Notes under the pieces: model-generated
The model's database searches: none
Told to the model about the DNA's origin: nothing
What the model saw: the letters and a program-made list of their open reading frames with translations, nothing else
Origin: Bacillus sp. FSL K6-3431
GTDB taxonomy: Bacteria; Bacillota; Bacilli; Bacillales; Bacillaceae_C
Direction of reading: 5' to 3'
Length of the DNA: 64,000 nt
Assembly: GCF_038002605.1 (NCBI RefSeq)
Contig: NZ_JBBOCT010000001.1
Span: 5,146,001 to 5,210,000 of the forward strand
Shown: piece after piece, positions 1-64,000 of the stretch
Layout of the letters: every line of letters begins with the position of its first letter
Numbering within the stretch: the first letter of the stretch is position 1
Program-made: the position numbers and the translations under genes

Positions 1-1
1 A

Positions 2-490
2 AACCAAGTTGGATTTGTAGCTGCTGGGCGTTGGTTAACCCCGATGTTTAGTGAGAACAAGGCATTAGAGTTTGATTATATTCCTTGGCCGACTAACACA
101 GGTAATAAAATAGAGCCTGCAGCAATAGCCACTGCATATATGGCTGTGAGCATTGATTCTAAGAATCCAGAAGAAGCGATGAAGTTTCTATCGTTTTATA
201 CATCTCCAGCAGGACAAAAAGCTCGTCTATCGGATAACGGAAATGCTGTACCGTCCGTAAATGGAGCAGATGAAATCATTAATGAAGCAAAAATTCCTGA
301 ACATGTAAGCTATTTACTTGATGCACGAGAAATTGGTATTGTTGATGATAAGCAAAATATAGTTCCAGGAATGGATAAAGAAATAAGTGATATATTGGAT
401 CTTATGTATCTAGGAAAACAAGATGCGGATAAAACGATAAAAGCTATTTCAGAAAAAGCTACTAAAATGATTGCGGAGTATAAAAAATAG
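2..490 (+). CDS. Carbohydrate ABC transporter substrate-binding protein, 3' part only
   Basis: The frame is open from the left edge and gives the last 162 residues of a family 1 extracellular solute-binding protein (MalE/UgpB-like), the lipoprotein that delivers a sugar to a CUT1 importer on the outer face of the membrane. The stretch with SKNPEEAMKFLSFYTSP followed by GQKARL is the usual C-terminal lobe signature of this family (residues kept together while the transporter closes), and the end is a Lys-rich helix. The N-terminus, lipobox and start lie outside the window. The next gene is a dioxygenase 160 bases downstream, so this protein probably ends an importer operon lying to the left. 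Family assignment is good; the substrate is unknown. Confidence 0.85.
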   Translation, partial: NQVGFVAAGRWLTPMFSENKALEFDYIPWPTNTGNKIEPAAIATAYMAVSIDSKNPEEAMKFLSFYTSPAGQKARLSDNGNAVPSVNGADEIINEAKIPEHVSYLLDAREIGIVDDKQNIVPGMDKEISDILDLMYLGKQDADKTIKAISEKATKMIAEYKK

Positions 491-650
491 GAGTGAATTA
501 CCAATCAGTTCTTTTCAAGCATTTTAAACTTTAATCATGAAAAAATACTTGATATCAATTTCAGACACAATAAAGTTATATGGAGACATTTCAAATCAAT
601 GTAAGCTAAGGTAAGATTTCAGTAAGAAAACAGTAGGAGGTATAAATTTT

Positions 651-1409
651 ATGAATACACCGGTAAAAGAAAATCGCATGGCACCTCTATCAGGAGAACA
701 AATAGCTCAATACGAAAAAGATGGTTTTTTGGTTGTAAAAGGCGGTTGTAGTAACGATTTAATTGATGCATATAATTCCTATATCTATACGATCCGTGCC
801 GCGGAAGAAATACAAGAATGGGCAAAACCGCATATAGGAAAAATCTTGTCTGATAAAGATCGTTTCTCACTACGTGTGTTTAATCCACATCTACACGATG
901 GATTTTCATTGCAAATGATGAAACTTCCTATTGTTCGTGGTGTTTTGGCACAAATGCTTGGAGATGAGGCAGTCGGCATCCAAAGTATGTATTTTTATAA
1001 ATCCCCCGGTTCTCCAGGTCAGGCAGCCCATCAAGATTATTATTATATTCATAACGAACCAAATACATTAACAGCAGCTTGGATTGCTATGGAAGATGTT
1101 GACGAAGAGAATGGCTGTTTGTGGGTTCTTCCAGGTAGCCATAAAGAAGGACTGCTTTCACATGGTCGTGTGAAAGATAAAAGTGAACATGAATCATGGA
1201 CAGATGAAGCAGAAGGTGCTGATTTATCCAAACAACTACCTGTTGTCATGGAAAAGGGAGATATTGTTTTCTTTCATAATTTACTCATCCATTCGTCGGG
1301 AAAAAACAGAACAGAAGATAGATGGCGTCGTTCATATGTGTGTCACTACATTCGGCATGATTCAGTAGTTGAACGAGATGACTTGAGGAAGAAAATTGTA
1401 TTGGAATAA
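651..1409 (+). CDS. Phytanoyl-CoA dioxygenase (PhyH) family Fe(II)/2-oxoglutarate oxygenase
   Basis: This is a cytosolic non-haem iron oxygenase predicted to couple 2-oxoglutarate decarboxylation to hydroxylation of a small substrate. The protein is 252 residues with the double-stranded beta-helix signature: H127-x-D129 in the motif AAHQDYYYIH, distal H214 in LLIHSSGKN, and Arg near 226 to bind 2-oxoglutarate. GCLWVLPGSHKEG (about 156-167) is the typical PhyH core. The start has a clear GTAGGAGGT ribosome site. Bacterial PhyH proteins act on very varied substrates (side chains, N-methyl groups, natural products), so no reaction is claimed. It stands before a TIM-barrel isomerase gene and is followed by a terminator. 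Two further PhyH genes occur in the window. Confidence 0.88.
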   Translation: MNTPVKENRMAPLSGEQIAQYEKDGFLVVKGGCSNDLIDAYNSYIYTIRAAEEIQEWAKPHIGKILSDKDRFSLRVFNPHLHDGFSLQMMKLPIVRGVLAQMLGDEAVGIQSMYFYKSPGSPGQAAHQDYYYIHNEPNTLTAAWIAMEDVDEENGCLWVLPGSHKEGLLSHGRVKDKSEHESWTDEAEGADLSKQLPVVMEKGDIVFFHNLLIHSSGKNRTEDRWRRSYVCHYIRHDSVVERDDLRKKIVLE

Positions 1410-1420
1410 TAATATCTAAA

Positions 1421-1455
1421 AAAGTAAGGCGGATGTTCTAGTCCGTCTTTTGTTG
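1421..1455 (+). terminator. Rho-independent terminator after the first PhyH gene
   Basis: A short stem (AGGCGGA paired with TCCGTCT, one G-U pair) closes a small loop and is followed by TTTTGTTGTT. It lies about 15 bases after the PhyH stop codon. Confidence 0.6.
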
Positions 1456-1521
1456 TTGTAAATAAATATCATAAAAGGATAAAACGGTATTATTAAATTA
1501 TTTAAATGATGGAGGGAATGT

Positions 1522-2379
1522 ATGATGAAAATAGAAATTCAGCAAGCTTGGTGGGCCATGATCGGATTAGGAGATGGTGAGATAGAGTGGACGACCGAAG
1601 AGAAATTTGAAAAAATAGCAGAGGCAGGCTTCACTGGTATTTTAGGTTCTTTGCCTGAGGACCAAGAAGCGGAAAAATGGAGACGTTTACTTGATGAATA
1701 TCAATTTAGTTTTGGCATTCACTCATTCCCTTCTAAAAAAGAAGATCTGCAAATCTTATTAAAAAAAGCAAAGGAATTTGATGTGGATTATGTAAATTCA
1801 CAAGTGATGGGCGACTTTATTAGTGGTAAGGATGCGATTCAATTATTAGGTGATCTGGTTGCAGAAGCTAAGAAAGTAAATATGCCCTATTATGTAGAAA
1901 CTCATCGCGGTCGGATTACGCAGGACTTAATAAGAACAGTACAGTATGTGAATGAAATTCCTGATTTAAGAATGACAATCGATTTATCTCATTATGTATT
2001 GGCTGGAGAGGGGTGCTATTCAAATAAGGCAGATGAATATTTCGATATATTGTTAAAAAGAACGTCATCCATTCATGCGCGTGTTTCAAATGGACAGCAG
2101 ATTCAGATTGATATTGGTCCTGACGGTGATCATCCATTGACGGAGCGATTTGTTGGGTGGTGGGAAAAGGGAATGTCATACTGGTTGGAAGAGGCAAAAC
2201 CAAATGATGTACTACCACTTGTATGTGAACTTGGTCCTCCAGATTACTCCATTACGCGCTATTTCAATTCAGCTCATAAAGAAATTTCAAATCGATGGGA
2301 GCAGTCAATTGTTTTTAAAAAAATACTGGAAGAAGCTTGGGATAGAGTGAAGAACGAGGGTACCTTCGTTTCTACCTGA
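1522..2379 (+). CDS. Sugar phosphate isomerase/epimerase-like TIM-barrel protein
   Basis: The 285-residue protein belongs to the AP-endonuclease-2/xylose-isomerase-like TIM-barrel superfamily, which uses a divalent metal held by Glu, Asp, His and Glu at the barrel mouth. Matching positions are visible: the Glu in YYVETHRGR, Asp/His in MTIDLSHYV, His in SIHARVSNG and the Glu in VCELGPPDY. Family members isomerise, epimerise or cleave sugars and oxidised sugars such as 3-keto-glycosides. The gene has a GGAGGGA ribosome site and two adjacent ATGs at 1522 and 1525. It sits between a PhyH oxygenase and an AraC regulator. It is one of six members of this superfamily in the window, and the specific reaction is unknown. 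Confidence 0.82.
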   Translation: MMKIEIQQAWWAMIGLGDGEIEWTTEEKFEKIAEAGFTGILGSLPEDQEAEKWRRLLDEYQFSFGIHSFPSKKEDLQILLKKAKEFDVDYVNSQVMGDFISGKDAIQLLGDLVAEAKKVNMPYYVETHRGRITQDLIRTVQYVNEIPDLRMTIDLSHYVLAGEGCYSNKADEYFDILLKRTSSIHARVSNGQQIQIDIGPDGDHPLTERFVGWWEKGMSYWLEEAKPNDVLPLVCELGPPDYSITRYFNSAHKEISNRWEQSIVFKKILEEAWDRVKNEGTFVST

Positions 2380-2628
2380 TATTAAATTTGGACTATATCT
2401 GTTACGCTTCAACCATCTACTAAAAGAAAGCTAGATTTATAGCATTGATCATCGATGTTGTGAAATGGACCCAGAGTTTCATTATATCTCCTAGTTCTTG
2501 TTGAAAAAAGTTTAAAGGAGTTTCAAACTCTTTATTGAATATAGTATATAGAAAATTAGACATTTTAAATTGTGATGTATTCTTCAATAGAATGAACAGA
2601 AATGGAAGGGTACATAGAGGAGAGGAAG

Positions 2629-3444
2629 ATGATACAAGAGATAAAGACGATGGATGATAACTCACTTTTTATTGTTGAACATGCGTATGCAGGATCTGTA
2701 GTATATCCACCTGGTGGAAAGTTGGGTTCAAGAATTCAGCAGGATCTTCAGTTGGTTATGCTTTATACCGGTTCAATGGACATTCATGTTGATGGTGTTC
2801 ACAATAAAATACCAGTAGGTCATGTAACCTTATTAAAGCCAGGTCACACTGAAAAATTTAATTTTTCAATAAAAGAGGAAACTTGGCATCGCTGGATATC
2901 TATTTCGATAAGAGGGATTAGTAAAGAGCTGCTTTCCGATATAGAAAAACTACCATCTTACATTCCGGTATCTGAGCGAATGAATGAATTGACAAGCCTT
3001 ATGTTAGCGATTAGTCGGGATCATCAAAACGATAACAACCAAGTAATCTGTTCCTTAGGACAGTCTGCCATCTTGCTATACATGATGGAATGTCAAAATC
3101 AATATCGAAGTTATATACACCCAGCAGTTTTAAAAGCGAAGGAAATGATACAAGAGAAATTTGCCGAGGATCTGAGTTTAAAAGATATATCAAAAGAAAG
3201 TAATATTAGTCCTGAACATCTCATTCGTCTTTTTCAAAAACATGTAAATATGACACCGGTTCAATACTTGTGGCTTTATCGAGTTAACTGCGGTGTGCAA
3301 CTACTCCGGAGCACCGGTTTGCAAATTGGCGAAATAGCTTTTCAAACAGGATTTAAAAGCTCGTATCACTTTTCAAGGGCTGTGAAAAAACATATAGGAA
3401 GCACACCATCAGAAATAAGGAATGAATCTCGAAAACCATCCTAG
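2629..3444 (+). CDS. AraC-family transcriptional regulator
   Basis: This is a 271-residue regulator with an N-terminal cupin-like sensor (GHVTLLKPGHTEKF typical of the beta-barrel) and a C-terminal pair of helix-turn-helix motifs in about the last 100 residues (DLSLKDISKESNISPEHLIRL, then IGEIAFQTGFKSSYHFSRAVK, ending with the GSTPSEIR signature). Such proteins bind sugars or related metabolites and usually activate nearby catabolic genes. The ATG at 2629 is chosen because AGAGGAGAGGAAG stands directly before it; an in-frame ATG at 2602 lacks a ribosome site. It probably controls the PhyH, isomerase and oxidoreductase genes around it. Confidence 0.85.
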   Translation: MIQEIKTMDDNSLFIVEHAYAGSVVYPPGGKLGSRIQQDLQLVMLYTGSMDIHVDGVHNKIPVGHVTLLKPGHTEKFNFSIKEETWHRWISISIRGISKELLSDIEKLPSYIPVSERMNELTSLMLAISRDHQNDNNQVICSLGQSAILLYMMECQNQYRSYIHPAVLKAKEMIQEKFAEDLSLKDISKESNISPEHLIRLFQKHVNMTPVQYLWLYRVNCGVQLLRSTGLQIGEIAFQTGFKSSYHFSRAVKKHIGSTPSEIRNESRKPS

Positions 3445-3720
3445 CGTTTAAATAAATTTGCAGATGTTGAAACGGAGGTTTTTGCAGGGGGATTTTAAGA
3501 ATAAACAAGTGGGAGAGTTTGGCAAAGATACGTTTAGCGTAATACAATGGATTTTTGGAAATTAGAGTTAGGAAGAAGCAAGTGTATTTGATGAAATTCA
3601 CTCAGCAATCGATTCAACACATAAAAGCAATTGTTAAAACTACTCGTAAGAGGGTAGATGTAATCGACTAATACAGAAAATTACAAACAAGTTTAACGAA
3701 AGCGTAACCATGATAAAGGG

Positions 3721-4509
3721 GTGAGAAAAATAAGATTATCATATATCCAAAGGAAAGAGCTATTTGAAAAGGGATATGTTCATATCCCAGGAGTAATTCC
3801 GCAGGCAATGTTGAACGAAGTAAGGAAAGCAATCAATCATTCCCTCGGTGAAGAGGGGATGGACAAAGAGGAACTTGCAACATTCCGTTCACAGTCGTAT
3901 TGTCCTGAACTACAATATACACCTGTAATTTCGGACCTATATCATAGAACACCCATACATGACCTTGTTGACTCTGTCATAGATACTACAAAGATTTTTC
4001 CGATAAATGGTGCTCAAATTGCTCTACGCTTTCCAAGGCTGGATGATCCTGCGCCAGAAGCAAGACCGCATATTGATGGCATGTATTCACCTAATAACGG
4101 GGTAACTGAAGGAACTATTCAAAATTTCACAGCACTAGTGGGTGTTTTATTAAGCGACTTGACAGAAGATGATGCAGGGAACTTTACCGTTTGGCCGGGA
4201 ACACATCGAACGTTCGAAAGTTATTTCAGTGAGAACGGTCCAGAAGTTTTATTAAATGGTATGCCACCAGTTGAAATGCCTGAGCCGATTCAAATAAAAG
4301 GCAAGGCTGGTGATATTGTATTCTGTCATTATCAGTTAGCACATGGAATTGGGCCTAATATTTCACCGGATATTCGATATGCAGTCTTTTTTCGAATCAA
4401 TCATGTAGAGGTAAAAAATGACTGGAAAGCCCCGATGAGTAATATTTGGATGCATTATAAAGAAAATATGCAAGTATTTGAAATAGAAGATAAAGTGACA
4501 ACTGAATAA
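3721..4509 (+). CDS. Phytanoyl-CoA dioxygenase (PhyH) family oxygenase, second copy
   Basis: This 262-residue Fe(II)/2-oxoglutarate oxygenase has the metal triad H117-x-D119 (RPHIDGMYS) and H208 (QLAHGIGPN), and the 2-oxoglutarate Arg at R219, exactly eleven residues after the distal His. FTVWPGTHRTFE is the usual PhyH core. It is clearly diverged from the protein at 651, so the two probably act on different substrates or steps. The start is weak: a GTG at 3721 directly abuts AAAGGG, leaving almost no spacing, and no better in-frame start is visible before residue 30. The gene is followed 190 bases later by a Gfo/Idh oxidoreductase. The function beyond the oxygenase class is unknown. Confidence 0.85.
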   Translation: MRKIRLSYIQRKELFEKGYVHIPGVIPQAMLNEVRKAINHSLGEEGMDKEELATFRSQSYCPELQYTPVISDLYHRTPIHDLVDSVIDTTKIFPINGAQIALRFPRLDDPAPEARPHIDGMYSPNNGVTEGTIQNFTALVGVLLSDLTEDDAGNFTVWPGTHRTFESYFSENGPEVLLNGMPPVEMPEPIQIKGKAGDIVFCHYQLAHGIGPNISPDIRYAVFFRINHVEVKNDWKAPMSNIWMHYKENMQVFEIEDKVTTE

Positions 4510-4699
4510 GAGTATGAAATATGTGTAGAATATGCACCGAATACATTAGAGGTAGCAGACATCCGGCCTTGATGGTTAAGAAGACAAAGCTTATCGGGTG
4601 AAATAGTGAATTTTAGAAAATAGGAAAAGTGTTATATTTAAAGGTTATCTATCGTATCTATATAGATGACTAAGAATCTATTATAAAGGGTGGATAAAT

Positions 4700-5686
4700 A
4701 TGGAGAAAATTCGAGTTGGAATGATTGGAACAGGTGGAATTTCTCATTGGCATGCAAGGCAGTTAATAGAACTAGATGATGCAGTTATTTGCGGAATCGC
4801 TGATCCAAGTTCGCAAAATAGAGATAAAATGGTCTCCGAATATAAATTGGATGGGGTCAGACAGTTTGCCGATTATAAGGAAATGTTGGTGGATGTTGAG
4901 CTTGATGCTGTTGTTATTTGTTCGCCACATACGCTTCATTTTCAGCAAGCAATGGATGTGTTGAATAGCGGATGTCATGTGTTGATTGAAAAGCCAATGG
5001 CCTGTTCGCAAAAGGAGGCTAAACAATTAATAGAGACATCAGAACGACTAGGAAAAGTGCTACAAGTATCCTATCAACGTCATTTTCAACCTGAATTCTT
5101 GTTTATTCGAGATGCGATTGCAAATGGTACGATTGGAAAGCTAACATCTGTAACTGCATCCCTTTATCAGGAATGGGGACAAGGAACAGCTGGTTCATGG
5201 CGCCAAAACCCTGCTCTATCCGGCGGGGGGATGTTAATGGACTCAGGCAGTCATATTATTGATGTTCTTCTTTGGACAACAGGATTATCTCCATTGGAAG
5301 TAACAACACAAATGCAACAGCACGATACTCCAGTTGAACTGGATTCCTTCACATCGATTCGCTTTGAAAATGATGTGATTGCAGGCTTGAATATTGTGGG
5401 TTATGCACCATGTTGGCATGAAACGTATGTATTCTGTGGCGATAATGGCGGAATTTTTTACGATAATGGAAAAATAACGATTCGTAGACTAAGAGAAGAA
5501 CCTATTATACCTCAACTTCCAAAGCAAACAACGAATCAAGACAAAAGTTTTATTGATGCAATCTTAGGAAAACATGAGGTTTTAGTGCCAGGGAATTTTG
5601 CGAAAGAAGTAGTCAAGCTAACAGAAATGATTTATCGGGCAGCGGGATATAGCCCATTAGAAAGTAAAGAATCAAGTTTACTATAG
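4700..5686 (+). CDS. Gfo/Idh/MocA family NAD(P)-dependent oxidoreductase
   Basis: A 328-residue cytosolic dehydrogenase. The N-terminal Rossmann fold carries the nucleotide loop GTGGIS (residues 10-15) and the family hallmark EKP (97-99, within VLIEKPMACS). The C-terminal alpha/beta domain has GGGMLMDSGSHIIDVL, whose Asp and His are the usual substrate-side residues. The family oxidises sugars, inositols and glycosides at a ring hydroxyl. The ribosome site is AAAGGGTGG. An SDR gene follows after an inverted repeat. Together with the TIM-barrel genes it fits an oxidise-then-isomerise or oxidise-then-cleave scheme, which is inference. It is one of four Gfo/Idh genes here. Confidence 0.88.
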   Translation: MEKIRVGMIGTGGISHWHARQLIELDDAVICGIADPSSQNRDKMVSEYKLDGVRQFADYKEMLVDVELDAVVICSPHTLHFQQAMDVLNSGCHVLIEKPMACSQKEAKQLIETSERLGKVLQVSYQRHFQPEFLFIRDAIANGTIGKLTSVTASLYQEWGQGTAGSWRQNPALSGGGMLMDSGSHIIDVLLWTTGLSPLEVTTQMQQHDTPVELDSFTSIRFENDVIAGLNIVGYAPCWHETYVFCGDNGGIFYDNGKITIRRLREEPIIPQLPKQTTNQDKSFIDAILGKHEVLVPGNFAKEVVKLTEMIYRAAGYSPLESKESSLL

Positions 5687-5726
5687 CAGAATAATATGGA
5701 TGATTATTAAAAAGAAATTTAAAAAT

Positions 5727-5759
5727 ATAAGAACGGGGTTAATCACCCCGGTTCTTATA
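5727..5759. repeat. Inverted repeat between oxidoreductase and SDR genes
   Basis: TATAAGAAC-GGGGT on the left pairs with ACCCC-GGTTCTTATA on the right around the loop TAATC, with one bulged base. No T-run follows directly, so it may be a weak terminator, a transcript-stabilising stem or an operator. Confidence 0.5.
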
Positions 5760-5812
5760 GTAAAAGTCAGTTTTAACCCCAGTCTCGATAATTGAGAGAA
5801 GGAGGGATGAAA

Positions 5813-6583
5813 ATGAGCAAACGTCTACAAGGGAAAGTTATCGTCATTACTGGTGCAACAAAAGGAATCGGAAAAGGAATTGCGCTTATTTGTGCAAAAG
5901 AAGGTGCAAAGATAGTTGTAAGTGGCAGAAATAAAGAAGCTGGTCAAAGCGTTGTCGAGGAGATAAGGCGTACTTATGGAACAGAAGTAATATTTATACA
6001 AAAGGACATTTCAAGCGAATTAGCATGTCGAGAATTAATGGAGGCATCCAATGCACATTTTGGCAGGATAGACGGACTCGTTAATAATGCAGGGATTTTT
6101 CCAAGGGGAACTATAATGGAAACATCAGAAGGCTTGTTTGATTCTATATTCGATGTGAATATAAAAGGTGCTTTTTTTTGTTCCAAATATGCTATGAAAG
6201 AAATGCTGAAAACTGGTGGAGGATCGATTGTTCAAATTGGATCCACTAATGGGTATAAAGGAGCAAAAAATTTAGTAGCTTATTCTTGTTCAAAAGGAGC
6301 AATGCTCACCTTAAATAAAAGTATTGCGGCCCATTATGCGAAAGATAAGATTAGGTCGAACTGGATTACTGTAGGATGGGTAGCGTCTGAGGGAGAAGTA
6401 GAGCTTCATGAAAGCATAGGAATGGATGAGAAAGAGCTTCATGAATGGGCGGAAAGTGTGATCCCCTCTGGAAAAATGCAGACAGCTGAGGATATGGCTT
6501 ACGGAGTTGTTTATTTGTTGTCAGATGAATCCAATCAAGTCACAGGTACAGAGCTCCAGATTAACGGGGGATTAGGATTATAG
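5813..6583 (+). CDS. Short-chain dehydrogenase/reductase (SDR)
   Basis: A 256-residue classical SDR. It has the nucleotide loop TGATKGIG (13-20), NNAG (91-94), the catalytic Ser near 144 (IGSTNG), and Y157-x-x-x-K161 (YSCSK). The Arg after the second strand (SGRN) hints at NADP(H). Classical SDRs of this type oxidise or reduce hydroxyl/keto groups of sugars and polyols. The ATG at 5813 is preferred because GGAGG lies seven bases upstream; in-frame TTG 5792 and ATG 5807 are too far from or too near that site. It follows a Gfo/Idh gene and precedes an aldo/keto reductase, giving three distinct redox enzymes in a row. Confidence 0.9.
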   Translation: MSKRLQGKVIVITGATKGIGKGIALICAKEGAKIVVSGRNKEAGQSVVEEIRRTYGTEVIFIQKDISSELACRELMEASNAHFGRIDGLVNNAGIFPRGTIMETSEGLFDSIFDVNIKGAFFCSKYAMKEMLKTGGGSIVQIGSTNGYKGAKNLVAYSCSKGAMLTLNKSIAAHYAKDKIRSNWITVGWVASEGEVELHESIGMDEKELHEWAESVIPSGKMQTAEDMAYGVVYLLSDESNQVTGTELQINGGLGL

Positions 6584-6704
6584 TAGCTTAGTAAAAAGGA
6601 AGTTTTAATCTAAGATAATGTTTTTAAAATCAAATAACTTCGTAAATAGAACTACTGCTATGGATATGGAACGTTATTAACATTTAGAGGGAGACGATTA
6701 CGAT

Positions 6705-7532
6705 ATGCAAAAAAGATTGGAAGCTACAACTGTCTTACATAATGGTATAGAAATGCCATGGTTTGGTCTTGGAGTCTGGAAAGTAGAAAATGGCATCGAA
6801 GTAGCCAATGCGGTAAAAGTAGCATTAAATAATGGATATCGTAGTATTGATACCGCGGCGGCGTACAAAAATGAAGAAGGGGTTGGAGAAGGGATTAGAG
6901 AGTCGGGTGTTTCTCGCAAAGATATTTTTGTTACATCAAAGATTGCTAATTATGATCAAGGCTATGAGTCTACTTTACGAGCATTTGACGAGAGCTTAAA
7001 TAGACTTGGTTTAGATTATCTTGATCTTTATTTAGTTCATTGGCCGGTTCCAGGAACATATATCGATACGTGGAGAGCGCTAGAAAGGCTTTACAAAGAT
7101 GGAAAGGTTAGAGCTATTGGTGTTAGTAATTTTCATGCTCATCATCTTAATTCATTGAAGGAATCGGAAATTAAACCAATGGTTAATCAGGTAGAATTTC
7201 ATCCGTTATTATCACAAATAGAATTACGATCTTACTGTAAAGAAAATGGGATACAAATAGAATCATGGTCTCCGCTTATGCAAGGAAAAATTTTAGATAA
7301 CGAATTATTAGTTGACATTGGTAAGATCTATGAAAAAACACCTGCACAAGTTATACTTCGCTGGAATATTCAATGTGGGGTTGTAACTATTCCAAAATCA
7401 GTTAAGGAACATCGTATCATCGAAAATGCTGACATTTTTGATTTTCAATTGTCCAATGAAGACATGGAACGAATTAATGGATTAAATCAGAACCAGCGTG
7501 TTGGTGCCGATCCTGATAACAGGGATTATTAA
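6705..7532 (+). CDS. Aldo/keto reductase
   Basis: A 275-residue NADPH-dependent (alpha/beta)8-barrel reductase resembling the B. subtilis YtbE/YvgN group. The catalytic tetrad is visible as D49, Y54, K79 and H112 (in IDTAAAYKNEEG, VTSKI and LVHWP), and the cofactor-binding end contains TIPKSVKEHRIIENADIF. The family reduces aldehydes and keto groups of sugars and dicarbonyls. It has a GAGGGAGA ribosome site. Its place behind SDR and Gfo/Idh genes and before two TIM-barrel isomerases suggests a role in interconverting oxidised sugar intermediates, though many members are general detoxifying enzymes. Confidence 0.9.
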   Translation: MQKRLEATTVLHNGIEMPWFGLGVWKVENGIEVANAVKVALNNGYRSIDTAAAYKNEEGVGEGIRESGVSRKDIFVTSKIANYDQGYESTLRAFDESLNRLGLDYLDLYLVHWPVPGTYIDTWRALERLYKDGKVRAIGVSNFHAHHLNSLKESEIKPMVNQVEFHPLLSQIELRSYCKENGIQIESWSPLMQGKILDNELLVDIGKIYEKTPAQVILRWNIQCGVVTIPKSVKEHRIIENADIFDFQLSNEDMERINGLNQNQRVGADPDNRDY

Positions 7533-7677
7533 AGCGGTAGAGGTCTCTCAAGCCACATTGATCACCAATATTATTTACAGTGAAATAATGCAAAGATGGG
7601 AAGAAGGATTTTAAATAGTTATGTCGAAAAGGAAGTAATAGAAATGGATTTTATTGTTATAGGAGGCTATCTGTAAA

Positions 7678-8526
7678 ATGATTAAAGGATTAAGTAATGC
7701 TGGTCTAGGAAAAGTAAGAAACGTAGAAGAACTGGTTCTACTTGCATCGAAAAATGGGTTTGGTGTTATTGATACTTCGGGGCAAGAATTAAGAGATTTT
7801 ATTGGTGAAAAAGGGTTAGAAGAAGCTAGAATGTTTTTAGAAAAACATCAAATGGAAATTGGCTCGATTGGTCTAGGTGTAGAGTGGCGACAATCAGATG
7901 CTAAGTTTCGAGAAGGACTAGCAACACTATTGGAAGATGCAAAAATAGCCGCTGAGTTTGGATGCACAAGCTGTTGTACATACGTTCTCCCTTCGACTGA
8001 TAATAATGCAGCACATTTTATGGTATTGGCAACGAAACGTCTTAAATTATGTGCGCAAATATTAAAAGAGTATGGAATTAATCTTGGACTTGAATATGTC
8101 GGTCCTCATCATTTAAGAACGGCATGGAAAAATCCATTCATTTGGGATTTACAATCGACACTGGATTGGATTGATGCTATTGGTGAGCCGAATGTAGGTT
8201 TATTACTAGATAGCTATCATTGGTATACGGCTGGTGAAACATACGAAGATTTAATCGCTCTAAAACCTTCACAAATAACACATGTTCATCTTAATGATGC
8301 AAAAGATGTACCTATTGAAGAAGTACTAGATAATGATCGTGTATATCCTGGTGAGGGTGTTATTGATTTAGCAAGCTTTTTAAAAGCATTAAATGAAATC
8401 GGTTATAAAGGACCAATTGTCCAAGAAATTCTAACAAAGGAACCATTGAACGAATCAAATGACGTATTAGCTGAAAAATCTGGGAAAGCCTTTGATATGA
8501 TATTCACTACTGCAGAAATCATTTGA
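7678..8526 (+). CDS. Sugar phosphate isomerase/epimerase-like TIM-barrel protein
   Basis: A 282-residue member of the xylose-isomerase-like TIM-barrel superfamily. Metal-ligand positions can be followed along the barrel: Glu in LGLEYVGPHH, Asp and His in LLLDSYHWYTAGE, His in HVHLNDAKD, and Glu in PIVQEILTKEP; PGEGVIDLASFLKAL is the usual segment before the last strands. AGGAGG stands ten bases before the ATG. A clear terminator follows, so this gene may close a unit with the aldo/keto reductase. The likely role is isomerisation or epimerisation of a sugar or ketosugar, and the exact reaction is unknown. Confidence 0.85.
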   Translation: MIKGLSNAGLGKVRNVEELVLLASKNGFGVIDTSGQELRDFIGEKGLEEARMFLEKHQMEIGSIGLGVEWRQSDAKFREGLATLLEDAKIAAEFGCTSCCTYVLPSTDNNAAHFMVLATKRLKLCAQILKEYGINLGLEYVGPHHLRTAWKNPFIWDLQSTLDWIDAIGEPNVGLLLDSYHWYTAGETYEDLIALKPSQITHVHLNDAKDVPIEEVLDNDRVYPGEGVIDLASFLKALNEIGYKGPIVQEILTKEPLNESNDVLAEKSGKAFDMIFTTAEII

Positions 8527-8537
8527 AAAACAGCTTA

Positions 8538-8565
8538 AAGACGTATGGTAACATACGTCTTTTGA
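8538..8565 (+). terminator. Rho-independent terminator after the TIM-barrel gene
   Basis: A perfect 11-bp stem, AAAGACGTATG paired with CATACGTCTTT around the loop GTAA, runs into TTTTG. Confidence 0.8.
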
Positions 8566-8667
8566 AAAAACGTAGGTTTATAGTTCAGAATAGTTTGAAT
8601 AATTATGAAGAGGTATATATTATAATTAAATTAAAGATCATTAATAATAGAAAAGGATGTGCATTAA

Positions 8668-9447
8668 ATGAAATTTGGATGTTGCGCCAATTTGGATCAA
8701 GCTTATCAAATATATAATGCGGGGTTTGATTTTATCGAATGTACAGTTGTTTCCTTAATGCCAGAGAAAAATGATAGTGAATTTGCAGAGGTGTTAAATA
8801 AGTACCAAGAGAGCCCCATTCCTATCGAAGCATTTAATGTATTTCTACCGGGAGATATGAAAATTGTTGGCGAAACTGTTGATCTAAATCGAATTAAAAC
8901 ATATGTGGAAACAGCATTATCTAGAGTAAATCAAATTGGTGCTGACACGATTGTGTTTGGAAGCGGTGGAGCTCGAACAGTTCCTAATGGCTTTTCTTAT
9001 GATAGATCGGAAGAACAAATTTTACAATTCCTGAATCTAACTGCAGACTTTGCAGAGCCGTTAGGGCTTACGATAGTAATCGAGCCACTAAATAAAAAAG
9101 AAAGTAATATAATTAACAGTGTGCGTGAGGCATATGATTTCGCAGAAATAATCAATCGTAAGTCTATTCGAATTCTAGCAGACTTTTATCATATGGATGA
9201 GGAAGATGAATCATTAGAAAACATTGTCTTATCAAAAAAGTACATGAGACATATTCACGTAGCAGATTCCGGACGTTTGGCACCTGGAACAGGTAATTAT
9301 CCTTATGATCATTTTGTTGATTGCTTAAATCGAGCAAACTATAACGGGCATGTTTCAATTGAGTGTGATTGGAACGATATGAACAATGAAATAATGGATG
9401 CAAGAAAGTACCTTCAGAACTGTTTCAAAATATCAAATGATACTTGA
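8668..9447 (+). CDS. Sugar phosphate isomerase/epimerase-like TIM-barrel protein
   Basis: This 259-residue protein is of the same superfamily as its upstream neighbour but is diverged from it. Ligand positions are Glu in IVIEPLNKKES, Asp/His in ILADFYHMDEED, His in HIHVADSGR and Glu in VSIECDWND; GPGNYPYDHF-like spacing (here GTGNYPYDHF) is characteristic of the tagatose-epimerase/hydroxypyruvate-isomerase branch. The N-terminus starts directly with the first barrel strand (MKFGCCANL), which supports the ATG at 8668 with AAAAGGATG upstream. It precedes a sugar importer operon by 140 bases and may share its induction. Confidence 0.84.
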   Translation: MKFGCCANLDQAYQIYNAGFDFIECTVVSLMPEKNDSEFAEVLNKYQESPIPIEAFNVFLPGDMKIVGETVDLNRIKTYVETALSRVNQIGADTIVFGSGGARTVPNGFSYDRSEEQILQFLNLTADFAEPLGLTIVIEPLNKKESNIINSVREAYDFAEIINRKSIRILADFYHMDEEDESLENIVLSKKYMRHIHVADSGRLAPGTGNYPYDHFVDCLNRANYNGHVSIECDWNDMNNEIMDARKYLQNCFKISNDT

Positions 9448-9545
9448 AGAATATAAAAAAATGTTTTGATCTATAATCAGGCTGTTCTGAATGAGGTTGT
9501 CAGAAATGAATAAAAGGGTAATAAGTTAATTTGTTTTGCAAATAA

Positions 9546-9559
9546 ATAAAGCGCTTTCA
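9546..9559. promoter_or_regulatory. Candidate CcpA (cre) site before importer operon 1
   Basis: The sequence ATAAAGCGCTTTCA, read on the other strand as TGAAAGCGCTTTAT, matches the cre consensus at all but the last two bases. It lies 30-45 bases before the ATG of the first permease gene, where a bound repressor could block transcription. This is a motif match only. Confidence 0.45.
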
Positions 9560-9589
9560 CAATTAAACCAAAATAGAAAGGAGAATACA

Positions 9590-10522
9590 ATGGACAATCG
9601 TATGCAAACACAACCTAATTCTAGTAGAGGTCTAAAAGAGAATTGGCAGGTAAGTAAAAAGTCAAATAAGTCGCAGTATATTTGGTATATCTTTCTTGCC
9701 CCAACTTTATTAGGAATACTGTTATTTATGGTTTATCCCATTTTTGAATCCTTAAGGCTAAGTTTTTATAATTCAAATGGAACTATCGAAACCTTCACTG
9801 GTCTTAGTAATTTTAAACGGGTATTAACTTCGGAGAACTTTTGGAACTCCGTCTGGAATACTTTTTATATCGGTATATTTCAAATCTCAATAACAGTCCC
9901 TTTAGGCTTTATATTTGCCTCTCTTATTAACACTGTGTCAAGGGGACAAAACTTTTTAAAGGTGATTTACTTTTTACCAAATGTTACATCTATTGTCGCT
10001 GCATCTATGATATTCGCTTTTGTTCTGCATCCTGAAATGGGTATTATGAACTTCATGCTTGCTAAGTTAGGTCTACCAACGTCTACATGGTTATCAGACC
10101 CTTCTACTGCAAAGTGGGCTGTAATTTTATTATCGATATGGCACTGGATTGGTTTTGTCATTATTATCTGTTTGGCTAATTTGCAGTCGATATCTTCTGA
10201 AATGTATGAAGCTGCAAGAATCGATGGTGCGAGTGGTATTCAACAATGGTTGTTTATTACGATACCTAACATGGCTGGAACATTTGCTTTTTTACTTATT
10301 ACGGGATGGATCGGTGCTTTACAAAGATTTAATGAAGTTTACGTATTAGGAGGTCCCAATGGAAGTCCAGCTCGGTCCATACAGACGATGGGAGCATTTA
10401 TATATGAACGAGGATTTACTGGTTTTGAATTTGGCATTGCATCAGCAGCAACATACGTAATGTTTATGATCATATTAGTCTTTACGTTTATTAATCTTAA
10501 AGTATCAAAAATGAAAATATAA
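9590..10522 (+). CDS. Carbohydrate ABC transporter permease, MalF type (importer 1)
   Basis: A 310-residue inner-membrane subunit of a CUT1 sugar importer with six predicted membrane helices, the first at about residues 28-50 (YIWYIFLAPTLLGILLFMVY). The cytoplasmic EAA loop that docks the ATPase reads EAARIDGASGIQQWLFITIP. The start is set at ATG 9590, seven bases after AAAGGAG; the frame is open further upstream to a TTG but without a ribosome site. It pairs with the permease gene at 10539 and the binding lipoprotein at 11503. The operon has no ATPase gene, so a shared MsmX-type ATPase encoded elsewhere probably energises it. Confidence 0.92.
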   Translation: MDNRMQTQPNSSRGLKENWQVSKKSNKSQYIWYIFLAPTLLGILLFMVYPIFESLRLSFYNSNGTIETFTGLSNFKRVLTSENFWNSVWNTFYIGIFQISITVPLGFIFASLINTVSRGQNFLKVIYFLPNVTSIVAASMIFAFVLHPEMGIMNFMLAKLGLPTSTWLSDPSTAKWAVILLSIWHWIGFVIIICLANLQSISSEMYEAARIDGASGIQQWLFITIPNMAGTFAFLLITGWIGALQRFNEVYVLGGPNGSPARSIQTMGAFIYERGFTGFEFGIASAATYVMFMIILVFTFINLKVSKMKI

Positions 10523-10538
10523 CCGAGAGAGGAAGGGT

Positions 10539-11396
10539 ATGATGCCAAGTTCAATGACGATGAAACAATCACAGCGTTTATCAAACGCCGTTATATTTAT
10601 CATACTAGTAATCTTTGGTTGTTTACTTATGGCACCATTTGCCTGGATGTTAAGTGTCGGTTTTGATAGAACAGCAAACGTTACTATGCCATTTCCACCT
10701 AGACTAATACCGGAAAATGTGTCTTCATTTAATTACGGAATTATTTTTGAAAATGGAAGGGTTTTTAAAGCTTATTTAAATTCTGGTATTGTAACCGTAA
10801 GCTCGGTTATTTTAACTGTATCTTCTGCGCTATTGGGAGGATATGCGTTTTCTAAAGGCAAGTTTAAAGGGAAGAAACTGCTTTTTCTAATCGTGTTGGC
10901 AACATTAATGATACCTATAGAACCGCGTCTAATTCCACTGTATAAGTTATTCAATAGTGTGGGTTTACTAAATACGTTTTGGCCATTAATTCTTCCTTCC
11001 TTAGTAAACGGATTTTTGTTATTTCTATGTAAACAGTTTTTTGATCAACTGCCTGATACATTACGTGAAGCAGCACAAATTGATGGCGCAGGTGAATTTA
11101 AAATATTTTTTATGGTTTATTTCCCATTAGCAGGGCCAATTGCAGCGACAATGGTAATTCTGTCTTTCATTTGGAGTTGGAACGACTTTTTGTGGCCATT
11201 AGTGGTTTTAAATAATCAGGCATTGCATACAATACCTCTTTATTTAGCAAGTTTCTCGCTTGAAAATGGTACTAATTTAGGCGGTTTAACAATGGCTCTA
11301 GCAACAGTTAGTATTGTGCCCATTGTAATTATGTATTTGTTTTTACAAAGATACATTATTCAAAGTATCGCCTTAAGTGGAGTTAAAGGAGAGTAG
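10539..11396 (+). CDS. Carbohydrate ABC transporter permease, MalG type (importer 1)
   Basis: A 285-residue second membrane subunit with about six helices, the first at roughly 15-38. The EAA loop EAAQIDGAGEFKIFFMVYFP is the contact site for the nucleotide-binding subunit, and the C-terminus VKGE is typical of MalG proteins. It begins 16 bases after the MalF-type gene with GAGAGGAAGGG as ribosome site, so translation is likely co-regulated. The binding lipoprotein gene follows 106 bases later. The substrate is unknown but is expected to be an oligosaccharide or glycoside. Confidence 0.92.
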   Translation: MMPSSMTMKQSQRLSNAVIFIILVIFGCLLMAPFAWMLSVGFDRTANVTMPFPPRLIPENVSSFNYGIIFENGRVFKAYLNSGIVTVSSVILTVSSALLGGYAFSKGKFKGKKLLFLIVLATLMIPIEPRLIPLYKLFNSVGLLNTFWPLILPSLVNGFLLFLCKQFFDQLPDTLREAAQIDGAGEFKIFFMVYFPLAGPIAATMVILSFIWSWNDFLWPLVVLNNQALHTIPLYLASFSLENGTNLGGLTMALATVSIVPIVIMYLFLQRYIIQSIALSGVKGE

Positions 11397-11502
11397 TTTA
11401 ATAAGATTTGATGAAGAGATTGAAAGGAGGAGATGGTCTAAGCCTATAATAAATTAGAATGGTGTTTCAAGTTAAAGCGATTAAAAAGGGGGCTAATTAA
11501 AG

Positions 11503-12876
11503 ATGATCAGATTCATTATGAAAAAAAACGCCTTTTTCACACTAGTTACTATGTTGATTTTAATGATCGGACTAGTTGGTTGCAATAAATCAGAGTCAGG
11601 TGGTAATAGTTCTGGAACTTCCGATGGCGACTGGAAAGGGCAGACGCTCAAGGTACAATTGATTGGTAACTTTAGTATGGAGACAGGAACGGATCCAGTT
11701 ACTGGTGAGAAGGTACAAGGAGTAGATGTGTTAAAAAAGGAATTTGAAAAAAATTATCCAGGAGCAAAAGTTCAATTTATTATTATGCCTTGGGAAGGAT
11801 ATGTGGAGAAAACTCAAGCCATGCTAACTTCAGGTGAAGCTGACGTGTATCAAATGCCTGGTATAGCTGATTTTGCCGCGCAAGGCATTATGGAACCATT
11901 ACAACCTTTCATAGACAGTGATAGCGAGTTTGACCTCGATATCTTTATAGATAATCAAGTAGATGGCTGGAAAGCATTGGGGCCCGATGAATCGGATCTG
12001 CAAATTTTTGCACTGCCATTTCTCGGTGACGCACGGTTCATTGCCTATGATAAACTTCTATTCGATCAATGGGGTGTAGAATATTTATCAGATAATCCTA
12101 CGATGGAAGAAGTGAAGGAAAAGGCCCAAAAGATGACCGGTACTAACCCAAAAACAGGAGAAAAAAACTATGGTGTTTTCTACCGAGGGGATTGGTCTAG
12201 CGCCTTTACTCTAGTAAATACTGCTGAAGGTCAGAACGGAAATTGGGGAGAAGGCTTCGCTTGGGATGAGGTCAAGTTTAATTTTAATTCACCCGAGATG
12301 CTGAATGGACTAAATTGGTTACTTGATATGAAAGAATATGCACCAGAAGGGATAATGAGTAATCAAGGAAATGAAAAATGGTTAACGAAGGATAATAATA
12401 TCGCCATTTCATTAAATATGGGACCTGGTGATCTTGTTAAACAAACGTATGCTCAAGGATTAGAGGATCGTATTGCTATTTCTCAAGAGTTTAAAAATGA
12501 TGAAGGTAAAGGTGGATTGTTTGCTGGTAGCCCAATAGCAATAGCGAAGAATAGTAAAAATAAAGAGCTGGCGTGGGAATGGATGAAATTTGCTACAAGT
12601 GATTTCGTACAAAAGTTTATTTATGAAGAGCAAGGTCTAATGCCTGCAGTGAAGTCTGCATTTGAATGGGATAGTGTGAAAGAAGTGGATCATTTGATGA
12701 ATCCAATATTTAAAGCAATGAGCACCCCATTGACACCCAGGTATCCATGGGGATCTTCACAACCTAGATTCATATTACAATCAGAAATTGAAGCAGCCTT
12801 AACTGGTCAACGAAGTGCTCAAGATGCGTTAGATCGAGCTCAAGCAGAAAGTACTGATTGGGTAGAAAATAGATAA
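11503..12876 (+). CDS. Sugar-binding lipoprotein of ABC importer 1
   Basis: A 457-residue family 1 solute-binding protein. The N-terminus has a basic start, a hydrophobic segment and a lipobox LVGC (Cys at about residue 27), followed by a Ser/Gly-rich linker, so the mature protein is anchored by lipid to the outer membrane face. Two lobes with PWEGYVEKTQAMLTSGEADV and the NSKNKELAWEWMKFATS signature identify the family. A run AAAAGGGGG lies ten bases before the ATG. It is placed after both permeases, and the operon ends with a strong terminator. The substrate is unknown. Confidence 0.92.
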   Translation: MIRFIMKKNAFFTLVTMLILMIGLVGCNKSESGGNSSGTSDGDWKGQTLKVQLIGNFSMETGTDPVTGEKVQGVDVLKKEFEKNYPGAKVQFIIMPWEGYVEKTQAMLTSGEADVYQMPGIADFAAQGIMEPLQPFIDSDSEFDLDIFIDNQVDGWKALGPDESDLQIFALPFLGDARFIAYDKLLFDQWGVEYLSDNPTMEEVKEKAQKMTGTNPKTGEKNYGVFYRGDWSSAFTLVNTAEGQNGNWGEGFAWDEVKFNFNSPEMLNGLNWLLDMKEYAPEGIMSNQGNEKWLTKDNNIAISLNMGPGDLVKQTYAQGLEDRIAISQEFKNDEGKGGLFAGSPIAIAKNSKNKELAWEWMKFATSDFVQKFIYEEQGLMPAVKSAFEWDSVKEVDHLMNPIFKAMSTPLTPRYPWGSSQPRFILQSEIEAALTGQRSAQDALDRAQAESTDWVENR

Positions 12877-12895
12877 TTAAGGGTAAAGAAATAAG

Positions 12896-12966
12896 AAAAG
12901 GTGAGTATCTATCTTGTAATATGTCCTTATATGGACACATTATAAGATGTGATATTCGCCTTTTTT
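12896..12966 (+). terminator. Long Rho-independent terminator after importer 1
   Basis: A long imperfect stem (AAGGTGAGTATC, CTTGTAAT and TGTCC on the left; GGACA, ATTATAAG and GATATTCGCC on the right) around a TTATAT loop is followed by six T residues. It separates importer 1 from the next AraC gene. Confidence 0.85.
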
Positions 12967-13121
12967 AGTCTATCAAATAATATTTCAAAAATATTTTATC
13001 TATAAATTCTGAAAAGAGCAAGAACTGTTAAATATACAACAAGAATTGTAAAAGTATAGATTCATATTCATGATAGTATGATTAAAAATAGCATAGATTA
13101 CAGTTTTCTTGAGGTTAAAAA

Positions 13122-14018
13122 ATGGAACAGAAGGGGTGTTTTATTCAAAAAATGAGCCATACAGGATGTCATATTGATTTAGAAACAAATCAGTTACTTG
13201 CTAGTGGCAATATAAAAATGGAGTACCGAGCAGACAGAAATAAGCAACGTTGGCCTTTACATTCCCATTCAGGATACGAGATTTACTTTTTTCATGAAGG
13301 AAATGCTACCTATCTAGTTAATAACGTAATCTACCATTTAGAGCCAGGAGATATGCTGATTTTTAATGGAGAGCATATTCATAAAGTGAATCCAGATAAT
13401 GGAGTTTATATTCGAAGTTACATAAATTTTTTCTCGTACTTTGTAAAAAGTCATCTTGAAAAAGATTTATATAAAAAAGTTAAATTGCTTTTCGAGACTA
13501 ATAATGGGACATTAATTCGATGGGGTATAGAAGAACGCATGGAAATTGAAAACATAATGTCAGAAATTATTGATGAGCATAGAAAAGAAAAGGTAGGATA
13601 TCAATCTATCATTCTATCCTACCTATCGCAATTATTAATTAAAATCTATCGTAAATCGAATGGTGTCAATATTAATGTGGAGTACAACCCAAAGAATGAG
13701 CATGTCCAGAGAATATTGAAATTTATCAACGAAAACTATATGAATCAGCTCACGCTAGATCTAATTGCGGATACATTCCATTTAAACAAATATTACATGT
13801 GTCATTGTTTTAAAGAAGTGACTGGTTTTACGATAAATAAGTATTTAGCACAAAGAAGAATAGAGGAAGGAAGAAAACTGCTATTAACTACTGAACAGAC
13901 AGTTAGTTCTATATCAACACAGATTGGACTCAATAGCGCAGTACAATTTAGTAGAGTTTTCAAACAATATGAAAGTATATCTCCGCAGGTATACAGAAAA
14001 AAGTTTATGAGTCAATGA
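13122..14018 (+). CDS. AraC-family transcriptional regulator
   Basis: A 298-residue regulator with an N-terminal cupin sensor, marked by HSHSGYEIYFFHEGN and YHLEPGDMLIFNGEHIHKV (the classic histidine-rich cupin strands), and a C-terminal double helix-turn-helix (LTLDLIADTFHLNKYYM, then VSSISTQIGLNSAVQFSRVFK). It stands alone between the terminator of importer 1 and the lipoprotein gene of importer 2, so it most likely responds to a sugar and activates importer 2. GAGGT lies eight bases before the ATG. Confidence 0.88.
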   Translation: MEQKGCFIQKMSHTGCHIDLETNQLLASGNIKMEYRADRNKQRWPLHSHSGYEIYFFHEGNATYLVNNVIYHLEPGDMLIFNGEHIHKVNPDNGVYIRSYINFFSYFVKSHLEKDLYKKVKLLFETNNGTLIRWGIEERMEIENIMSEIIDEHRKEKVGYQSIILSYLSQLLIKIYRKSNGVNINVEYNPKNEHVQRILKFINENYMNQLTLDLIADTFHLNKYYMCHCFKEVTGFTINKYLAQRRIEEGRKLLLTTEQTVSSISTQIGLNSAVQFSRVFKQYESISPQVYRKKFMSQ

Positions 14019-14047
14019 TAGAAATAATAGTTGAATCTCGAGTATTT

Positions 14048-14061
14048 TGAAAGCGCTTCAA
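14048..14061. promoter_or_regulatory. Candidate CcpA (cre) site before importer operon 2
   Basis: TGAAAGCGCTTCAA agrees with the left and central part of the cre consensus and deviates near the right end. It is about 55 bases before the lipoprotein ATG. A LacI-family operator would look similar. Confidence 0.45.
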
Positions 14062-14116
14062 CGAGAGGCTGAAAAGTGCATCAGAAAGAGAAGTAAAATT
14101 ACTAGGAGGCTTTAAT

Positions 14117-15442
14117 ATGAATAAAAAGGTAAATATGTTCTTGTTCTTATTATTAATAATAGGATTAATTGCAGGATGTAGTTCACCTTCCGGAAAAAAA
14201 GAGGTTGGAACAGATGGTGTTTCTTCAGACGATAAAGTTGAATTGAGAATGACTTGGTGGGGCTCTCAGGATCGCCATGATCGCACATTAAAAGTAATAA
14301 AGTTATATGAAGAAAAAAATCCAAATGTGAAAATATCATCGGAATTTACAGGATGGGATGGTTATTGGGAAAAAATAGCTACTCAAGCTGCTGGTCAAAA
14401 TCTACCTGATATCATTCAAATGGATTATAAATTTTTATCCGATTATTCCGACAAGGGATTGTTAATAGATTTAAATGCTTATGTAGAATCTGGTGCTTTG
14501 AGCCTTGATGATGTGGATCCCCAATATTTAGACGGTGGTAAGATAGACGGCAAATTATTTGCTATTAATATTGGTGCAAACGCACACGCTGTTCTGATAG
14601 ATCCTGCAATGTTCAAAGAGGCAGAAATTCCTATTCCAGATCCTGGGTACACATGGGATGACCTTCAAGTAATAGGTAAAAAGTTATCAAATAAATTAGG
14701 TGATGGAGTGTATGGATTACATCCAAGTGCAGGCATTATGGCGTTCAAACATTATTTAAGAGAACATAATACATGGTTATTCAATGATGATGGAACTGAT
14801 CTTGGTTATGAAGATGATCAATTGTTAGTAGATTTCTTGAAGATGCAAGCAGATATGCTTAAATCTGAAGCGGCAGCACCGCCTGAAGTCTTTAAAAGTG
14901 CAGGTTCGAATATAGAGCAAATGCCGATTATTACTGGGAAAACAGCTATGCTAATGGACGTACATAGCAATCAAATAGTTGCAATGGAAGAGGCAGCGGG
15001 TCGACCGCTTCAATTAATCCTTCAACCGATGCTCGAGGGTGGGGAACTAGGACATTACATCAAACCAGGTCAATTCTTGTCAGTTTCAAGTCATTCAAAA
15101 AATGTAGAGGAAGCGGCAAAATTTATTGACTTTTTTACAAATGATATAGAGGCTAATAGACTATTGAATGCAGAGAGAGGAGTACCAATTTCAGAGAAAG
15201 TTCGCGAAGATCTAAGGGCTAACTTAACCGAGAGTGGTGAAAAGATGTTTGATTATCTCGATTTAGTTGCCGAATATGCTCGAGAAATTAATCCACCCGA
15301 TCCAATAGGTGCTACGGAAATAGAAGATTATTTTTCTACGGAAATAGAAGATCCTATTTATTATAAGAAATCGACTCCTGAAGACTTAGCAAAAGCGTTT
15401 AGGGATAAAGCAACTGAAATATTATCTAAAAATAAAAAGTGA
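14117..15442 (+). CDS. Sugar-binding lipoprotein of ABC importer 2
   Basis: A 441-residue family 1 solute-binding protein with the lipobox IAGC (Cys at residue 21) after a short basic and hydrophobic signal segment. MTWWGSQDRHDRTLKVIKLYEEKNP at the start of the mature protein and the C-terminal SKNVEEAAKFIDFFTND mark the family. TAGGAGG is the ribosome site. The gene begins the operon lipoprotein-permease-permease, the reverse order of importer 1. A hairpin separates it from the permeases, which would favour high production of the binding protein. Confidence 0.92.
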   Translation: MNKKVNMFLFLLLIIGLIAGCSSPSGKKEVGTDGVSSDDKVELRMTWWGSQDRHDRTLKVIKLYEEKNPNVKISSEFTGWDGYWEKIATQAAGQNLPDIIQMDYKFLSDYSDKGLLIDLNAYVESGALSLDDVDPQYLDGGKIDGKLFAINIGANAHAVLIDPAMFKEAEIPIPDPGYTWDDLQVIGKKLSNKLGDGVYGLHPSAGIMAFKHYLREHNTWLFNDDGTDLGYEDDQLLVDFLKMQADMLKSEAAAPPEVFKSAGSNIEQMPIITGKTAMLMDVHSNQIVAMEEAAGRPLQLILQPMLEGGELGHYIKPGQFLSVSSHSKNVEEAAKFIDFFTNDIEANRLLNAERGVPISEKVREDLRANLTESGEKMFDYLDLVAEYAREINPPDPIGATEIEDYFSTEIEDPIYYKKSTPEDLAKAFRDKATEILSKNKK

Positions 15443-15461
15443 CGTGAAGAGTATAAAATAA

Positions 15462-15489
15462 CATACCATCCATCTATATGGATGGTATG
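15462..15489 (+). promoter_or_regulatory. Intercistronic hairpin between lipoprotein and permease genes
   Basis: CATACCATCCA and TGGATGGTATG form a perfect 11-bp stem around TCTATA, directly after the lipoprotein gene and with no T-run. Such stems commonly stabilise the upstream mRNA segment or attenuate the permeases. Confidence 0.65.
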
Positions 15490-15507
15490 ACTAGCTGGAG
15501 GTGTACC

Positions 15508-16476
15508 ATGGGAAGAACTGAAGAAGTAATTGATAATAGGCTATCCAAGAAAAAAGTAAATATAACTAATCTTAAAATTGCTAAAGCGAAAAGGCAAAGG
15601 AAAACTGATATTGTAGGCTTCGCTTTCATTTCACCATGGCTAATAGGTTTTTTATGTTTTATTTTAGGTCCAATGATTGCTTCCTTATATTTGTCATTTA
15701 CTGATTATAACTTACTATCTACTCCAAATTGGATTGGAGTAGAAAATTATTCAAATATGTTTACAAATGATCCTCTATTTATAAAAGCGCTCCAAGTGAC
15801 ATTTATTTTTGTTTTTATTTCTGTCCCCATGAAACTAGCTTTTGCATTACTAGTAGCAATGCTTTTTAATAATAATCGCAAAGGCGTCAGTTTGTATAGA
15901 ACGATTTTTTATGTGCCCTCCATTTTAGGAGGTAGCGTAGCAGTTGCTGTTGTCTGGAAGCAGTTATTCAGTACAGATGGAGCTATCAATGACATACTTT
16001 CTATTTTTGGAACTGAAGGAACAAATTGGATTGCGAGTCCAGATTACGCTTTATCCACATTGATTTTATTAGTTGTATGGCAGTTTGGATCTCCAATGTT
16101 GATTTTCTTAGCGGGATTAAAAGCAATTCCAGCAGAATTATATGAATCAGCTTCAGTAGATGGTGCTAATGCATTAGTAAAATTTATTAAAATCACCATA
16201 CCGATGCTCTCGCCCGTTATTTTTTTCAACTTAGTTATGCAAACAATTCAAGGCTTTATGGCATTTACACAAAGCTTTTTAATTACCCAAGGTGGACCTT
16301 TAAATAATACTTTATTCTATGCTGTTTACTTGTACAATAAAGCATTTGGTCACTTCAATATGGGGTATGCTTCAGCTTTAGCTTGGATATTATTAATTAT
16401 TTGTGCCATATTTACAATGTTTATTTTTAAGACCGCAAAAAGTTGGGTTTACTATGAGTCTGAAGGGGGGAACTAA
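15508..16476 (+). CDS. Carbohydrate ABC transporter permease, MalF type (importer 2)
   Basis: A 322-residue CUT1 permease. A basic cytoplasmic N-terminus of about 40 residues is followed by six predicted helices starting at VGFAFISPWLIGFLCFI. The EAA-type loop reads ESASVDGANALVKFIKITIP, with the first Ala replaced by Ser. The ATG at 15508 follows GGAGG by seven bases; an ATG at 15478 lies inside the intercistronic hairpin and is rejected as the start. The partner permease begins one base after its stop codon. No ATPase gene is present in the operon. Confidence 0.92.
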   Translation: MGRTEEVIDNRLSKKKVNITNLKIAKAKRQRKTDIVGFAFISPWLIGFLCFILGPMIASLYLSFTDYNLLSTPNWIGVENYSNMFTNDPLFIKALQVTFIFVFISVPMKLAFALLVAMLFNNNRKGVSLYRTIFYVPSILGGSVAVAVVWKQLFSTDGAINDILSIFGTEGTNWIASPDYALSTLILLVVWQFGSPMLIFLAGLKAIPAELYESASVDGANALVKFIKITIPMLSPVIFFNLVMQTIQGFMAFTQSFLITQGGPLNNTLFYAVYLYNKAFGHFNMGYASALAWILLIICAIFTMFIFKTAKSWVYYESEGGN

Positions 16477-16477
16477 A

Positions 16478-17323
16478 ATGCCAATATCTAAAAAGTATAA
16501 ACCATTTATCTATCACATTAGCATTGTTATTTTAGGTTTTTTTATGATTTATCCGATCCTATGGACAATAGCAAGTTCTTTGAAACCTGAAGATGAGATT
16601 TTCCGTAACGCTTCATCATTAATCCCATCTTTTCTGAAATGGGAGAACTATATGCAAGGTTGGCAGGGATTTGGGGATATAACCTTTACCACCTTTTTCA
16701 TGAACTCAACATTTGTTACGATCATGGTGGTTATTGGAACCATATTTTCATCAACTTTAGTTGCATTTGGTTTTGCACGCGTTAACTTTCGTTTCCGTAC
16801 ACCACTTTTTATTTGTTTATTAGCAACCTTGATGTTACCTCAACAAGTAACATTAATACCTCAATATATTCTTTTTCATAAATTAGATTGGGTGAATACG
16901 TACTTACCACTTATTGTACCTGCATTTATTGGAGGTATTCCATTTTTCATCTTCTTAATGGTTCAATTTATCCGTGGAATACCGAGAGAGCTGGATGAAG
17001 CTGCTTATATTGATGGTTGTAGCACATTTGGGATTTTCTGGCGTGTTATTCTACCTTTAACAACGCCAGCAATAGCAACAGTTGCCATATTTTCGTTTTA
17101 TTGGACCTGGGATGACTTTATGGCACCGTTAATATACTTGAATGATACAAAATTATATACCGTAGCCCTAGGTTTAAAGATGTTTTCTGATCCATCATCA
17201 TTAACCGCTTGGGGACCGATGCTGGCAATGTCAGTAGTATCAATATTACCCCAACTATTGATGTTTTTATTTTTTCAGAAGTACTTAGTTGAAGGGATAA
17301 CAGCTGGAGGAGTGAAAGGGTGA
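16478..17323 (+). CDS. Carbohydrate ABC transporter permease, MalG type (importer 2)
   Basis: A 281-residue second membrane subunit with about six helices and the EAA loop DEAAYIDGCSTFGIFWRVILP. The C-terminus is VKG, as usual for MalG proteins. The ATG at 16478 is chosen because AAGGGGGG precedes it and because it lies one base after the upstream stop codon; an earlier in-frame start at 16403 would overlap the partner gene deeply. It is the last gene of importer 2, and no clear terminator follows directly. Confidence 0.92.
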   Translation: MPISKKYKPFIYHISIVILGFFMIYPILWTIASSLKPEDEIFRNASSLIPSFLKWENYMQGWQGFGDITFTTFFMNSTFVTIMVVIGTIFSSTLVAFGFARVNFRFRTPLFICLLATLMLPQQVTLIPQYILFHKLDWVNTYLPLIVPAFIGGIPFFIFLMVQFIRGIPRELDEAAYIDGCSTFGIFWRVILPLTTPAIATVAIFSFYWTWDDFMAPLIYLNDTKLYTVALGLKMFSDPSSLTAWGPMLAMSVVSILPQLLMFLFFQKYLVEGITAGGVKG

Positions 17324-17750
17324 ATGGGGACTATGTATCCATTGTAAAAGATGTAACCAGGTTTTTTTGACCCTACATCGAAACAGTTTAGTTACTAACT
17401 TATTCAAATTGAGTGATAGAATTCAAAGAAATGAGAAAAAAGTATTATATATATATCGTAACTCATGTAAGTTGGTGCCTGTTAACCCGTTTGCGAATAT
17501 GTAATTGCTAACGAGATAGCAATATGAGTCATAAAAATAGCAAAAACGAGCATGTTGGGTCAGTGTGAATGTAAGGAAATTCAATTAAAATATAATGATA
17601 GATCAAACTAATTGAAAAAGGTAGGTGAATAATTGTAAGCACTTTCAGTATTTAATTGAATATATTAAAAATGAATCTGAAAAGCTCTGTGTAATTAGCG
17701 GTAGAGACAGATTTTTAAAGGATTGTTCATGCTAGACAGCTTTTTAGCCT
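17324..17750. other. Intergenic stretch after importer 2, no gene seen
   Basis: About 430 bases without a convincing reading frame. TGTAAGCACTTTCA at 17634-17647 is one base away from a good cre site, but no transporter gene begins near it. The rest is AT-rich and unremarkable. Confidence 0.4.
17634..17647. promoter_or_regulatory. Candidate cre-like site
   Basis: TGTAAGCACTTTCA differs from a consensus cre only in the central CG, which here is CA. It is over 300 bases before the isomerase gene at 17963, so its target is unclear. Confidence 0.3.
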
Positions 17751-17960
17751 ATGAAAAGATTATTCTTGATTATTAAATCTTGGCTCAATCGAGAGGGGTA
17801 TTGGTTTGAAAGCTATGCTAAAATGTTATCCTTTATTCAATCATTTCATGGAGGTAAAGTAAAATGCTTTAAAAATAAACACGTTGTATAACATCGATTT
17901 AATAGAAATTGGTATGATTCTCAGGATATCGCTAAAGAAAAAATGTTAGAGGAGAGATAA
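17751..17960 (+). pseudogene. Possible gene remnant with one in-frame stop
   Basis: From ATG 17751 the frame runs 46 codons to TAA 17889, then continues in the same frame for 22 more codons to TAA 17958, ending just before the next gene. The two parts read like protein (KSWLNREGYWFESYAK, then NRNWYDSQDIAKEK followed by MLEER). I do not recognise the family. It may be the decayed 3' end of a lost gene of this locus or chance. No ribosome site stands before the ATG. Confidence 0.3.
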
Positions 17961-17962
17961 GA

Positions 17963-18718
17963 ATGCAAGAAAAGTTTGCTGCACAATTATATACGGTTCG
18001 AGAAGAGCTTTCTAAAGGAATTGCACCTGTTTTTCAAGAATTGAAGAAAATGGGCTGGGCTGGTGTTCAAATTTCTGCTCTTCCGGCCGATCATAATCCC
18101 AAAGAAGTGGCCGATGCATTAAGGGAGACTGGACTACGTACGGCTGGAATGCACATCTCTTTAAATCGCCTTGAAAATGACCTTCAAAATGTGATGGAGG
18201 AAGCAGACCTATATGGTACGAGAGATATTATTTGTCCTTCTCTTCCTTCAGAATACAAGAATGTTGAGGGGTATCAGAAACTTAGACGAAGCTTAAATGA
18301 AATTGCAAATAAAGCTCCCAACTATCGGATTAGCTACCATAATCATGCATTTGAGTTTGAGACAGAAATTGATGGTGTGTCAGCATTGGAATATCTTTTG
18401 ACTCCATCGGAGGAGAACTTGCTTCTTGCAGAAATAGATGTGTATTGGGTAAAAAAAGGCGGACAAGATCCACTTTCATTTATTCAACCATATAAAAATA
18501 GAATGCCAATCATTCATTTAAAAGATATGTCTAATGATGATAAAGAAGTTTTTGCTGAAGTGGGAACGGGTAAGATTGATTTCATACCTATTCTACAATG
18601 GGGTGAAAAGTCAGGTGTTGAATGGTATGCAGTGGAACAGGATATTTGTCCAGGGAACCCAATGGATAGTCTGCAAATCAGCCTTGATAATCTGATGAAA
18701 CTAAAAGATCAAGTTTAA
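17963..18718 (+). CDS. Sugar phosphate isomerase/epimerase-like TIM-barrel protein
   Basis: A 251-residue protein of the branch with the motif YHNHAFEFE, which supplies the first metal-binding Glu. The other ligand positions are Asp in LAEIDVYWVKKGG, His in IIHLKDMSND and Glu in YAVEQDICP. Members of this branch are commonly paired with Gfo/Idh oxidoreductases, as here: the Gfo/Idh gene starts 25 bases downstream. In characterised pairs the dehydrogenase makes a keto sugar and the barrel protein isomerises or cleaves it; applying this here is inference. The start has GGAGAG six to eight bases upstream. Confidence 0.86.
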   Translation: MQEKFAAQLYTVREELSKGIAPVFQELKKMGWAGVQISALPADHNPKEVADALRETGLRTAGMHISLNRLENDLQNVMEEADLYGTRDIICPSLPSEYKNVEGYQKLRRSLNEIANKAPNYRISYHNHAFEFETEIDGVSALEYLLTPSEENLLLAEIDVYWVKKGGQDPLSFIQPYKNRMPIIHLKDMSNDDKEVFAEVGTGKIDFIPILQWGEKSGVEWYAVEQDICPGNPMDSLQISLDNLMKLKDQV

Positions 18719-18743
18719 TATAATTGAACTGGGGGGATTGAAT

Positions 18744-19907
18744 ATGTCCGAGCTGAGAATTGGAATTATCGGTATAGGAAACATGGGGACGAGCCATGCT
18801 AAAGCAATTTTTGATGGTAATGTAAAAGGAGCGGTATTAACCGCAATTTGTGATGAACGCCCTGATCGATTAACATGGTCAAAAGAGATGTTTGGCGATA
18901 AAGTCCAAACATTTTCTTCTATCGATGATTTTTTTGTCAACGCAAACATTGATGGAGTTATTATCGCTACGCCACATTATGATCATCCTACACTCGCTAT
19001 TAAGGCGTTTGAGAGTGACTTTCATGTGCTTTGTGAGAAGCCAGCAGGGGTGTATACGAAAAATGTTCGCCAAATGAATGAGGCTGCGGATAAAAGCGGA
19101 AAAGTATTCAGTATGATGTTTAATCAACGAACGAACCCATTATATCAAAAGGTACGAGAGTTAATCTTAGACGGTGAGCTTGGTGAGATTAAGCGAACAA
19201 ATTGGATTATTACGGATTGGTATCGCTCTCAAAGCTATTATGATTCTGGTGGTTGGCGTGCGACATGGGCAGGAGAAGGCGGCGGGGTAATGCTTAACCA
19301 ATGTCCACATCAACTAGATTTATGGCAGTGGACAACAGGTCTGATGCCAAAACGAGTAAGAGCATTTAGTGGTTTTGGTAAATATCATGATATTGAAGTG
19401 GAAGACGATGTGACAGCATATGTAGAATATGAGAACGGAGCAACTGGACTATTTGTAACATCTACAGGTGAAGCACCAGGTACGAATCGTTTTGAAGTGA
19501 CAGGAGACTGTGGGAAGCTTGTTGTAGAAAATAATCAACTAACATTTTGGAGACTAAGACAGTCTGAACGTGAATTCAATCGAGAATTCCGAGGTGGTTT
19601 TGGTCAGCCTGAGTGTTGGAAAATTGATATTCCTGTACGTGGTAAATCGACTGGTCATTTAGGGATATTGAATAATTGGGTAGATGCCATTCTGAACGGG
19701 GCTGAATTACTTGCACCAGGCCAAGAAGGAATCAAGGGTTTAGCAATTACAAATGCCGTTTATTTATCGAGCTGGATGGATAACTGGGTGGATATGCCTA
19801 TTGATGAAGATCTTTACTATGCTAAATTGCAGGAAAAAATGAAGGAATCTAGCTATGAAAAGCCTACTAAAGAGGACCTAACGTTGAATGTAAGTGGGAC
19901 ACATTGA
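18744..19907 (+). CDS. Gfo/Idh/MocA family oxidoreductase
   Basis: A 387-residue dehydrogenase, longer than the other three in the window. The Rossmann loop is GIGNMG (10-15) and the EKP hallmark is at 98-100 (VLCEKPAGV). The C-terminal domain has GGGVMLNQCPHQLDLWQW, in which the His before LDLW is the usual catalytic position. ATG 18744 is preferred to the in-frame TTG 18738 because GGGGGG lies seven bases before it. It is paired with the TIM-barrel gene directly upstream and ends the first catabolic region. It probably oxidises a ring hydroxyl of an imported sugar or glycoside. Confidence 0.88.
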   Translation: MSELRIGIIGIGNMGTSHAKAIFDGNVKGAVLTAICDERPDRLTWSKEMFGDKVQTFSSIDDFFVNANIDGVIIATPHYDHPTLAIKAFESDFHVLCEKPAGVYTKNVRQMNEAADKSGKVFSMMFNQRTNPLYQKVRELILDGELGEIKRTNWIITDWYRSQSYYDSGGWRATWAGEGGGVMLNQCPHQLDLWQWTTGLMPKRVRAFSGFGKYHDIEVEDDVTAYVEYENGATGLFVTSTGEAPGTNRFEVTGDCGKLVVENNQLTFWRLRQSEREFNREFRGGFGQPECWKIDIPVRGKSTGHLGILNNWVDAILNGAELLAPGQEGIKGLAITNAVYLSSWMDNWVDMPIDEDLYYAKLQEKMKESSYEKPTKEDLTLNVSGTH

Positions 19908-20015
19908 GGTATAAATAAGACAAATGCCGAAATGATTATTAAAAGCATAAAGTTGAATGGATTATGAGTCACTAGGTTATGGAAAATGATAAGGGATACT
20001 TCTCTATTTTATTAT

Positions 20016-20050
20016 AAACCGACTATTTATATGAGTAGTTGGTTTCTTTT
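20016..20050 (+). terminator. Rho-independent terminator
   Basis: AAACCGACTA pairs with TAGTTGGTTT (one G-U pair) around TTTATATGAG and is followed by CTTTTT. It probably ends the isomerase-Gfo/Idh transcript. Confidence 0.75.
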
Positions 20051-20168
20051 TAACAGTCAATTTTTGTGGAAAGTGGACTTATAGCACGTTATGTCATAAG
20101 AACCTAAATAAATTAATAAAAATTTCTAAAAAGATGTTAAATCAATTTTGATACCTGTCTCGATGGAG

Positions 20169-20212
20169 GAAAAGCTCAATTAACTGTATAACAGTAGATT
20201 GAGCTTTTTTAT
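20169..20212. terminator. Second Rho-independent terminator-like hairpin
   Basis: AAAAGCTCAAT pairs with ATTGAGCTTTT across a loop that itself contains ACTGT/ACAGT; six T residues follow on the + strand and an A-run precedes it, so it could work in both directions. Confidence 0.75.
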
Positions 20213-20544
20213 AATTTCATAGATGACTGAATCACATAGCAGAACAAAATATTAATAATTCATAAGTCCTGTGATAATGGTACTTGTATTTGTAATAATT
20301 TACTAGTAATATAGATTTTGAGTAATAGATAATCACTTTATTAGTTGTAGGAGTGAAAATGAAAGATTAGAGGAATACCGGGCTAAAAACTAATTAATAG
20401 AAATAAAATATTGCTTGTTCATTACAGTATGCTAGTTAGCAGGTTGTGTTAGTTCTGAATACATATAGTAATTGAAAACGCTGTAATGGAAACAAGAGAG
20501 AATATAACTATCATGTAACATATTTTATAAAGAGGGATGATAAT

Positions 20545-22584
20545 ATGAAAAGCAAAATAAACATTAGTAATGTATTCATGCGTTCATCGATAGGTAAGCG
20601 GTTACTTATCAATCTGCTATTATTTTCTATGATACCAGTTATTTTCATTGGCTTTTTTTCTTACAAGGTTTCTTCATCTCTCATTCGTGATAAGGTTAGT
20701 GATGTAACGCAGGAGTTGATAACTCAGGTAGCTAGAAATTATGAACAAAAAGTCGCTGAAATGGAAAGGATAACCTTAAATATAGCTACTTCTAAAAACG
20801 TTAGTGATGGTTTAGAGAAATTTAGAAATGAAGAAGGCACCTATGGGTATATTTCACAAAAAAAAGTCTTAGAAGATTATTTACAACACCAGTCAATAAC
20901 AAGTAATGATATAAAAAGTTTAATACTATTTACTGAAAACGAAACATACGGTGAGACGAGTGACACCAATATTAATACAGAATCCCCTGAGATGAAGGTA
21001 GTATTTGAGGAGATACGTAACGCCAAAGGTACAGCCATTTGGTATTCCATACCAAGTGAAGAAAAATCCCTGGAACTAAATATGTTTATTGGAAGAGAGG
21101 TTTCTAATAATCAAGGGATACTTTTGGTCGAAATCGACAAAAGTGTATTTAATGAGAGTATCCAAGAAATAAAGCTTGGAGAAACCGGCTATCTGTCAAT
21201 TTTAAACAATAATTGGGAAATTATTTTGAATAGTATGGAAAAAGAAAATAGGGATAGTAGCTTATTAGTGAAAGAAATAGAAAAGCTAAACTTTAAGGAA
21301 ACTGATACAATAACATTTTTTTCGAAGCGTAATGAGCTAGTAACAACTAAAAAAATGGAAAAAACGGATTGGACATTATTTTCTAGCGTACCGATTAAAG
21401 AATTAACAACAGAAACAAAAGAAATTGCAAAAATAACGATTATTGTTGGTGCTATCACCTTCATATTATCACTTATCGTTGCGCTAATAATTGCGAACAG
21501 AATGACTAAGCCTATTAAAAAAGTTACGGATATGATGAAAGAAGTAGAGGTTGGTAATTTACAAATTGCTAGCCAAATAGAAAAAAGTCATACTAATCAA
21601 GATGAAATTGGCCAGCTAACTGATTCACTCAAAAACATGGTCGAAGGTATTAGGAAAATGATAATAAATACTTCAAATACGGCTGAAATATTGTCAAGTT
21701 CTTCTCAACGACTCTCAGAAAATGCGGTATATAATCGGAATTTATCTAATCAAACAAATGAAAGTATTCAACATGTAGCACATCTATCTCTTGAAACCGT
21801 TGCAAGTACAGAAGAAAGTGCAGTTGCATTTGAATCCATTGCCATTGATATTCAAAAGATAGCAGAGGCTTCATCAAAAGTTTCAAGCAACTCGATACTA
21901 ATGTCCACAGAGGCTGAAAAAGGGCAAGGTTTTATAACCAATGCTGTTAACGAGATAGAAAAGGTAAATAAAACGGTTGGTGAATCTGTACAATTAATAG
22001 AAGAGTTAGACGAACGATCGAATCAAGTTGCACAAATAACAGGGATTATTAGTTCAATAGCAGAACAAACTAATTTACTTGCACTGAATGCTTCCATTGA
22101 AGCGGCAAGGGCAGGAGAGCATGGATTAGGATTTACAGTCGTCGCAGAAGAAGTTAGGAAATTAGCACAACAGTCTCAAAATGCTACGAAAGAAATTGGG
22201 ACGTTAATATCGGAAATTCAAAGTTCAACCAAATCAACGGTCTTAAAGGTAACAAAAGGAAAAGAAGAAGTAATAAAAAGCAATCAGGCAATAGAAGAAG
22301 CAGGGCTGCAATTCAATATAATTATGACTTCGATACAGGATATTTCAGATCAAATAAAGGAAGTGAATGCGATTATACATGAAATATCAGCAAATTCTGA
22401 AGAGGTGTCGGCAACCGTACATGTGATGAATGAGCATACAAATCATAGCAATCACATGGCAACCAAGATTCAAGAAGATATAGCTAAACAACTTGAATCC
22501 ATTGATCAAGCATCAATTGATTCAAAGGAGTTGGAGCATATTTCGCAAAAATTACTTAAAGCAATTCAAGTATTTAAAGTGTAA
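20545..22584 (+). CDS. Methyl-accepting chemotaxis protein
   Basis: A 679-residue chemoreceptor. The first membrane helix is at about 20-40, an extracellular Cache-type sensor at about 41-294, the second membrane helix at about 295-315 ([19 protein letters not shown]), then HAMP (about 316-370) and a long cytoplasmic signalling coiled coil. The highly conserved hairpin tip is present near 505-540 ([19 protein letters not shown]). It would signal ligand binding to CheA/CheW at the pole. The ribosome site is AGAGGGATG. It stands alone, next to the sugar locus, so it may sense a substrate of that locus; that is inference only. Confidence 0.93.
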
Positions 22585-22840
22585 TTCTACTTGCTCAGGA
22601 TGTGAATATCGTTCCACGCTCTTGGGATGACCATGCATTAGAGCAGCAGCAGCTAAAAAAGCGAGTCAAGAGATGTTTTGTAACCCGTTAAGGTTAACTG
22701 TTCGTTTATGTTTTATATAATTCAGATCGAATCACAATATATTATAGACTCTTTCTTATTTAAGGATGAGTCTTTTTGAATTTTGCAATATAAAATGTTA
22801 GAACCTTTTCATATTACATGAATAAATAATATTAAAACTA
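22585..22840. other. Intergenic region between chemoreceptor and manganese transporter
   Basis: No gene is supported. A short open frame (22590-22691) has no start or ribosome site. A terminator lies at 22747-22777 and the transporter promoter is expected downstream of it. Confidence 0.5.
22747..22777 (+). terminator. Rho-independent terminator of the chemoreceptor gene
   Basis: AGACTC and GAGTCT form a short stem followed by TTTTTG. The stem is only six pairs, so strength is uncertain. Confidence 0.55.
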
Positions 22841-22861
22841 AAAGTTGCCCTTGGCAAACTT
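22841..22861. promoter_or_regulatory. Candidate MntR operator
   Basis: A dyad with half-sites AAAGTTGCC and GGCAAACTT separated by CTT resembles the MntR boxes known before Bacillus manganese transporter genes (arms of the type TTTGCC...GGCAAA). It lies 56 bases before the ATPase start, a normal place for Mn-dependent repression. Confidence 0.6.
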
Positions 22862-22916
22862 ATTTGAGTGTGGTAAAGTAAACGCAACAAGAAATTGTGA
22901 AGGAGTGAAATAATCT

Positions 22917-23663
22917 GTGAGTAATTTTATAAAAGTAGATAATCTTCAAGTTTCCTATTTTGGAACGGAAGCGGTGAAAAATGTGAGCTTTGAAATCGAG
23001 AGCGGAAAGCTTGTAGGAATTATCGGGCCAAACGGTGCAGGAAAATCTACTTTAATTAAAGCTTTATTAGGATTAATACCTATTGATAAAGGGAAAATTC
23101 GTATACTGAAGAAAGAAGTAAAAGATGTCCGCAGGCAAATAGCCTATGTTCCTCAAAGGAGTAATATTGATTGGGATTTTCCAATTAGTGTGCTTGAAAC
23201 GGTTATACTCGGCACGTATCCGAATTTAAGACCTTTCCGTAAACCAAAGAAAATGGAAAAGGAGCTTGCATATGAAAGTTTAAAAAAAGTGGGAATGGAA
23301 TCCTTTAAAGATCGTCAAATTGGTGAGCTCTCGGGAGGCCAGCAACAAAGAGTATTTTTAGCTAGGGCATTGGCGCAACAAACGGAAGTTTTTTTCTTAG
23401 ATGAACCATTTGTTGGGATTGACATTACAAGTGAAGAAACAATCATTCATATTTTAAAAGAGTTGCGAAATGAAGGGAAAATTGTGTTGGTTGTACATCA
23501 TGATTTAAGTAAATCAAATGAATACTTTGATGAATTAATTTTATTAAATAAAGAATTGATAGGCTGTGGGCCCGTTGATAAAGTGTTGAATCCAGAAGTG
23601 ATCTCACGGGCATATGGCGGAGAATTATCATTTTTGAGAGATATGGTGGTGGCTACGCCGTGA
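22917..23663 (+). CDS. mntB: Manganese ABC transporter ATP-binding protein
   Basis: A 248-residue ATPase subunit with Walker A GPNGAGKST (about 37-45), Q-loop in YVPQRSNIDWDFP, signature LSGGQQQR, Walker B FFLDEPF and a switch His (VVHHDLS). The FPISVLETVILGTYP segment is typical of metal importers of the MntB/ZnuC group. It starts with GTG behind AAGGAGTG and overlaps the permease gene by four bases. The metal is inferred to be manganese from the upstream MntR-like box and from the ligand set of the binding protein at 24560. Confidence 0.9.
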   Translation: MSNFIKVDNLQVSYFGTEAVKNVSFEIESGKLVGIIGPNGAGKSTLIKALLGLIPIDKGKIRILKKEVKDVRRQIAYVPQRSNIDWDFPISVLETVILGTYPNLRPFRKPKKMEKELAYESLKKVGMESFKDRQIGELSGGQQQRVFLARALAQQTEVFFLDEPFVGIDITSEETIIHILKELRNEGKIVLVVHHDLSKSNEYFDELILLNKELIGCGPVDKVLNPEVISRAYGGELSFLRDMVVATP

Positions 23664-24520
23664 GTTTTATTGAAGCAGTTGTACAATATGGATTTTTACA
23701 AAAAGCGCTTGTTACTTCAGTGATGGTTGGTATCATCTGCGGTGTGATTGGATGTTTTATTGTTCTAAGAGGTATGGCATTGATGGGAGATGCTATTTCA
23801 CATGCAGTACTACCAGGAGTTGCCATATCTTACGCACTAGGAATCAACTTTTTCATAGGTGCGGTTCTTACCGGGGTTTTGACTGCGGTCGGAATTGGTT
23901 ATATTAGTCAAAATAGTCGAATTAAAAATGATTCATCGATAGGTATTATGTTTACAGCAGCATTTGCTTTAGGGATTATTTTAATTACTTTGTTAAAAAG
24001 CAGTACAGACTTATATCACATTTTATTTGGCAATGTACTAGCGGTGAAACCGTCAGATATGTGGATGACGCTAGTAATCGGGTTGATTATTCTTGCATCT
24101 GTATATCTCTTCTATAAAGAACTACTTGTTAGTTCTTTTGATCCTACGATGTCCCAAGCATATGGTTTACCTAATAAGCTGATTCATTACTTTTTAATGA
24201 CATTATTAACAATGGTGACTGTTGCTTCATTACAAACCGTAGGAATTGTTTTAGTCGTCGCCATGTTAATTACACCTGCATCAACTGCGTATTTATTAAC
24301 TGATCGCCTTTGGAAAATGCTTTATCTTTCTGCAGGATGCGGTGCATTATCTTCCATCATTGGCTTATATATCAGTTTTAAATATAATTTAGCTTCAGGT
24401 GCAACGATTGTACTTGTTGCGACATTATTATTTATCATCGCGTTTGTATTTTCACCGAAACAAGGAGTACTATGGCGCTCATTAAGATCACGAAACAATC
24501 GGCCATCTTTGGATGTCTAG
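23660..24520 (+). CDS. mntC: Manganese ABC transporter permease
   Basis: A 286-residue ABC-3 family membrane protein with eight or so helices, the first at about 18-40 (VTSVMVGIICGVIGCFIVLRG). GDAISHAVLPGVAISY is the family signature. The GTG start lies within the end of the ATPase gene (four-base overlap), so translation is coupled. Only one permease gene is present, so a homodimer is expected, unlike B. subtilis where mntC and mntD both occur. Confidence 0.9.
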   Translation: MSFIEAVVQYGFLQKALVTSVMVGIICGVIGCFIVLRGMALMGDAISHAVLPGVAISYALGINFFIGAVLTGVLTAVGIGYISQNSRIKNDSSIGIMFTAAFALGIILITLLKSSTDLYHILFGNVLAVKPSDMWMTLVIGLIILASVYLFYKELLVSSFDPTMSQAYGLPNKLIHYFLMTLLTMVTVASLQTVGIVLVVAMLITPASTAYLLTDRLWKMLYLSAGCGALSSIIGLYISFKYNLASGATIVLVATLLFIIAFVFSPKQGVLWRSLRSRNNRPSLDV

Positions 24521-24559
24521 AAAATTTAACTATAAAACACTAAAGTTAAGGAGAAGATT

Positions 24560-25498
24560 ATGAAGAAATTAAGTTTTTCTGTCTTGATTATGGCTGTATC
24601 TATATTTTTATTAACTGCTTGCAGTGGAGAAAAAAATAGTTCCATTAAGCATGAGGATGGGAAAATAAATATCATTACTACGTATTCTGTTATTTATGAT
24701 ATCGTTAAAAACGTGGGCGGTGATGCCGTTGAAGTTCACAGTCTAGCTCCGATTGGATCTGATCCACATCAATATGACCCATTACCAGCAGATGTACAAA
24801 AAGCAACGGACGCTGATATTATTTTTTATAATGGGTTAAATCTAGAAACTGGTGGTGCATGGTTCACAGACATGATTGAAACAGCTGGTAAAGGTGGAAA
24901 AGATGCGCCAGTTTTTAATATAAGTGAGGATGTCAAGCCAATGTATTTAAAAAGTGATGGTAATAAAGGAGAGGAAGATCCTCATGCTTGGCTTGATGTG
25001 TCTAATGGAATCAAGTATACGGAAAATGTGAAAAAAGCATTAGTAAAAGTTGACCCTGACAATAAAGAATTGTATGAAAAAAATACTGCGGATTATATCG
25101 TACAGTTAGAAAAACTCGATGAAGAAATATCAGAGAAACTGAAGGGAATACCAGACGAAAAAAGACTTCTTATTTCGAGTGAAGGTGCGTTTAAGTACTT
25201 CTCAGCGGCCTATGGATTCGAAGCTCATTATATATGGGAAATCAATTCACATAGTGAAGGTACACCTGAACAGCTGAAAGCAATAGTTGATATTATTAGA
25301 GAGAAAAATGTAAAAGCTTTATTTGTTGAATCAAGCGTGGATCCAAGGAGTATGGAAACTGTCTCAAAAGAAACGGGAGTCCCGATCGCAGGTAAAATCT
25401 TTACAGATTCCCTTGGTAAACCTGGCGCTGATGGAGATACGTATATCAAAATGGTTGAATGGAATGCAGATACTATTTATAAAGGGTTAAAGGAATAA
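24560..25498 (+). CDS. mntA: Manganese-binding lipoprotein of ABC transporter
   Basis: A 312-residue cluster A-I metal-binding protein. The lipobox is LTAC (Cys21) after a hydrophobic signal. The four metal ligands of the PsaA/MntC type are visible in the right spacing: H70 (DPHQYDP), H142 (DPHAWLD), E208 (SSEGAFKY) and D283 (IFTDSLG). The Glu-Asp pair instead of a third His favours Mn(II) over Zn(II). No His-rich loop, typical of ZnuA, is present. It ends the operon and is followed by a terminator. Confidence 0.92.
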   Translation: MKKLSFSVLIMAVSIFLLTACSGEKNSSIKHEDGKINIITTYSVIYDIVKNVGGDAVEVHSLAPIGSDPHQYDPLPADVQKATDADIIFYNGLNLETGGAWFTDMIETAGKGGKDAPVFNISEDVKPMYLKSDGNKGEEDPHAWLDVSNGIKYTENVKKALVKVDPDNKELYEKNTADYIVQLEKLDEEISEKLKGIPDEKRLLISSEGAFKYFSAAYGFEAHYIWEINSHSEGTPEQLKAIVDIIREKNVKALFVESSVDPRSMETVSKETGVPIAGKIFTDSLGKPGADGDTYIKMVEWNADTIYKGLKE

Positions 25499-25500
25499 GA

Positions 25501-25538
25501 AAATAATCCCGGAGCCTAATCGCTTCGGTATTATTTTT
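25501..25538 (+). terminator. Terminator of the manganese transporter operon
   Basis: The stem AATAATCCCGGAGC pairs with GCTTCGGTATTATT (a few mismatches) and is followed by TTTT. Confidence 0.75.
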
Positions 25539-25775
25539 AATAAAACGATAAGCTTGCGGTTGCCATGATACATATATGCACCCCTGAATTCGAATAGACA
25601 AAGGTCACTTCTGTTAGCAACCTAAAGACTAAGATTTGAAAACACAAAACTTAGAGAGTGTGGGCTAACAATTACCACATAATGATTAGTATGGATATAT
25701 TATTCCTCTAATCCTTGAATCGATCGCTTCCTTTAAGAGAGTGACAACATTAAAAGTAAAAGAAGGAGAGACAAC

Positions 25776-26357
25776 ATGAGTCTAGATTTTAAACTTTTTG
25801 AAATGATCAACCAGTTTGCAGGGAAAAGCGATCTTCTAGATCATATAGTGATCTTATTTTCTAAATATGGTCCAATTATGTTTGGATTAGTCTTTGTATG
25901 GATCTGGTTTTCAAAGTCTGGGAATAAATATGATAATCGACAAATCGTATTGTTTGCATTAACAATTACAATCATCGCCCTTGGAGCTAACAAAATGATC
26001 GAATTGATATACTATAGACCACGACCATTTGTCTCCCATGCTGTCCATTTGTTAAGTGACAAATCAAGCCTAGATCCTTCCTTTCCGAGTAATCATGCTA
26101 CAGGATCATTTGCATTGGCGTTCGCACTTTTCTGGAGGCGCAGAAAGATTGGCAGTGTCCTATTGGTTTTTGCCGTTTTCATGGGGATTTCTAGAATTTT
26201 TATAGGGGTTCATTATCCGCTGGACGTAACAGTAGGTGCGATCATAGCATTCATCATTTCATTCGTTGTTATATCGCAAAGTCGTTTTCTCGAACCGCTA
26301 AATAATAAGATTATTGATATTTTTAGTAAAACAGATTCGAAGACAATCGGACAGTAA
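25776..26357 (+). CDS. bcrC: Undecaprenyl-diphosphatase (PAP2 family)
   Basis: A 193-residue membrane phosphatase that recycles undecaprenyl diphosphate to the monophosphate carrier for peptidoglycan and teichoic acid synthesis, and gives bacitracin resistance. The PAP2 motifs are R81-P-R-P-F, P104-S-N-H107 and S139-R...H146...D150. The length is the same as that of B. subtilis BcrC and the PSNHATGS/SRIFIGVHYPLDV segments agree with it. About five membrane helices are predicted. The ribosome site is AGAAGGAGAG. It is monocistronic, with a terminator shared with the converging LCP gene. Confidence 0.88.
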   Translation: MSLDFKLFEMINQFAGKSDLLDHIVILFSKYGPIMFGLVFVWIWFSKSGNKYDNRQIVLFALTITIIALGANKMIELIYYRPRPFVSHAVHLLSDKSSLDPSFPSNHATGSFALAFALFWRRRKIGSVLLVFAVFMGISRIFIGVHYPLDVTVGAIIAFIISFVVISQSRFLEPLNNKIIDIFSKTDSKTIGQ

Positions 26358-26377
26358 TACTTTATGGTCAAATATAT

Positions 26378-26415
26378 AAAAGCCGATTTCCTCATCATAG
26401 GGAAATCGACTTTTA
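26378..26415. terminator. Bidirectional terminator between converging genes
   Basis: AAAAGCCGATTTCC pairs with GGGAAATCGACTTTT around TCATCATA, with T-rich sequence on both outgoing strands. It separates bcrC (+) from the LCP gene (-). Confidence 0.8.
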
Positions 26416-26464
26416 TTATTTTTATATGAGGTTCACAATTGGATTATCTTAACTCGAGTTATTC

Positions 26465-27421
26465 TTAGTGTGTAATATTTTTATTGTCCTGTGATGATAA
26501 GAACTCTTTTAAAGCTTGTTTGTTTTTCTCAAAATCAATACTTAGGACTGCCCCCACGTCCACGCGTTCATCTGTAAAAGAATCTTGTAAAGGTATTCTT
26601 AAAGTCTCCATCTTTTTAGATTTTCCAACAAGTAAACCTTTCCCGATTGAAAGAATTGTTGCTGTGTCTACGTTTGTATCAATGTATGGGTCAGCAATCC
26701 CAAGCATCTTTGGAAGCTTTACAAAACTATGAATACTGATAGCTTGATCCTTTAGCTTTGACATTACTTCTTGTTGCCGTTCCACTCGCCCAAAGTCGCT
26801 TAATCGGTCTTGGCGGAAGCGAACATATCCTAACAATTGCTTCCCATCCAAAATTTGTTTACCTGGATGTAATGTCATACCAATTCCATAAGACATTTCA
26901 TATGGGATATCAACCTCTATCCCGTTAGGTGCTACAATATCGGCAATTTTTGAAAATCCGTTAAAATCAACAACAGCATAGTAATTAATATCAATATCAA
27001 AATTTTGTTTAATCGTTTTCCTTATAAGTTCCGGACCTCCAAAAGCAAAAGCCGAATTTACTTTTTGTTTTCCGTGATCGGGAACATCAACATAGGTATC
27101 TCGCATAATTGAAGCAATTTTTATATCATGAGTGTTCTGATTATAGTGAGCAATCATTAATGTATCAGATAGTCCAGGCTCTTTACCTCTAGTGTCACTG
27201 CCTATTAATAAAATATTAATCTCCCCAAATTGTGGTTCTGGTCCATGGAACGGATCAAACGTTGTTTCGTCATCTCTATACATACCATCGCTCGCCTCAG
27301 ATAGTCCTTGATAGTATTGATAAACAGAATATATGACTGCGATTAATAATAATAAAACCAATAATAAGGAGAGATTTCTTAGCCTTTTGCGTTTTGTTGT
27401 CTTTCGTTCTCTTTTATTCAT
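26465..27421 (-). CDS. LytR-CpsA-Psr (LCP) family cell-wall glycopolymer ligase
   Basis: A 318-residue type II membrane protein: a very basic cytoplasmic start (NKRERKTTKRKR), one membrane helix at about 19-37, then an extracytoplasmic LCP domain. Characteristic segments are ILLIGSDTRG, SDTLMIAHYN, IASIMRDTYVDVP and GYVRFRQDRLSDFGRVERQQ, which hold the Arg/Asp residues binding the polyprenyl pyrophosphate. The family attaches teichoic acids or other polymers to peptidoglycan. The ATG at 27421 follows GTAGGTGG by eight bases; an in-frame GTG at 27433 lies within that ribosome site. It is a single gene opposite bcrC. Confidence 0.9.
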   Translation of the reverse strand: MNKRERKTTKRKRLRNLSLLLVLLLLIAVIYSVYQYYQGLSEASDGMYRDDETTFDPFHGPEPQFGEINILLIGSDTRGKEPGLSDTLMIAHYNQNTHDIKIASIMRDTYVDVPDHGKQKVNSAFAFGGPELIRKTIKQNFDIDINYYAVVDFNGFSKIADIVAPNGIEVDIPYEMSYGIGMTLHPGKQILDGKQLLGYVRFRQDRLSDFGRVERQQEVMSKLKDQAISIHSFVKLPKMLGIADPYIDTNVDTATILSIGKGLLVGKSKKMETLRIPLQDSFTDERVDVGAVLSIDFEKNKQALKEFLSSQDNKNITH

Positions 27422-27542
27422 AAAAAGTTCCACCTACCACTCTATTTATAGATTTCGATAAAACTTGTTGCCTCAAAAATATTATATTTGATAACATTAG
27501 ATAATATTTTCATATGAAAGGTCGCATTATTTGTGTGTAGAG

Positions 27543-28184
27543 TTATTCCGATAATAAATTTAATACAATTTGTACGGCAATGGCATCATCAATATAGCCT
27601 ATAGGAAATATATAATCCGGAATAACATCTACTGGTATAATAAAAAATAATAGTGCACTCCCAATTATTACAAGTTCATGCGGAGTACCCTTCCTCAGTC
27701 GAAATTTCTCATATAATTCCTTCAATTGACTAATAAATGGACCTATGGCGCCCACTTTCACAAGCTTCTCATTAAAACTCTTAAGAATAATATTTTTTCC
27801 TTTCTCCGTTTGTGAATATTGCCCATAATTATTTAATTGCTGGTCCACACTTACTATAGTAAATTCTTTATCATATAAATCATAAGATTCAAGAAAATTT
27901 TGAATAATCTCTATAGACTTGTGAATATCTGTATGGGACTTTTCCTGCTTCTGTTCTAAAGGATAACCAGCAGCCTCAAATAGCGTTGTCAAAGGAACCC
28001 CAAGACATTCAGAAAATCTTTTCAGGTGTTGTAGATTTGCTTTCCGTTTACCGTTTATTATCCGAGAGATCGTAGCTGTATCGATTTCAGTAAGTTCACT
28101 TAGTTTCCGCATGGACATTGAATGTTTATTTAATAATTCTTTTAACAACAAACCAAGATTATTATATTCTCTTACTTTAGACAT
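27543..28184 (-). CDS. XRE-type helix-turn-helix protein with C-terminal DUF1232
   Basis: A 213-residue protein with two recognisable parts. Residues 11-70 form an XRE/Cro helix-turn-helix (MRKLSELTEIDTATISRIIN). Residues about 162-213 match the DUF1232/YkvA domain, with the hallmark IPVDVIPDYIFPIGYIDDAI and a hydrophobic stretch before it. The middle (about 75-160) is not recognised. The DUF1232 function is unknown and is often membrane-linked, so this may be a membrane-associated regulator. AAAGGAA is eight bases before the ATG. A 15-base palindrome about 90 bases upstream could be its operator. Confidence 0.85.
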   Translation of the reverse strand: MSKVREYNNLGLLLKELLNKHSMSMRKLSELTEIDTATISRIINGKRKANLQHLKRFSECLGVPLTTLFEAAGYPLEQKQEKSHTDIHKSIEIIQNFLESYDLYDKEFTIVSVDQQLNNYGQYSQTEKGKNIILKSFNEKLVKVGAIGPFISQLKELYEKFRLRKGTPHELVIIGSALLFFIIPVDVIPDYIFPIGYIDDAIAVQIVLNLLSE

Positions 28185-28272
28185 ATTATATATTCCTTTC
28201 TAACGTAATCTGTATGGATAGCTACAGTTCTCAAGTTAAATATTAGATGTTAGTATGAAATATACATTTTAA

Positions 28273-28287
28273 TTGACATTTTGTCAA
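28273..28287. promoter_or_regulatory. 15-base perfect palindrome upstream of the XRE-DUF1232 gene
   Basis: TTGACATTTTGTCAA is self-complementary around its centre apart from the middle base and lies 89 bases before the regulator start. It could be an autoregulatory operator, and it also contains a TTGACA -35-like element. A looser relative (TTTTGACATTCGACAAAA) is at about 28794. Confidence 0.4.
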
Positions 28288-28535
28288 CGGCTCCGTTTTT
28301 TTTAAAAAGTTGAGTGGAACCCTAATTATTTACGTTTGGTTATATAACAAATATTAGGACATAACATGGTCACCATTCCGCATTTGAATAAAATATCTAG
28401 AAAAGCGAAAGTATTAAAAAATGTGTGATCTTGTAACAGCATATATCTTTTAGGAATATAAACAATGAATAATATTCCCACACTTGAGTGATATAGATTT
28501 AGTTTTGTAAGGCGTTTAAAAGAAAAGGAGCGAAT

Positions 28536-28646
28536 ATGATTAGAAAAGTAAATGAAAAAAGAGCATGCTATCGTTTTTTCCTCATTTTAGCTCTAACCCA
28601 TGAAAAATCGAGAAAAGTGGATTCTTTTGAAGGTAATACTGTTTAA
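28536..28646 (+). CDS. Possible small protein, 36 residues
   Basis: ATG 28536 is preceded by AAAAGGAG with ideal spacing. The product is basic at the start (MIRKVNEKRACYR), has a short hydrophobic stretch (FFLILAL) and a polar end. It has no recognised family and stands alone in a long gap. It may be a real small protein or a chance frame. Confidence 0.3.
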   Translation: MIRKVNEKRACYRFFLILALTHEKSRKVDSFEGNTV

Positions 28647-28992
28647 TATAGCATTACTCCCGCATCCTGGCTTTATCGCCACTTAGGACTAATTGATATT
28701 CTGTTAACATCTAATATATATGTAACCTGAAATAATTCATCGGTTCAAGGACTTTGTGTGTGGAATTCATTTGTAAAATAAAGCAAAAGCTTTTTGACAT
28801 TCGACAAAAACTCCGATTAAGCAAAAATGCCAATAATTACAGACTTCCCCTTTTTCATTTATCTTCTTATGTTTAATAAAAAATAAACAACTCTGCTTGT
28901 AAACTTCATCATATAAGTTGATAATAAACAAAGAAGTATCATAATGGGTTATCTACAAATAAGTAGATACTTACTAAGGGGAAATGGTCTAA

Positions 28993-30012
28993 ATGGACGG
29001 GATAGCTGAAGTCTTTCAAAAAAAGGGAATAAAACGCCTTATTATTTTTGGTTTACTAGTATTAATTTTATTTGCTATGCGAAGTATGATTAACTTAATT
29101 TTGCTTACATTTATTTTTTCGTTTTTAATGGATCGACTCGTAGAATTTACAGCAAAGCGTATTCGATTAAACCGTAGGCTGCTTGTATTAATAATGTATA
29201 CACTAATTGTGGGTTTGTTAGCATTCGGATTAGTAAAATATCTACCCATTATTACATTGGAAATTAGTGAGCTAATCAAACGGATAACGGCATTTTATAC
29301 ACAGCCACATGAAAATGTTGTTATAAACTATATAGAAACGATTATTTCTAACAACCAAATTGCCGCTTATTTAGAGAATGGTTTTTCTTTTCTACTGAAG
29401 TCTTTTACAGATATTAGTAAAACTAGTGTCGAAATTCTGATAGCTTTGATTTTAAGTTTATTTTTTCTTCTAGAAAAACCACGTTTACAAGCATTTACTA
29501 GTAAGTTTAAGAGTAGTAAGATAGCACCTTTTTATAATGAAATTGAATTCTTTGGAAAAAAGTTTACTCGTACTTTTGGTAAAGTGATTGAAGCTCAATT
29601 TATTATTGCTATTATCAACTGTGTTTTATCGGTTATAGCTTTGATGATTATGGGATTCCCGCAAATTATCGGATTGGCGATCATGATTTTTTTCCTGGGG
29701 CTCATTCCTGTAGCAGGTGTGTTCATATCGCTTATTCCTCTTTGTTTAATCGCCTATACGATTGGAGGATTCATAAAGGTAGTTTATGTGTTAATAGCGA
29801 TTGCGGTTATTCATGGGATTGAAGCATATATATTGAATCCAAAGCTAATGTCTTCTAAAACAGATTTACCTGTTTTTTACACTTTTATTGTCCTGATTTT
29901 TTCACAAAATTTCTTTGGTGTTTGGGGCCTAATTATCGGAATTCCAGTTTTTGTTTTCCTACTTGATGTACTAGAAGTGACAAATAAAGATACGCCACAA
30001 TCACTGAGGTAG
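28993..30012 (+). CDS. AI-2E family (PerM/YtvI-like) membrane transporter
   Basis: A 339-residue polytopic membrane protein with about seven or eight helices, starting at about 14-40 after a short cytoplasmic N-terminus. The region GLIPVAGVFISLIPLCLIAY and the end of the protein (NPKLMSSKTDLPVFYTFIVL) are typical of the AI-2 exporter-like superfamily, whose members move small molecules or ions (including Na+/H+ exchange in some relatives). The substrate cannot be told. AAGGGGAAA precedes the ATG. It is a single gene with its own terminator. Confidence 0.85.
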   Translation: MDGIAEVFQKKGIKRLIIFGLLVLILFAMRSMINLILLTFIFSFLMDRLVEFTAKRIRLNRRLLVLIMYTLIVGLLAFGLVKYLPIITLEISELIKRITAFYTQPHENVVINYIETIISNNQIAAYLENGFSFLLKSFTDISKTSVEILIALILSLFFLLEKPRLQAFTSKFKSSKIAPFYNEIEFFGKKFTRTFGKVIEAQFIIAIINCVLSVIALMIMGFPQIIGLAIMIFFLGLIPVAGVFISLIPLCLIAYTIGGFIKVVYVLIAIAVIHGIEAYILNPKLMSSKTDLPVFYTFIVLIFSQNFFGVWGLIIGIPVFVFLLDVLEVTNKDTPQSLR

Positions 30013-30102
30013 TCAACGAGAAATGATTAGATCGACCATATACCGCCTAAAGAATTTAGCACTTTTACTCTGCTACACAGTAAAGTACAGATGAATAAAT
30101 GT

Positions 30103-30140
30103 CGACAAAAACCCAGAAGAGATTTTCTGGTTTTTTGTCG
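30103..30140 (+). terminator. Terminator after the AI-2E family gene
   Basis: GACAAAAACCCAGAA pairs with TTTTCTGGTTTTTTGTC around GAGA; the right arm provides the T-run. Confidence 0.75.
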
Positions 30141-30298
30141 TTTATAGGGTGGAATAACTCTCAATTGTAAAAATTGGCTGAATGAACCAATAACATGTCC
30201 TTATCGACCATGACTAATCATTATCTGGAAAGTAAAATAGTAAAAAGAGCACATCTTACATCAATAAATAAAAGATATACGTAAAAGGATGAGGGCAT

Positions 30299-31687
30299 AT
30301 GAAAATAATTTTTATTTCTTTAGATACTTTAAGGGCGAAAAGACTTGGTAGTTATGGTTATAATCTTCCTACTAGTCCATATATAGACCAAATTGCAAGT
30401 CAGGGGGCATTGTTTGAAAGCGCTTACGCATCAGATATCCCTACAGAAGTGGCTCACACTAGTATTTTTACTGGGAATGTAGGATTAACAACAGGTGTTG
30501 TTTCTCATGGCTCACCTTCTACTTATTTATCAAAACAGTATGACTGGTTGACGAGTATGCTTCGAAAGGCGGGATATACAACAGCTGCAGTCGATAATTT
30601 GTATAATCTAAAAGAATGGTTTGCTAGAGGATATCAATATTATATAAATACAATCGGTAAAACTAGATGGATTGATGGTCAGACAATCAATGACATGGCA
30701 AAACCTTGGATTAAAGAACATAAAGAGGAAGATTTCTTTTTGTTTTTGCATTACTGGGACCCACATACGCCATATTTACCACCAAAAGAGTATATTCCCG
30801 CATTTTATGATCCTAATAGCAATCCTTATAACCCAGATAATACAAGTATGAAGGCAGCTTTCAATCATACTGCATATCCATTTTTTAAGTATCATCATTA
30901 TGATTTGCTTGGAAATATTACCGACGTAAATTATGTAAATGCTTTATATGATGCGGAAATTAGATATTTAGATGATCTCTTAAAAGATTTAGACCAATTT
31001 CTTTGTAATGAAGGAATTCAAGATGATACGATGCTCGTCTTGTTTGGAGACCACGGTGAAAGTTTAACAGAACATGATATCTATTGGGATCATTGCGGCC
31101 TATATGAAGCAACTGTTCATATACCGATAATCATTCGATGGCCCGGCCATATTCCAGCAGGGGTTAGAATTTCTAATCTTGTACAGCATGCTGATTTAAT
31201 GCCGACAATTTTAGATGCACTCGGTATTGACAAGCCAAATGATATTGATGGGAAAAGTTTATGGCCGCTTATCCAAGGAAAGAAAGTTGAGCATCACAAG
31301 GAAATATATTTGAGCGAATGTGCCTGGCAAGCTGCAAGAGGAATCCGGACCGACCAGTTTAAGTATATTGAAACGTATGATTCCGGTCCTTTTACAAGGC
31401 CCCCAGTTGAACTATACGACATTAATGCAGATCCGAATGAGGAAAAAAACCTTGCTGAAGATCTTCCAAAACAAGTAGAAAAATATCAAAAGCAATTACA
31501 TGATTGGGTACAAGATAAACTTGGCGCTCGCGAAGATCCGATGAAAGTAGTTATGCAAACAGAGGGGTTACCTTTTAAAAAAAGAATTAAAAAAATCCTA
31601 AGTGAATATGGTCTGACCTGGGATGAATGGAGGGAAGATCCTAAAAGAGAAAGAATCGACTACGCGGATAAAAACAAATTCACATGA
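30299..31687 (+). CDS. Sulfatase-superfamily hydrolase lacking the formylglycine Cys (copy 1)
   Basis: A 462-residue alkaline-phosphatase-superfamily enzyme with a sulfatase fold. It has the N-terminal metal Asp (SLDTLRAKRLGSYGY, D9), a substrate-side DPHTPYLPP (about 154-162), the metal motif D251-H-G-E with WDH at 263-265, and the IIIRWPGHIPAGVR core. True type I sulfatases need C/S-x-P-x-R about nine residues before a T-G. Here that position reads T49-E-V-A-H53, so no formylglycine can form and Thr may be the nucleophile, as in phosphodiesterases of the superfamily. The protein has no signal peptide, so it is cytosolic. The ribosome site is AGGATGAGGG. It stands before the Opp-type importer operon; sulfate or phosphate ester cleavage of an imported compound is inferred. 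Confidence 0.85.
   Translation: MKIIFISLDTLRAKRLGSYGYNLPTSPYIDQIASQGALFESAYASDIPTEVAHTSIFTGNVGLTTGVVSHGSPSTYLSKQYDWLTSMLRKAGYTTAAVDNLYNLKEWFARGYQYYINTIGKTRWIDGQTINDMAKPWIKEHKEEDFFLFLHYWDPHTPYLPPKEYIPAFYDPNSNPYNPDNTSMKAAFNHTAYPFFKYHHYDLLGNITDVNYVNALYDAEIRYLDDLLKDLDQFLCNEGIQDDTMLVLFGDHGESLTEHDIYWDHCGLYEATVHIPIIIRWPGHIPAGVRISNLVQHADLMPTILDALGIDKPNDIDGKSLWPLIQGKKVEHHKEIYLSECAWQAARGIRTDQFKYIETYDSGPFTRPPVELYDINADPNEEKNLAEDLPKQVEKYQKQLHDWVQDKLGAREDPMKVVMQTEGLPFKKRIKKILSEYGLTWDEWREDPKRERIDYADKNKFT
30415..30428. promoter_or_regulatory. Candidate CcpA (cre) site inside the hydrolase gene
   Basis: TGAAAGCGCTTACG matches cre at nearly every position and lies 117 bases into the coding region, where cre sites can act as roadblocks. 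Codon constraint (Glu-Ser-Ala-Tyr) could also explain it. Confidence 0.35.
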
Positions 31688-31881
31688 TAAAGTATGTTTA
31701 TGTATGAAGGTAATGTTCACTCGGTTTTACCAATTTATTATGATAAAACCGATTGGACTTCCATATATAACTTTTACTAATTATTAAATTAAGAGGAAGG
31801 AGAAGGTTTGTTGAATGTTATCGAAACATTGTAAATAATGCATTAATTGGTTGGAAGCTAATTATAAGGGGGGAAATATCG

Positions 31882-33822
31882 ATGAGAAATTCTGCTAAAG
31901 TAGGTTTCACTTTTCTAATTCTATTTTCGATGATCATTGTTGGGTGTTCTCCAAAAAGCGATTCAGCGACAAAGGAACATGATAAAACCGAAGAAATTGG
32001 ACAGAATGAAAAGCCGGCTGTAGTGGATGCTTCAGAAATAAATGAGTTTCATCAAGCGCCAATGCTTGATGGTATGGATCTACCGGATGTAAAAGATAGG
32101 ATTCCAAAGGAACCAAAAATACCAAATGAAATGCCTGCTGAATTCCTATCATTCGAAATTGGTAAGTATGGTGGGACACTTAATACCGTTGCTCAATCTG
32201 TAAACTGGGATCCAGATTTATTCGTCATGAGCAATGAACCATTGTTAAATACGCCAGGCATACTTGGAGAAGAAGTTACAGGGAATGTTTTAAAAGATTA
32301 TGAAGTATCAGATGACCAAAAAGTCTTTACTTTCTATATGAGGGAAGGGATGAAGTGGTCTGATGGAGAACCGGTAACAACTGAAGATGTAAGATTTGCG
32401 ATTGAAGATGTCCAGTTCAATAAAGAAATTGTGCCAATTTTGCCTGCATGGCTACACTCAGGTAGTAATACGGCAGGATCTCCAATGCAGTTGGAAATTG
32501 TGGACGAATTTACTTTTAAAATATCTTTTGATGAGCCAAATGGTGGTTTTCCAATTAGCTTGTCAATTCAAAACTGGCGTGGATATGGTGATCTCTTAAA
32601 ACCAGCCCATTACCTAAAACAATTTCATAAAAAATATGCTGATGAAGCGGAATTGAAAAAACAAATTGCTGAACATAAGTTCGAGGAAGATCAAGAAACT
32701 GATTGGGTGAATTTCTTTAACTATATGGATATTACTGAAAGGGAAATGAGTCATTCAAATGCAGTAGATTTCCCTGTTTTATATCCATGGAAGCTTAAAG
32801 AAATGACGAAAACTCACGGAATTTATGAAAGGAATCCATATTACTTCAAAGTCGATGCAAAGGGGAATCAATTGCCGTATATTGACTCTATCAAAAGCGC
32901 AATTGTACAAGATACGGAAGTTACAGGGTTAAAAACGATTGCAGGAGAAGTTGATTTCAATCGTGAAGCGACTGCACTTGCCAAAATGCCTGTTTATCGG
33001 GAAAACGCAGAAAAAGGTGGATACGAAGCATTGTTAGCAAATATGCACTTAACACCAACCGATATCTTCTTGAATTTAACCCATAAAGATAAAGTATGGC
33101 GAAAAGTGGTAAATGATAAACGTTTTCGACAAGCATTGAATTATGCCATTGACCGTGATGAAATAATTGACACACTATACTATGGTTTCGCTGAACCGTC
33201 AAAAATTATAGATAGTACGTTGGATTTAGATAAGGCGAATGAATTATTAGATGAAATGGGTATGGAGAAAGGATCGGATGGCTTTAGAATCGGTCCTGAC
33301 GGTAAGCGATTCTCTATTCCATTTGAAGTGCAGGCAGCAGCTCCAGACATTGTTCCGCTTGCAGAGTTGCTTACTGAGATGTGGAAAGAAATTGGTATTC
33401 ATGTAACAGTAAAAACAATTGATGGAACATTATGGAGCACACGTAACACTGCCAACGAGTTAAAAGCATCAATCATGTGGACACATACACCGCTTTATTA
33501 TATGCAAGATTGGGGACAGGGATTTTGGGGTCCACAGTGGGATTCATGGTGGAAATCTGGTGGTAAAAACGGTGAGGAACCACCTGAAGAAGTAAAAGAG
33601 TTCTATACATTAATGGATAAGATGAATGTGAGTCCTCCCGAAGAAGCGGTGGCAATTATGGACACATTGAGAGAAAAAATGGGAGAGAATATATTTTACT
33701 TTGTTCATATTGAAGATGTAAAACAGCCGTTAATTGTTAATGCTAAATTAGGAAATATCACAGATAAAGGAACAGCAATTAGTATAAACTTTGCTGGAGA
33801 ACAGATGTATTTTAAAGAATAA
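31882..33822 (+). CDS. Opp/Dpp-type ABC transporter substrate-binding lipoprotein
   Basis: A 646-residue family 5 solute-binding protein, at the long end of the family. The lipobox is IVGC (Cys22). EGMKWSDGEPVTTEDVRFAI and FRQALNYAIDRDEIIDTLYY are the diagnostic segments. A Lys/Glu-rich linker follows the Cys. Long members of this family often carry oligosaccharides or glycosides rather than peptides. It begins the operon of binding protein, two permeases and two ATPases, and is separated from the permeases by a terminator-like hairpin. The ribosome site is AAGGGGGGAAA. Confidence 0.92.
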   Translation: MRNSAKVGFTFLILFSMIIVGCSPKSDSATKEHDKTEEIGQNEKPAVVDASEINEFHQAPMLDGMDLPDVKDRIPKEPKIPNEMPAEFLSFEIGKYGGTLNTVAQSVNWDPDLFVMSNEPLLNTPGILGEEVTGNVLKDYEVSDDQKVFTFYMREGMKWSDGEPVTTEDVRFAIEDVQFNKEIVPILPAWLHSGSNTAGSPMQLEIVDEFTFKISFDEPNGGFPISLSIQNWRGYGDLLKPAHYLKQFHKKYADEAELKKQIAEHKFEEDQETDWVNFFNYMDITEREMSHSNAVDFPVLYPWKLKEMTKTHGIYERNPYYFKVDAKGNQLPYIDSIKSAIVQDTEVTGLKTIAGEVDFNREATALAKMPVYRENAEKGGYEALLANMHLTPTDIFLNLTHKDKVWRKVVNDKRFRQALNYAIDRDEIIDTLYYGFAEPSKIIDSTLDLDKANELLDEMGMEKGSDGFRIGPDGKRFSIPFEVQAAAPDIVPLAELLTEMWKEIGIHVTVKTIDGTLWSTRNTANELKASIMWTHTPLYYMQDWGQGFWGPQWDSWWKSGGKNGEEPPEEVKEFYTLMDKMNVSPPEEAVAIMDTLREKMGENIFYFVHIEDVKQPLIVNAKLGNITDKGTAISINFAGEQMYFKE

Positions 33823-33840
33823 TAATTGTTGATAATCTTA

Positions 33841-33880
33841 AAACTCAGGTAGTAATTTCGTTATACTACCTGGGTTTTTC
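33841..33880 (+). terminator. Terminator-like hairpin between binding-protein and permease genes
   Basis: AAACTCAGGTAGTA pairs with TACTACCTGGGTTT around an ATTTCGTTA-type loop and is followed by TTTCTTT. It probably lowers permease expression relative to the binding protein rather than ending the operon. Confidence 0.7.
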
Positions 33881-33911
33881 TTTAAATAATTATTAAATGA
33901 AAGGAGATTAA

Positions 33912-34913
33912 ATGATGTTATCATTTATTGGGCATCGACTATTACAATTAATTCCATTATTGATTGCAATCAGTATCATTTCTTTTGCATTAATTCAATT
34001 ACCACCTGGTGATTATTTGACAACTTATATCGCACAACTAGAATTATCTGGAAATGAAGTATCTGAAGGTACAGTTCAAGCGCTTAAAAACCAATATGGA
34101 TTGGATAAACCAATTTATGTACAGTACTTTATTTGGATTAAAAACATTATATTTCATGGGGACTTTGGCCGCTCCTTTACTTGGAATGAGCCAGTGGGAG
34201 ATGTGATCGGAGAACGGCTAGGTTTGACGATCCTCATATCTATTTTCACCTTAATTTTCACCTGGATCGTCGCCATACCAATTGGTATATACTCAGCTGT
34301 TAGACAATATTCTTTTTTGGATTATGTGTTCACTTTCATCGGATTTATCGGTCTTGCATTACCAAATTTTTTAATTGCACTCGTCGTTATTTATACCGTT
34401 TTTGTCAACACTGGTGTAGCGATAACAGGATTATTTTCACCGGAATTTGCTTCTGCACCGTGGAGTATAGCTAAGCTATTGGACATGCTTCAAAGAGTCT
34501 GGGTACCTGTTCTCATAATTGGAACCGCGGGAACAGCCGGTTTGATTCGAGTGATGCGCGGAATGTTATTAGATGAATTGCAAAAGCAGTATGTGATTAC
34601 TGCACGTGCCAAAGGTTTAACAGAAGGGAAATTATTATTTAAATACCCGGTGCGCATGGCCATTAATCCATTGATTAGTACAATTGGCTGGACACTTCCC
34701 GCTATTATTTCTGGTGAGGCGATTGTTTCGATTGTGTTGAATTTACCGACTACTGGACCAATGCTATTAGACGCCTTAATGACTCAAGATATGTATCTTG
34801 CAGGAAGTTTTATATTAATCTTGAGTGTTTTGACAGTTATAGGCACATTGGTATCTGATATATTACTAGCCTGGATAGACCCTCGAATTAGATTTGGAGG
34901 TGTAGAAGAATGA
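33912..34913 (+). CDS. Opp/Dpp-type ABC transporter permease, DppB type
   Basis: A 333-residue membrane subunit with about six helices, the first at 9-29. Family segments are LPPGDYLTTYIAQ after helix 1, QYGLDKPIYVQYFIWIKN, the cytoplasmic coupling region YVITARAKGLTEGKLLFKYPVR and a C-terminal DPRIRFGG. It follows the binding-protein gene and overlaps the next permease by four bases (ATGA). AAAGGAG is the ribosome site. Confidence 0.93.
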   Translation: MMLSFIGHRLLQLIPLLIAISIISFALIQLPPGDYLTTYIAQLELSGNEVSEGTVQALKNQYGLDKPIYVQYFIWIKNIIFHGDFGRSFTWNEPVGDVIGERLGLTILISIFTLIFTWIVAIPIGIYSAVRQYSFLDYVFTFIGFIGLALPNFLIALVVIYTVFVNTGVAITGLFSPEFASAPWSIAKLLDMLQRVWVPVLIIGTAGTAGLIRVMRGMLLDELQKQYVITARAKGLTEGKLLFKYPVRMAINPLISTIGWTLPAIISGEAIVSIVLNLPTTGPMLLDALMTQDMYLAGSFILILSVLTVIGTLVSDILLAWIDPRIRFGGVEE

Positions 34914-36058
34914 AGTTGGTTTTTAATAAAGGCAATAAACCCGTAAAGGTAAATCATAAATTAAATGAAGAAGCTGAATATGAAGTTGCTTCCCAATGGA
35001 AATTAATGTGGTGGAAGTTTAAAAAACATAAACTTGCAATCATATCAGCACCGATACTTACTCTTTTAATTATTATCTCGGCATTTTCAGAATTTTTAAG
35101 CCCACATCTCCCTATGGAAAGATTTTCAGATTACAAATATGCACCACCACAATCAATACATTTTGTCCATCCAGAAACGGGATTTAGTTTGCGCCCATTT
35201 GTTTACGGAATGACAGAAGAGATGGATAAGGATACATTTCGCCGTACTTTTAAAAATGATTCTACAAAAACATATCCACTTCATTTTTTTGTAAAAGGAA
35301 AGGAGTATAAATTTTGGGGACTATTTAAAACAAAGACCCATTTAGTTGGGCTGAAGGATCCAGAAGCTCCATTCTTTATTATGGGGACTGATTCATTAGG
35401 TAGAGATTTATTTACGAGAACGCTTCATGGTTCAAGAATTTCTTTATCCTTCGCTTTTTTAGGCATTATCCTTACGGTAATACTTGGCATCGTACTTGGG
35501 GGTATATCGGGTTATTTTGGCGGAATCGTTGATACGATTATACAACGTTTAATCGATTTATTACTATGCATTCCGGCTATTCCATTATGGATGGCTCTTG
35601 CAGCTGCTCTGCCATCCGACTGGTCGCCAGCAAAAGTATACTTGGGAATGGTGATGATTTTCTCTATCATTGGTTGGACAGGATTGGCGCGTGTTGTAAG
35701 AGGAAAGGTCCTTTCCCTTCGCGAAGAAGATTTCACGATGGCAGCAAGATTAGCTGGGGCAAGTAATATGAGAATTATTTCTAAGCATCTTATACCTTCC
35801 TTTGCTAGTTACATCATTATAAATGTGTCCATTTCGATTCCAACAACAATTCTTGGTGAAACATCATTAAGCTTTCTTGGCCTGGGGCTTCAAGCTCCTG
35901 TAGTGAGCTGGGGTGTGCTCTTAGGTGAATCGCAAAAGTTAGAAAATCTGGCGCATCATCCATGGCTCCTTTGGCCAGCTGCCTTTATTATAGTAGCGGT
36001 ACTTGTGTTTAATTTTCTTGGCGACGGTCTGCGGGATGCTGCTGATCCTTATAAATAA
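34910..36058 (+). CDS. Opp/Dpp-type ABC transporter permease, DppC type, with an extracytoplasmic insert
   Basis: A 382-residue membrane subunit. The first helix is at about 42-60, and the family motif GTDSLGRDLFTRTLHGSR begins only at residue 159, because about 85 extra residues (65-150, rich in aromatic and charged residues) sit between. Ordinary DppC proteins are about 300 residues. The coupling region FTMAARLAGASNMRII and the C-terminal GDGLRDAADP are normal. The insert should lie outside the membrane and may contact the long binding protein. Translation is coupled to the upstream gene by an ATGA overlap. Confidence 0.92.
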   Translation: MKLVFNKGNKPVKVNHKLNEEAEYEVASQWKLMWWKFKKHKLAIISAPILTLLIIISAFSEFLSPHLPMERFSDYKYAPPQSIHFVHPETGFSLRPFVYGMTEEMDKDTFRRTFKNDSTKTYPLHFFVKGKEYKFWGLFKTKTHLVGLKDPEAPFFIMGTDSLGRDLFTRTLHGSRISLSFAFLGIILTVILGIVLGGISGYFGGIVDTIIQRLIDLLLCIPAIPLWMALAAALPSDWSPAKVYLGMVMIFSIIGWTGLARVVRGKVLSLREEDFTMAARLAGASNMRIISKHLIPSFASYIIINVSISIPTTILGETSLSFLGLGLQAPVVSWGVLLGESQKLENLAHHPWLLWPAAFIIVAVLVFNFLGDGLRDAADPYK

Positions 36059-36073
36059 AGGAGGGAATGCAAA

Positions 36074-37126
36074 TTGAAGAGTTATTCATCAATAGCAGAA
36101 AATAAGCAAAAGGATTTAAATATTTATGATAGTGAAGAAATAATACTAGAGGTAAAAGATTTAAAAGTGAATTTTAAAATGGATGAAGGAATATTAGAAG
36201 CAGTGAGCGGCGTTGATTTTATAATAAAAAAAAGTAGAACACTTGGCATTGTTGGTGAGAGTGGTAGTGGAAAAAGCGTAACAGCTAAGGCAATTATGCA
36301 AATTGTGGATACACCTGGGAAAGTGGATGGACAAATTTATTTTCGTAGTAGGGAAACTAAGCAGATTATCGATATTGGAGAACTTCATCCAAAAGGAAAA
36401 GAAGTAAGAGGCATTCGTGGTGGTGAAATATCAATGATTTTCCAAGAGCCAATGAAGGCTTTTTCTCCTATCCATACAATTGGGAATCAGCTAACGGAAG
36501 GAATTATGTTACATATTACGAACAATGAAAAGAAAGCCAGAAATATTGCGATAGATATGTTGAAAAAAGTGGGAATGTCGAATCCAGAACAAAGAATTGA
36601 TCAATATCCACACGAATTATCAGGTGGGATGAGACAAAGGGCGATGATTGCGATGGCTTTATGTTGCAGCCCATCCATCCTTATTGCGGATGAGCCTACT
36701 ACAGCACTTGATGTTACAGTTCAAGCCCAAGTATTAGACTTGATTAATAGTCTAAAAGATAAATCGGGATCAGCCGTTATTTTTATTACTCATGATTTAG
36801 GTGTCATTGCAGAAATGTCTGATGATGTTGCAGTCATGTATCTTGGTAAAGTAGTAGAATATACTGATGTTGATACATTATTTTTTGGAGCTGTTCACCC
36901 GTATACTTTAGGATTATTACGATCTATTCCTAGCATTGGAATGAAAGACCAGCGACTTGAATCTATTGAAGGTACAGTGCCTATCCCTATGAATCTTCCA
37001 AAGGGTTGCGGATTTTATACAAGATGTAAACACGCAAAAGATGGCGTATGTAATATAGAAGATATCCCTCTAATAAAGGTGAAGGATGGACATTATGTAA
37101 GATGTGTGAGAATTGAAGAGATATAA
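36074..37126 (+). CDS. Opp/Dpp-type ABC transporter ATPase, DppD type
   Basis: A 350-residue ATPase with Walker [11 protein letters not shown]-loop [11 protein letters not shown], signature LSGGMRQR, Walker [12 protein letters not shown] and switch His in ITHDLGV. The C-terminal oligopeptide-transporter domain has Cys residues in [18 protein letters not shown] that in relatives bind an Fe-S cluster or metal. It starts with TTG at 36074 behind AAAGGAGGG; an ATG at 36067 is out of frame. It works with the ATPase encoded next. Confidence 0.93.
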
Positions 37127-37144
37127 TGGGGAGGTATTTATGGC

Positions 37145-38158
37145 ATGGATAATAAAATACTTGAAGTACAATCAATGAAAAAATACTTTCCAATCAAAAA
37201 GGGGTTTTTAAAAAGAACAATTGGACAAGTAAAAGCAGTGGATGATGTGTCATTTTATGTAAATGCAGGGGAGACATTTGGTCTTGTTGGAGAATCTGGT
37301 TGCGGAAAATCAACACTAGGGAAAAGCTTATTAAGAGCGATAGAACCGTCAGATGGATCTGTGAAATTTAAAAATCGTCATAATGAAATCGTGGATGTTA
37401 TGGAACTAGATCAACAAGATTTACGAGATACTAGAAGGGATATGCAATTAATCTTTCAAGACCCTTATTCATCTTTAAATCCCCGTATGACAGTATTAAA
37501 TATTATTGGAGAACCATTAATTTGTAATAAATTAGCAAAGGGTGATGAATTAAAGGAAAAAGTCAAACATTTAATGGAAATTGTTGGTTTGAATAGTCGA
37601 CACCTTGAACGATATCCCCATGCATTTAGTGGTGGGCAAAGGCAAAGAATAGGAATTGCTCGTGCGTTGGCAACGAATCCAAAGTTTTTAGTATGTGATG
37701 AAGCCGTTTCAGCATTAGATGTATCTATACAAGCACAAATCATTAATCTTTTAAAGGACTTACAAAAAACATTCGATTTAAGTTATTTATTTATTTCTCA
37801 TGATTTGGGGGTCATCCAACACATCTCTGATCGTGTAGGTGTTATGTATGTAGGGAAACTAGTAGAAATGACAACTACCGAAAAGTTGTTCTCTAATCCA
37901 AAGCATCCTTATACAGAAGCATTGTTATCGGCGAAACCAATGCCAAACCCGAGATTAAAAAAGGAGAGAATTATTCTTAAAGGAGAGGTAGCAAATCCAG
38001 CTAATCCACCAACAGGATGTTATTTCCATCCTCGATGTCCATATGCTCAAGAAATTTGCAAAATAGAAGCTCCCGCTTTAACCGAAATTAACGAAGGTCA
38101 TCATGTCGCTTGCCATTTTGCAAGCGAGTTAGCTCTTAAAGGAACCCTTGCGATATGA
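37145..38158 (+). CDS. Opp/Dpp-type ABC transporter ATPase, DppF type
   Basis: A 337-residue second ATPase with Walker [11 protein letters not shown]-loop [13 protein letters not shown], signature FSGGQRQR, Walker [12 protein letters not shown] and switch ISHDLGV. The C-terminal region again has the Cys pattern [18 protein letters not shown] 37145 lies after GGGGAGG; the ATG at 37140 is out of frame. The last bases overlap the following small membrane-protein gene by four bases, so that gene belongs to the operon. Confidence 0.93.
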
Positions 38159-38550
38159 ACCATATTCTCATACTTATCATCATTTTCGTTATAGCTCTTT
38201 TCTTATGTATGTTAGGAGCAATCTGGTTTATAAACTTTTTTACAAGAAAGTATATAGGTGATAAACATATGGTGCTTGATGAATTAACAAGAGGAGAAGT
38301 CCCCGAAAGTTGGTCCCGAAATTTTCAAATGAAATATATGAAATTCAAAGAGAATGGCCAACAAGAAGAAATAATAAAGCTACAAAAAGTCGCGAAAAAA
38401 ACCTATATTAAAAAGTTAAATCAATTGATGGAGTATGTAAAAAAAACTAATTTAGTAGAAAGTGAAGAAACTCGTTCCGTGATTTTGGCTGATTTGGAAA
38501 AAACATATCTCCAATGGAAGGAAAATAAAATACATGAAGTTTCTTGTTAA
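38155..38550 (+). CDS. Small single-helix membrane protein of the Opp-type operon
   Basis: A 131-residue protein of no family that I recognise. Residues 4-29 form one hydrophobic helix (LILIIIFVIALFLCMLGAIW), and the rest is highly charged, Lys/Glu-rich and predicted helical, so it may be a cytoplasmic coiled coil. The start overlaps the ATPase stop by four bases (ATGA), and its own end overlaps the next gene by 17 bases, showing tight translational coupling with the importer. A scaffold or accessory role for the importer is possible but unproven. Confidence 0.7.
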   Translation: MNHILILIIIFVIALFLCMLGAIWFINFFTRKYIGDKHMVLDELTRGEVPESWSRNFQMKYMKFKENGQQEEIIKLQKVAKKTYIKKLNQLMEYVKKTNLVESEETRSVILADLEKTYLQWKENKIHEVSC

Positions 38551-38998
38551 AAAAAATGTAGTGTTAGCTAACGGCCTTGTGTTATTTATGTCTGCTATAT
38601 CTGCCTGTGTTGGCTTGGTACTATGGTTTATGATAAGGGACACACTCATGGTTATTCTACTTTACAACTCTTTTAATAAATGGAAGCTTCCCGCAGTAGA
38701 TAATTTTACTTTCTTAATATTAGGAATGACTTGGCTAGTTTTTGTTTTGATGGCTCATTATTTTTACAATAAAGGGATGAAGCATGGTAGTTTTTTAGCT
38801 CACTTTTTTTTCATAAGTGGTATCCAAGCTTTCCTATTATTAATTTGCGAAGTCATTATGTTTTCCGTGGATTCCAGTAAAGGAATAAATAGTATTTTGT
38901 TAATAAGCGGTGAATGCTTGATTGGATTGATCCTCGTTTTTTTCGCATTACGAAGAAATTTGAATCAGCCGAAGGACAAAAAAATTATATCTAAATGA
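38534..38998 (+). CDS. Small four-helix membrane protein of the Opp-type operon
   Basis: A 154-residue protein with four predicted membrane helices (about 11-33, 50-72, 80-103 and 115-137) and a basic C-terminal tail. I do not recognise the family. It starts inside the preceding gene, and the ATG at 38534 keeps the charged start MKFLVKKN before helix 1. The TIM-barrel gene follows 29 bases later. With its neighbour it forms a two-gene membrane module attached to this importer. Confidence 0.7.
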   Translation: MKFLVKKNVVLANGLVLFMSAISACVGLVLWFMIRDTLMVILLYNSFNKWKLPAVDNFTFLILGMTWLVFVLMAHYFYNKGMKHGSFLAHFFFISGIQAFLLLICEVIMFSVDSSKGINSILLISGECLIGLILVFFALRRNLNQPKDKKIISK

Positions 38999-39027
38999 TA
39001 ATAAAATGATGGAAAGAAGGGATAGAG

Positions 39028-39861
39028 ATGGATGTAGGTGTTGTATCGAGAAGTTTCCCGCATTTAAGTAATAAAGAAACAGCGGAGCTATTATCCAGTG
39101 AAGGTTTCAAATGGACAGAATTATGTTTTTCTCAAACCGATTCAAATTACTGGGTTTATAATGGACGATCAGATTTGAATGCGCTCACGAACGAACAAAG
39201 TAGGAATATAGTAGAAACGTATCGAAAGAATGGAATAGAAGTAACTGCAATTGGCGTGTTTACAAATTTACTGGAAACTGATGAAGAAGAATTGAAAAAA
39301 AACCTAGACTATTTTGAAAGATTACTGGAAATTGCGTCGCTGAATCATATTCCGTTTGTATCGAGTGAATGTGGATTTAATTTAGGAAATAGGGGGATTA
39401 ATGCAGATACGTATGAAGCTGATTTTCAAAGACTTATTGAAAGTTTAAAATGGCTAACGAAGAAAGCAGAAAAATATAGTGTTTCGATCGCGCTTGAGCC
39501 ATGTGTATTGGATGTTGTCCCGAGTGCAAAGCGTACAGTCGATTTAATTAATCAAGTTGGTTCTGATCGACTTAAAGTCCTATTGGACCCAGCCAATTTA
39601 ATTGCCAATAATTCGGAAGAAGAGATGTTTTCTTATTTATCTCCACATATCGCCTATTTTCATGGAAAAGACCGTAAAGTAAATGACACATATGGTCGAG
39701 TAATAGGGGACGGGGATATTGATTGGCAAGTATTTTTGCAACTGTATCATAAATATACGGAGGGTAAACCTTTTATTATGGAATACGTTAATATAAACAA
39801 CTTTTGTGACGTACGTGATCGTATTATTCGAATTGATGAAAGTGCCATTTCTATTAAATAA
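39028..39861 (+). CDS. Sugar phosphate isomerase/epimerase-like TIM-barrel protein
   Basis: A 277-residue superfamily member. Ligand positions are Glu in SIALEPCVLDV, Asp in VLLDPANLI, His in IAYFHGKDRKV and Glu in FIMEYVN; VIGDGDIDWQVFL replaces the usual PGEG...D segment. It ends the transcript that starts with the Opp-type importer, so its substrate is probably imported by it or derived from that substrate. GAAGGG is the ribosome site. It converges on the PhyH gene at 39927 with a shared terminator. Confidence 0.86.
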   Translation: MDVGVVSRSFPHLSNKETAELLSSEGFKWTELCFSQTDSNYWVYNGRSDLNALTNEQSRNIVETYRKNGIEVTAIGVFTNLLETDEEELKKNLDYFERLLEIASLNHIPFVSSECGFNLGNRGINADTYEADFQRLIESLKWLTKKAEKYSVSIALEPCVLDVVPSAKRTVDLINQVGSDRLKVLLDPANLIANNSEEEMFSYLSPHIAYFHGKDRKVNDTYGRVIGDGDIDWQVFLQLYHKYTEGKPFIMEYVNINNFCDVRDRIIRIDESAISIK

Positions 39862-39871
39862 AGGTGGTGTA

Positions 39872-39909
39872 AAAAAGGGATGTCCGGTTATGCCATGACA
39901 TCCCTTTTG
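39872..39909. terminator. Bidirectional terminator between converging genes
   Basis: AAAAAAGGGATGTC pairs with GACATCCCTTTT across CGGTTATGCCAT. It has an A-run on one side and a T-run on the other, so it serves both the TIM-barrel gene (+) and the PhyH gene (-). Confidence 0.85.
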
Positions 39910-39926
39910 ACCTATTAAGCAATGGA

Positions 39927-40760
39927 TTATGAACTGATTGCGGGTTTCTTATTGTAGACAACTGGAAAATCATCACCCGTAAGAAATTCACCCGGCTTTA
40001 CTGTTACGAAAGGTTCCATTGGATGTGAACCTGTTGGCTCGTAGCGAACATGTCCTGGCATATAATGAACTGCAATTGCGCGCCGTTTTCTTTGGGAGAG
40101 ATTAGGTCCGCTTCCATGCCAAGTTAAACAGTGGTGATAACCTACTTGGCCCTTTTTTATTTCGAATGGGACTGCTTCTATATTCGCTCCTTCTGGAAGA
40201 AGATCTAACTGTTGATGAGATGGTTTGAAATCTGGCGTACTACCTAAATGTTTTTGTTGATCGCCCCATTGATGGCTTTTAGGAACCATCCACATACAGC
40301 CGTTCTCTATATATGCATCGTCAAGCGCAACCCATGCACTGACAAGTGATGCTGGTTGAATAATCGGCCATGCGGGATGATCTTGGTGCCAATCTCCTGG
40401 CCCTCCAATGATAGGTGGTTTGTATTGAACTTGATCGTGCCAGATTCGTAATGTGTCTGTATTACATAATTGTGCCACTTCTTCACATAATATTTCGTTG
40501 GCTGCATGGTTTAAAAAAGCTTCACTAGCCATCCACATATTTACGATTTGAACGACTGTATCTTTTTTTGCCATTTTCATAGCAAATTCCGAATCATTCT
40601 CTAACATATTCCGATTTAGAACAGGTTTTTTTACTGATTTCCCATCCATGACTAAGTCTAGTTCTTCGCGAAGTCGTTCAACTTCAGCATCATTTAGAAT
40701 CACATCACCTTTGACAAATCCACATTCATTGAATTCTTTTAATTGTTTAGAAGTTAACAT
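39927..40760 (-). CDS. Phytanoyl-CoA dioxygenase (PhyH) family oxygenase, third copy
   Basis: A 277-residue Fe(II)/2-oxoglutarate oxygenase with the triad H125-x-D127 (DWHQDHPAW) and H215 (LTWHGSGPN), and the 2-oxoglutarate Arg R226, eleven residues after the distal His. SAWVALDDAYIENGCMWMVPKSH is the PhyH core. The ATG at 40760 follows AAAGGGTG; an earlier start at 40910 would add 50 residues with no family match. The gene is divergent from an AraC regulator, a classic activator-target layout. It is the only PhyH gene on the - strand. Confidence 0.9.
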   Translation of the reverse strand: MLTSKQLKEFNECGFVKGDVILNDAEVERLREELDLVMDGKSVKKPVLNRNMLENDSEFAMKMAKKDTVVQIVNMWMASEAFLNHAANEILCEEVAQLCNTDTLRIWHDQVQYKPPIIGGPGDWHQDHPAWPIIQPASLVSAWVALDDAYIENGCMWMVPKSHQWGDQQKHLGSTPDFKPSHQQLDLLPEGANIEAVPFEIKKGQVGYHHCLTWHGSGPNLSQRKRRAIAVHYMPGHVRYEPTGSHPMEPFVTVKPGEFLTGDDFPVVYNKKPAISS

Positions 40761-40952
40761 TGTTTTCACCCTTTCGAAATAGTAGTAACTAAAGTCATTT
40801 TTTGAACAGTGTAAATCTAAAAAAATTAAACATTCTTCCTGTAAATAAATGATATCAAGAGAAGATAGTGGCGTCTTTAGAATATACGTAGTAAAATTTG
40901 CACTTTTCACAGATGTTTTTACTAATTGTGAAAGGTTTAGGGGTGCTTTTTT

Positions 40953-41849
40953 ATGAAGGAAATGGAGAAAATAATTGATGTTGGTATGTTTTCATTACTT
41001 AGACCAACAATTAATTTTGCCAATAAAATGACAGCTGGGTCTGACCAAGCTTGGGGGCCAAGGACCATAGCAGATTGTCAATTAGTCTATATTGTTTCGG
41101 GGGTGGCCACACTTACACTTGGTAAGGATGTGATTATTTTACATGCGGGAGAATGTGTGTTTTATGGATCGAATAGTCCCCATAGATTAGTAGCTTCTAA
41201 GAATGAACCATTTACATTTATGAGTATTCACTTTGATTGGAACACAGATCATCCATATGGTACCCATCCATTTCATGGGATTAAAAATTGTTCGAATGCA
41301 GATTTGAATACAGCTATCCCTCGTTACAAATTATTTGTGGATGATCATGGAGAGGTGATTTTTCCACATCATTTTATTATGCCGAATATGGAAAGTTTAT
41401 TTGCACAAATTGTTCGTGAATATCGATTTGAAGAACACGGATTTCCATTTATTCTTAGGGGATTGTTTACTCAGTTGCTGACATTTATTATAAGGCACGA
41501 AATAAATGGAAGTTATTTATTAGGAGAAAGAAGAAAAATAGTCCCTGCTTTAGAAGCCATTCGAAAGCAGCCTGCTATTAATTGGTCATTAAGTGAATTA
41601 GCTGATGTTTGCGGATATCATCCAACTTATTTTTCCTCCATATTTAAAGAAATAACTGGTTTCCCTCCAAAGCAATATTTAATACTTGAAAGAATTAGAA
41701 AGGCGAAACAATTATTACTTGAAGCGAAAAGGGTGGAAGATGTTGCCTTGACATTGGGATATACAAGCATTCACTACTTCTGTAGAAACTTTAAATCAAT
41801 CACGGGTTTAACCCCGACAGAGTATAAGTTACAAAGCTTGGAATTATAA
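40953..41849 (+). CDS. AraC-family transcriptional regulator
   Basis: A 298-residue regulator with a cupin-type sensor (VATLTLGKDVIILHAGECVF and SPHRLVA) and a C-terminal double helix-turn-helix (LSELADVCGYHPTYFSSIFK, then VALTLGYTSIHYFCRNFKS, ending GLTPTEYK). It is divergent from the PhyH gene at 39927-40760 with about 190 bases between, which should hold both promoters and its binding site. GGGGTG precedes the ATG. It may also control the genes at 42173-45462. Confidence 0.88.
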   Translation: MKEMEKIIDVGMFSLLRPTINFANKMTAGSDQAWGPRTIADCQLVYIVSGVATLTLGKDVIILHAGECVFYGSNSPHRLVASKNEPFTFMSIHFDWNTDHPYGTHPFHGIKNCSNADLNTAIPRYKLFVDDHGEVIFPHHFIMPNMESLFAQIVREYRFEEHGFPFILRGLFTQLLTFIIRHEINGSYLLGERRKIVPALEAIRKQPAINWSLSELADVCGYHPTYFSSIFKEITGFPPKQYLILERIRKAKQLLLEAKRVEDVALTLGYTSIHYFCRNFKSITGLTPTEYKLQSLEL

Positions 41850-42172
41850 AATTTTCATAGGATGGCTGAATAGACCATTAAATTGGCAGAATGGACAATG
41901 ATGGTTTAACAAAAATTAGTTAATATTTAATAAAATGCATCTACGATATTAAATATAACGGCAATAAAGGATCTATTAATAATAAGGAAGGAGCACTCGG
42001 GTTGATTGGAAAAATGACATGGACTACCCCTGACGGTTTTTTACATCGCAAAAGCCCAGGTGACCAAATCAGCCATGAAGTTTATCTTAGTTTACTCGAT
42101 AGAAAACTAGAATTTCATATCAATTTTGTATTTGGAAAAGGTGAAAATAAAATGAATATGGGGGACGAACGG

Positions 42173-43195
42173 ATGACTTTAAAAGTTGGGATTGTTGGTA
42201 TCGGTAATATTGGGAGTATCCACGCATCTGTATATAAAGAAAATCCAAGCGTTGAAATCGTAGCTATTTGTGACATTATCGAATCAAAAGCTAATGAAGC
42301 CGTAAGTAAATTTGGTGGAAAAGCTTTCTATAGTGTGAAAGAAATGCTAGATAGTGGTCTTGAACTCAATCTTGTAAGCGTATGTACTAAAGGAGAGGAA
42401 AATGGTAGTGAGCATTTTACACCAACAATGGAAATATTAGAAGCGGGTATTCCTGTGCTCGGGGAAAAACCTATTTCTAATAATATTGAAGAAGGGAAAC
42501 AAATGGTTGACCTTGCTAGAAGTAAGAAAGTACCATATGCTGTCAATCTTAACCATCGCTTTACACCTGCTGCTGAGCGAGCAAAATCATGGTTGGAAGG
42601 CGATCGTTTAGGCAAAATCCATATGATTAACATGAGGATGTGGATTAATAACCCAGTTGAAAGCTCCCCGTGGTTCCATTTGCGCGCTTTGCATCCTCAT
42701 TCCTTTGATGTGATTCGTTATTTCTGTGGAGATGTAAGACGGGTTGCTGCATTTATGATGAAAGGGGAAGGGCGTTCTATTTGGTCTAATACGCAGATTA
42801 TTTTAGAGTTTGAAAATGGGGCAATTGGAAATCTAGTTGGAAGCTATGATGCGGGTGCGAGCTATGGGCTGGAATTATGTGAAGTAGTAGGCTCTAAGGG
42901 CAGATTTGTCTTAGAGGATGCTTGTGAACAATTAACTTATTATCCACGAGCAAGTATTGAAACAGAAAGTTATAGTCATCTTGGCGGAATGCGTGCGTTT
43001 CCTGAAACATTTAAAAGCCGCATCAATTCCTTTGTAGATCAACTGACTTCAGGTGTCCCATATGATCAAATAGATGGATCAGGAGATGATGCTCTTAAAG
43101 CACAGTTGATTATAGAAGCAGCCATTCAATCATGGGAAACAGGATCCATTGTAGATGTAAAGGATATGGCACTTATTTCAGGAGGTGTACAATGA
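42173..43195 (+). CDS. Gfo/Idh/MocA family oxidoreductase (paralogue A)
   Basis: A 340-residue dehydrogenase with Rossmann loop GIGNIG (9-14) and EKP (98-100). The segment NLNHRF, then ESSPWFHLRALHPHSFDVIRY in the C-terminal half marks the branch shared with the gene at 45946. The start at ATG 42173 agrees with the family's usual N-terminus (TLKVGIVGIG) and follows GGGGGA. The frame is open for 57 more codons upstream to a TTG at 42002 behind GAAGGAGC, but that extra part matches nothing known. The stop overlaps the TIM-barrel start (ATGA), so the pair is translationally coupled. Confidence 0.87.
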   Translation: MTLKVGIVGIGNIGSIHASVYKENPSVEIVAICDIIESKANEAVSKFGGKAFYSVKEMLDSGLELNLVSVCTKGEENGSEHFTPTMEILEAGIPVLGEKPISNNIEEGKQMVDLARSKKVPYAVNLNHRFTPAAERAKSWLEGDRLGKIHMINMRMWINNPVESSPWFHLRALHPHSFDVIRYFCGDVRRVAAFMMKGEGRSIWSNTQIILEFENGAIGNLVGSYDAGASYGLELCEVVGSKGRFVLEDACEQLTYYPRASIETESYSHLGGMRAFPETFKSRINSFVDQLTSGVPYDQIDGSGDDALKAQLIIEAAIQSWETGSIVDVKDMALISGGVQ

Positions 43196-44007
43196 TGAAA
43201 TTGGGTGTTAATTCCGTTCTATTTAAGGATTTTGATTTTGCCACTGCGGCAAGGCAAATTGCGTTAAGTGGGTATGATGGTGTAGAGATTTCCGCAATAA
43301 AAGGAATGTGTGAGCATCTTGTTCTTGATCAATGGAAAGAACAAGCGGATGAATTACGCTCGATTGTAAAGAAGCATGGTCTTGAATTTTTATCAATGGA
43401 GGTAGCCTCTTTAGATGAGGAACGTCTTACATTAGCTTTCGAGGCGGCGGCTGACATTGGTATACCAATTGTTAATGTTGGGCCAGGAGGAAAATCGGGT
43501 GTAGAGGCTGATCTTGAACAATCTATTGAAACTCTCTATAGATTATCGAAAAAAGCGGAGAGCTATGGTGTCACACTATGTGTTAAGGCCCATATTGGCA
43601 ATGCCATATATAATACGGAGACAACACTTCGAGCGATGGCTGAAATTTCTGCACCTGCATTTGGAATTGATATGGACCCAAGTCATATATATCGTGGAAA
43701 TGAAAATCCAGATGAGGAACTACCAAAAGTATTAAGTAAGGTAAAACATATTCATATTCGAGATTGTAAAGGTCGTACTGCAGGACCTGGTGATATCCAA
43801 AACCAAGCCTGTGGACGCGGAGATATTGATCTATATGCTTATTGTAAAGCAATGGTTGATGGTAACTATTCCGGTCCAATTTGCCTTGAAGTAATCGGAG
43901 CAAATAATCACTCATTGGCAGATGTTTCGATAGTTGCAGCCGAGAGTTACGGATACTTAAACGCATGTTTAAAGGCACTGGGTGCTAGACAACCGAAACT
44001 TGTATAG
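43192..44007 (+). CDS. Sugar phosphate isomerase/epimerase-like TIM-barrel protein
   Basis: A 271-residue superfamily member. At the position of the first metal-binding Glu it reads VKAHIGNAIYNTET, with Lys-Ala-His as in one known sub-branch, while D/H in IDMDPSHIYRG, H in HIHIRDCKG and E in ICLEVIG are kept. So the metal site may have three rather than four protein ligands. AGGAGGTG precedes the ATG at 43192, and the gene overlaps the Gfo/Idh stop by four bases. A sulfatase-like hydrolase gene follows after 15 bases, giving a three-gene unit. Confidence 0.86.
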   Translation: MMKLGVNSVLFKDFDFATAARQIALSGYDGVEISAIKGMCEHLVLDQWKEQADELRSIVKKHGLEFLSMEVASLDEERLTLAFEAAADIGIPIVNVGPGGKSGVEADLEQSIETLYRLSKKAESYGVTLCVKAHIGNAIYNTETTLRAMAEISAPAFGIDMDPSHIYRGNENPDEELPKVLSKVKHIHIRDCKGRTAGPGDIQNQACGRGDIDLYAYCKAMVDGNYSGPICLEVIGANNHSLADVSIVAAESYGYLNACLKALGARQPKLV

Positions 44008-44022
44008 AAAGGAAGATGTGGA

Positions 44023-45462
44023 ATGAAAAAGAAACCAAATGTTATTTTATTTGGGATTGATAGTCTTCGTAGAGATAGAATGAGTTCCTATGGATATGAG
44101 CGTTTAACAACACCGCATATCGACAAGCTCGCTGAAAGTGGGGTTTTATTTGAGAACCACTTCAGTCCTAGCATTCCAACGACTCCTGGTTATGCTTCGA
44201 TGATTACGGGGATGGATTGCTTTGGTACGGACGTAGTGGCACTTAGACATAAAGGCCCGTTAGGCAATCATGTGAAGACTCTTCCCGAGATTTTAGATGG
44301 TGAGGGATATAATACAACTTGCATAGGTTTTACTGGTAACCCTTCTTCCCGTGGATTTCAGAAATATATTGATTATGAAGGTTGGGGTCCAGATGAAACC
44401 GGCCGCTGTCCAAAAGCGGAAAACTTAAATAATGTCGCGATTCCTGAACTAAAAAGACTATCTTCAGAGGACAAACCATTTTTCTTATTTTTACGGCATA
44501 TGGATCCACATTCACCTTATTTACCACCAGGTCCGTATGAAAGAATTTTTTATGATGGCGATGAATGTGATCCAACAAACGAATCATTAAATAATTTGAA
44601 GAGGTTTAAACCTTTTGCGGATTACATCACCTCCTGGATTCCGGACGGGTGCACAGATTCTGATTATATCGATGCGCAATATGATGGGGCAGTAGCTTAC
44701 ATGGATGCCTGCATTCAAAACATCCTTACGACAGTAGATACACTTGGCATAGAAGAAGAAACTTTGATCATCATTACATCTGACCATGGTGAAACCTTAA
44801 ATGAACATGATTGTTGGTATGACCATCATGGTCTTTATGAGCATAATTTAGTCGTTCCGCTAATATTAAAATATCCTGGGAAATTACCTGCAGGGCAAAG
44901 AGTCTCAGATTTTTCACTGATAAAAGATTTGATGCCGACTGTTTTAGAGCTCTTAGAAATCGAAACTGAGATTGAATTTGATGGACGAAATCTTATGCCG
45001 ATGATTAATGAAAAAAAAGAAGGAGTTTCACAGGTGTCAGAGTTTTATATTTCAGAATGTACATGGATGCGAAAACATGGCTGGCGGACACCGGAATGGA
45101 AATTAATTCGCGCACTTGAGCCAGATATTCACTTTAAAGCTGAAATTGAATTGTACAATATTATTAAAGATCCAAAAGAGCTAATAAACTTAGCTGACCA
45201 AGAGCCGCAAATTGTAAATATGCTCTTAGGTAGAATGGATGCTTATATTGCCAAACGCGAGAGTGAAACTGGGCGTGCGAATCCAATGTACACAAATTTA
45301 CAATGGCATGGCTTGGATCGTGGTCCTTTTAAAACTTCGCAAGAAGCTTATGATTCAATGCATATCGGGTCGATTAGTAATGCACAACAATTACAAGAAA
45401 AAGATAAAGAAAAAGATAAAAATAAAGAAAAAGATAAAGAAAAAGAAAAAGAAAAAGTATAA
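44023..45462 (+). CDS. Sulfatase-superfamily hydrolase lacking the formylglycine Cys (copy 2)
   Basis: A 479-residue paralogue of the hydrolase at 30299. It keeps D13 (GIDSLRRDRM), DPHSPYLPPG (161-170), D254-H-G-E and the YDHHGLYE segment. In place of C-x-P-x-R it has T53-T-P-G-Y57, nine residues before the conserved T-G. The Pro is kept but the nucleophile position is Thr. No signal peptide is seen. The last 22 residues are almost only Lys, Glu and Asp, encoded by repeated GAAAAA/GATAAA units (about 45399-45459), a tail the other copy lacks. It is the third gene of a unit with a Gfo/Idh and a TIM-barrel gene. The substrate may be a sulfate or phosphate ester. Confidence 0.85.
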   Translation: MKKKPNVILFGIDSLRRDRMSSYGYERLTTPHIDKLAESGVLFENHFSPSIPTTPGYASMITGMDCFGTDVVALRHKGPLGNHVKTLPEILDGEGYNTTCIGFTGNPSSRGFQKYIDYEGWGPDETGRCPKAENLNNVAIPELKRLSSEDKPFFLFLRHMDPHSPYLPPGPYERIFYDGDECDPTNESLNNLKRFKPFADYITSWIPDGCTDSDYIDAQYDGAVAYMDACIQNILTTVDTLGIEEETLIIITSDHGETLNEHDCWYDHHGLYEHNLVVPLILKYPGKLPAGQRVSDFSLIKDLMPTVLELLEIETEIEFDGRNLMPMINEKKEGVSQVSEFYISECTWMRKHGWRTPEWKLIRALEPDIHFKAEIELYNIIKDPKELINLADQEPQIVNMLLGRMDAYIAKRESETGRANPMYTNLQWHGLDRGPFKTSQEAYDSMHIGSISNAQQLQEKDKEKDKNKEKDKEKEKEKV

Positions 45463-45614
45463 TATCACACAAAGATAGACTCTCGAAATTTCGAGGCGTA
45501 AATCTGCCGAATTTCCAAAAACCTACCGGGAATTAAGCTTTATTGAATATTTTGGTATTAGTTTTCAAAAAGAGAAGAGACATGGAAAAGAAGCGTCACA
45601 TATTTATTTTTTAA

Positions 45615-45735
45615 AAGGCTGTTTTGGAAACATTGTTGCTTTACCAAGGTAGTGCGTGGTTGATTTCCGCTACAGTTGCACGCCCCCCCGGAACGCGTCC
45701 TCCTGGAACGGAAATCAACGGTTGCAGGCGGACAC
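45615..45735. repeat. Degraded intergenic repeat of the type common in Bacillaceae
   Basis: An 11-bp perfect inverted repeat, GTTGATTTCCG (45659-45669) and CGGAAATCAAC (45709-45719), encloses GC-rich sequence with a run of seven C. The flanks (AAAAGGCTGTTTTGGAAAC, then GTTGCTTT) resemble a repeat that I recall from many Bacillaceae intergenic regions. The GC content is clearly higher than the surroundings. The identification is from memory. Confidence 0.5.
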
Positions 45736-45825
45736 GTTGTATGTAGATTATTTATCTCATTCAACAAAGAATGGGTAATTCTACTAGAAAGTGAACTATC
45801 TCCCTATTAAAAGTAGGAGGAGACA

Positions 45826-45870
45826 ATGAAAAAATGGCACAAGAAAATCTTGTACCATCCGGCTTGGTGA
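45826..45870 (+). CDS. Possible leader peptide, 14 codons
   Basis: ATG 45826 follows AGTAGGAGGAG, one of the strongest ribosome sites in the window, and encodes MKKWHKKILYHPAW before TGA. The next triplet is ATG (45871) and the frame stays open to TAA at 45940-45942, across the hairpin. Its position 76 bases before the oxidoreductase start suggests a regulatory leader, but no direct proof exists. A decayed gene is an alternative. Confidence 0.4.
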   Translation: MKKWHKKILYHPAW

Positions 45871-45882
45871 ATGCCGAGAGTC

Positions 45883-45924
45883 TATAAAGTGGTCCGGAGG
45901 AATGATCCTTCGAACCACTTTATA
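45883..45924 (+). promoter_or_regulatory. 42-nt near-perfect hairpin in the oxidoreductase leader
   Basis: Arms of 19 bases, TATAAAGTGGTCCGGAGGA and TCCTTCGAACCACTTTATA, flank ATGA with one mismatch and one G-U pair. It has no T-run, so it is not a plain terminator. It ends 21 bases before the oxidoreductase ATG, directly before that gene's ribosome site. Confidence 0.6.
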
Positions 45925-45945
45925 CAATCGAGAGGAGGGTAATTT

Positions 45946-46938
45946 ATGATTAAAGTAGCAGTAGTAGGAGTAAATAACATAGGTAAACTTCATTGTCGCT
46001 ATTATAAGGAGAATCAAGATGTAGAATTTGTCGCAGTTTGTGATTTAAACAAGGATTTGGCCAACTTAGTGGCGAATCGATATAATGTCAAGGCATATAC
46101 AGATTTAACAGAAATGCTTCAAGCAGAAGAAATTGATGTTGTTAGCATTGCTACTGGTGGTAAAGAAAATGGTTCCCATCATTATGGTCCGGCTATGATC
46201 GCTATTGAAAACGGAAAAGATGTTTTAGTAGAAAAGCCGCTTTCTAATAGTATAGAAGAAGCCAGAGAATTGGTGGAATATGCTCGATTAAAAAATGTGC
46301 GCCTTGCATGTAATCTTAACCATCGTTTTGTTCCCACGGCAAATCGTGCGAAAGAATGGATTAATAATGGAGAACTCGGAACATTACTTTTTCTTAATAT
46401 GAAATTAACGATCGGGAATCCAAATGAGTCAAGTCCATGGATACATTTAAGGGCACTTCATCCCCATTCAATCGATGTCATGCGTTATTTTGGTGGAGAC
46501 ATTAGGCGGGTGCAAGCATTTATGACTAAAGCACCTGGAAGATCCGTTTGGTCTACAGCATCTATCAACCTAGAATTTGCATCTGGGGCAGTAGGACATC
46601 TAACTGGAAGTTATGACATGGATAACCGGCATCCAATAGAATACTGTGAAGTCGCGGGAACGCAAGGTCGGTTTACGATTGAAGATGTTTATGATAGGGT
46701 GACCTTCTATCCCCATAATAGTACAGAATTGAAGGTAGTTCGTAACTCCGTATTGTCTGGAATGAATGGTTTTGATGAAACATTTAAAAATCGTATTCAA
46801 ACATTTATAGCTGAGATAAAAAGTGCAATCCCGCCAGAACAAGTCACTGGTTCCGGGGCAGAGGCGTTGCTGGCTCAACAAGTCATCGAAGCAGCCATAC
46901 GTTCCCAGATGGAAAATGGCGCAGTAATCGAAATCTAA
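45946..46938 (+). CDS. Gfo/Idh/MocA family oxidoreductase (paralogue B)
   Basis: A 330-residue dehydrogenase clearly paralogous to the protein at 42173; long shared blocks include NLNHRF and SSPW-HLRALHPHS-DV-RYF. The nucleotide loop reads GVNNIG (8-13), so the second Gly of the usual GxGxxG is Asn. EKP is at 96-98. The ribosome site GAGGAGGG lies just after a large hairpin, and a leader mini-frame lies further up. It is followed by an AraC regulator gene. It probably oxidises the same class of substrate as paralogue A. Confidence 0.88.
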   Translation: MIKVAVVGVNNIGKLHCRYYKENQDVEFVAVCDLNKDLANLVANRYNVKAYTDLTEMLQAEEIDVVSIATGGKENGSHHYGPAMIAIENGKDVLVEKPLSNSIEEARELVEYARLKNVRLACNLNHRFVPTANRAKEWINNGELGTLLFLNMKLTIGNPNESSPWIHLRALHPHSIDVMRYFGGDIRRVQAFMTKAPGRSVWSTASINLEFASGAVGHLTGSYDMDNRHPIEYCEVAGTQGRFTIEDVYDRVTFYPHNSTELKVVRNSVLSGMNGFDETFKNRIQTFIAEIKSAIPPEQVTGSGAEALLAQQVIEAAIRSQMENGAVIEI

Positions 46939-47111
46939 TAGTTTGACAGAGGTAATATCCATTGATTCAATAGGTAAACAAAATACTTAAATAATACAAT
47001 ACATTTTTTTATTGAAATCAAATGAAACCCTTTACAGATAAATGCAAATGCGATATATATTACAAAATCTATGAAGTGACTTCATTTTACCTTTAAATAG
47101 GGGGAGTAAGG

Positions 47112-48020
47112 ATGATTACAACGGAATATCAAAGCAGTGAGTATATGGATACAGATGAATTTCCATTTTGGATTCAACGGTGTTATCATGACGCTTCAAA
47201 CGTCCCACCAGCTCACTCTCATGAATTCATAGAATTAGTATTTGTAGTCCAGGGTCATGCCAAGCATATTTTTGAAGGTCAATCATATCAGATAAAAACA
47301 AATGATGTATTTATTATTAATCCAGGTGAGATCCATACGTTTCAAATTGAGCAAGGGGTAAAGTTTGAAATTATTAATTGCTTATTTCTCCCTAGTTTAA
47401 TTCATGATTCTTTATTAAAAGAATTAGGCGTATCTCAATCCATGGATTATTTTTATATTCATCCATTCTTGGATAAGAGTGAACGATTTTATCATCTCAT
47501 TAATTTAGGTGAAAATAATTCGAGTAGGTTTCACTCCTTATTAGAAGGGATGATGTATGAATATAACAAGGAAAGTGCATGTTATTCAACGTTAATTCGT
47601 TTGCAATTGGTAGAGTTATTAATTATCTTATCTCGAATTTATAACGAAAAGAAGATGAATATCAATCATGCAGGCAAAGAAAATGAGAGTCAAATACTGG
47701 TCCAGCGTATTTATGGTTATTTAACGAGAAACTTTGATCAAAAAATTTCTATCCCAACACTATGCCATTTATTTAATATTAGTGCTCGTCATTTAAATCG
47801 TCTATTTAAGCAAGAAACTGGACGGACTGTTGTTGAGGTACTCCATAGTATAAGAATTGGAAAAGCCAAGCAATACTTGTTGGAATCCGATGATAAAGTA
47901 ATCAATGTCGCAATAAAGGTTGGGTATGACGATCCTGCTTTTTTTAGTAGGCTATTTCGAAGAATGGTTGGTTGCTCTCCAGGAAAATACAAGGAAAGTG
48001 CTTATTCTTCGATTAAATGA
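47112..48020 (+). CDS. AraC-family transcriptional regulator
   Basis: A 302-residue regulator with a histidine-rich cupin sensor (PPAHSHEFIELVFVVQGHAKH, INPGEIHTF) and a C-terminal double helix-turn-helix (ISIPTLCHLFNISARHLNRLFK, then INVAIKVGYDDPAFFSRLFRR, ending GCSPGKYK). GGGGGAG precedes the ATG. It lies between the Gfo/Idh paralogue B and the sulfate-activation operon, 15 bases before sat, so it may be co-transcribed with sat. Confidence 0.88.
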   Translation: MITTEYQSSEYMDTDEFPFWIQRCYHDASNVPPAHSHEFIELVFVVQGHAKHIFEGQSYQIKTNDVFIINPGEIHTFQIEQGVKFEIINCLFLPSLIHDSLLKELGVSQSMDYFYIHPFLDKSERFYHLINLGENNSSRFHSLLEGMMYEYNKESACYSTLIRLQLVELLIILSRIYNEKKMNINHAGKENESQILVQRIYGYLTRNFDQKISIPTLCHLFNISARHLNRLFKQETGRTVVEVLHSIRIGKAKQYLLESDDKVINVAIKVGYDDPAFFSRLFRRMVGCSPGKYKESAYSSIK

Positions 48021-48035
48021 ACGGATGGAGGAAAT

Positions 48036-49232
48036 ATGATGAATGATACGCTACAAACTATATCAACTATTCAGCCTCATGGTGGTGTTTTAATCAATAG
48101 GGAGGTTCCTATAAGCGATAGAGAAAATATGATGAAAAAAGCAAGTAGTCTATTATCACTAACAATATCTGCCTGGAGTATCTCCGATATAGAATTAATT
48201 GCTATTGGAGGTTTCAGCCCCCTAATTGGCTTCATGGGGCAAGAAGATTATTTAAGTGTCGTGAAAGAGATGCGCTTAGCTAATGGCCTTGTATGGAGTA
48301 TACCTATAACATTATCTGTTACGCAAGAAGAAGCCGATTTAATGGTAATTGGACAGGAAATTGTACTCAAAGGTGAAGACGCTGAAGTTTATGGTTTCTT
48401 ATCGTTGGAGGAAAAATACGTTTATGACAAGGATCTAGAGGCGAAAATGATATATGGTACGACGGATACGTTGCATCCAGGAGTAAGGAAGGTATACGAG
48501 CAAGGTGATGTTTATTTAGGAGGGCCTATTCGGCTCTTAAATCGCCCAACACATAGGGAATTTAGAGAATTCTACAAGGATCCAAAGGAAACGAGAGAAA
48601 TGTTCGCTCGTTTAGGGTGGAAAAAGGTGGTCGGTTTCCAAACGCGTAATCCCGTTCATCGAGCGCATGAGTATATTCAAAAGACTGCGTTGGAAAGCGT
48701 GGATGGCTTATTATTAAATCCATTGGTAGGGGAAACAAAATCAGATGATGTACCCGCACATATTCGGATGGAAAGCTATCAAGTGTTGCTCGAAAATTAT
48801 TATCCGAAAGATCGTGTACAATTGGTGATTTATCCGGCAGCAATGCGTTATGCGGGTCCAAAAGAAGCGATCTTACATGCGTTGGTACGAAAAAATTATG
48901 GTTGCACCCATTTTATTATAGGACGAGACCATGCAGGTGTAGGCAATTATTATGGAACATATGAGGCACAGCAATTAGTTAGTCAAGTGGAAGATGAGAT
49001 GGGAATTACTATTTTTAATTTTGAACATGCATTTTATTGTACACAATGTGGAAATATGGGCACATCTAAAACTTGTCCGCATGATAAGGAATATCATGTT
49101 CATTTAAGTGGAACGAAAGTGCGTGAAATGTTGCGTAATGGAGAAAAACCTCCAAAAGAATTTTCACGCCCTGAAGTGGCTGAAGTATTAATCAAAGGTA
49201 TGAGTGAAATAAAACAAAGCAATCATGAGTGA
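48036..49232 (+). CDS. sat: Sulfate adenylyltransferase (ATP sulfurylase)
   Basis: A 398-residue single-subunit ATP sulfurylase that makes adenylyl sulfate (APS) from ATP and sulfate in the cytosol. The catalytic motifs are Q202-T-R-N205, H208-x-x-H211 (PVHRAHEY) and G296-[20 protein letters not shown] near the C-terminus is the usual metal-binding Cys/His segment of the bacterial Sat type. GGAGG lies nine bases before the ATG. It heads an operon with an SLC13-type transporter and cysC, so it most likely serves sulfate uptake and activation to PAPS. Confidence 0.95.
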
Positions 49233-51013
49233 TGATAATGACTATGGAAATTAGCTTCATTCTACTCACTATTATTCTAATGATGTTAGCGCTTATATTT
49301 GAAGTAAGTCGACCAGAAGTGATTATATTTATCGCATTATCTATATTTATGTTAAGTGGCGTATTGTCAGTCGAGGAAGCACTGAAAGGATTTTCAAATG
49401 AGGGAATGCTGACTATTGCATTACTCTTTATCGTTGCGGCCGCCATCCAAAAGTGTGGGCTTGCTGACCGAGTTATTACAAAGTTATTAGGAGAAAGTAA
49501 ATCCAAGCGATGGTCACTTTTCAAAATATTAACACCAGTGGTTGGGTTCTCAGCTTTTTTAAATAATACGCCAATTGTGATTACATTAACGCCCATTTTG
49601 CGGAAATGGTGTTCAGAAAATAATCTATCCCCATCTAAATTTTTATTACCATTATCATATGCTACGATTCTAGGTGGGACATTAACCTTAATTGGTACAT
49701 CTACAAATCTAGTTGTACATGGAATGTTGCTTCAATTAGGTTTTGAAGGGCTTTCGTTTTTTCAAATCGGCATTGTTTCATTTCCAGCGGTCATACTGGG
49801 GCTTGTTTATATCATTATAATCGGTTATAAAATTTTACCTAATCATCGGGTAATGTCTGATACGGTAAAAGATCAAACAAGGGAATATTTATCACAAATG
49901 GTTGTGAAAGAAAATTTTCCATTTATGAATAGGTCTGTAGAAGATGCAGGATTACGGAGACTAAAGGGTTTATATTTAATAGAAATCATTCGTGATACGG
50001 AGAAAATATCACCTGTAAAATCGACTACAATCATTAAAAATGGCGATCGTCTTATATTTACCGGACTCATTTCTACGATAGCGGAATTGGAGCAAATGCA
50101 GGGCTTGCAATTAGAAACTGGCTCAGAGTTGACGTTAAATATGTTGAGGAATGGACAGACTCAACTAGTAGAAGCGGTTGTTTCTCATCATTCTTCATTG
50201 CTATATAAAAGAATAAAAGATTCCCATTTTCGTAGTCAATTTGATGCTGGAGTCTTAGCTGTTCACCGTCATAGTGAAAGGGTGGTTAGTAAAATTGGCG
50301 ATATCACACTTAAAACGGGTGATACGCTTTTATTATTATGTGGACCTGATTTTGATCGAAAAATAATGCATTCTAACGATTTTTATATCACGACCCCTTT
50401 ACATACACCGCCTATATTAGAGGACCAAAGAAAAGGCTGGTTTTCAGTTATTACATTAGTAATCATGATTATTTTAGTTACATTCAATTTGATTTCCATG
50501 TTTAAGGCGATGACCCTAACTGTTATTTTACTATTATTAATAAAGGTTATTACACCAGAAGAAGCAATGAAATCAGTCCATTTTCAAGTACTATTGTTAA
50601 TAGCTAGTGCATTCGGTATTGGTACGGCACTTTTGAAAAGTGGAACAGCTACCTTTTTGGCAGAGGGAATCGTTCATATTGTACAGCCATATGGTCTTAT
50701 TGCAGTGATTGGATCTATGTATATGCTGACCAATATTTTAACGGAAATGATTACGAATAGTGCAGCTGCGGTCATTATGTTTCCGATATCGATCGAAGTT
50801 GCTTCGCAAATGCATGTAGATCCGATCTCCATTGTAATTGCGATAACACTTGCAGCATCTGCAAGTTTCTCTACCCCAATTGGATACCAGACAAATCTAA
50901 TCGTTTATGGACCGGGTGGCTACAAGTTTAAGGACTATTTAAAAGTTGGGATTCCATTAAACATAATTGTTATGGTATCGACACTTGCAATGATTAAAAT
51001 CATATGGCTTTAG
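49232..51013 (+). CDS. SLC13/DASS-type anion permease with TrkA-C domains, likely sulfate transporter
   Basis: A 593-residue polytopic membrane protein. The N-terminal half (about 1-190) and C-terminal part (about 405-593) carry the ion-transporter helices, with the [11 protein letters not shown] and [11 protein letters not shown] signatures of this superfamily. Between them (about 205-375) are two RCK_C/TrkA-C regulatory domains. This architecture occurs in SLT-type sulfate transporters of algae and bacteria, and the flanking sat and cysC genes favour sulfate. The start is not certain: ATG 49232 overlaps the sat stop by one base, and later in-frame ATGs (49238, 49244) exist. Confidence 0.9.
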
Positions 51014-51030
51014 AAATGAGGAGATGTACG

Positions 51031-51630
51031 ATGATGTCCACGAATATTACATGGCATGATTCACAAGTGACAAAAGCGGAACGACAAAAACTGCATAAGC
51101 ATCAAAGTGCTATTTTATGGTTTACGGGTTTATCAGCTTCCGGAAAGTCTACACTATGTGTAGCTATTGAAAAAAGATTGCATGAACATGGAATAAGTAC
51201 GTATATTTTAGACGGGGACAATGTTAGGCATGGTTTAAATAAAGGACTTGGATTCAGTCCTGAAGATAGATCTGAAAACATTCGCCGAATTGGCGAGGTA
51301 TCAAAACTATTTGTTGATGCAGGGGTTATTACATTAACGGCGTTCATTTCCCCATATATAAAAGATCGTGATACCGTTCGTAAGCTAGTTGAAACAAAAG
51401 AATTCATAGAGATTTATGTGAAATGTAATATTGAAGAATGTGAAAGGCGTGACCCAAAGGGGTTATATGAAAAAGCAAGAAATGGAGAGATTAAAGACTT
51501 TACTGGAATCAGTGCCCCTTATGAAGAACCGCTAAATCCAGAAATAGTGATAGAGAATGATAAGCAACCTATAGATGTATCCGTAGATCAGGTTATAAAT
51601 TATTTATTAGAAGAAAATTATCTATGCTAA
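51031..51630 (+). CDS. cysC: Adenylyl-sulfate kinase
   Basis: A 199-residue kinase that phosphorylates APS to PAPS, with P-loop G33-L-S-A-S-G-K-S-T41, DGDNVR (61-66), the RRIGEV helix and FISPY lid motif typical of CysC. The ATG at 51031 follows GAGGAG by eight bases; a start at 51004 would lie in the end of the transporter gene. It completes the sat-transporter-cysC operon. No PAPS reductase or sulfite reductase gene is in the window, so the PAPS is used elsewhere in the cell. Confidence 0.95.
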
Positions 51631-51676
51631 TAAATCTTTTTAGAAAAGGTTCCTCAAAAAACGTAATAAATAGACA

Positions 51677-51722
51677 AAAAAGCAACCAAGATGCCATAAG
51701 GGTATCTTGGTTGCTTTTTTGT
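51677..51722 (+). terminator. Strong terminator of the sulfate-activation operon
   Basis: AAAAAAGCAACCAAGATGCC pairs with GGTATCTTGGTTGCTTTTTT around ATAAG, ending in a T-run. Confidence 0.9.
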
Positions 51723-51924
51723 CTATTAAGCTAGATTCACTAATCTTGGCCTTTGAAATTAAGTGCGGTTTTCAGGTTAGAAACATAACTCTAGTAAGTA
51801 TAGACTAGGGCACTTGTGCTTTTCTTAATAATCAAGTGGAAAATCATGGTAAAGTGAGGTAGAATTGTGTGAAAAGATATAATACTAAATTGATAGATTG
51901 AACACTTAGAGAGAGGTGTTAGAT

Positions 51925-52509
51925 TTGATCAAAGGATTATTACGTAAAGTCCTTAAAAAAGATCGTGATTCAGAAAGAATTATCTTTGAAATGTTCTATG
52001 AGCGCGTGTATTTTACAGCTTATTATATAGTGCAGGATCGTGATCTTGCTCAAGATGTAGTACAAGAAACATTTGTTAAGGTGTTTAAAAATATACATAC
52101 GGTTGAAAGTGGAGAGAAATTAGGTGCTTGGATAGCGGCCATTGCATCTCGGACAGCAATTGATCAGCTACGAAAAATAAAAAGATGGAACGATATTGCT
52201 ACAGAAGACGTCATTATAAATGAACAGCTTGCTATGGATAACGAATATGTGTCATCAGTAGAAACGATCGTAGAAGAAAGAGTATTAAAAAGCATCTTAT
52301 ATCAAACAATGGATGAAATAAAACCAGAGCATAAGCAAGTTTTAATTCTTAGGTATTTACATGATATGTCATATGAAGAGATAGCTAGATCGTTGCAAAT
52401 AAATATAACGACCGTTCGATCTCGTATACATCGAGCGAAATTACAGCTAAGAAGATCGATTGAAAATCAACCAGCTTTAAGGGAGATGATATTCAATGCA
52501 AAAATATAG
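51925..52509 (+). CDS. ECF (sigma-70 family) RNA polymerase sigma factor
   Basis: A 194-residue sigma factor. Region 2 is seen in DLAQDVVQETFVKVFKNI (about 44-61), and region 4 in the last 65 residues (KQVLILRYLHDMSYEEIARSL, then TTVRSRIHRAKLQLRR). The TTG at 51925 is chosen because GAGAGG lies eight bases upstream; an in-frame GTG at 51916 lies within that site. The next gene overlaps by 14 bases and looks like its anti-sigma factor. It is presumably tied to a cell-envelope signal, but the regulon cannot be told. Confidence 0.9.
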   Translation: MIKGLLRKVLKKDRDSERIIFEMFYERVYFTAYYIVQDRDLAQDVVQETFVKVFKNIHTVESGEKLGAWIAAIASRTAIDQLRKIKRWNDIATEDVIINEQLAMDNEYVSSVETIVEERVLKSILYQTMDEIKPEHKQVLILRYLHDMSYEEIARSLQINITTVRSRIHRAKLQLRRSIENQPALREMIFNAKI

Positions 52510-53275
52510 AAAAATAATACTAGACGATAGTATTAAAGAAATTTTCAATCAGAAAATGACGGAAAGTTCTCCCCCACTTTCTGCTATTGAAGCATGGGAG
52601 AAGATGCAAAAAACAGACAGAAAGCCGAAAAAAATCTACGGTAAATCTATGCTATTGGCTGCAGCCGTATTATTATTATTATTCTCCATTATATGGTCCC
52701 CGCAAAAAGGTATAGCTTTTGGTAGGTTTGTTCATATGTATCAAATGGTTCAAGGATCTGTTGTGCAGTTATTCGGACAAATAGGTACTGGAGTTCCAGA
52801 GGGTGGGAAGGATGCACCGGATTCGGGGGCATCGATTCAAGATTCAGATGAAACATTCCAAATTATAGAAGGTTCGGAGCAATTATATGAACAAATAAGT
52901 ATGGAAGAGGCTCAAAGTATTGCAGACTTTTCAGTTAAAATACCAACATATTTACCTTCTGGTTTTCAATTAGACGAGATAACAGTAAAGAGAAACCAAA
53001 ATGGAAATACGGAGGAGGCATTCATTCATTATAGTAAAAAAGATCAGGGATTCAATCTGACCCAAATGGAGGTGGTGGACCAATTTTCATTTGGAAATGT
53101 ATTAGAGCAAGAAGATGTAGTGATAGAAGAGTTATTGATAAAAGGCCAAAAAGCCAACTTAGTGGAATTCGAAGATGGTCTCAAGCAGCTTTTTTGGGTA
53201 TCCGGAATATATTACTTTTCAATAGAAGGAAAGTTGCAAAAAGAAGAACTTTTAAGCATTGCTAAATCTATTTGA
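52496..53275 (+). CDS. Anti-sigma-factor-like membrane protein with DUF4367-type domain
   Basis: A 259-residue protein with a cytoplasmic N-terminus of about 48 residues, one membrane helix at about 50-68 (MLLAAAVLLLLFSIIW) and an extracytoplasmic part. The segment from about 135 to the end (FSVKIPTYLPSGFQLDEITV...) matches the DUF4367 type of domain, often found in proteins encoded with ECF sigma factors. It overlaps the sigma gene by 14 bases, so the two are translationally coupled. The role as anti-sigma factor is inferred from this context. Confidence 0.8.
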   Translation: MQKYRKIILDDSIKEIFNQKMTESSPPLSAIEAWEKMQKTDRKPKKIYGKSMLLAAAVLLLLFSIIWSPQKGIAFGRFVHMYQMVQGSVVQLFGQIGTGVPEGGKDAPDSGASIQDSDETFQIIEGSEQLYEQISMEEAQSIADFSVKIPTYLPSGFQLDEITVKRNQNGNTEEAFIHYSKKDQGFNLTQMEVVDQFSFGNVLEQEDVVIEELLIKGQKANLVEFEDGLKQLFWVSGIYYFSIEGKLQKEELLSIAKSI

Positions 53276-53318
53276 AAAAAAGCTTGCCCGAAGTGAAAAC
53301 TTGAGGCAAGCTTTTTTC
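53276..53318. terminator. Terminator after the anti-sigma-like gene
   Basis: AAAAAAGCTTGCC pairs with GGCAAGCTTTTTT across a 17-base loop. It is symmetrical and may also serve the gene on the - strand. Confidence 0.85.
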
Positions 53319-53367
53319 AAATAGAAAAGTACCTATGTTTTAAAGAAACATGGCGCTTTCACCTATT

Positions 53368-53877
53368 TTATTTCGCATATACGTATCCAGTTACACTTGT
53401 TTTCGTTTCAGATTTACCTGCCTTCACTACCCTATGATTTGCGCGTAAGCGGTAATAGTAGCTTTTTACCACCTGTACTTCTTTGCCTGTGGAAACAATT
53501 GTAGAATAAAAATTACTTGTTTCTCCTATAGAGAGTACAGTTTTCCATTTGCTTGAAGATGAATCCCATTGTTCTAGATAGAGATCGACAGTAATTTTGT
53601 CTACAGGGGTATAAGCTTTTGTGTTTCCACTTACTTTTAATCTTGTACTATTAACGACTTGAATCATTGAACTACCACTCATTAAATATTGAGTTGAAAG
53701 AAGACTCATATTATTTAATGTACTACCTGTTCCGATACTAAGGTCTAGCGGCGGGGGATTAGAAGATAAAGGCTTGTCCAATTCGTTTGATTCAGCAGTA
53801 GCCAAGCCAATCTGTGAGAAGGAACCTAATGTCATGAATGCTACAAATACAATTAATACTCTTTTTAATATTTTCAT
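53368..53877 (-). CDS. Secreted protein of unknown function
   Basis: A 169-residue protein with a classical signal peptide: MKILKR, a hydrophobic core and a likely cut near GLATAES (about 24-30). The mature part is rich in Ser/Thr/Val, predicted beta, and contains YLEQWDSSSSKWKTVLSIGE and SYYYRLRANHRVVKAGK, resembling small secreted Bacillus proteins (possibly the DUF6147 type; recalled, not checked). No catalytic motif is seen. GGGAGTG precedes the ATG. It converges on the sigma operon. Confidence 0.75.
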   Translation of the reverse strand: MKILKRVLIVFVAFMTLGSFSQIGLATAESNELDKPLSSNPPPLDLSIGTGSTLNNMSLLSTQYLMSGSSMIQVVNSTRLKVSGNTKAYTPVDKITVDLYLEQWDSSSSKWKTVLSIGETSNFYSTIVSTGKEVQVVKSYYYRLRANHRVVKAGKSETKTSVTGYVYAK

Positions 53878-54050
53878 TTTTTCACTCCCTTATGTTCTTA
53901 ATAACTAGACGTTGAAAAGTATAGAAAAGTTTCTGCAATTTTAAAATATGACAGAAATTTCATTAATTTTCCGATTATTAAAGCGTGTAGTTTCGGTATA
54001 GGAAACCTTTTAACCTCTCATTCGTATGTAATATAGACTGGAGTGATTGT

Positions 54051-54545
54051 ATGTATGAAAAAATAACACGACCAAATAGAAAGATTTCTATTGTAGCAAC
54101 GAAAGTTTGGCGACTGAGTAATTTGATTGGTCATGTGACAACATTACTTATCTTATCGATCTTACTTTATCTTGATTATCATTTCTCTTGGGTAAATTGG
54201 GTTGGTATTATTCTAATGTTACTTACTGGTTTAATCGGATTGTCAGCCATTTGGTCGATTGTATTTGAACCGATCCTTTTGCAAAGGAGTTGGCGCTATG
54301 ATGTCGATGAAGCATTTGTGAAATTAAAACATGGATCTTGGACTGAGGAGCATGTTTTAATTCCGATGGAGAAAGTGCAATATGTATCGACTAGTGAAGG
54401 ACCGCTTCTAAGGAAATATGGTCTTATATCTTTAGAAATTGGGACAATGGCATCTACACATGCAATCCCGATGATTCCACGAGCAGAAGCACTTGAACTT
54501 CGTGATCGCATCGCACATTTTGCGAAAATTAAGGAAGTGGATTAA
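54051..54545 (+). CDS. ydbS: PH-domain membrane protein, YdbS-like
   Basis: A 164-residue protein with two membrane helices (about 25-47 and 52-75) followed by a bacterial pleckstrin-homology (bPH2/YdbS-type) domain containing HVLIPMEKVQYVSTSEGPLLRKYGL. The partner gene starts one base after the stop codon. In B. subtilis ydbS and ydbT are also adjacent and affect envelope-related functions. TGGAGTGAT precedes the ATG. Confidence 0.83.
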   Translation: MYEKITRPNRKISIVATKVWRLSNLIGHVTTLLILSILLYLDYHFSWVNWVGIILMLLTGLIGLSAIWSIVFEPILLQRSWRYDVDEAFVKLKHGSWTEEHVLIPMEKVQYVSTSEGPLLRKYGLISLEIGTMASTHAIPMIPRAEALELRDRIAHFAKIKEVD

Positions 54546-54546
54546 C

Positions 54547-56022
54547 TTGGCTATCAAGAAAAGACTGCACCCATTGAAAATGATATTCGATCTTTGGAAG
54601 ATGATAAAAAACATATCATTTGTTTTTGTCTTTCTATTTATCTTGAAATATAGTTCTGAATCCATGTTTATTTATTATTTAAGACTAGCTTTCTTCGCAT
54701 ATATTATTTATAGTCCCATATCTTATCTTTTTAAATGGCGGGCCTATAAATATGTGTTTAAGGATAATGCTGTACATATTTATGAAGGTGTTTTTATCAA
54801 GCAACATAGAAGCGTTCCTCTGAAAAAAGTGCAAAATATCCAGAAGAAGACAACTATTTTTCATCGAATTTTTGCAGTTACTTCTATTACATTAGAAACT
54901 GGTGCTGATGGAGAAGAAGCTTCCGTTAAATTTGATGTGATTTCTCGTGGTGAGGCGGATGAAATAGAGCGAGCGATCCCTATTTCAATGGAAGAAGTTG
55001 CCTATGCAGCGGATGCTAATGTGTTAGATGACGAAGGAACAGGTTTTGAAAGGACAAAAACGGAGCTAAAAAGAACGATTCACTTTAGTCCAATAAAAAG
55101 AGATGTAATCAAGGCCGTATTCACCTCTCTTAGTTTTCTCGCGTTTGTGCCGATTGTCTTTTCATTCATCTATAAGTTAGATGAGATATTTGAATTACAA
55201 GCTGACTTAAAAGGAATTTACCATACACTTTCAGGCCATTGGTGGATGATTGCGCTTCTTGTTATTTTGCTGATGGTTATTGCCATTGTATACGGAATGA
55301 TTTCTACTTTTATTAAATATGGAAAATATGAAATTTCATCCGATCAAGAGCAGATATTTATTAAAAAAGGTGTTTTGGCAGAAAATGCATTTTCTATCAG
55401 AAAGGGGAATGTACAAGCTGTTCAAATTACACAATCACTTATGAAGCGGATCCTCGGCCTTGCGGAAGTAAAGTTGATAAGCGCAGGAAGCCTAGGTGAA
55501 GGACTAAGCGATACGAATTCATTATACCCATTTTTGCCAGTGAATCGCGCTTATTCAATGGTTGAAGAGCTGCTACCAGACTTCCGAGTGGATTCAACAC
55601 TAAATAAATTACCCAGGAAATCATTCATTGTTAGAATGCTACATATACCTTGGTTTGTAATAATTGCAACTATACTGATTTTAATTTTTAAGCCCGGATT
55701 ATGGTTTCTTACTATCATTTTTTGCTTATTCGTTTATATATTGCGGATGCTAAATTATTGGAACACAGGCTTTAAGATTGACGATCATTTTATCTATTTT
55801 AAAAGTGGCAGTCTTGAGACAGACGTATTTATCACAAAGCGTGATAAAATAATTGAAATTGCTGTGACACGTACAAGGCTCCAGCGAATGTATGGACTCG
55901 CTACAATCCAAACGGTAAATCGATCAAAACCAGTTCATCATTCTGAAGTACAGGATATTCCTACGGGTGTCGCTGATAATTTCTATCATTGGTATAGTGA
56001 AAGTGATGTGACTGTGAAATAA
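54547..56022 (+). CDS. ydbT: PH-domain membrane protein, YdbT-like
   Basis: A 491-residue membrane protein with three bPH2 segments (VPLKKVQNIQKKTTIFHRIF, IRKGNVQAVQITQSLMKRIL and ITKRDKIIEIAVTRTRLQRM) separated by pairs of hydrophobic helices. The TTG start at 54547 gives KKRLHP near the N-terminus, as in YdbT, and follows GGAAGTGG; the earlier in-frame ATG at 54493 would overlap ydbS and has no ribosome site. The length agrees with B. subtilis YdbT (about 490). The function is probably linked to the cell envelope. Confidence 0.85.
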   Translation: MAIKKRLHPLKMIFDLWKMIKNISFVFVFLFILKYSSESMFIYYLRLAFFAYIIYSPISYLFKWRAYKYVFKDNAVHIYEGVFIKQHRSVPLKKVQNIQKKTTIFHRIFAVTSITLETGADGEEASVKFDVISRGEADEIERAIPISMEEVAYAADANVLDDEGTGFERTKTELKRTIHFSPIKRDVIKAVFTSLSFLAFVPIVFSFIYKLDEIFELQADLKGIYHTLSGHWWMIALLVILLMVIAIVYGMISTFIKYGKYEISSDQEQIFIKKGVLAENAFSIRKGNVQAVQITQSLMKRILGLAEVKLISAGSLGEGLSDTNSLYPFLPVNRAYSMVEELLPDFRVDSTLNKLPRKSFIVRMLHIPWFVIIATILILIFKPGLWFLTIIFCLFVYILRMLNYWNTGFKIDDHFIYFKSGSLETDVFITKRDKIIEIAVTRTRLQRMYGLATIQTVNRSKPVHHSEVQDIPTGVADNFYHWYSESDVTVK

Positions 56023-56043
56023 TTTGTTAAGGAGTTGATTAAT

Positions 56044-56238
56044 ATGGAAGCATATTCTAATTCGAGCACATTGTTCATCATAATTGTTATGTTGTTAGTA
56101 ATTCTTTTCACCGTATCATTTGGCTTGTTTATTCGCAAATTAATCGTCCAATCTCCCTATAAAGATATGCAATCCAATGAGATAGAAAAGAAACTTGATA
56201 AAATTATAACGCTTCTCGAGGAACAAAAGAAAAGATAG
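56044..56238 (+). CDS. Small membrane protein with C-terminal coiled coil
   Basis: A 64-residue protein with one helix at about 9-33 (TLFIIIVMLLVILFTVSFGL) and a charged tail ending EIEKKLDKIITLLEEQKKR, which should form a short coiled coil. It resembles the DUF4083 type (from memory). ATG 56044 has AAGGAG eight bases upstream; an in-frame TTG at 56035 lies in that site. It follows ydbT by 21 bases. Confidence 0.65.
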   Translation: MEAYSNSSTLFIIIVMLLVILFTVSFGLFIRKLIVQSPYKDMQSNEIEKKLDKIITLLEEQKKR

Positions 56239-56343
56239 CGTAATATATAAAAATCAACCATGCCAGTTACCTTTAATCTTGAAATTTTTTAAGAAAAAGG
56301 GGACAATTAGGACAAAGAAAAAATATAGGGAGAGTGGCTGATC

Positions 56344-56802
56344 ATGATTTTAGAAGAGGAACTTCTGCAACATAATGTAGAAGACGTCGCAGCTTTGGAA
56401 AAAGAACTCCGTTATATAGCGGCTATTATTAAGCAAAAAGGCCGCGAGCTATTAACAGATTATTCGATCACGCCTCCTCAGTTTATTGCTTTGCAGTGGC
56501 TATTTGAAGATGGAGATATGACTATTGGCGAATTATCTAATAAAATGTATCTTGCATGTAGTACAACTACGGATTTAATCGATAGAATGGAAAAAAAAGA
56601 ACTTGTTATGCGTGTAAGGGATCCGAACGATCGTCGTGTAGTTAGAATCCATTTACTAGAAATAGGTAAGAAAATGATTGACGAAGTAATTCAGAAACGA
56701 CAAGGTTATTTGCAAGATGTGCTTGTACGCTTTTCTGCTGATGAGGTTGTCAATCTAAAAGATAGTTTATCTAAGCTGCATCACGATATGCGAAAAGAAT
56801 GA
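56344..56802 (+). CDS. ysmB: MarR-family transcriptional regulator, YsmB-like
   Basis: A 152-residue winged-helix regulator. The DNA-binding part is [45 protein letters not shown] and the wing [14 protein letters not shown] with the conserved DxRxxR residues. In B. subtilis ysmB lies in the same place before racE, which supports the name. The racE ATG is seven bases after its stop codon. AGGGAGAG precedes the start. Confidence 0.88.
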
Positions 56803-56809
56803 GGCGGGA

Positions 56810-57634
56810 ATGTTGGAACAGGCAATAGGTGTAATTGATTCTGGTGTTGGTGGTTTAACGGTAGCTAAAGAAATTATAAGGCAAATGCCGAATGAAGTAA
56901 TTTATTATTTAGGAGATACTGCTCGATGTCCATATGGGCCTAGAACCGAACAAGAAGTAAGAAAGTTCACTTGGCAAATGGCAGAATTTTTGGTGGGAAG
57001 AAATATTAAAATGCTTGTTATTGCTTGCAATACTGCGACAGCTGTCGTATTGGAGGAAATGCGGTCAGAGCTGGATATTCCGGTAATTGGCGTTATTTCA
57101 CCGGGTTCTAGAGCGGCTTTAAAGAGTACGGAAAATAAACAAATAGGGATACTAGGTACGATTGGGACAATTAACAGCAAAGCATATGTACATGAACTAA
57201 AGTTAATTAATAGCGAAGTGAATGTTACACAGCTAGCATGTCCGAAGTTTGTTCCTATTGTAGAAAGTTTTGAATATAATAGTAGTGTTGCAAAAAAAGT
57301 GGTTTCTGAAACGCTTGATCCAATTAAAGATAGTGGTATTGATACACTCGTCCTCGGTTGTACACATTATCCACTGCTAGCACCACTTATTGAAAGGGTT
57401 ATGGGACCTTCAGTAAAAGTGATTAGTTCAGGAGAAGAAACTGCCCAAGAAGTCAGCACGATCCTTGATTATAATAAAATGTTAAATGCATCAGGCGAAA
57501 AGCCTAAACATATTTTTTTTACAACTGGTTCTAAACAAATCTTTGGCCGCATAGCTATGGATTGGCTTAAAGAGAAAAATTTGCAGATAGAATTTGCGAA
57601 TATTACCCATTATGAAACGAATCTACACATATGA
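56810..57634 (+). CDS. racE: Glutamate racemase
   Basis: A 274-residue cofactor-independent racemase that supplies D-glutamate for peptidoglycan (and poly-gamma-glutamate in some bacilli). The two catalytic cysteines are C73 (ACNTAT) and C184 (GCTHYPLL), with D10-S-G-V-G-G at the N-terminus, D36 in [12 protein letters not shown] and H186. It is in the conserved ysmB-racE-gerM context. GAGGCGGG is the ribosome site, and a terminator follows. Confidence 0.96.
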
Positions 57635-57642
57635 ATTTCACG

Positions 57643-57672
57643 AAAACAGCTTTAGTTGAGGCTGTTTTTTTG
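57643..57672 (+). terminator. Terminator after racE
   Basis: AAAACAGC pairs with GCTGTTTT around TTTAGTTGAG, with a T-run. Confidence 0.8.
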
Positions 57673-57783
57673 TGTGTAAATAGAAGTTTACTACCTAAGG
57701 TTACGAAAACTTTTGTCCAAGCGGTCTATTCCTGATGTATAGCTCGTATACATGGTATACAAACTGTTTTAGGAGGGGTAGAA

Positions 57784-58857
57784 ATGGCAAAACGGACTTA
57801 TGTGGCCGCTTTAGTAATTATCTTAGCAACGAGCATATTTTCAGCCGGATGCGGTCTCATCGGTAAAGATAAAGAGAAAATCGATCCGCAAAAGGAAGTT
57901 TCTCACTTAAAGGAGGGTGAAAATCTAGAAGCTACTCCTGATACTGCTGAGAAAGAAACCGCAGGTGAAGAAGCTACAGATACAATGATGACCGATCTTT
58001 ACTTAATTGATCGAAATGGTTTAGTTGTTTCACAGAGACTTTCATTACCAAAAACAGAGTCTAGAGCTAAGCAAGCTTTAGAACATTTAGTAGCTGAAGG
58101 ACCTGTCACCGAAATGTTACCTAATGGGTTTAGAACGGTACTCCCCGCTGGAACAGAAGTAGATGTAGATATAAAAGATGGTAAAGCAGTGGTAGATTTT
58201 TCTGAAGAATTTACGAAATACGAAGCGAAGGATGAACAGAAAATTTTACAAGCTGTTACATGGACATTGACACAATTTGATTCAGTAGAATCGGTGGAAC
58301 TGAGGGTAAATGGATATGTGTTAGAGGAAATGCCTGTTGATGGAACACCGATAAGTAAGGAAGGTTTATCAAGGGCGGATGGGATTAATACCCAACAGGT
58401 CGATCTAGTCGATATTACAAATTCACGCCCACTTACACTTTATTATTTAGCTCAAGCAAGTGAAGATTACTATTATGTACCAGTAACTCGTCGTGTGTCT
58501 AATAATCAATCAGATGATTTGACCGCAGTTATCAATGAATTGATCGAAGGGCCAAGTCTACAAACAGCACTCTTTAGTGGATTAGGGTTGGTTGATGATG
58601 TAAAACTATTAGATGAACCTAAAGTTGAAAAGGGAAATGTCACACTTAATTTTAATGAGGCAGTATTAGGAAGCAGTGGAGAAAATGTGATTGCGGACGA
58701 GGTACTACAGTCGCTTGTATTATCCTTGACTGAACAAAAGGGTATTGAAAGTGTTTCTATCATGGTCAACGGGAAATCGGAATTAATGAATGAAGCTGGC
58801 GAGACTTTGACTGCTCCAGTTACCCGTCCTGAAAAAATAAATGCTGGAAGTTTTTAA
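57784..58857 (+). CDS. gerM: Germination lipoprotein GerM
   Basis: A 357-residue lipoprotein with lipobox SAGC (Cys23). Two GerMN repeats follow: about 75-190 and 215-335, each with LPKT/TDLxxxIxELIEGP-like starts and the strand pattern VDVDIKDGKAVVDFSEEF / KVEKGNVTLNFNEAVLG. GerM is needed for full spore germination and sporulation in B. subtilis, so the organism is probably a spore former. TAGGAGGGG lies before the ATG. Confidence 0.92.
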   Translation: MAKRTYVAALVIILATSIFSAGCGLIGKDKEKIDPQKEVSHLKEGENLEATPDTAEKETAGEEATDTMMTDLYLIDRNGLVVSQRLSLPKTESRAKQALEHLVAEGPVTEMLPNGFRTVLPAGTEVDVDIKDGKAVVDFSEEFTKYEAKDEQKILQAVTWTLTQFDSVESVELRVNGYVLEEMPVDGTPISKEGLSRADGINTQQVDLVDITNSRPLTLYYLAQASEDYYYVPVTRRVSNNQSDDLTAVINELIEGPSLQTALFSGLGLVDDVKLLDEPKVEKGNVTLNFNEAVLGSSGENVIADEVLQSLVLSLTEQKGIESVSIMVNGKSELMNEAGETLTAPVTRPEKINAGSF

Positions 58858-58890
58858 AATATTAATTTTTGATATACTATAAATGAAACA

Positions 58891-58926
58891 GAAGAGGTTG
58901 GCAGAACGCCGCCTCTTTTCATTTTT
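58891..58926 (+). terminator. Terminator after gerM
   Basis: GAAGAGGTTGGC pairs with GCCGCCTCTTTTC (one mismatched pair) around AGAAC, followed by ATTTTTG. Confidence 0.65.
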
Positions 58927-58944
58927 GATTAGGAGGAATACGAC

Positions 58945-59709
58945 ATGCGTCATGATGAAAGAAAAGCAAATGAGTTGAGGAATATACATATAGAAACTGA
59001 TTATTTAAAGCATCCTGAAGGATCGGTGCTTATTACAGTTGGAGATACAAAGGTAATTTGTACTGCAAGTGTGGAAGAACGCGTCCCACCATTTATGCGT
59101 GGAGAAGGAAAAGGCTGGATTACTGCTGAGTATTCAATGCTACCCCGTGCTACTGGTACGAGAAATATAAGAGAATCATCAAAAGGTAAAGTATCAGGAC
59201 GTACAATGGAAATTCAGCGTTTGATAGGGAGAGCGCTAAGAGCGGTCGTCGATCTTGAAGTAATCGGTGAAAAAACAGTGTGGATCGACTGCGATGTTAT
59301 CCAAGCTGATGGCGGCACAAGAACCGCATCTATTTCAGGTGCATTTGTTGCAATGGCGCTTGCCCTGAATAAAGTGCATCAGGAAAAAAACTTTTCAACT
59401 TTTCCGATAAAAGACTATCTTGCAGCTACTAGCGTAGGAGTTGTTCAAGATACTGGTGTTGTATTAGATCTTGATTATATAGAAGATAGCTCAGCGCTTG
59501 TGGATATGAACATCGTAATGACAGGTGCAGGGAAATTTGTCGAACTACAAGGTACTGGTGAAGAGTCAACATTTTCAGCAAGTGAACTTCAAGAACTACT
59601 TGCAATTGGGGAAATGGGAATAAAAAAATTAATTACTATCCAAAAAGATGCACTTGGTGATGTGTCCAATTTAATCGCTAATCACCAAATCTCGGAGAGT
59701 GAAAAATGA
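58945..59709 (+). CDS. rph: Ribonuclease PH
   Basis: A 254-residue phosphorolytic 3'-exoribonuclease that trims tRNA 3' ends. It has [14 protein letters not shown] with the phosphate-binding Arg residues, [16 protein letters not shown], the catalytic segment [19 protein letters not shown] and [13 protein letters not shown]. It overlaps the next gene by four bases (ATGA), as is common in bacilli. GGAGGAA precedes the ATG. Confidence 0.96.
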
Positions 59710-60311
59710 CAAAAAAAATGATCATTGCTACAAAAAATATAGGAAAAGTAAAAGAGTTCGAAGCATTATTTTTTCCATATGATGTGAAAGTTTTGTCCCT
59801 ATTAGATCTAGAGGATCTTCCAGATATCGAAGAAACAGGTTCAACCTTTGAAGAAAATGCTGTTTTAAAAGCAGAAGGAATCGCAAGGTTAACAGGCACT
59901 GTTGTGATTGCCGATGATTCTGGGCTGATTATAGATGAGCTTGATGGGAGTCCAGGGATTTTTTCCGCTAGGTATGCGGGGACTGATAAAGATGACAATG
60001 CTAATATAGATAAGGTTTTAATGGAAATGAAAGATGTACCTGAAGATAAAAGAACCGCTCGTTTTTATTGTGCGCTTGCTTTTGCTATTCCTGGGGTACG
60101 TACAGAAGTAGTGGCGGGTAAATGTGAAGGTAAGATATTAGGGGAACGTGAAGGCGTGAATGGTTTTGGTTATGACCCTATTTTTTATGTAGATGTCGCA
60201 GGGAAATCAATGGCTGAGATATTGCCAACGGAAAAAAATAGGATTAGCCATCGTTCCTTAGCGTTAAAAAAGCTAGAACCTTTGGTCGCCGATTATTTTA
60301 AAAAGAGGTGA
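59706..60311 (+). CDS. ysnA: XTP/dITP diphosphatase (RdgB/HAM1 family)
   Basis: A 201-residue enzyme that removes non-canonical purine nucleoside triphosphates such as dITP and XTP. Family motifs are [15 protein letters not shown] at the start, [10 protein letters not shown] (41-50), [24 protein letters not shown] and [14 protein letters not shown] with HRSLA near the end. It is translationally coupled to rph by a four-base overlap, the same as in B. subtilis. Confidence 0.95.
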
Positions 60312-60317
60312 ACTTAC

Positions 60318-60827
60318 TTGAAACTATTAGTTGTAAGTGACAGTCATGGAGATAGAACGGCTTTAGAGGAGTTAAAGGGAAAATATCTGAATAAAGTAGA
60401 TGCGATGATACATTGCGGTGACTCGGAATTAACAGCTGATGATCCCGCAATTGATGGTTATTCTATCGTTGCCGGGAATTGTGATATGGATAGTCGCTTT
60501 CCTGAAAAACTAATCTTGGAAATCAAGGGTGTTAACATTTTTGTCGCACATGGACATCTACATCAGATTAAATCGTCATTATTGCCTATCTCCTATAAGG
60601 CAAAAGAATATGATGCAAAGTTTGTATTTTTTGGCCATTCACATTTACTCGGAGCGGAAATGATCGATGGAACCCTCTTCCTTAATCCCGGAAGTATTTC
60701 TTATCCTCGTGGTGGCAATGAAAGATCTTATGCAATCATTGAAGAAAATAAAACAGGGATGACTGTAAAGTTTTTAAATGAAAATCACCATGAGATCTCG
60801 CAGCTAACACGTACTTTTGCAGGTTAA
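60318..60827 (+). CDS. ysnB: YfcE/YsnB-type metallophosphoesterase
   Basis: A 169-residue calcineurin-like phosphodiesterase with the metal motifs DSHGD (8-12), HCGDSE, GNCD, HGH (about 79-81) and GHSH with NPGSISYPRGG at the end. Relatives hydrolyse small phosphodiesters. It starts with TTG at 60318, seven bases after AAAAGAGGTG. It ends the rph-ysnA-ysnB operon. Confidence 0.93.
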   Translation: MKLLVVSDSHGDRTALEELKGKYLNKVDAMIHCGDSELTADDPAIDGYSIVAGNCDMDSRFPEKLILEIKGVNIFVAHGHLHQIKSSLLPISYKAKEYDAKFVFFGHSHLLGAEMIDGTLFLNPGSISYPRGGNERSYAIIEENKTGMTVKFLNENHHEISQLTRTFAG

Positions 60828-60834
60828 ATAGTAA

Positions 60835-60866
60835 AAACGCTGGTGTGAAAACCAGCGTCTTTAAAA
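60835..60866 (+). terminator. Terminator after ysnB
   Basis: ACGCTGG pairs with CCAGCGT around TGTGAAAA, followed by CTTT and an A-run. Confidence 0.8.
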
Positions 60867-60884
60867 AAAAGTATAAAATACCTG

Positions 60885-60914
60885 TTGACATATTTAATGA
60901 GTGTAAGCTATAAT
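60885..60914 (+). promoter_or_regulatory. Sigma-A type promoter of the tRNA gene
   Basis: TTGACA (60885-60890) and TATAAT (60909-60914), both perfect matches, are separated by 18 bases and lie 23 bases before the tRNA. Confidence 0.85.
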
Positions 60915-60937
60915 AAGAAATGTCGTTAAGATAACAC

Positions 60938-61014
60938 GTCCCAGTAGCTCAGCAGGATAGAGCAACAGCCTTCTAAGCTGTGGGTCGCAGGTTCGAATCC
61001 TGCCTGGGACGCCA
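60938..61014 (+). tRNA. tRNA-Arg (anticodon UCU)
   Basis: The 77-nt cloverleaf has acceptor arms GTCCCAG/CTGGGAC, a D-arm with AGCTCAGCAGGATAGAGC, anticodon stem ACAGC/GCTGT around CTTCTAA (anticodon TCT at 60972-60974), a T-arm with GGTTCGAATCC, and an encoded CCA end. It reads AGA codons. It lies between ysnB and ysoA, as trnSL-Arg does in B. subtilis. Its 3' end is repeated at 61314, marking an integration site. Confidence 0.96.
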
Positions 61015-61017
61015 TTA
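61004..61017. repeat. attL-like copy of integration core in the tRNA 3' end
   Basis: CTGGGACGCCATTA, the end of tRNA-Arg and the following bases, recurs identically at 61314-61327. It is the expected core site of an element integrating into this tRNA gene. Confidence 0.75.
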
Positions 61018-61046
61018 AGTATATTATGAGTAAGTTTATAAATAGA

Positions 61047-61094
61047 CAAAAACGCTCTTAAATGTTGTTAAATCAACGTTTGTGGGCGTTTTTT
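61047..61094 (+). terminator. Terminator downstream of tRNA-Arg
   Basis: AAAAACGC pairs with GGCGTTTTTT, with an inner GTTG/CAAC stem. It is now inside the element scar and can end tRNA transcription. Confidence 0.65.
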
Positions 61095-61150
61095 ATTTTA
61101 CATGGTATACGATTGATAAAGATAGATAAAGAAAAGTTTTTACACATCTT

Positions 61151-61313
61151 TTACACATTAGCCATTCCACCGAATATATCTACAGTACGTTTTGCATCTT
61201 CTTCTCTTAATTCTTTTACAACATGCGCATAATGTTTTAAAGTTGTTTCGATGTTAGCATGTCCAAGGCGTTCGGATACATAATAGATGGATATCTTACG
61301 ATACAACGACACG
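61151..61313 (-). pseudogene. Tyrosine recombinase (integrase) 3' fragment
   Basis: Read on the - strand, the last about 54 codons of a phage-type integrase are intact to the stop codon. SERLGHANIETTLKHYAHV holds the conserved His (LGH) and the nucleophilic Tyr of the C-terminal catalytic box, and GGMANV ends the protein. Everything upstream (the catalytic Arg, the core-binding and arm-binding domains) is missing, cut at the second copy of the tRNA end. The fragment cannot act as a recombinase. Confidence 0.88.
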
Positions 61314-61327
61314 CTGGGACGCCATTA
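61314..61327. repeat. attR-like second copy of the tRNA-Arg 3' end
   Basis: CTGGGACGCCATTA is a perfect 14-base direct repeat of the tRNA end 310 bases upstream. With the integrase fragment between, it delimits the scar of an integrative element. Confidence 0.75.
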
Positions 61328-61658
61328 TAATTATAAGTAGATAAATATACTTGATATATAAAACACTTTAAAATTGGTGAAGGAAGAGTACAGCACTTTA
61401 CAAAAACCAACTGAAATAAAACAATATACATACGTCAGTGCTTCTGAATTAAGCGTAGCATGAGCATAGCGCGCTTTTTGTTTGTAAAATTGTTTTAGAT
61501 ACATACAATTTGTGGATACTATTTTATTAAGACCTATGCTTCGTGACCGATTCTATGTGAATTCAACCATGAAGGTCAAAAATTGAAGTTTTTTTAATTT
61601 GTTATCGACACGTACTTTTGTTACACTGTTTTTATTTACAAAGATGGGCGGTACTGCG
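61328..61658. other. Intergenic region before ysoA
   Basis: About 330 bases, AT-rich, without a supported gene. It should carry the ysoA promoter. The in-frame stretch before ATG 61659 (from 61599) has no ribosome site and is treated as untranslated. Confidence 0.5.
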
Positions 61659-62663
61659 ATGAAAAAAAATCACTACGACCGAGAAGAAGATAATATTATT
61701 TTATTTCCGGGATTAAAACATCGTCTATATGAAAAAGGGATCGAACGGATGGAAGCAAATGACTTTCAAGAGGCAGCAAACATGCTCCGGCAAGCGAAAG
61801 CATTAGACCCTAGTAATGATGAAGTTTGTACAGCCTTTCTAGTGGCACTGTATGAAAGCAGTGCTTATGAAGAGGCGAAACTAATTGCCTCCGAACTATT
61901 ACACGAGGGAATCGGTGATTATTATGAAATCACCGATATTTATTTAATGATCTTAATTCAACTTAACCAACACGATCAAGTCGTTCATACATTAGAAATG
62001 TTATTTGAAGAAAAAGAAGTACCTAAGGAAAAAATGGAACATTTTCAAACAATATTAGGTTTAAGTAAAAAAGTATTGGCAAATGATGAACAAGCTAAAA
62101 GTATTTCAATTGATTATGATTATTTCAATAGTCTCGATTTACAAGAGCAAACATTTCAGCTTGGAAGTCTCGCTGATAAAAATATTCATCCTTATTTAGA
62201 TTCTTTGGTACTTATGTTAGAAGATAAACAAGCACATCCTTTTTTACAAACGATTATATTAAATGTTTTACGAGAAAATAAAATCAGTCAAGAGGTCTTT
62301 GTTCGGAAAATGCATTACAAAGGTACGTTTATACCTGCTGAACTGTCAGAGGTAGGTGAAACATCCTTATTTCAAACGATATCAAATGCACTTGAAGTCA
62401 AGCTTGAACATGACAATCCTATATTGTTTATGCAACTTGATGATATGATTAAGCGACATGCGTTTATTCTTTACCCTTTTGAATTTGAAAAAGATAATGC
62501 AAACTTATGGACACTTGCCTACCGAGGGTTAGGCTATGAAATGTATGGAGACAATTGGAATACAGAAAAATTAGCATCCGAATTTAACGTAAGGCTGGAG
62601 GATTTAAAGGATGCAATGATGCTTTTAACTGAATTAGAACAAATTTCTTCACCAATAATATAG
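61659..62663 (+). CDS. ysoA: TPR-repeat protein, YsoA-like
   Basis: A 334-residue cytosolic protein with tetratricopeptide repeats in the first half (GIERMEANDFQEAANMLRQAKALDPSND, then LYESSAYEEAKLIASELL), and a helical C-terminal part. The position directly before tig and the length fit B. subtilis YsoA. ATG 61659 with GGGCGGT eight bases upstream gives KKNHYDREEDN; an earlier start at 61599 is not supported. The molecular role is unknown; TPR proteins usually act as protein-protein adaptors. Confidence 0.85.
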   Translation: MKKNHYDREEDNIILFPGLKHRLYEKGIERMEANDFQEAANMLRQAKALDPSNDEVCTAFLVALYESSAYEEAKLIASELLHEGIGDYYEITDIYLMILIQLNQHDQVVHTLEMLFEEKEVPKEKMEHFQTILGLSKKVLANDEQAKSISIDYDYFNSLDLQEQTFQLGSLADKNIHPYLDSLVLMLEDKQAHPFLQTIILNVLRENKISQEVFVRKMHYKGTFIPAELSEVGETSLFQTISNALEVKLEHDNPILFMQLDDMIKRHAFILYPFEFEKDNANLWTLAYRGLGYEMYGDNWNTEKLASEFNVRLEDLKDAMMLLTELEQISSPII

Positions 62664-62672
62664 CAACATATC

Positions 62673-62700
62673 TTGAAAGGATAGGAAGCTATGTTATAAT
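62673..62700 (+). promoter_or_regulatory. Probable sigma-A promoter of tig
   Basis: TTGAAA (62673-62678) and TATAAT (62695-62700) are 16 bases apart and lie about 118 bases before the tig ATG. Confidence 0.55.
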
Positions 62701-62817
62701 ATAATGGTTATGCCGTACCATAAGATGTTACACTGAAACGGTTTTGTACATAAGGAAGCGGATTAACAGTTAAAAAGTAGATTCAGTAGTTAGTATATAT
62801 TGTTGGAGGTAATGATT

Positions 62818-64000
62818 ATGTCAGTAAAATGGGAAAAACAAGAAGGTAATAAAGGTGTCCTGACAGTAGAAGTAGATGCAGAAACGGTAAAAACTGGTCT
62901 TGACGCAGCGTTTAAAAAAGTTTCAAAACAAGTGAATGTTCCGGGATTCCGTAAAGGTAAAATTCCACGGGGAATGTTCGAACAACGTTTCGGAGTTGAG
63001 TCACTTTACCAAGATGCATTAGATATTATTTTGCCTGATGCATATGCAAATGCAATCGATGAAGCAGGGATTGAACCGGTTGATAGACCTGATATCGATA
63101 TCGAGCAAATGGAAAAAGGTAAAGAATTGATTTTCAAAGCAACAGTACTTGTAAAGCCAGAAGTAAAACTTGGTGAATACAAAGCACTAGAAGCAGAGAG
63201 ACTAGAAACAGAAGTAACAGAAGAAGATATCACAGAAGAACTAAAAACACTTCAAGAACGTCAAGCGGAGCTTGTCGTTAAAGAAGAAGGTACTGCAGCA
63301 GATGGCGACTCAGTCGTTATCGACTTTGAAGGCTTCGTAGATGGAGAAGCTTTTGAAGGTGGGACATCAGAAAACTATACACTAGAAATTGGTTCCGGGT
63401 CATTCATTCCAGGTTTTGAAGAACAAGTAATTGGTCTAGAAACTGGAGCAGAAAAAGAGGTTGAAGTAACATTTCCGGAAGAATACCATGCAGCAGAATT
63501 AGCGGGCAAACAAGCGATCTTTAAAGTGAAAGTCCATGAAATCAAAACAAAAGAGCTTCCTGAATTAGATGATGAGTTTGCAAAAGATGTGGACGAGGAA
63601 GCAGAAACACTTGAAGACTTGAAAACATCTATTAAAGAACGTTTGACGAAAAGTAAGAAAACAGAGTCTGAACAAAAACTTCGTGATTCATTAGTTGAAC
63701 AAGCTACAGCAAACGCGGAAATTGAAGTGCCAGACGTAATGGTTGAATCAGAAGTAGACCGCATGATGCAAGAGTTTGAACAACGCTTGCAAGCGCAAGG
63801 AATGAACCTTGAACTATATTTCCAATTCTCTGGTCAAGAAGAAAGCGCATTGCGCGAACAAATGACTGTAGATGCTCAACAACGTGTGAGAACAAATCTT
63901 ACACTTGAAGCAATTTCTGAAGTAGAGAAATTAGAAGCTGATGATGAAGATGTGAACAAAGAAGTAAATAAAATGGCTGAAATGTATAATATGCCTGTAG
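62818..64000 (+). CDS. tig: Trigger factor, 3' end beyond the window
   Basis: The first 394 codons of the ribosome-associated chaperone and peptidyl-prolyl isomerase. The N-terminal ribosome-binding domain has the signature GFRKGKIPR (about residues 43-51). The FKBP-like domain follows ([20 protein letters not shown], near 160-185), then the helical substrate-binding arms. ATG 62818 follows TTGGAGGT by eight bases; the in-frame ATG at 62812 is too close to that site. The full protein is about 430 residues, so about 35 are missing at the right edge. Confidence 0.97.

Follow-up and report, generated by a model that had tools for sequence, protein, structure and literature searches.

How might a bacterium break down a sugar with oxygenases, keto-sugar enzymes and sugar importers encoded side by side? 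Such a set of genes occupies positions 1 to 19,907 of the window (the whole 64,000-nucleotide stretch of DNA that was analysed), and an earlier note had read it as a possible accessory catabolic locus in which a sugar is oxidised and then cleaved by elimination. Homology supports its assignment as an accessory catabolic locus. The region is the right half of an island of about 38 kb, the left part of which is cut off by the window edge and the host of which is probably a Lederbergia.

Domains were called at the Pfam curated cut-offs in the 19 open reading frames (ORFs) of at least 150 amino acids in this region (18 complete, one cut), and the gene set listed previously, with two PhyH oxygenases, four TIM-barrels, two Gfo/Idh proteins, an SDR, an aldo/keto reductase, two importers and two AraC regulators, was confirmed at these cut-offs. 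All genes lie on the forward strand. The first (2..490) encodes the C-terminal part of an ABC sugar-binding protein (SBP_bac_1), whose whole gene (L005:18180-19490) adjoins no permease. It is followed by PhyH1 (651..1409; 137.5 bits), an Fe/2-oxoglutarate oxygenase with conserved HxD...H and Arg, by TIM1 (1522..2379), an AP_endonuc_2 TIM-barrel barely above its cut-off (31.5 against 31.1 bits), by the AraC-type regulator AraC1 (2602..3444) and by PhyH2 (3721..4509; 41.9 bits), an oxygenase of a divergent branch for which no PDB relative was found. Next are Gfo1 (4700..5686), a Gfo/Idh/MocA dehydrogenase or ketoreductase, an SDR oxidoreductase (5792..6583) and a DkgA-like aldo/keto reductase (AKR, 6705..7532), which at 304.7 bits is under the NCBIfam cut-off of 425. 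Two more AP_endonuc_2 barrels are TIM2 (7678..8526), of isomerase/epimerase type with 3u0h and IolI as relatives, and TIM3 (8668..9447), of epimerase type and related to TM0416, psicose epimerase and 3-keto-glucoside 4-epimerase. ABC importer A comprises two permeases (9536..10522 and 10539..11396) and a binding protein (11503..12876), and an AraC-type regulator with a cupin (13122..14018) precedes importer B (14117..17323; binding protein 14117..15442, permeases 15478..16476 and 16403..17323). The region ends with a fourth AP_endonuc_2 barrel, TIM4 (17963..18718), and Gfo2 (18738..19907). Neither an ABC ATP-binding subunit nor a glycoside hydrolase, kinase or aldolase was found among the 19 ORFs.

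The reading of the adjoining TIM4 and Gfo2 as an oxidation-plus-cleavage pair is well supported by homology. Gfo2 is probably a glycoside (glucuronide) 3-dehydrogenase, as its closest PDB relative is 8tdi, known here by its deposited name 'P2B11 Glucuronide-3-dehydrogenase', with 318.7 bits over residues 3-370 and the next match at 121.4 bits; the likeness is one of sequence, in a very common family (at least 7994 candidates, all at E ≤ 0.001). TIM4 is probably an AtOGE-type, Mn-dependent beta-eliminase of 3-keto-glycosides, with 31% identity over 215 aligned positions (AtOGE residues 10-236) and with the productive Mn ligands His132, Asp163 and His189 (Glu233 weakly) and the catalytic His134 retained. 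At an alternative metal position of AtOGE, His66 and Glu161 are kept and Glu39 is replaced by Gln; Glu39 is a ligand of this position, which the authors set aside in the sections cited (PMC10628242). In the Agrobacterium tumefaciens GlycDH/AtOGE/AtHYD/Gfo operon a dehydrogenase likewise adjoins the eliminase, but relative to that operon, as far as the cited sections describe it, the island adds several TIM-barrels, oxygenases and a galactonate branch (PMC10628242). The island also has further TIM-barrels, Gfo1, SDR and AKR, and a hydratase or ketoreductase partner could be among them, although neither role can be assigned to any one of these proteins. The C-glycoside Dgp and Car systems have the principle of a Gfo/Idh protein plus a TIM-barrel in common with the island, but TIM4 matches AtOGE rather than the C-glycoside eliminases (CGE), which in the sections cited are unrelated to AtOGE in sequence and carry a Glu in place of its His132 (PMC10628242). 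The best PDB match of Gfo1 is DgpA (98.9 bits), with an alignment confined to residues 1-194. The genome's own inosose dehydratase IolE also carries H-x-H on strand 5, so TIM4 could instead be a dehydratase or hydratase.

The earlier note had also stressed that kinases, aldolases and hydrolases are missing. About 7-10 kb to the left of the window edge lie a DgoD-type D-galactonate dehydratase gene (706.3 bits, above the NCBIfam NF010624 cut-off of 311) and a PfkB kinase of KDG-kinase type, for which the KDG/KDGal kinase family NF040938 is the best match (199.8 bits, under the cut-off of 400). The left part also holds two further PhyH, two TIM-barrels, two Gfo/Idh proteins and a third importer, and in its uTIM/uLgdA pair uLgdA resembles levoglucosan dehydrogenase (423.4 bits, under the NF052479 cut-off of 650). 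The lack of a kinase and an aldolase thus holds for the ORFs of 1-19907, and for the aldolase in this genome's whole island, but results in part from where the window edge falls, since the kinase and dehydratase lie just outside and the Lederbergia citrea counterpart includes an aldolase; two genes of the aldolase family PF01081 are located elsewhere in the genome itself. The term 'hydrolase-free' is true locally, as the scanned ORFs of the island include no hydrolase and the genome has no match to PF17389 (GH78-type), but not as a property of the system, because an operon in the congener G004 contains a GH78-type hydrolase, along with a lactonase and a kinase.

The gene set recurs in other genomes. 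In L. citrea most of it is present at 73-92% identity and in nearly the same order, except that AraC1 and TIM1 have exchanged places, two different ORFs occupy the PhyH2 position and no AKR was found. Within about 20 kb this counterpart contains a dehydratase, a KDPG aldolase (198.4 bits, above the eda cut-off of 156.05), a kinase, the PhyH set, TIM1, Gfo1, SDR, TIM2, TIM3 and importer A. Part of the set recurs in the congener G008, where Gfo1-AKR-TIM2-TIM3-importer A-TIM4-Gfo2 are contiguous at 75-94% identity, the regulator (13122) and importer B not being found between importer A and TIM4; TIM4 and Gfo2 therefore belong with the other genes of this block. Taken together, the two genomes show that the set is not a product of chance. 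Gfo1 is present in 14 of the 15 congeners searched, and PhyH1 relatives occur at 83-91% identity in five. PhyH2 lies in the order ROK kinase-PhyH2-DgoD-aldolase in all four congeners that have it, 0.1-1.1 kb upstream of the galactonate dehydratase gene and on the same strand; the aldolase adjoining DgoD in G004 scores 203.3 bits, again above the eda cut-off. A class-wide search of 398 genomes, this one included, found PhyH2 in four (E ≤ 1e-60) and TIM1 in three (E ≤ 1e-40). The contexts of four distant PhyH2 matches (L138-L141) are short and mixed: judged by eye, L140 adjoins a TIM-barrel similar to the IolO-like protein of G004, L139 is near a sulfatase-like gene, and the remaining two show nothing telling.

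These homologies suggest a sugar-catabolic island in which the ABC importers would bring in modified glycosides or sugar derivatives. Gfo2 would oxidise the sugar at C3 with NAD+, and TIM4 would eliminate the C1 substituent via a Mn-bound carbonyl and the catalytic His, after which TIM2, TIM3, Gfo1, SDR and AKR may epimerise, isomerise and reduce the keto-sugar intermediates. The PhyH oxygenases might hydroxylate next to O or N at modified positions, so that a substituent is shed or a carbonyl left, and TIM1 would act on their product. Loss of a methyl or alkyl group, which the earlier note had suggested for the oxygenases, is conceivably one such reaction. The freed sugar or sugar acid would be drawn off as galactonate by the left-end dehydratase and KDG-type kinase, with the aldolase supplied from elsewhere in the genome. 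The domains, gene sets and active-site residues of this scheme follow from homology, and its reactions, their order and the substrate are what we infer; as a whole we give it an even chance. Counting against it are the kinase and uLgdA scores under the NCBIfam cut-offs, the Gln of TIM4 at AtOGE Glu39, the aldolase missing from the island and the GH78-type hydrolase in the related G004 operon.

One alternative is that a galactose-type sugar is degraded by a conventional non-phosphorylating aldonate route of the De Ley-Doudoroff type, consisting of a dehydrogenase, lactonase, galactonate dehydratase, KDG kinase and KDPG aldolase, in which normal hydrolases open the glycosides, the TIM-barrels are epimerases and PhyH trims side groups. 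DgoD above its cut-off, the presence of a kinase, the aldolases of L. citrea and the four congeners, the conserved gene order around PhyH2, the lactonase and GH78-type gene of G004, and a GH43 gene that precedes a PhyH-TIM1 trio in Metabacillus halosaccharovorans all agree with it. However, Gfo2 resembles a 3-dehydrogenase, and TIM4 a 3-keto eliminase, more than either resembles any named 1-dehydrogenase or epimerase, the genome has no PF17389 match, the island itself lacks the aldolase and a hydrolase among its scanned ORFs, its kinase is under the cut-off, and we consider this pathway unlikely.

In a second alternative, which concerns TIM1, the PhyH enzymes would take the place of an NAD-dependent dehydrogenase. 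They would hydroxylate a C-OH or C-OR carbon at its C-H, which gives a ketone (or sheds an amine or ether), and TIM1 would eliminate across the new carbonyl. Among the best 80 of 142 confirmed TIM1 loci, with PhyH counted by six-frame search, 37 have a PhyH gene on the same strand at a distance of at most 1.5 kb (only six PhyH matches are farther away), 13 have Gfo on that strand at up to 3 kb and two have both (Fisher p 0.017, with related loci treated as independent). A second TIM-barrel accompanies 9 of the 13 Gfo loci and 1 of the 37 PhyH loci, and on the TIM1 tree the PhyH-only label (35 rows) requires at least 14 changes, eight of them forced by supported branches. In TIM1, E126-x-H128, D154, H185 and E236 are invariant in 40 of 40 aligned sequences and in one predicted model lie at the ends of strands 5-8, a proposed eliminase-like site whose Glu would match that of the C-glycoside eliminases at His132. 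In the PhyH proteins, H117, D119, H208 and R219 are invariant in 17 of 17 rows, all four island PhyH included; we take the first three to be the HxD...H triad and R219 the Arg for 2-oxoglutarate. A precedent for such an oxygenase is KanJ of kanamycin biosynthesis, presumably a PhyH member. KanJ, a 2-oxoglutarate-iron oxygenase, turns an amino sugar into a 2'-keto sugar for the reductase KanK, although this system is biosynthetic and the cited sections name no TIM-barrel (PMC5533434). Against such a couple, 32 of these 80 loci have neither partner, TIM1 shares the D-x-x-H of epimerase-type barrels, and no credible sequence relative of TIM1 was found among solved PDB structures. Many 2-oxoglutarate oxygenases, moreover, merely hydroxylate. 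As a replacement for the dehydrogenase the couple is very doubtful. Literature searches, among them one on PhyH and sugars in Paenibacillus, gave among the matches listed no paper on a PhyH enzyme paired with a sugar isomerase, and no sugar case of O-demethylation by 2-oxoglutarate oxygenases.

Slightly more doubtful than this couple is a route for the breakdown of a cyclitol that is O-methylated or glycosylated (pinitol or galactinol-like compounds), with Gfo/Idh inositol dehydrogenases, IolE/IolI/IolO-like barrels, PhyH as O-demethylase and the galactonate branch for the galactose half. IolG, IolE, IolI and IolO recur as weak relatives and that branch is present. However, none of the proteins scanned reaches the NCBIfam cut-offs for IolG, IolE and IolO, those of the window falling far short, the true IolE is encoded at another place in the genome (425.5 bits against a cut-off of 290) and Gfo2 is much nearer 8tdi than any inositol dehydrogenase; an inositol assignment was dropped on these scores. 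A levoglucosan assignment was likewise dropped, uLgdA (423.4 bits), Gfo2 (75.8) and Gfo1 (78.1) all being under the LgdA cut-off. The LgdA-B1-B2-C system of Bacillus smithii, which proceeds by oxidation, elimination, hydration and reduction, also combines a Gfo/Idh protein with TIM-barrels annotated as sugar isomerases and has ABC and LacI genes nearby, but the cluster as described in the cited sections is without PhyH genes, galactonate dehydratase or kinase (PMC7676230).

What is new here is the family of TIM1, without solved relatives, with an invariant, proposed eliminase-like site and recurrently beside a PhyH gene. It is quite unlikely, if conceivable, that this family, together with the neighbouring PhyH, does the work of the Gfo/eliminase couple in an oxygen-dependent way: an irreversible step of the oxygenase would create the carbonyl (or leave one on removing an amine or ether), and elimination by TIM1 would follow. 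PhyH2 might even act on the anomeric C-H, yielding a lactone. With the oxygenase making the carbonyl and TIM1 eliminating, a glycoside or modified sugar would be opened without a hydrolase or NAD+. Paenibacillus and Bacillus relatives carry many PhyH genes, for which no carbon-catabolic role is known there. The recurrent TIM1 partner with its eliminase-like site reduces the role of PhyH to a question for two purified proteins. The PhyH-TIM1 pairing may represent a little-known means of processing modified sugars and, if so, an O2-driven route would join the hydrolase-independent glycoside pathways, whose number is growing.

The earlier note's domain inventory for positions 1-19907 was correct, every named domain scoring above the Pfam curated cut-offs, with the TIM-barrel gene TIM1 (1522-2379) as the weakest call (31.5 bits vs a cut-off of 31.1). 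No hydrolase, kinase or aldolase was found among the 19 ORFs of at least 150 aa in this interval. The window corresponds to bases 5146001-5210000 of a 5.49-Mb contig and its edge cuts the locus, the whole island measuring ~38 kb, of which 19 kb (stretch L005) lie to the left. This left part begins with LacI, Gfo/Idh and an ABC importer, whose binding protein and two permeases were read from the ORFs. Next come a TIM-barrel (uTIM) and a Gfo resembling levoglucosan dehydrogenase (uLgdA), then a galactonate dehydratase (706.3 bits against a cut-off of 311), a DUF6157 gene, a PfkB kinase, a TIM-barrel, AraC, two PhyH genes, AraC and a binding protein continuing into the window. The kinase is closest to KDG/KDGal kinase (199.8 bits, below the cut-off of 400). 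With a kinase in the left part, its absence from 1-19907 is an edge effect. The aldolase is absent from the island as a whole; the genome has two aldolase-family genes outside it. The binding protein (L005:18180-19490, window 2-490) is of the sugar-binding type and has no adjoining permeases; one relative elsewhere in the genome (L096, 74%) has permease-like matches adjacent, and none were found beside a second (L097, 65%). Directly right of the island lies a chemoreceptor (20545-22584; dCache match 37.6 of 45 bits, below the cut-off), which may sense the island's substrate.

The closest solved structure to the Gfo/Idh dehydrogenase Gfo2 (18738-19907), a member of a very common family, is 8tdi, whose PDB entry names it a glucuronide 3-dehydrogenase (318.7 bits over residues 3-370; next best 121.4). 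For the neighbouring TIM-barrel TIM4 (17963-18718) it is 8bvk (80.7 bits), the 3-keto-O-glycoside beta-eliminase AtOGE of A. tumefaciens, in which Mn is bound by His132, Asp163, His189 and weakly Glu233, while His134 is required (PMC10628242). TIM4 shares 31% identity with AtOGE across 215 aligned positions and keeps all five residues. At the alternative metal position of AtOGE, His66 and Glu161 are kept, whereas Glu39 is replaced by Gln; the same Gln occurs in the TIM4 counterpart of the congener G008, and Glu39 is present in the OGE-like proteins of stretch L092 and Lederbergia citrea. On grounds of homology, these matches support the note's proposal that 17963-19907 is an oxidation and cleavage pair. 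Since the genome's true inosose dehydratase (IolE) has a comparable H-H-H stretch, elimination is more firmly indicated than the substrate. Outside the island, the YHNH stretch known from AtOGE recurs in other TIM-barrels of the genome at G000:C1:2903515-2903796 (L155) and 3083537-3083923 (L152).

The barrels fall into two groups at strand 5, a split that is our own reading of the alignments by eye rather than a published rule, the MAFFT alignment not setting the TIM4 motif exactly against that of AtOGE. E-x-H or H-x-H is found in TIM1 (ETH), TIM4 (HNH), uTIM (EPH) and IolE (HHH), and E-x-[VL] in TIM2 (7678-8526; EYV), TIM3 (8668-9447; EPL) and the second left TIM-barrel (EPL). For TIM2 and TIM3 this motif fits their isomerase or epimerase relatives. 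Beyond the island, another IolE-related TIM-barrel match lies at 43504-43770, one of 16 genome-wide.

No credible solved relative of TIM1 was found by single sequence or by profile; a profile match to an amylase (E 0.0026), covering only 73 positions, was disregarded. Its predicted fold (mean pLDDT 91.2) has eight strands in TIM-barrel order and places E126, D154, H185 and E236 where strands 5 to 8 end. These residues, together with H128, are unchanged in all 40 homologues, and the E-T-H motif is present in 79 of 80 TIM1 proteins (best 80 of 142 confirmed loci, retrieved by TIM1 profile). C-glycoside eliminases are described as having Glu at the position of AtOGE His132 (PMC10628242), a pattern that TIM1 may share.

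In 37 of these best 80 of 142 loci a PhyH gene lies within 1.5 kb of TIM1, always on the same strand (37/37); at greater distances, in stretches as long as 21 kb, there are only six PhyH matches. PhyH and Gfo can be read as alternative sources of oxidised substrate for TIM1. When same-strand genes up to 3 kb away are counted, 35 of the 80 loci have PhyH only and 11 Gfo only, compared to two with both (Fisher p 0.017, uncorrected for descent); however, 32 have neither, and TIM1 also contains the D-x-x-H seen in epimerase-type barrels. A second TIM-barrel accompanies 9 of 13 Gfo loci vs 1 of 37 PhyH loci in this set. On the tree of the 80 proteins the PhyH-only label (35 rows) changes at least 14 times, eight changes being forced by supported branches, and the pairing has therefore been gained or lost repeatedly. 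In Metabacillus halosaccharovorans a GH43 gene (L012:7101-8069) precedes an AraC-PhyH-TIM1 trio.

The dehydrogenase Gfo1 (4700-5686) was found at E <= 1e-100 in 16 of the 60 genomes searched: its own, 14 of the 15 congeners and one of the 44 remaining genomes. In G008, Gfo1, the aldo/keto reductase (AKR, 6705-7532), TIM2, TIM3, importer A (9536-12876), TIM4 and Gfo2 are contiguous (75-94% identity). TIM4-Gfo2 therefore belongs to the Gfo1 set, and AraC2 with importer B (13122-17323) and the SDR (5792-6583) look like additions in the window, or losses in G008. The G008 set is preceded by a relative of a transporter gene found further left in our genome and directly followed by counterparts of a zinc alcohol dehydrogenase (a name given by eye) and of the LacI-Gfo-importer-uTIM set. 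L. citrea has a galactonate dehydratase (708.2 bits), a KDPG aldolase (198.4 against a cut-off of 156.05) and a kinase (201.3, below the cut-off of 400). After these come LacI, a TIM-barrel resembling AtOGE and genes for an importer, and next the PhyH set and TIM1, Gfo1, SDR, TIM2, TIM3 and importer A. This counterpart lies some 8 kb past sdhA and sdhB relatives, with DUF993 and DUF2264 genes further on.

PhyH2 (3721-4509) occurs in 5 of 60 genomes, its own and four congeners (G004, G007, G009, G014), and in all four the order ROK kinase, PhyH2, galactonate dehydratase (DgoD), aldolase is identical; in L094 PhyH2 and DgoD are 1.1 kb apart, with no ORF of 100 aa between them. In G004, PhyH1 (651-1409) appears to share an operon with a GH78-type gene (PF17389, 102 bits) and with Gfo, TIM-barrels, kinase, lactonase, Gfo1 and TIM2. 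The GH78-type gene is a single 788-aa ORF there (L126:890-3256) and shows up as two ORFs in G007 (L123:16816-18246 and 18361-19179; likeness by eye). Near a PhyH2 relative lie a gene from the broader EgtB/SenA/formylglycine-enzyme group (L139:1269-4148; all scores below cut-off, last name by eye) and one resembling a sulfatase (144.5 of 481 bits); a second gene of the former kind (L126:19184-19999, below cut-off) lies near the G004 Gfo1 operon. From these genes, a sulfated sugar is a possible substrate.

In the proposed pathway the substrate would be imported, oxidised at C3 by Gfo2 and subjected to elimination by TIM4, followed by epimerisation and reduction by TIM2, TIM3, Gfo1, SDR and AKR. 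PhyH would hydroxylate substituted positions, possibly with removal of a methyl or alkyl group, TIM1 acting on the product, and entry would proceed via the galactonate dehydratase and the KDG-type kinase. We infer the putative Gfo2, TIM4 and dehydratase steps from close or active-site homology, and those of PhyH and TIM1 only from the chemistry of their families and the pairing of their genes; KanJ is a precedent for a keto-sugar made by an oxygenase (PMC5533434). The Gfo/TIM chemistry is already known; neither its combination with four oxygenases nor the recurrent PhyH-TIM1 pair was found in print among the matches listed. Because of the gene orders in G008, L. citrea, G004 and the PhyH2-bearing congeners, the parts are read as shuffled yet retained together, which points to a catabolic theme ending in the galactonate branch.
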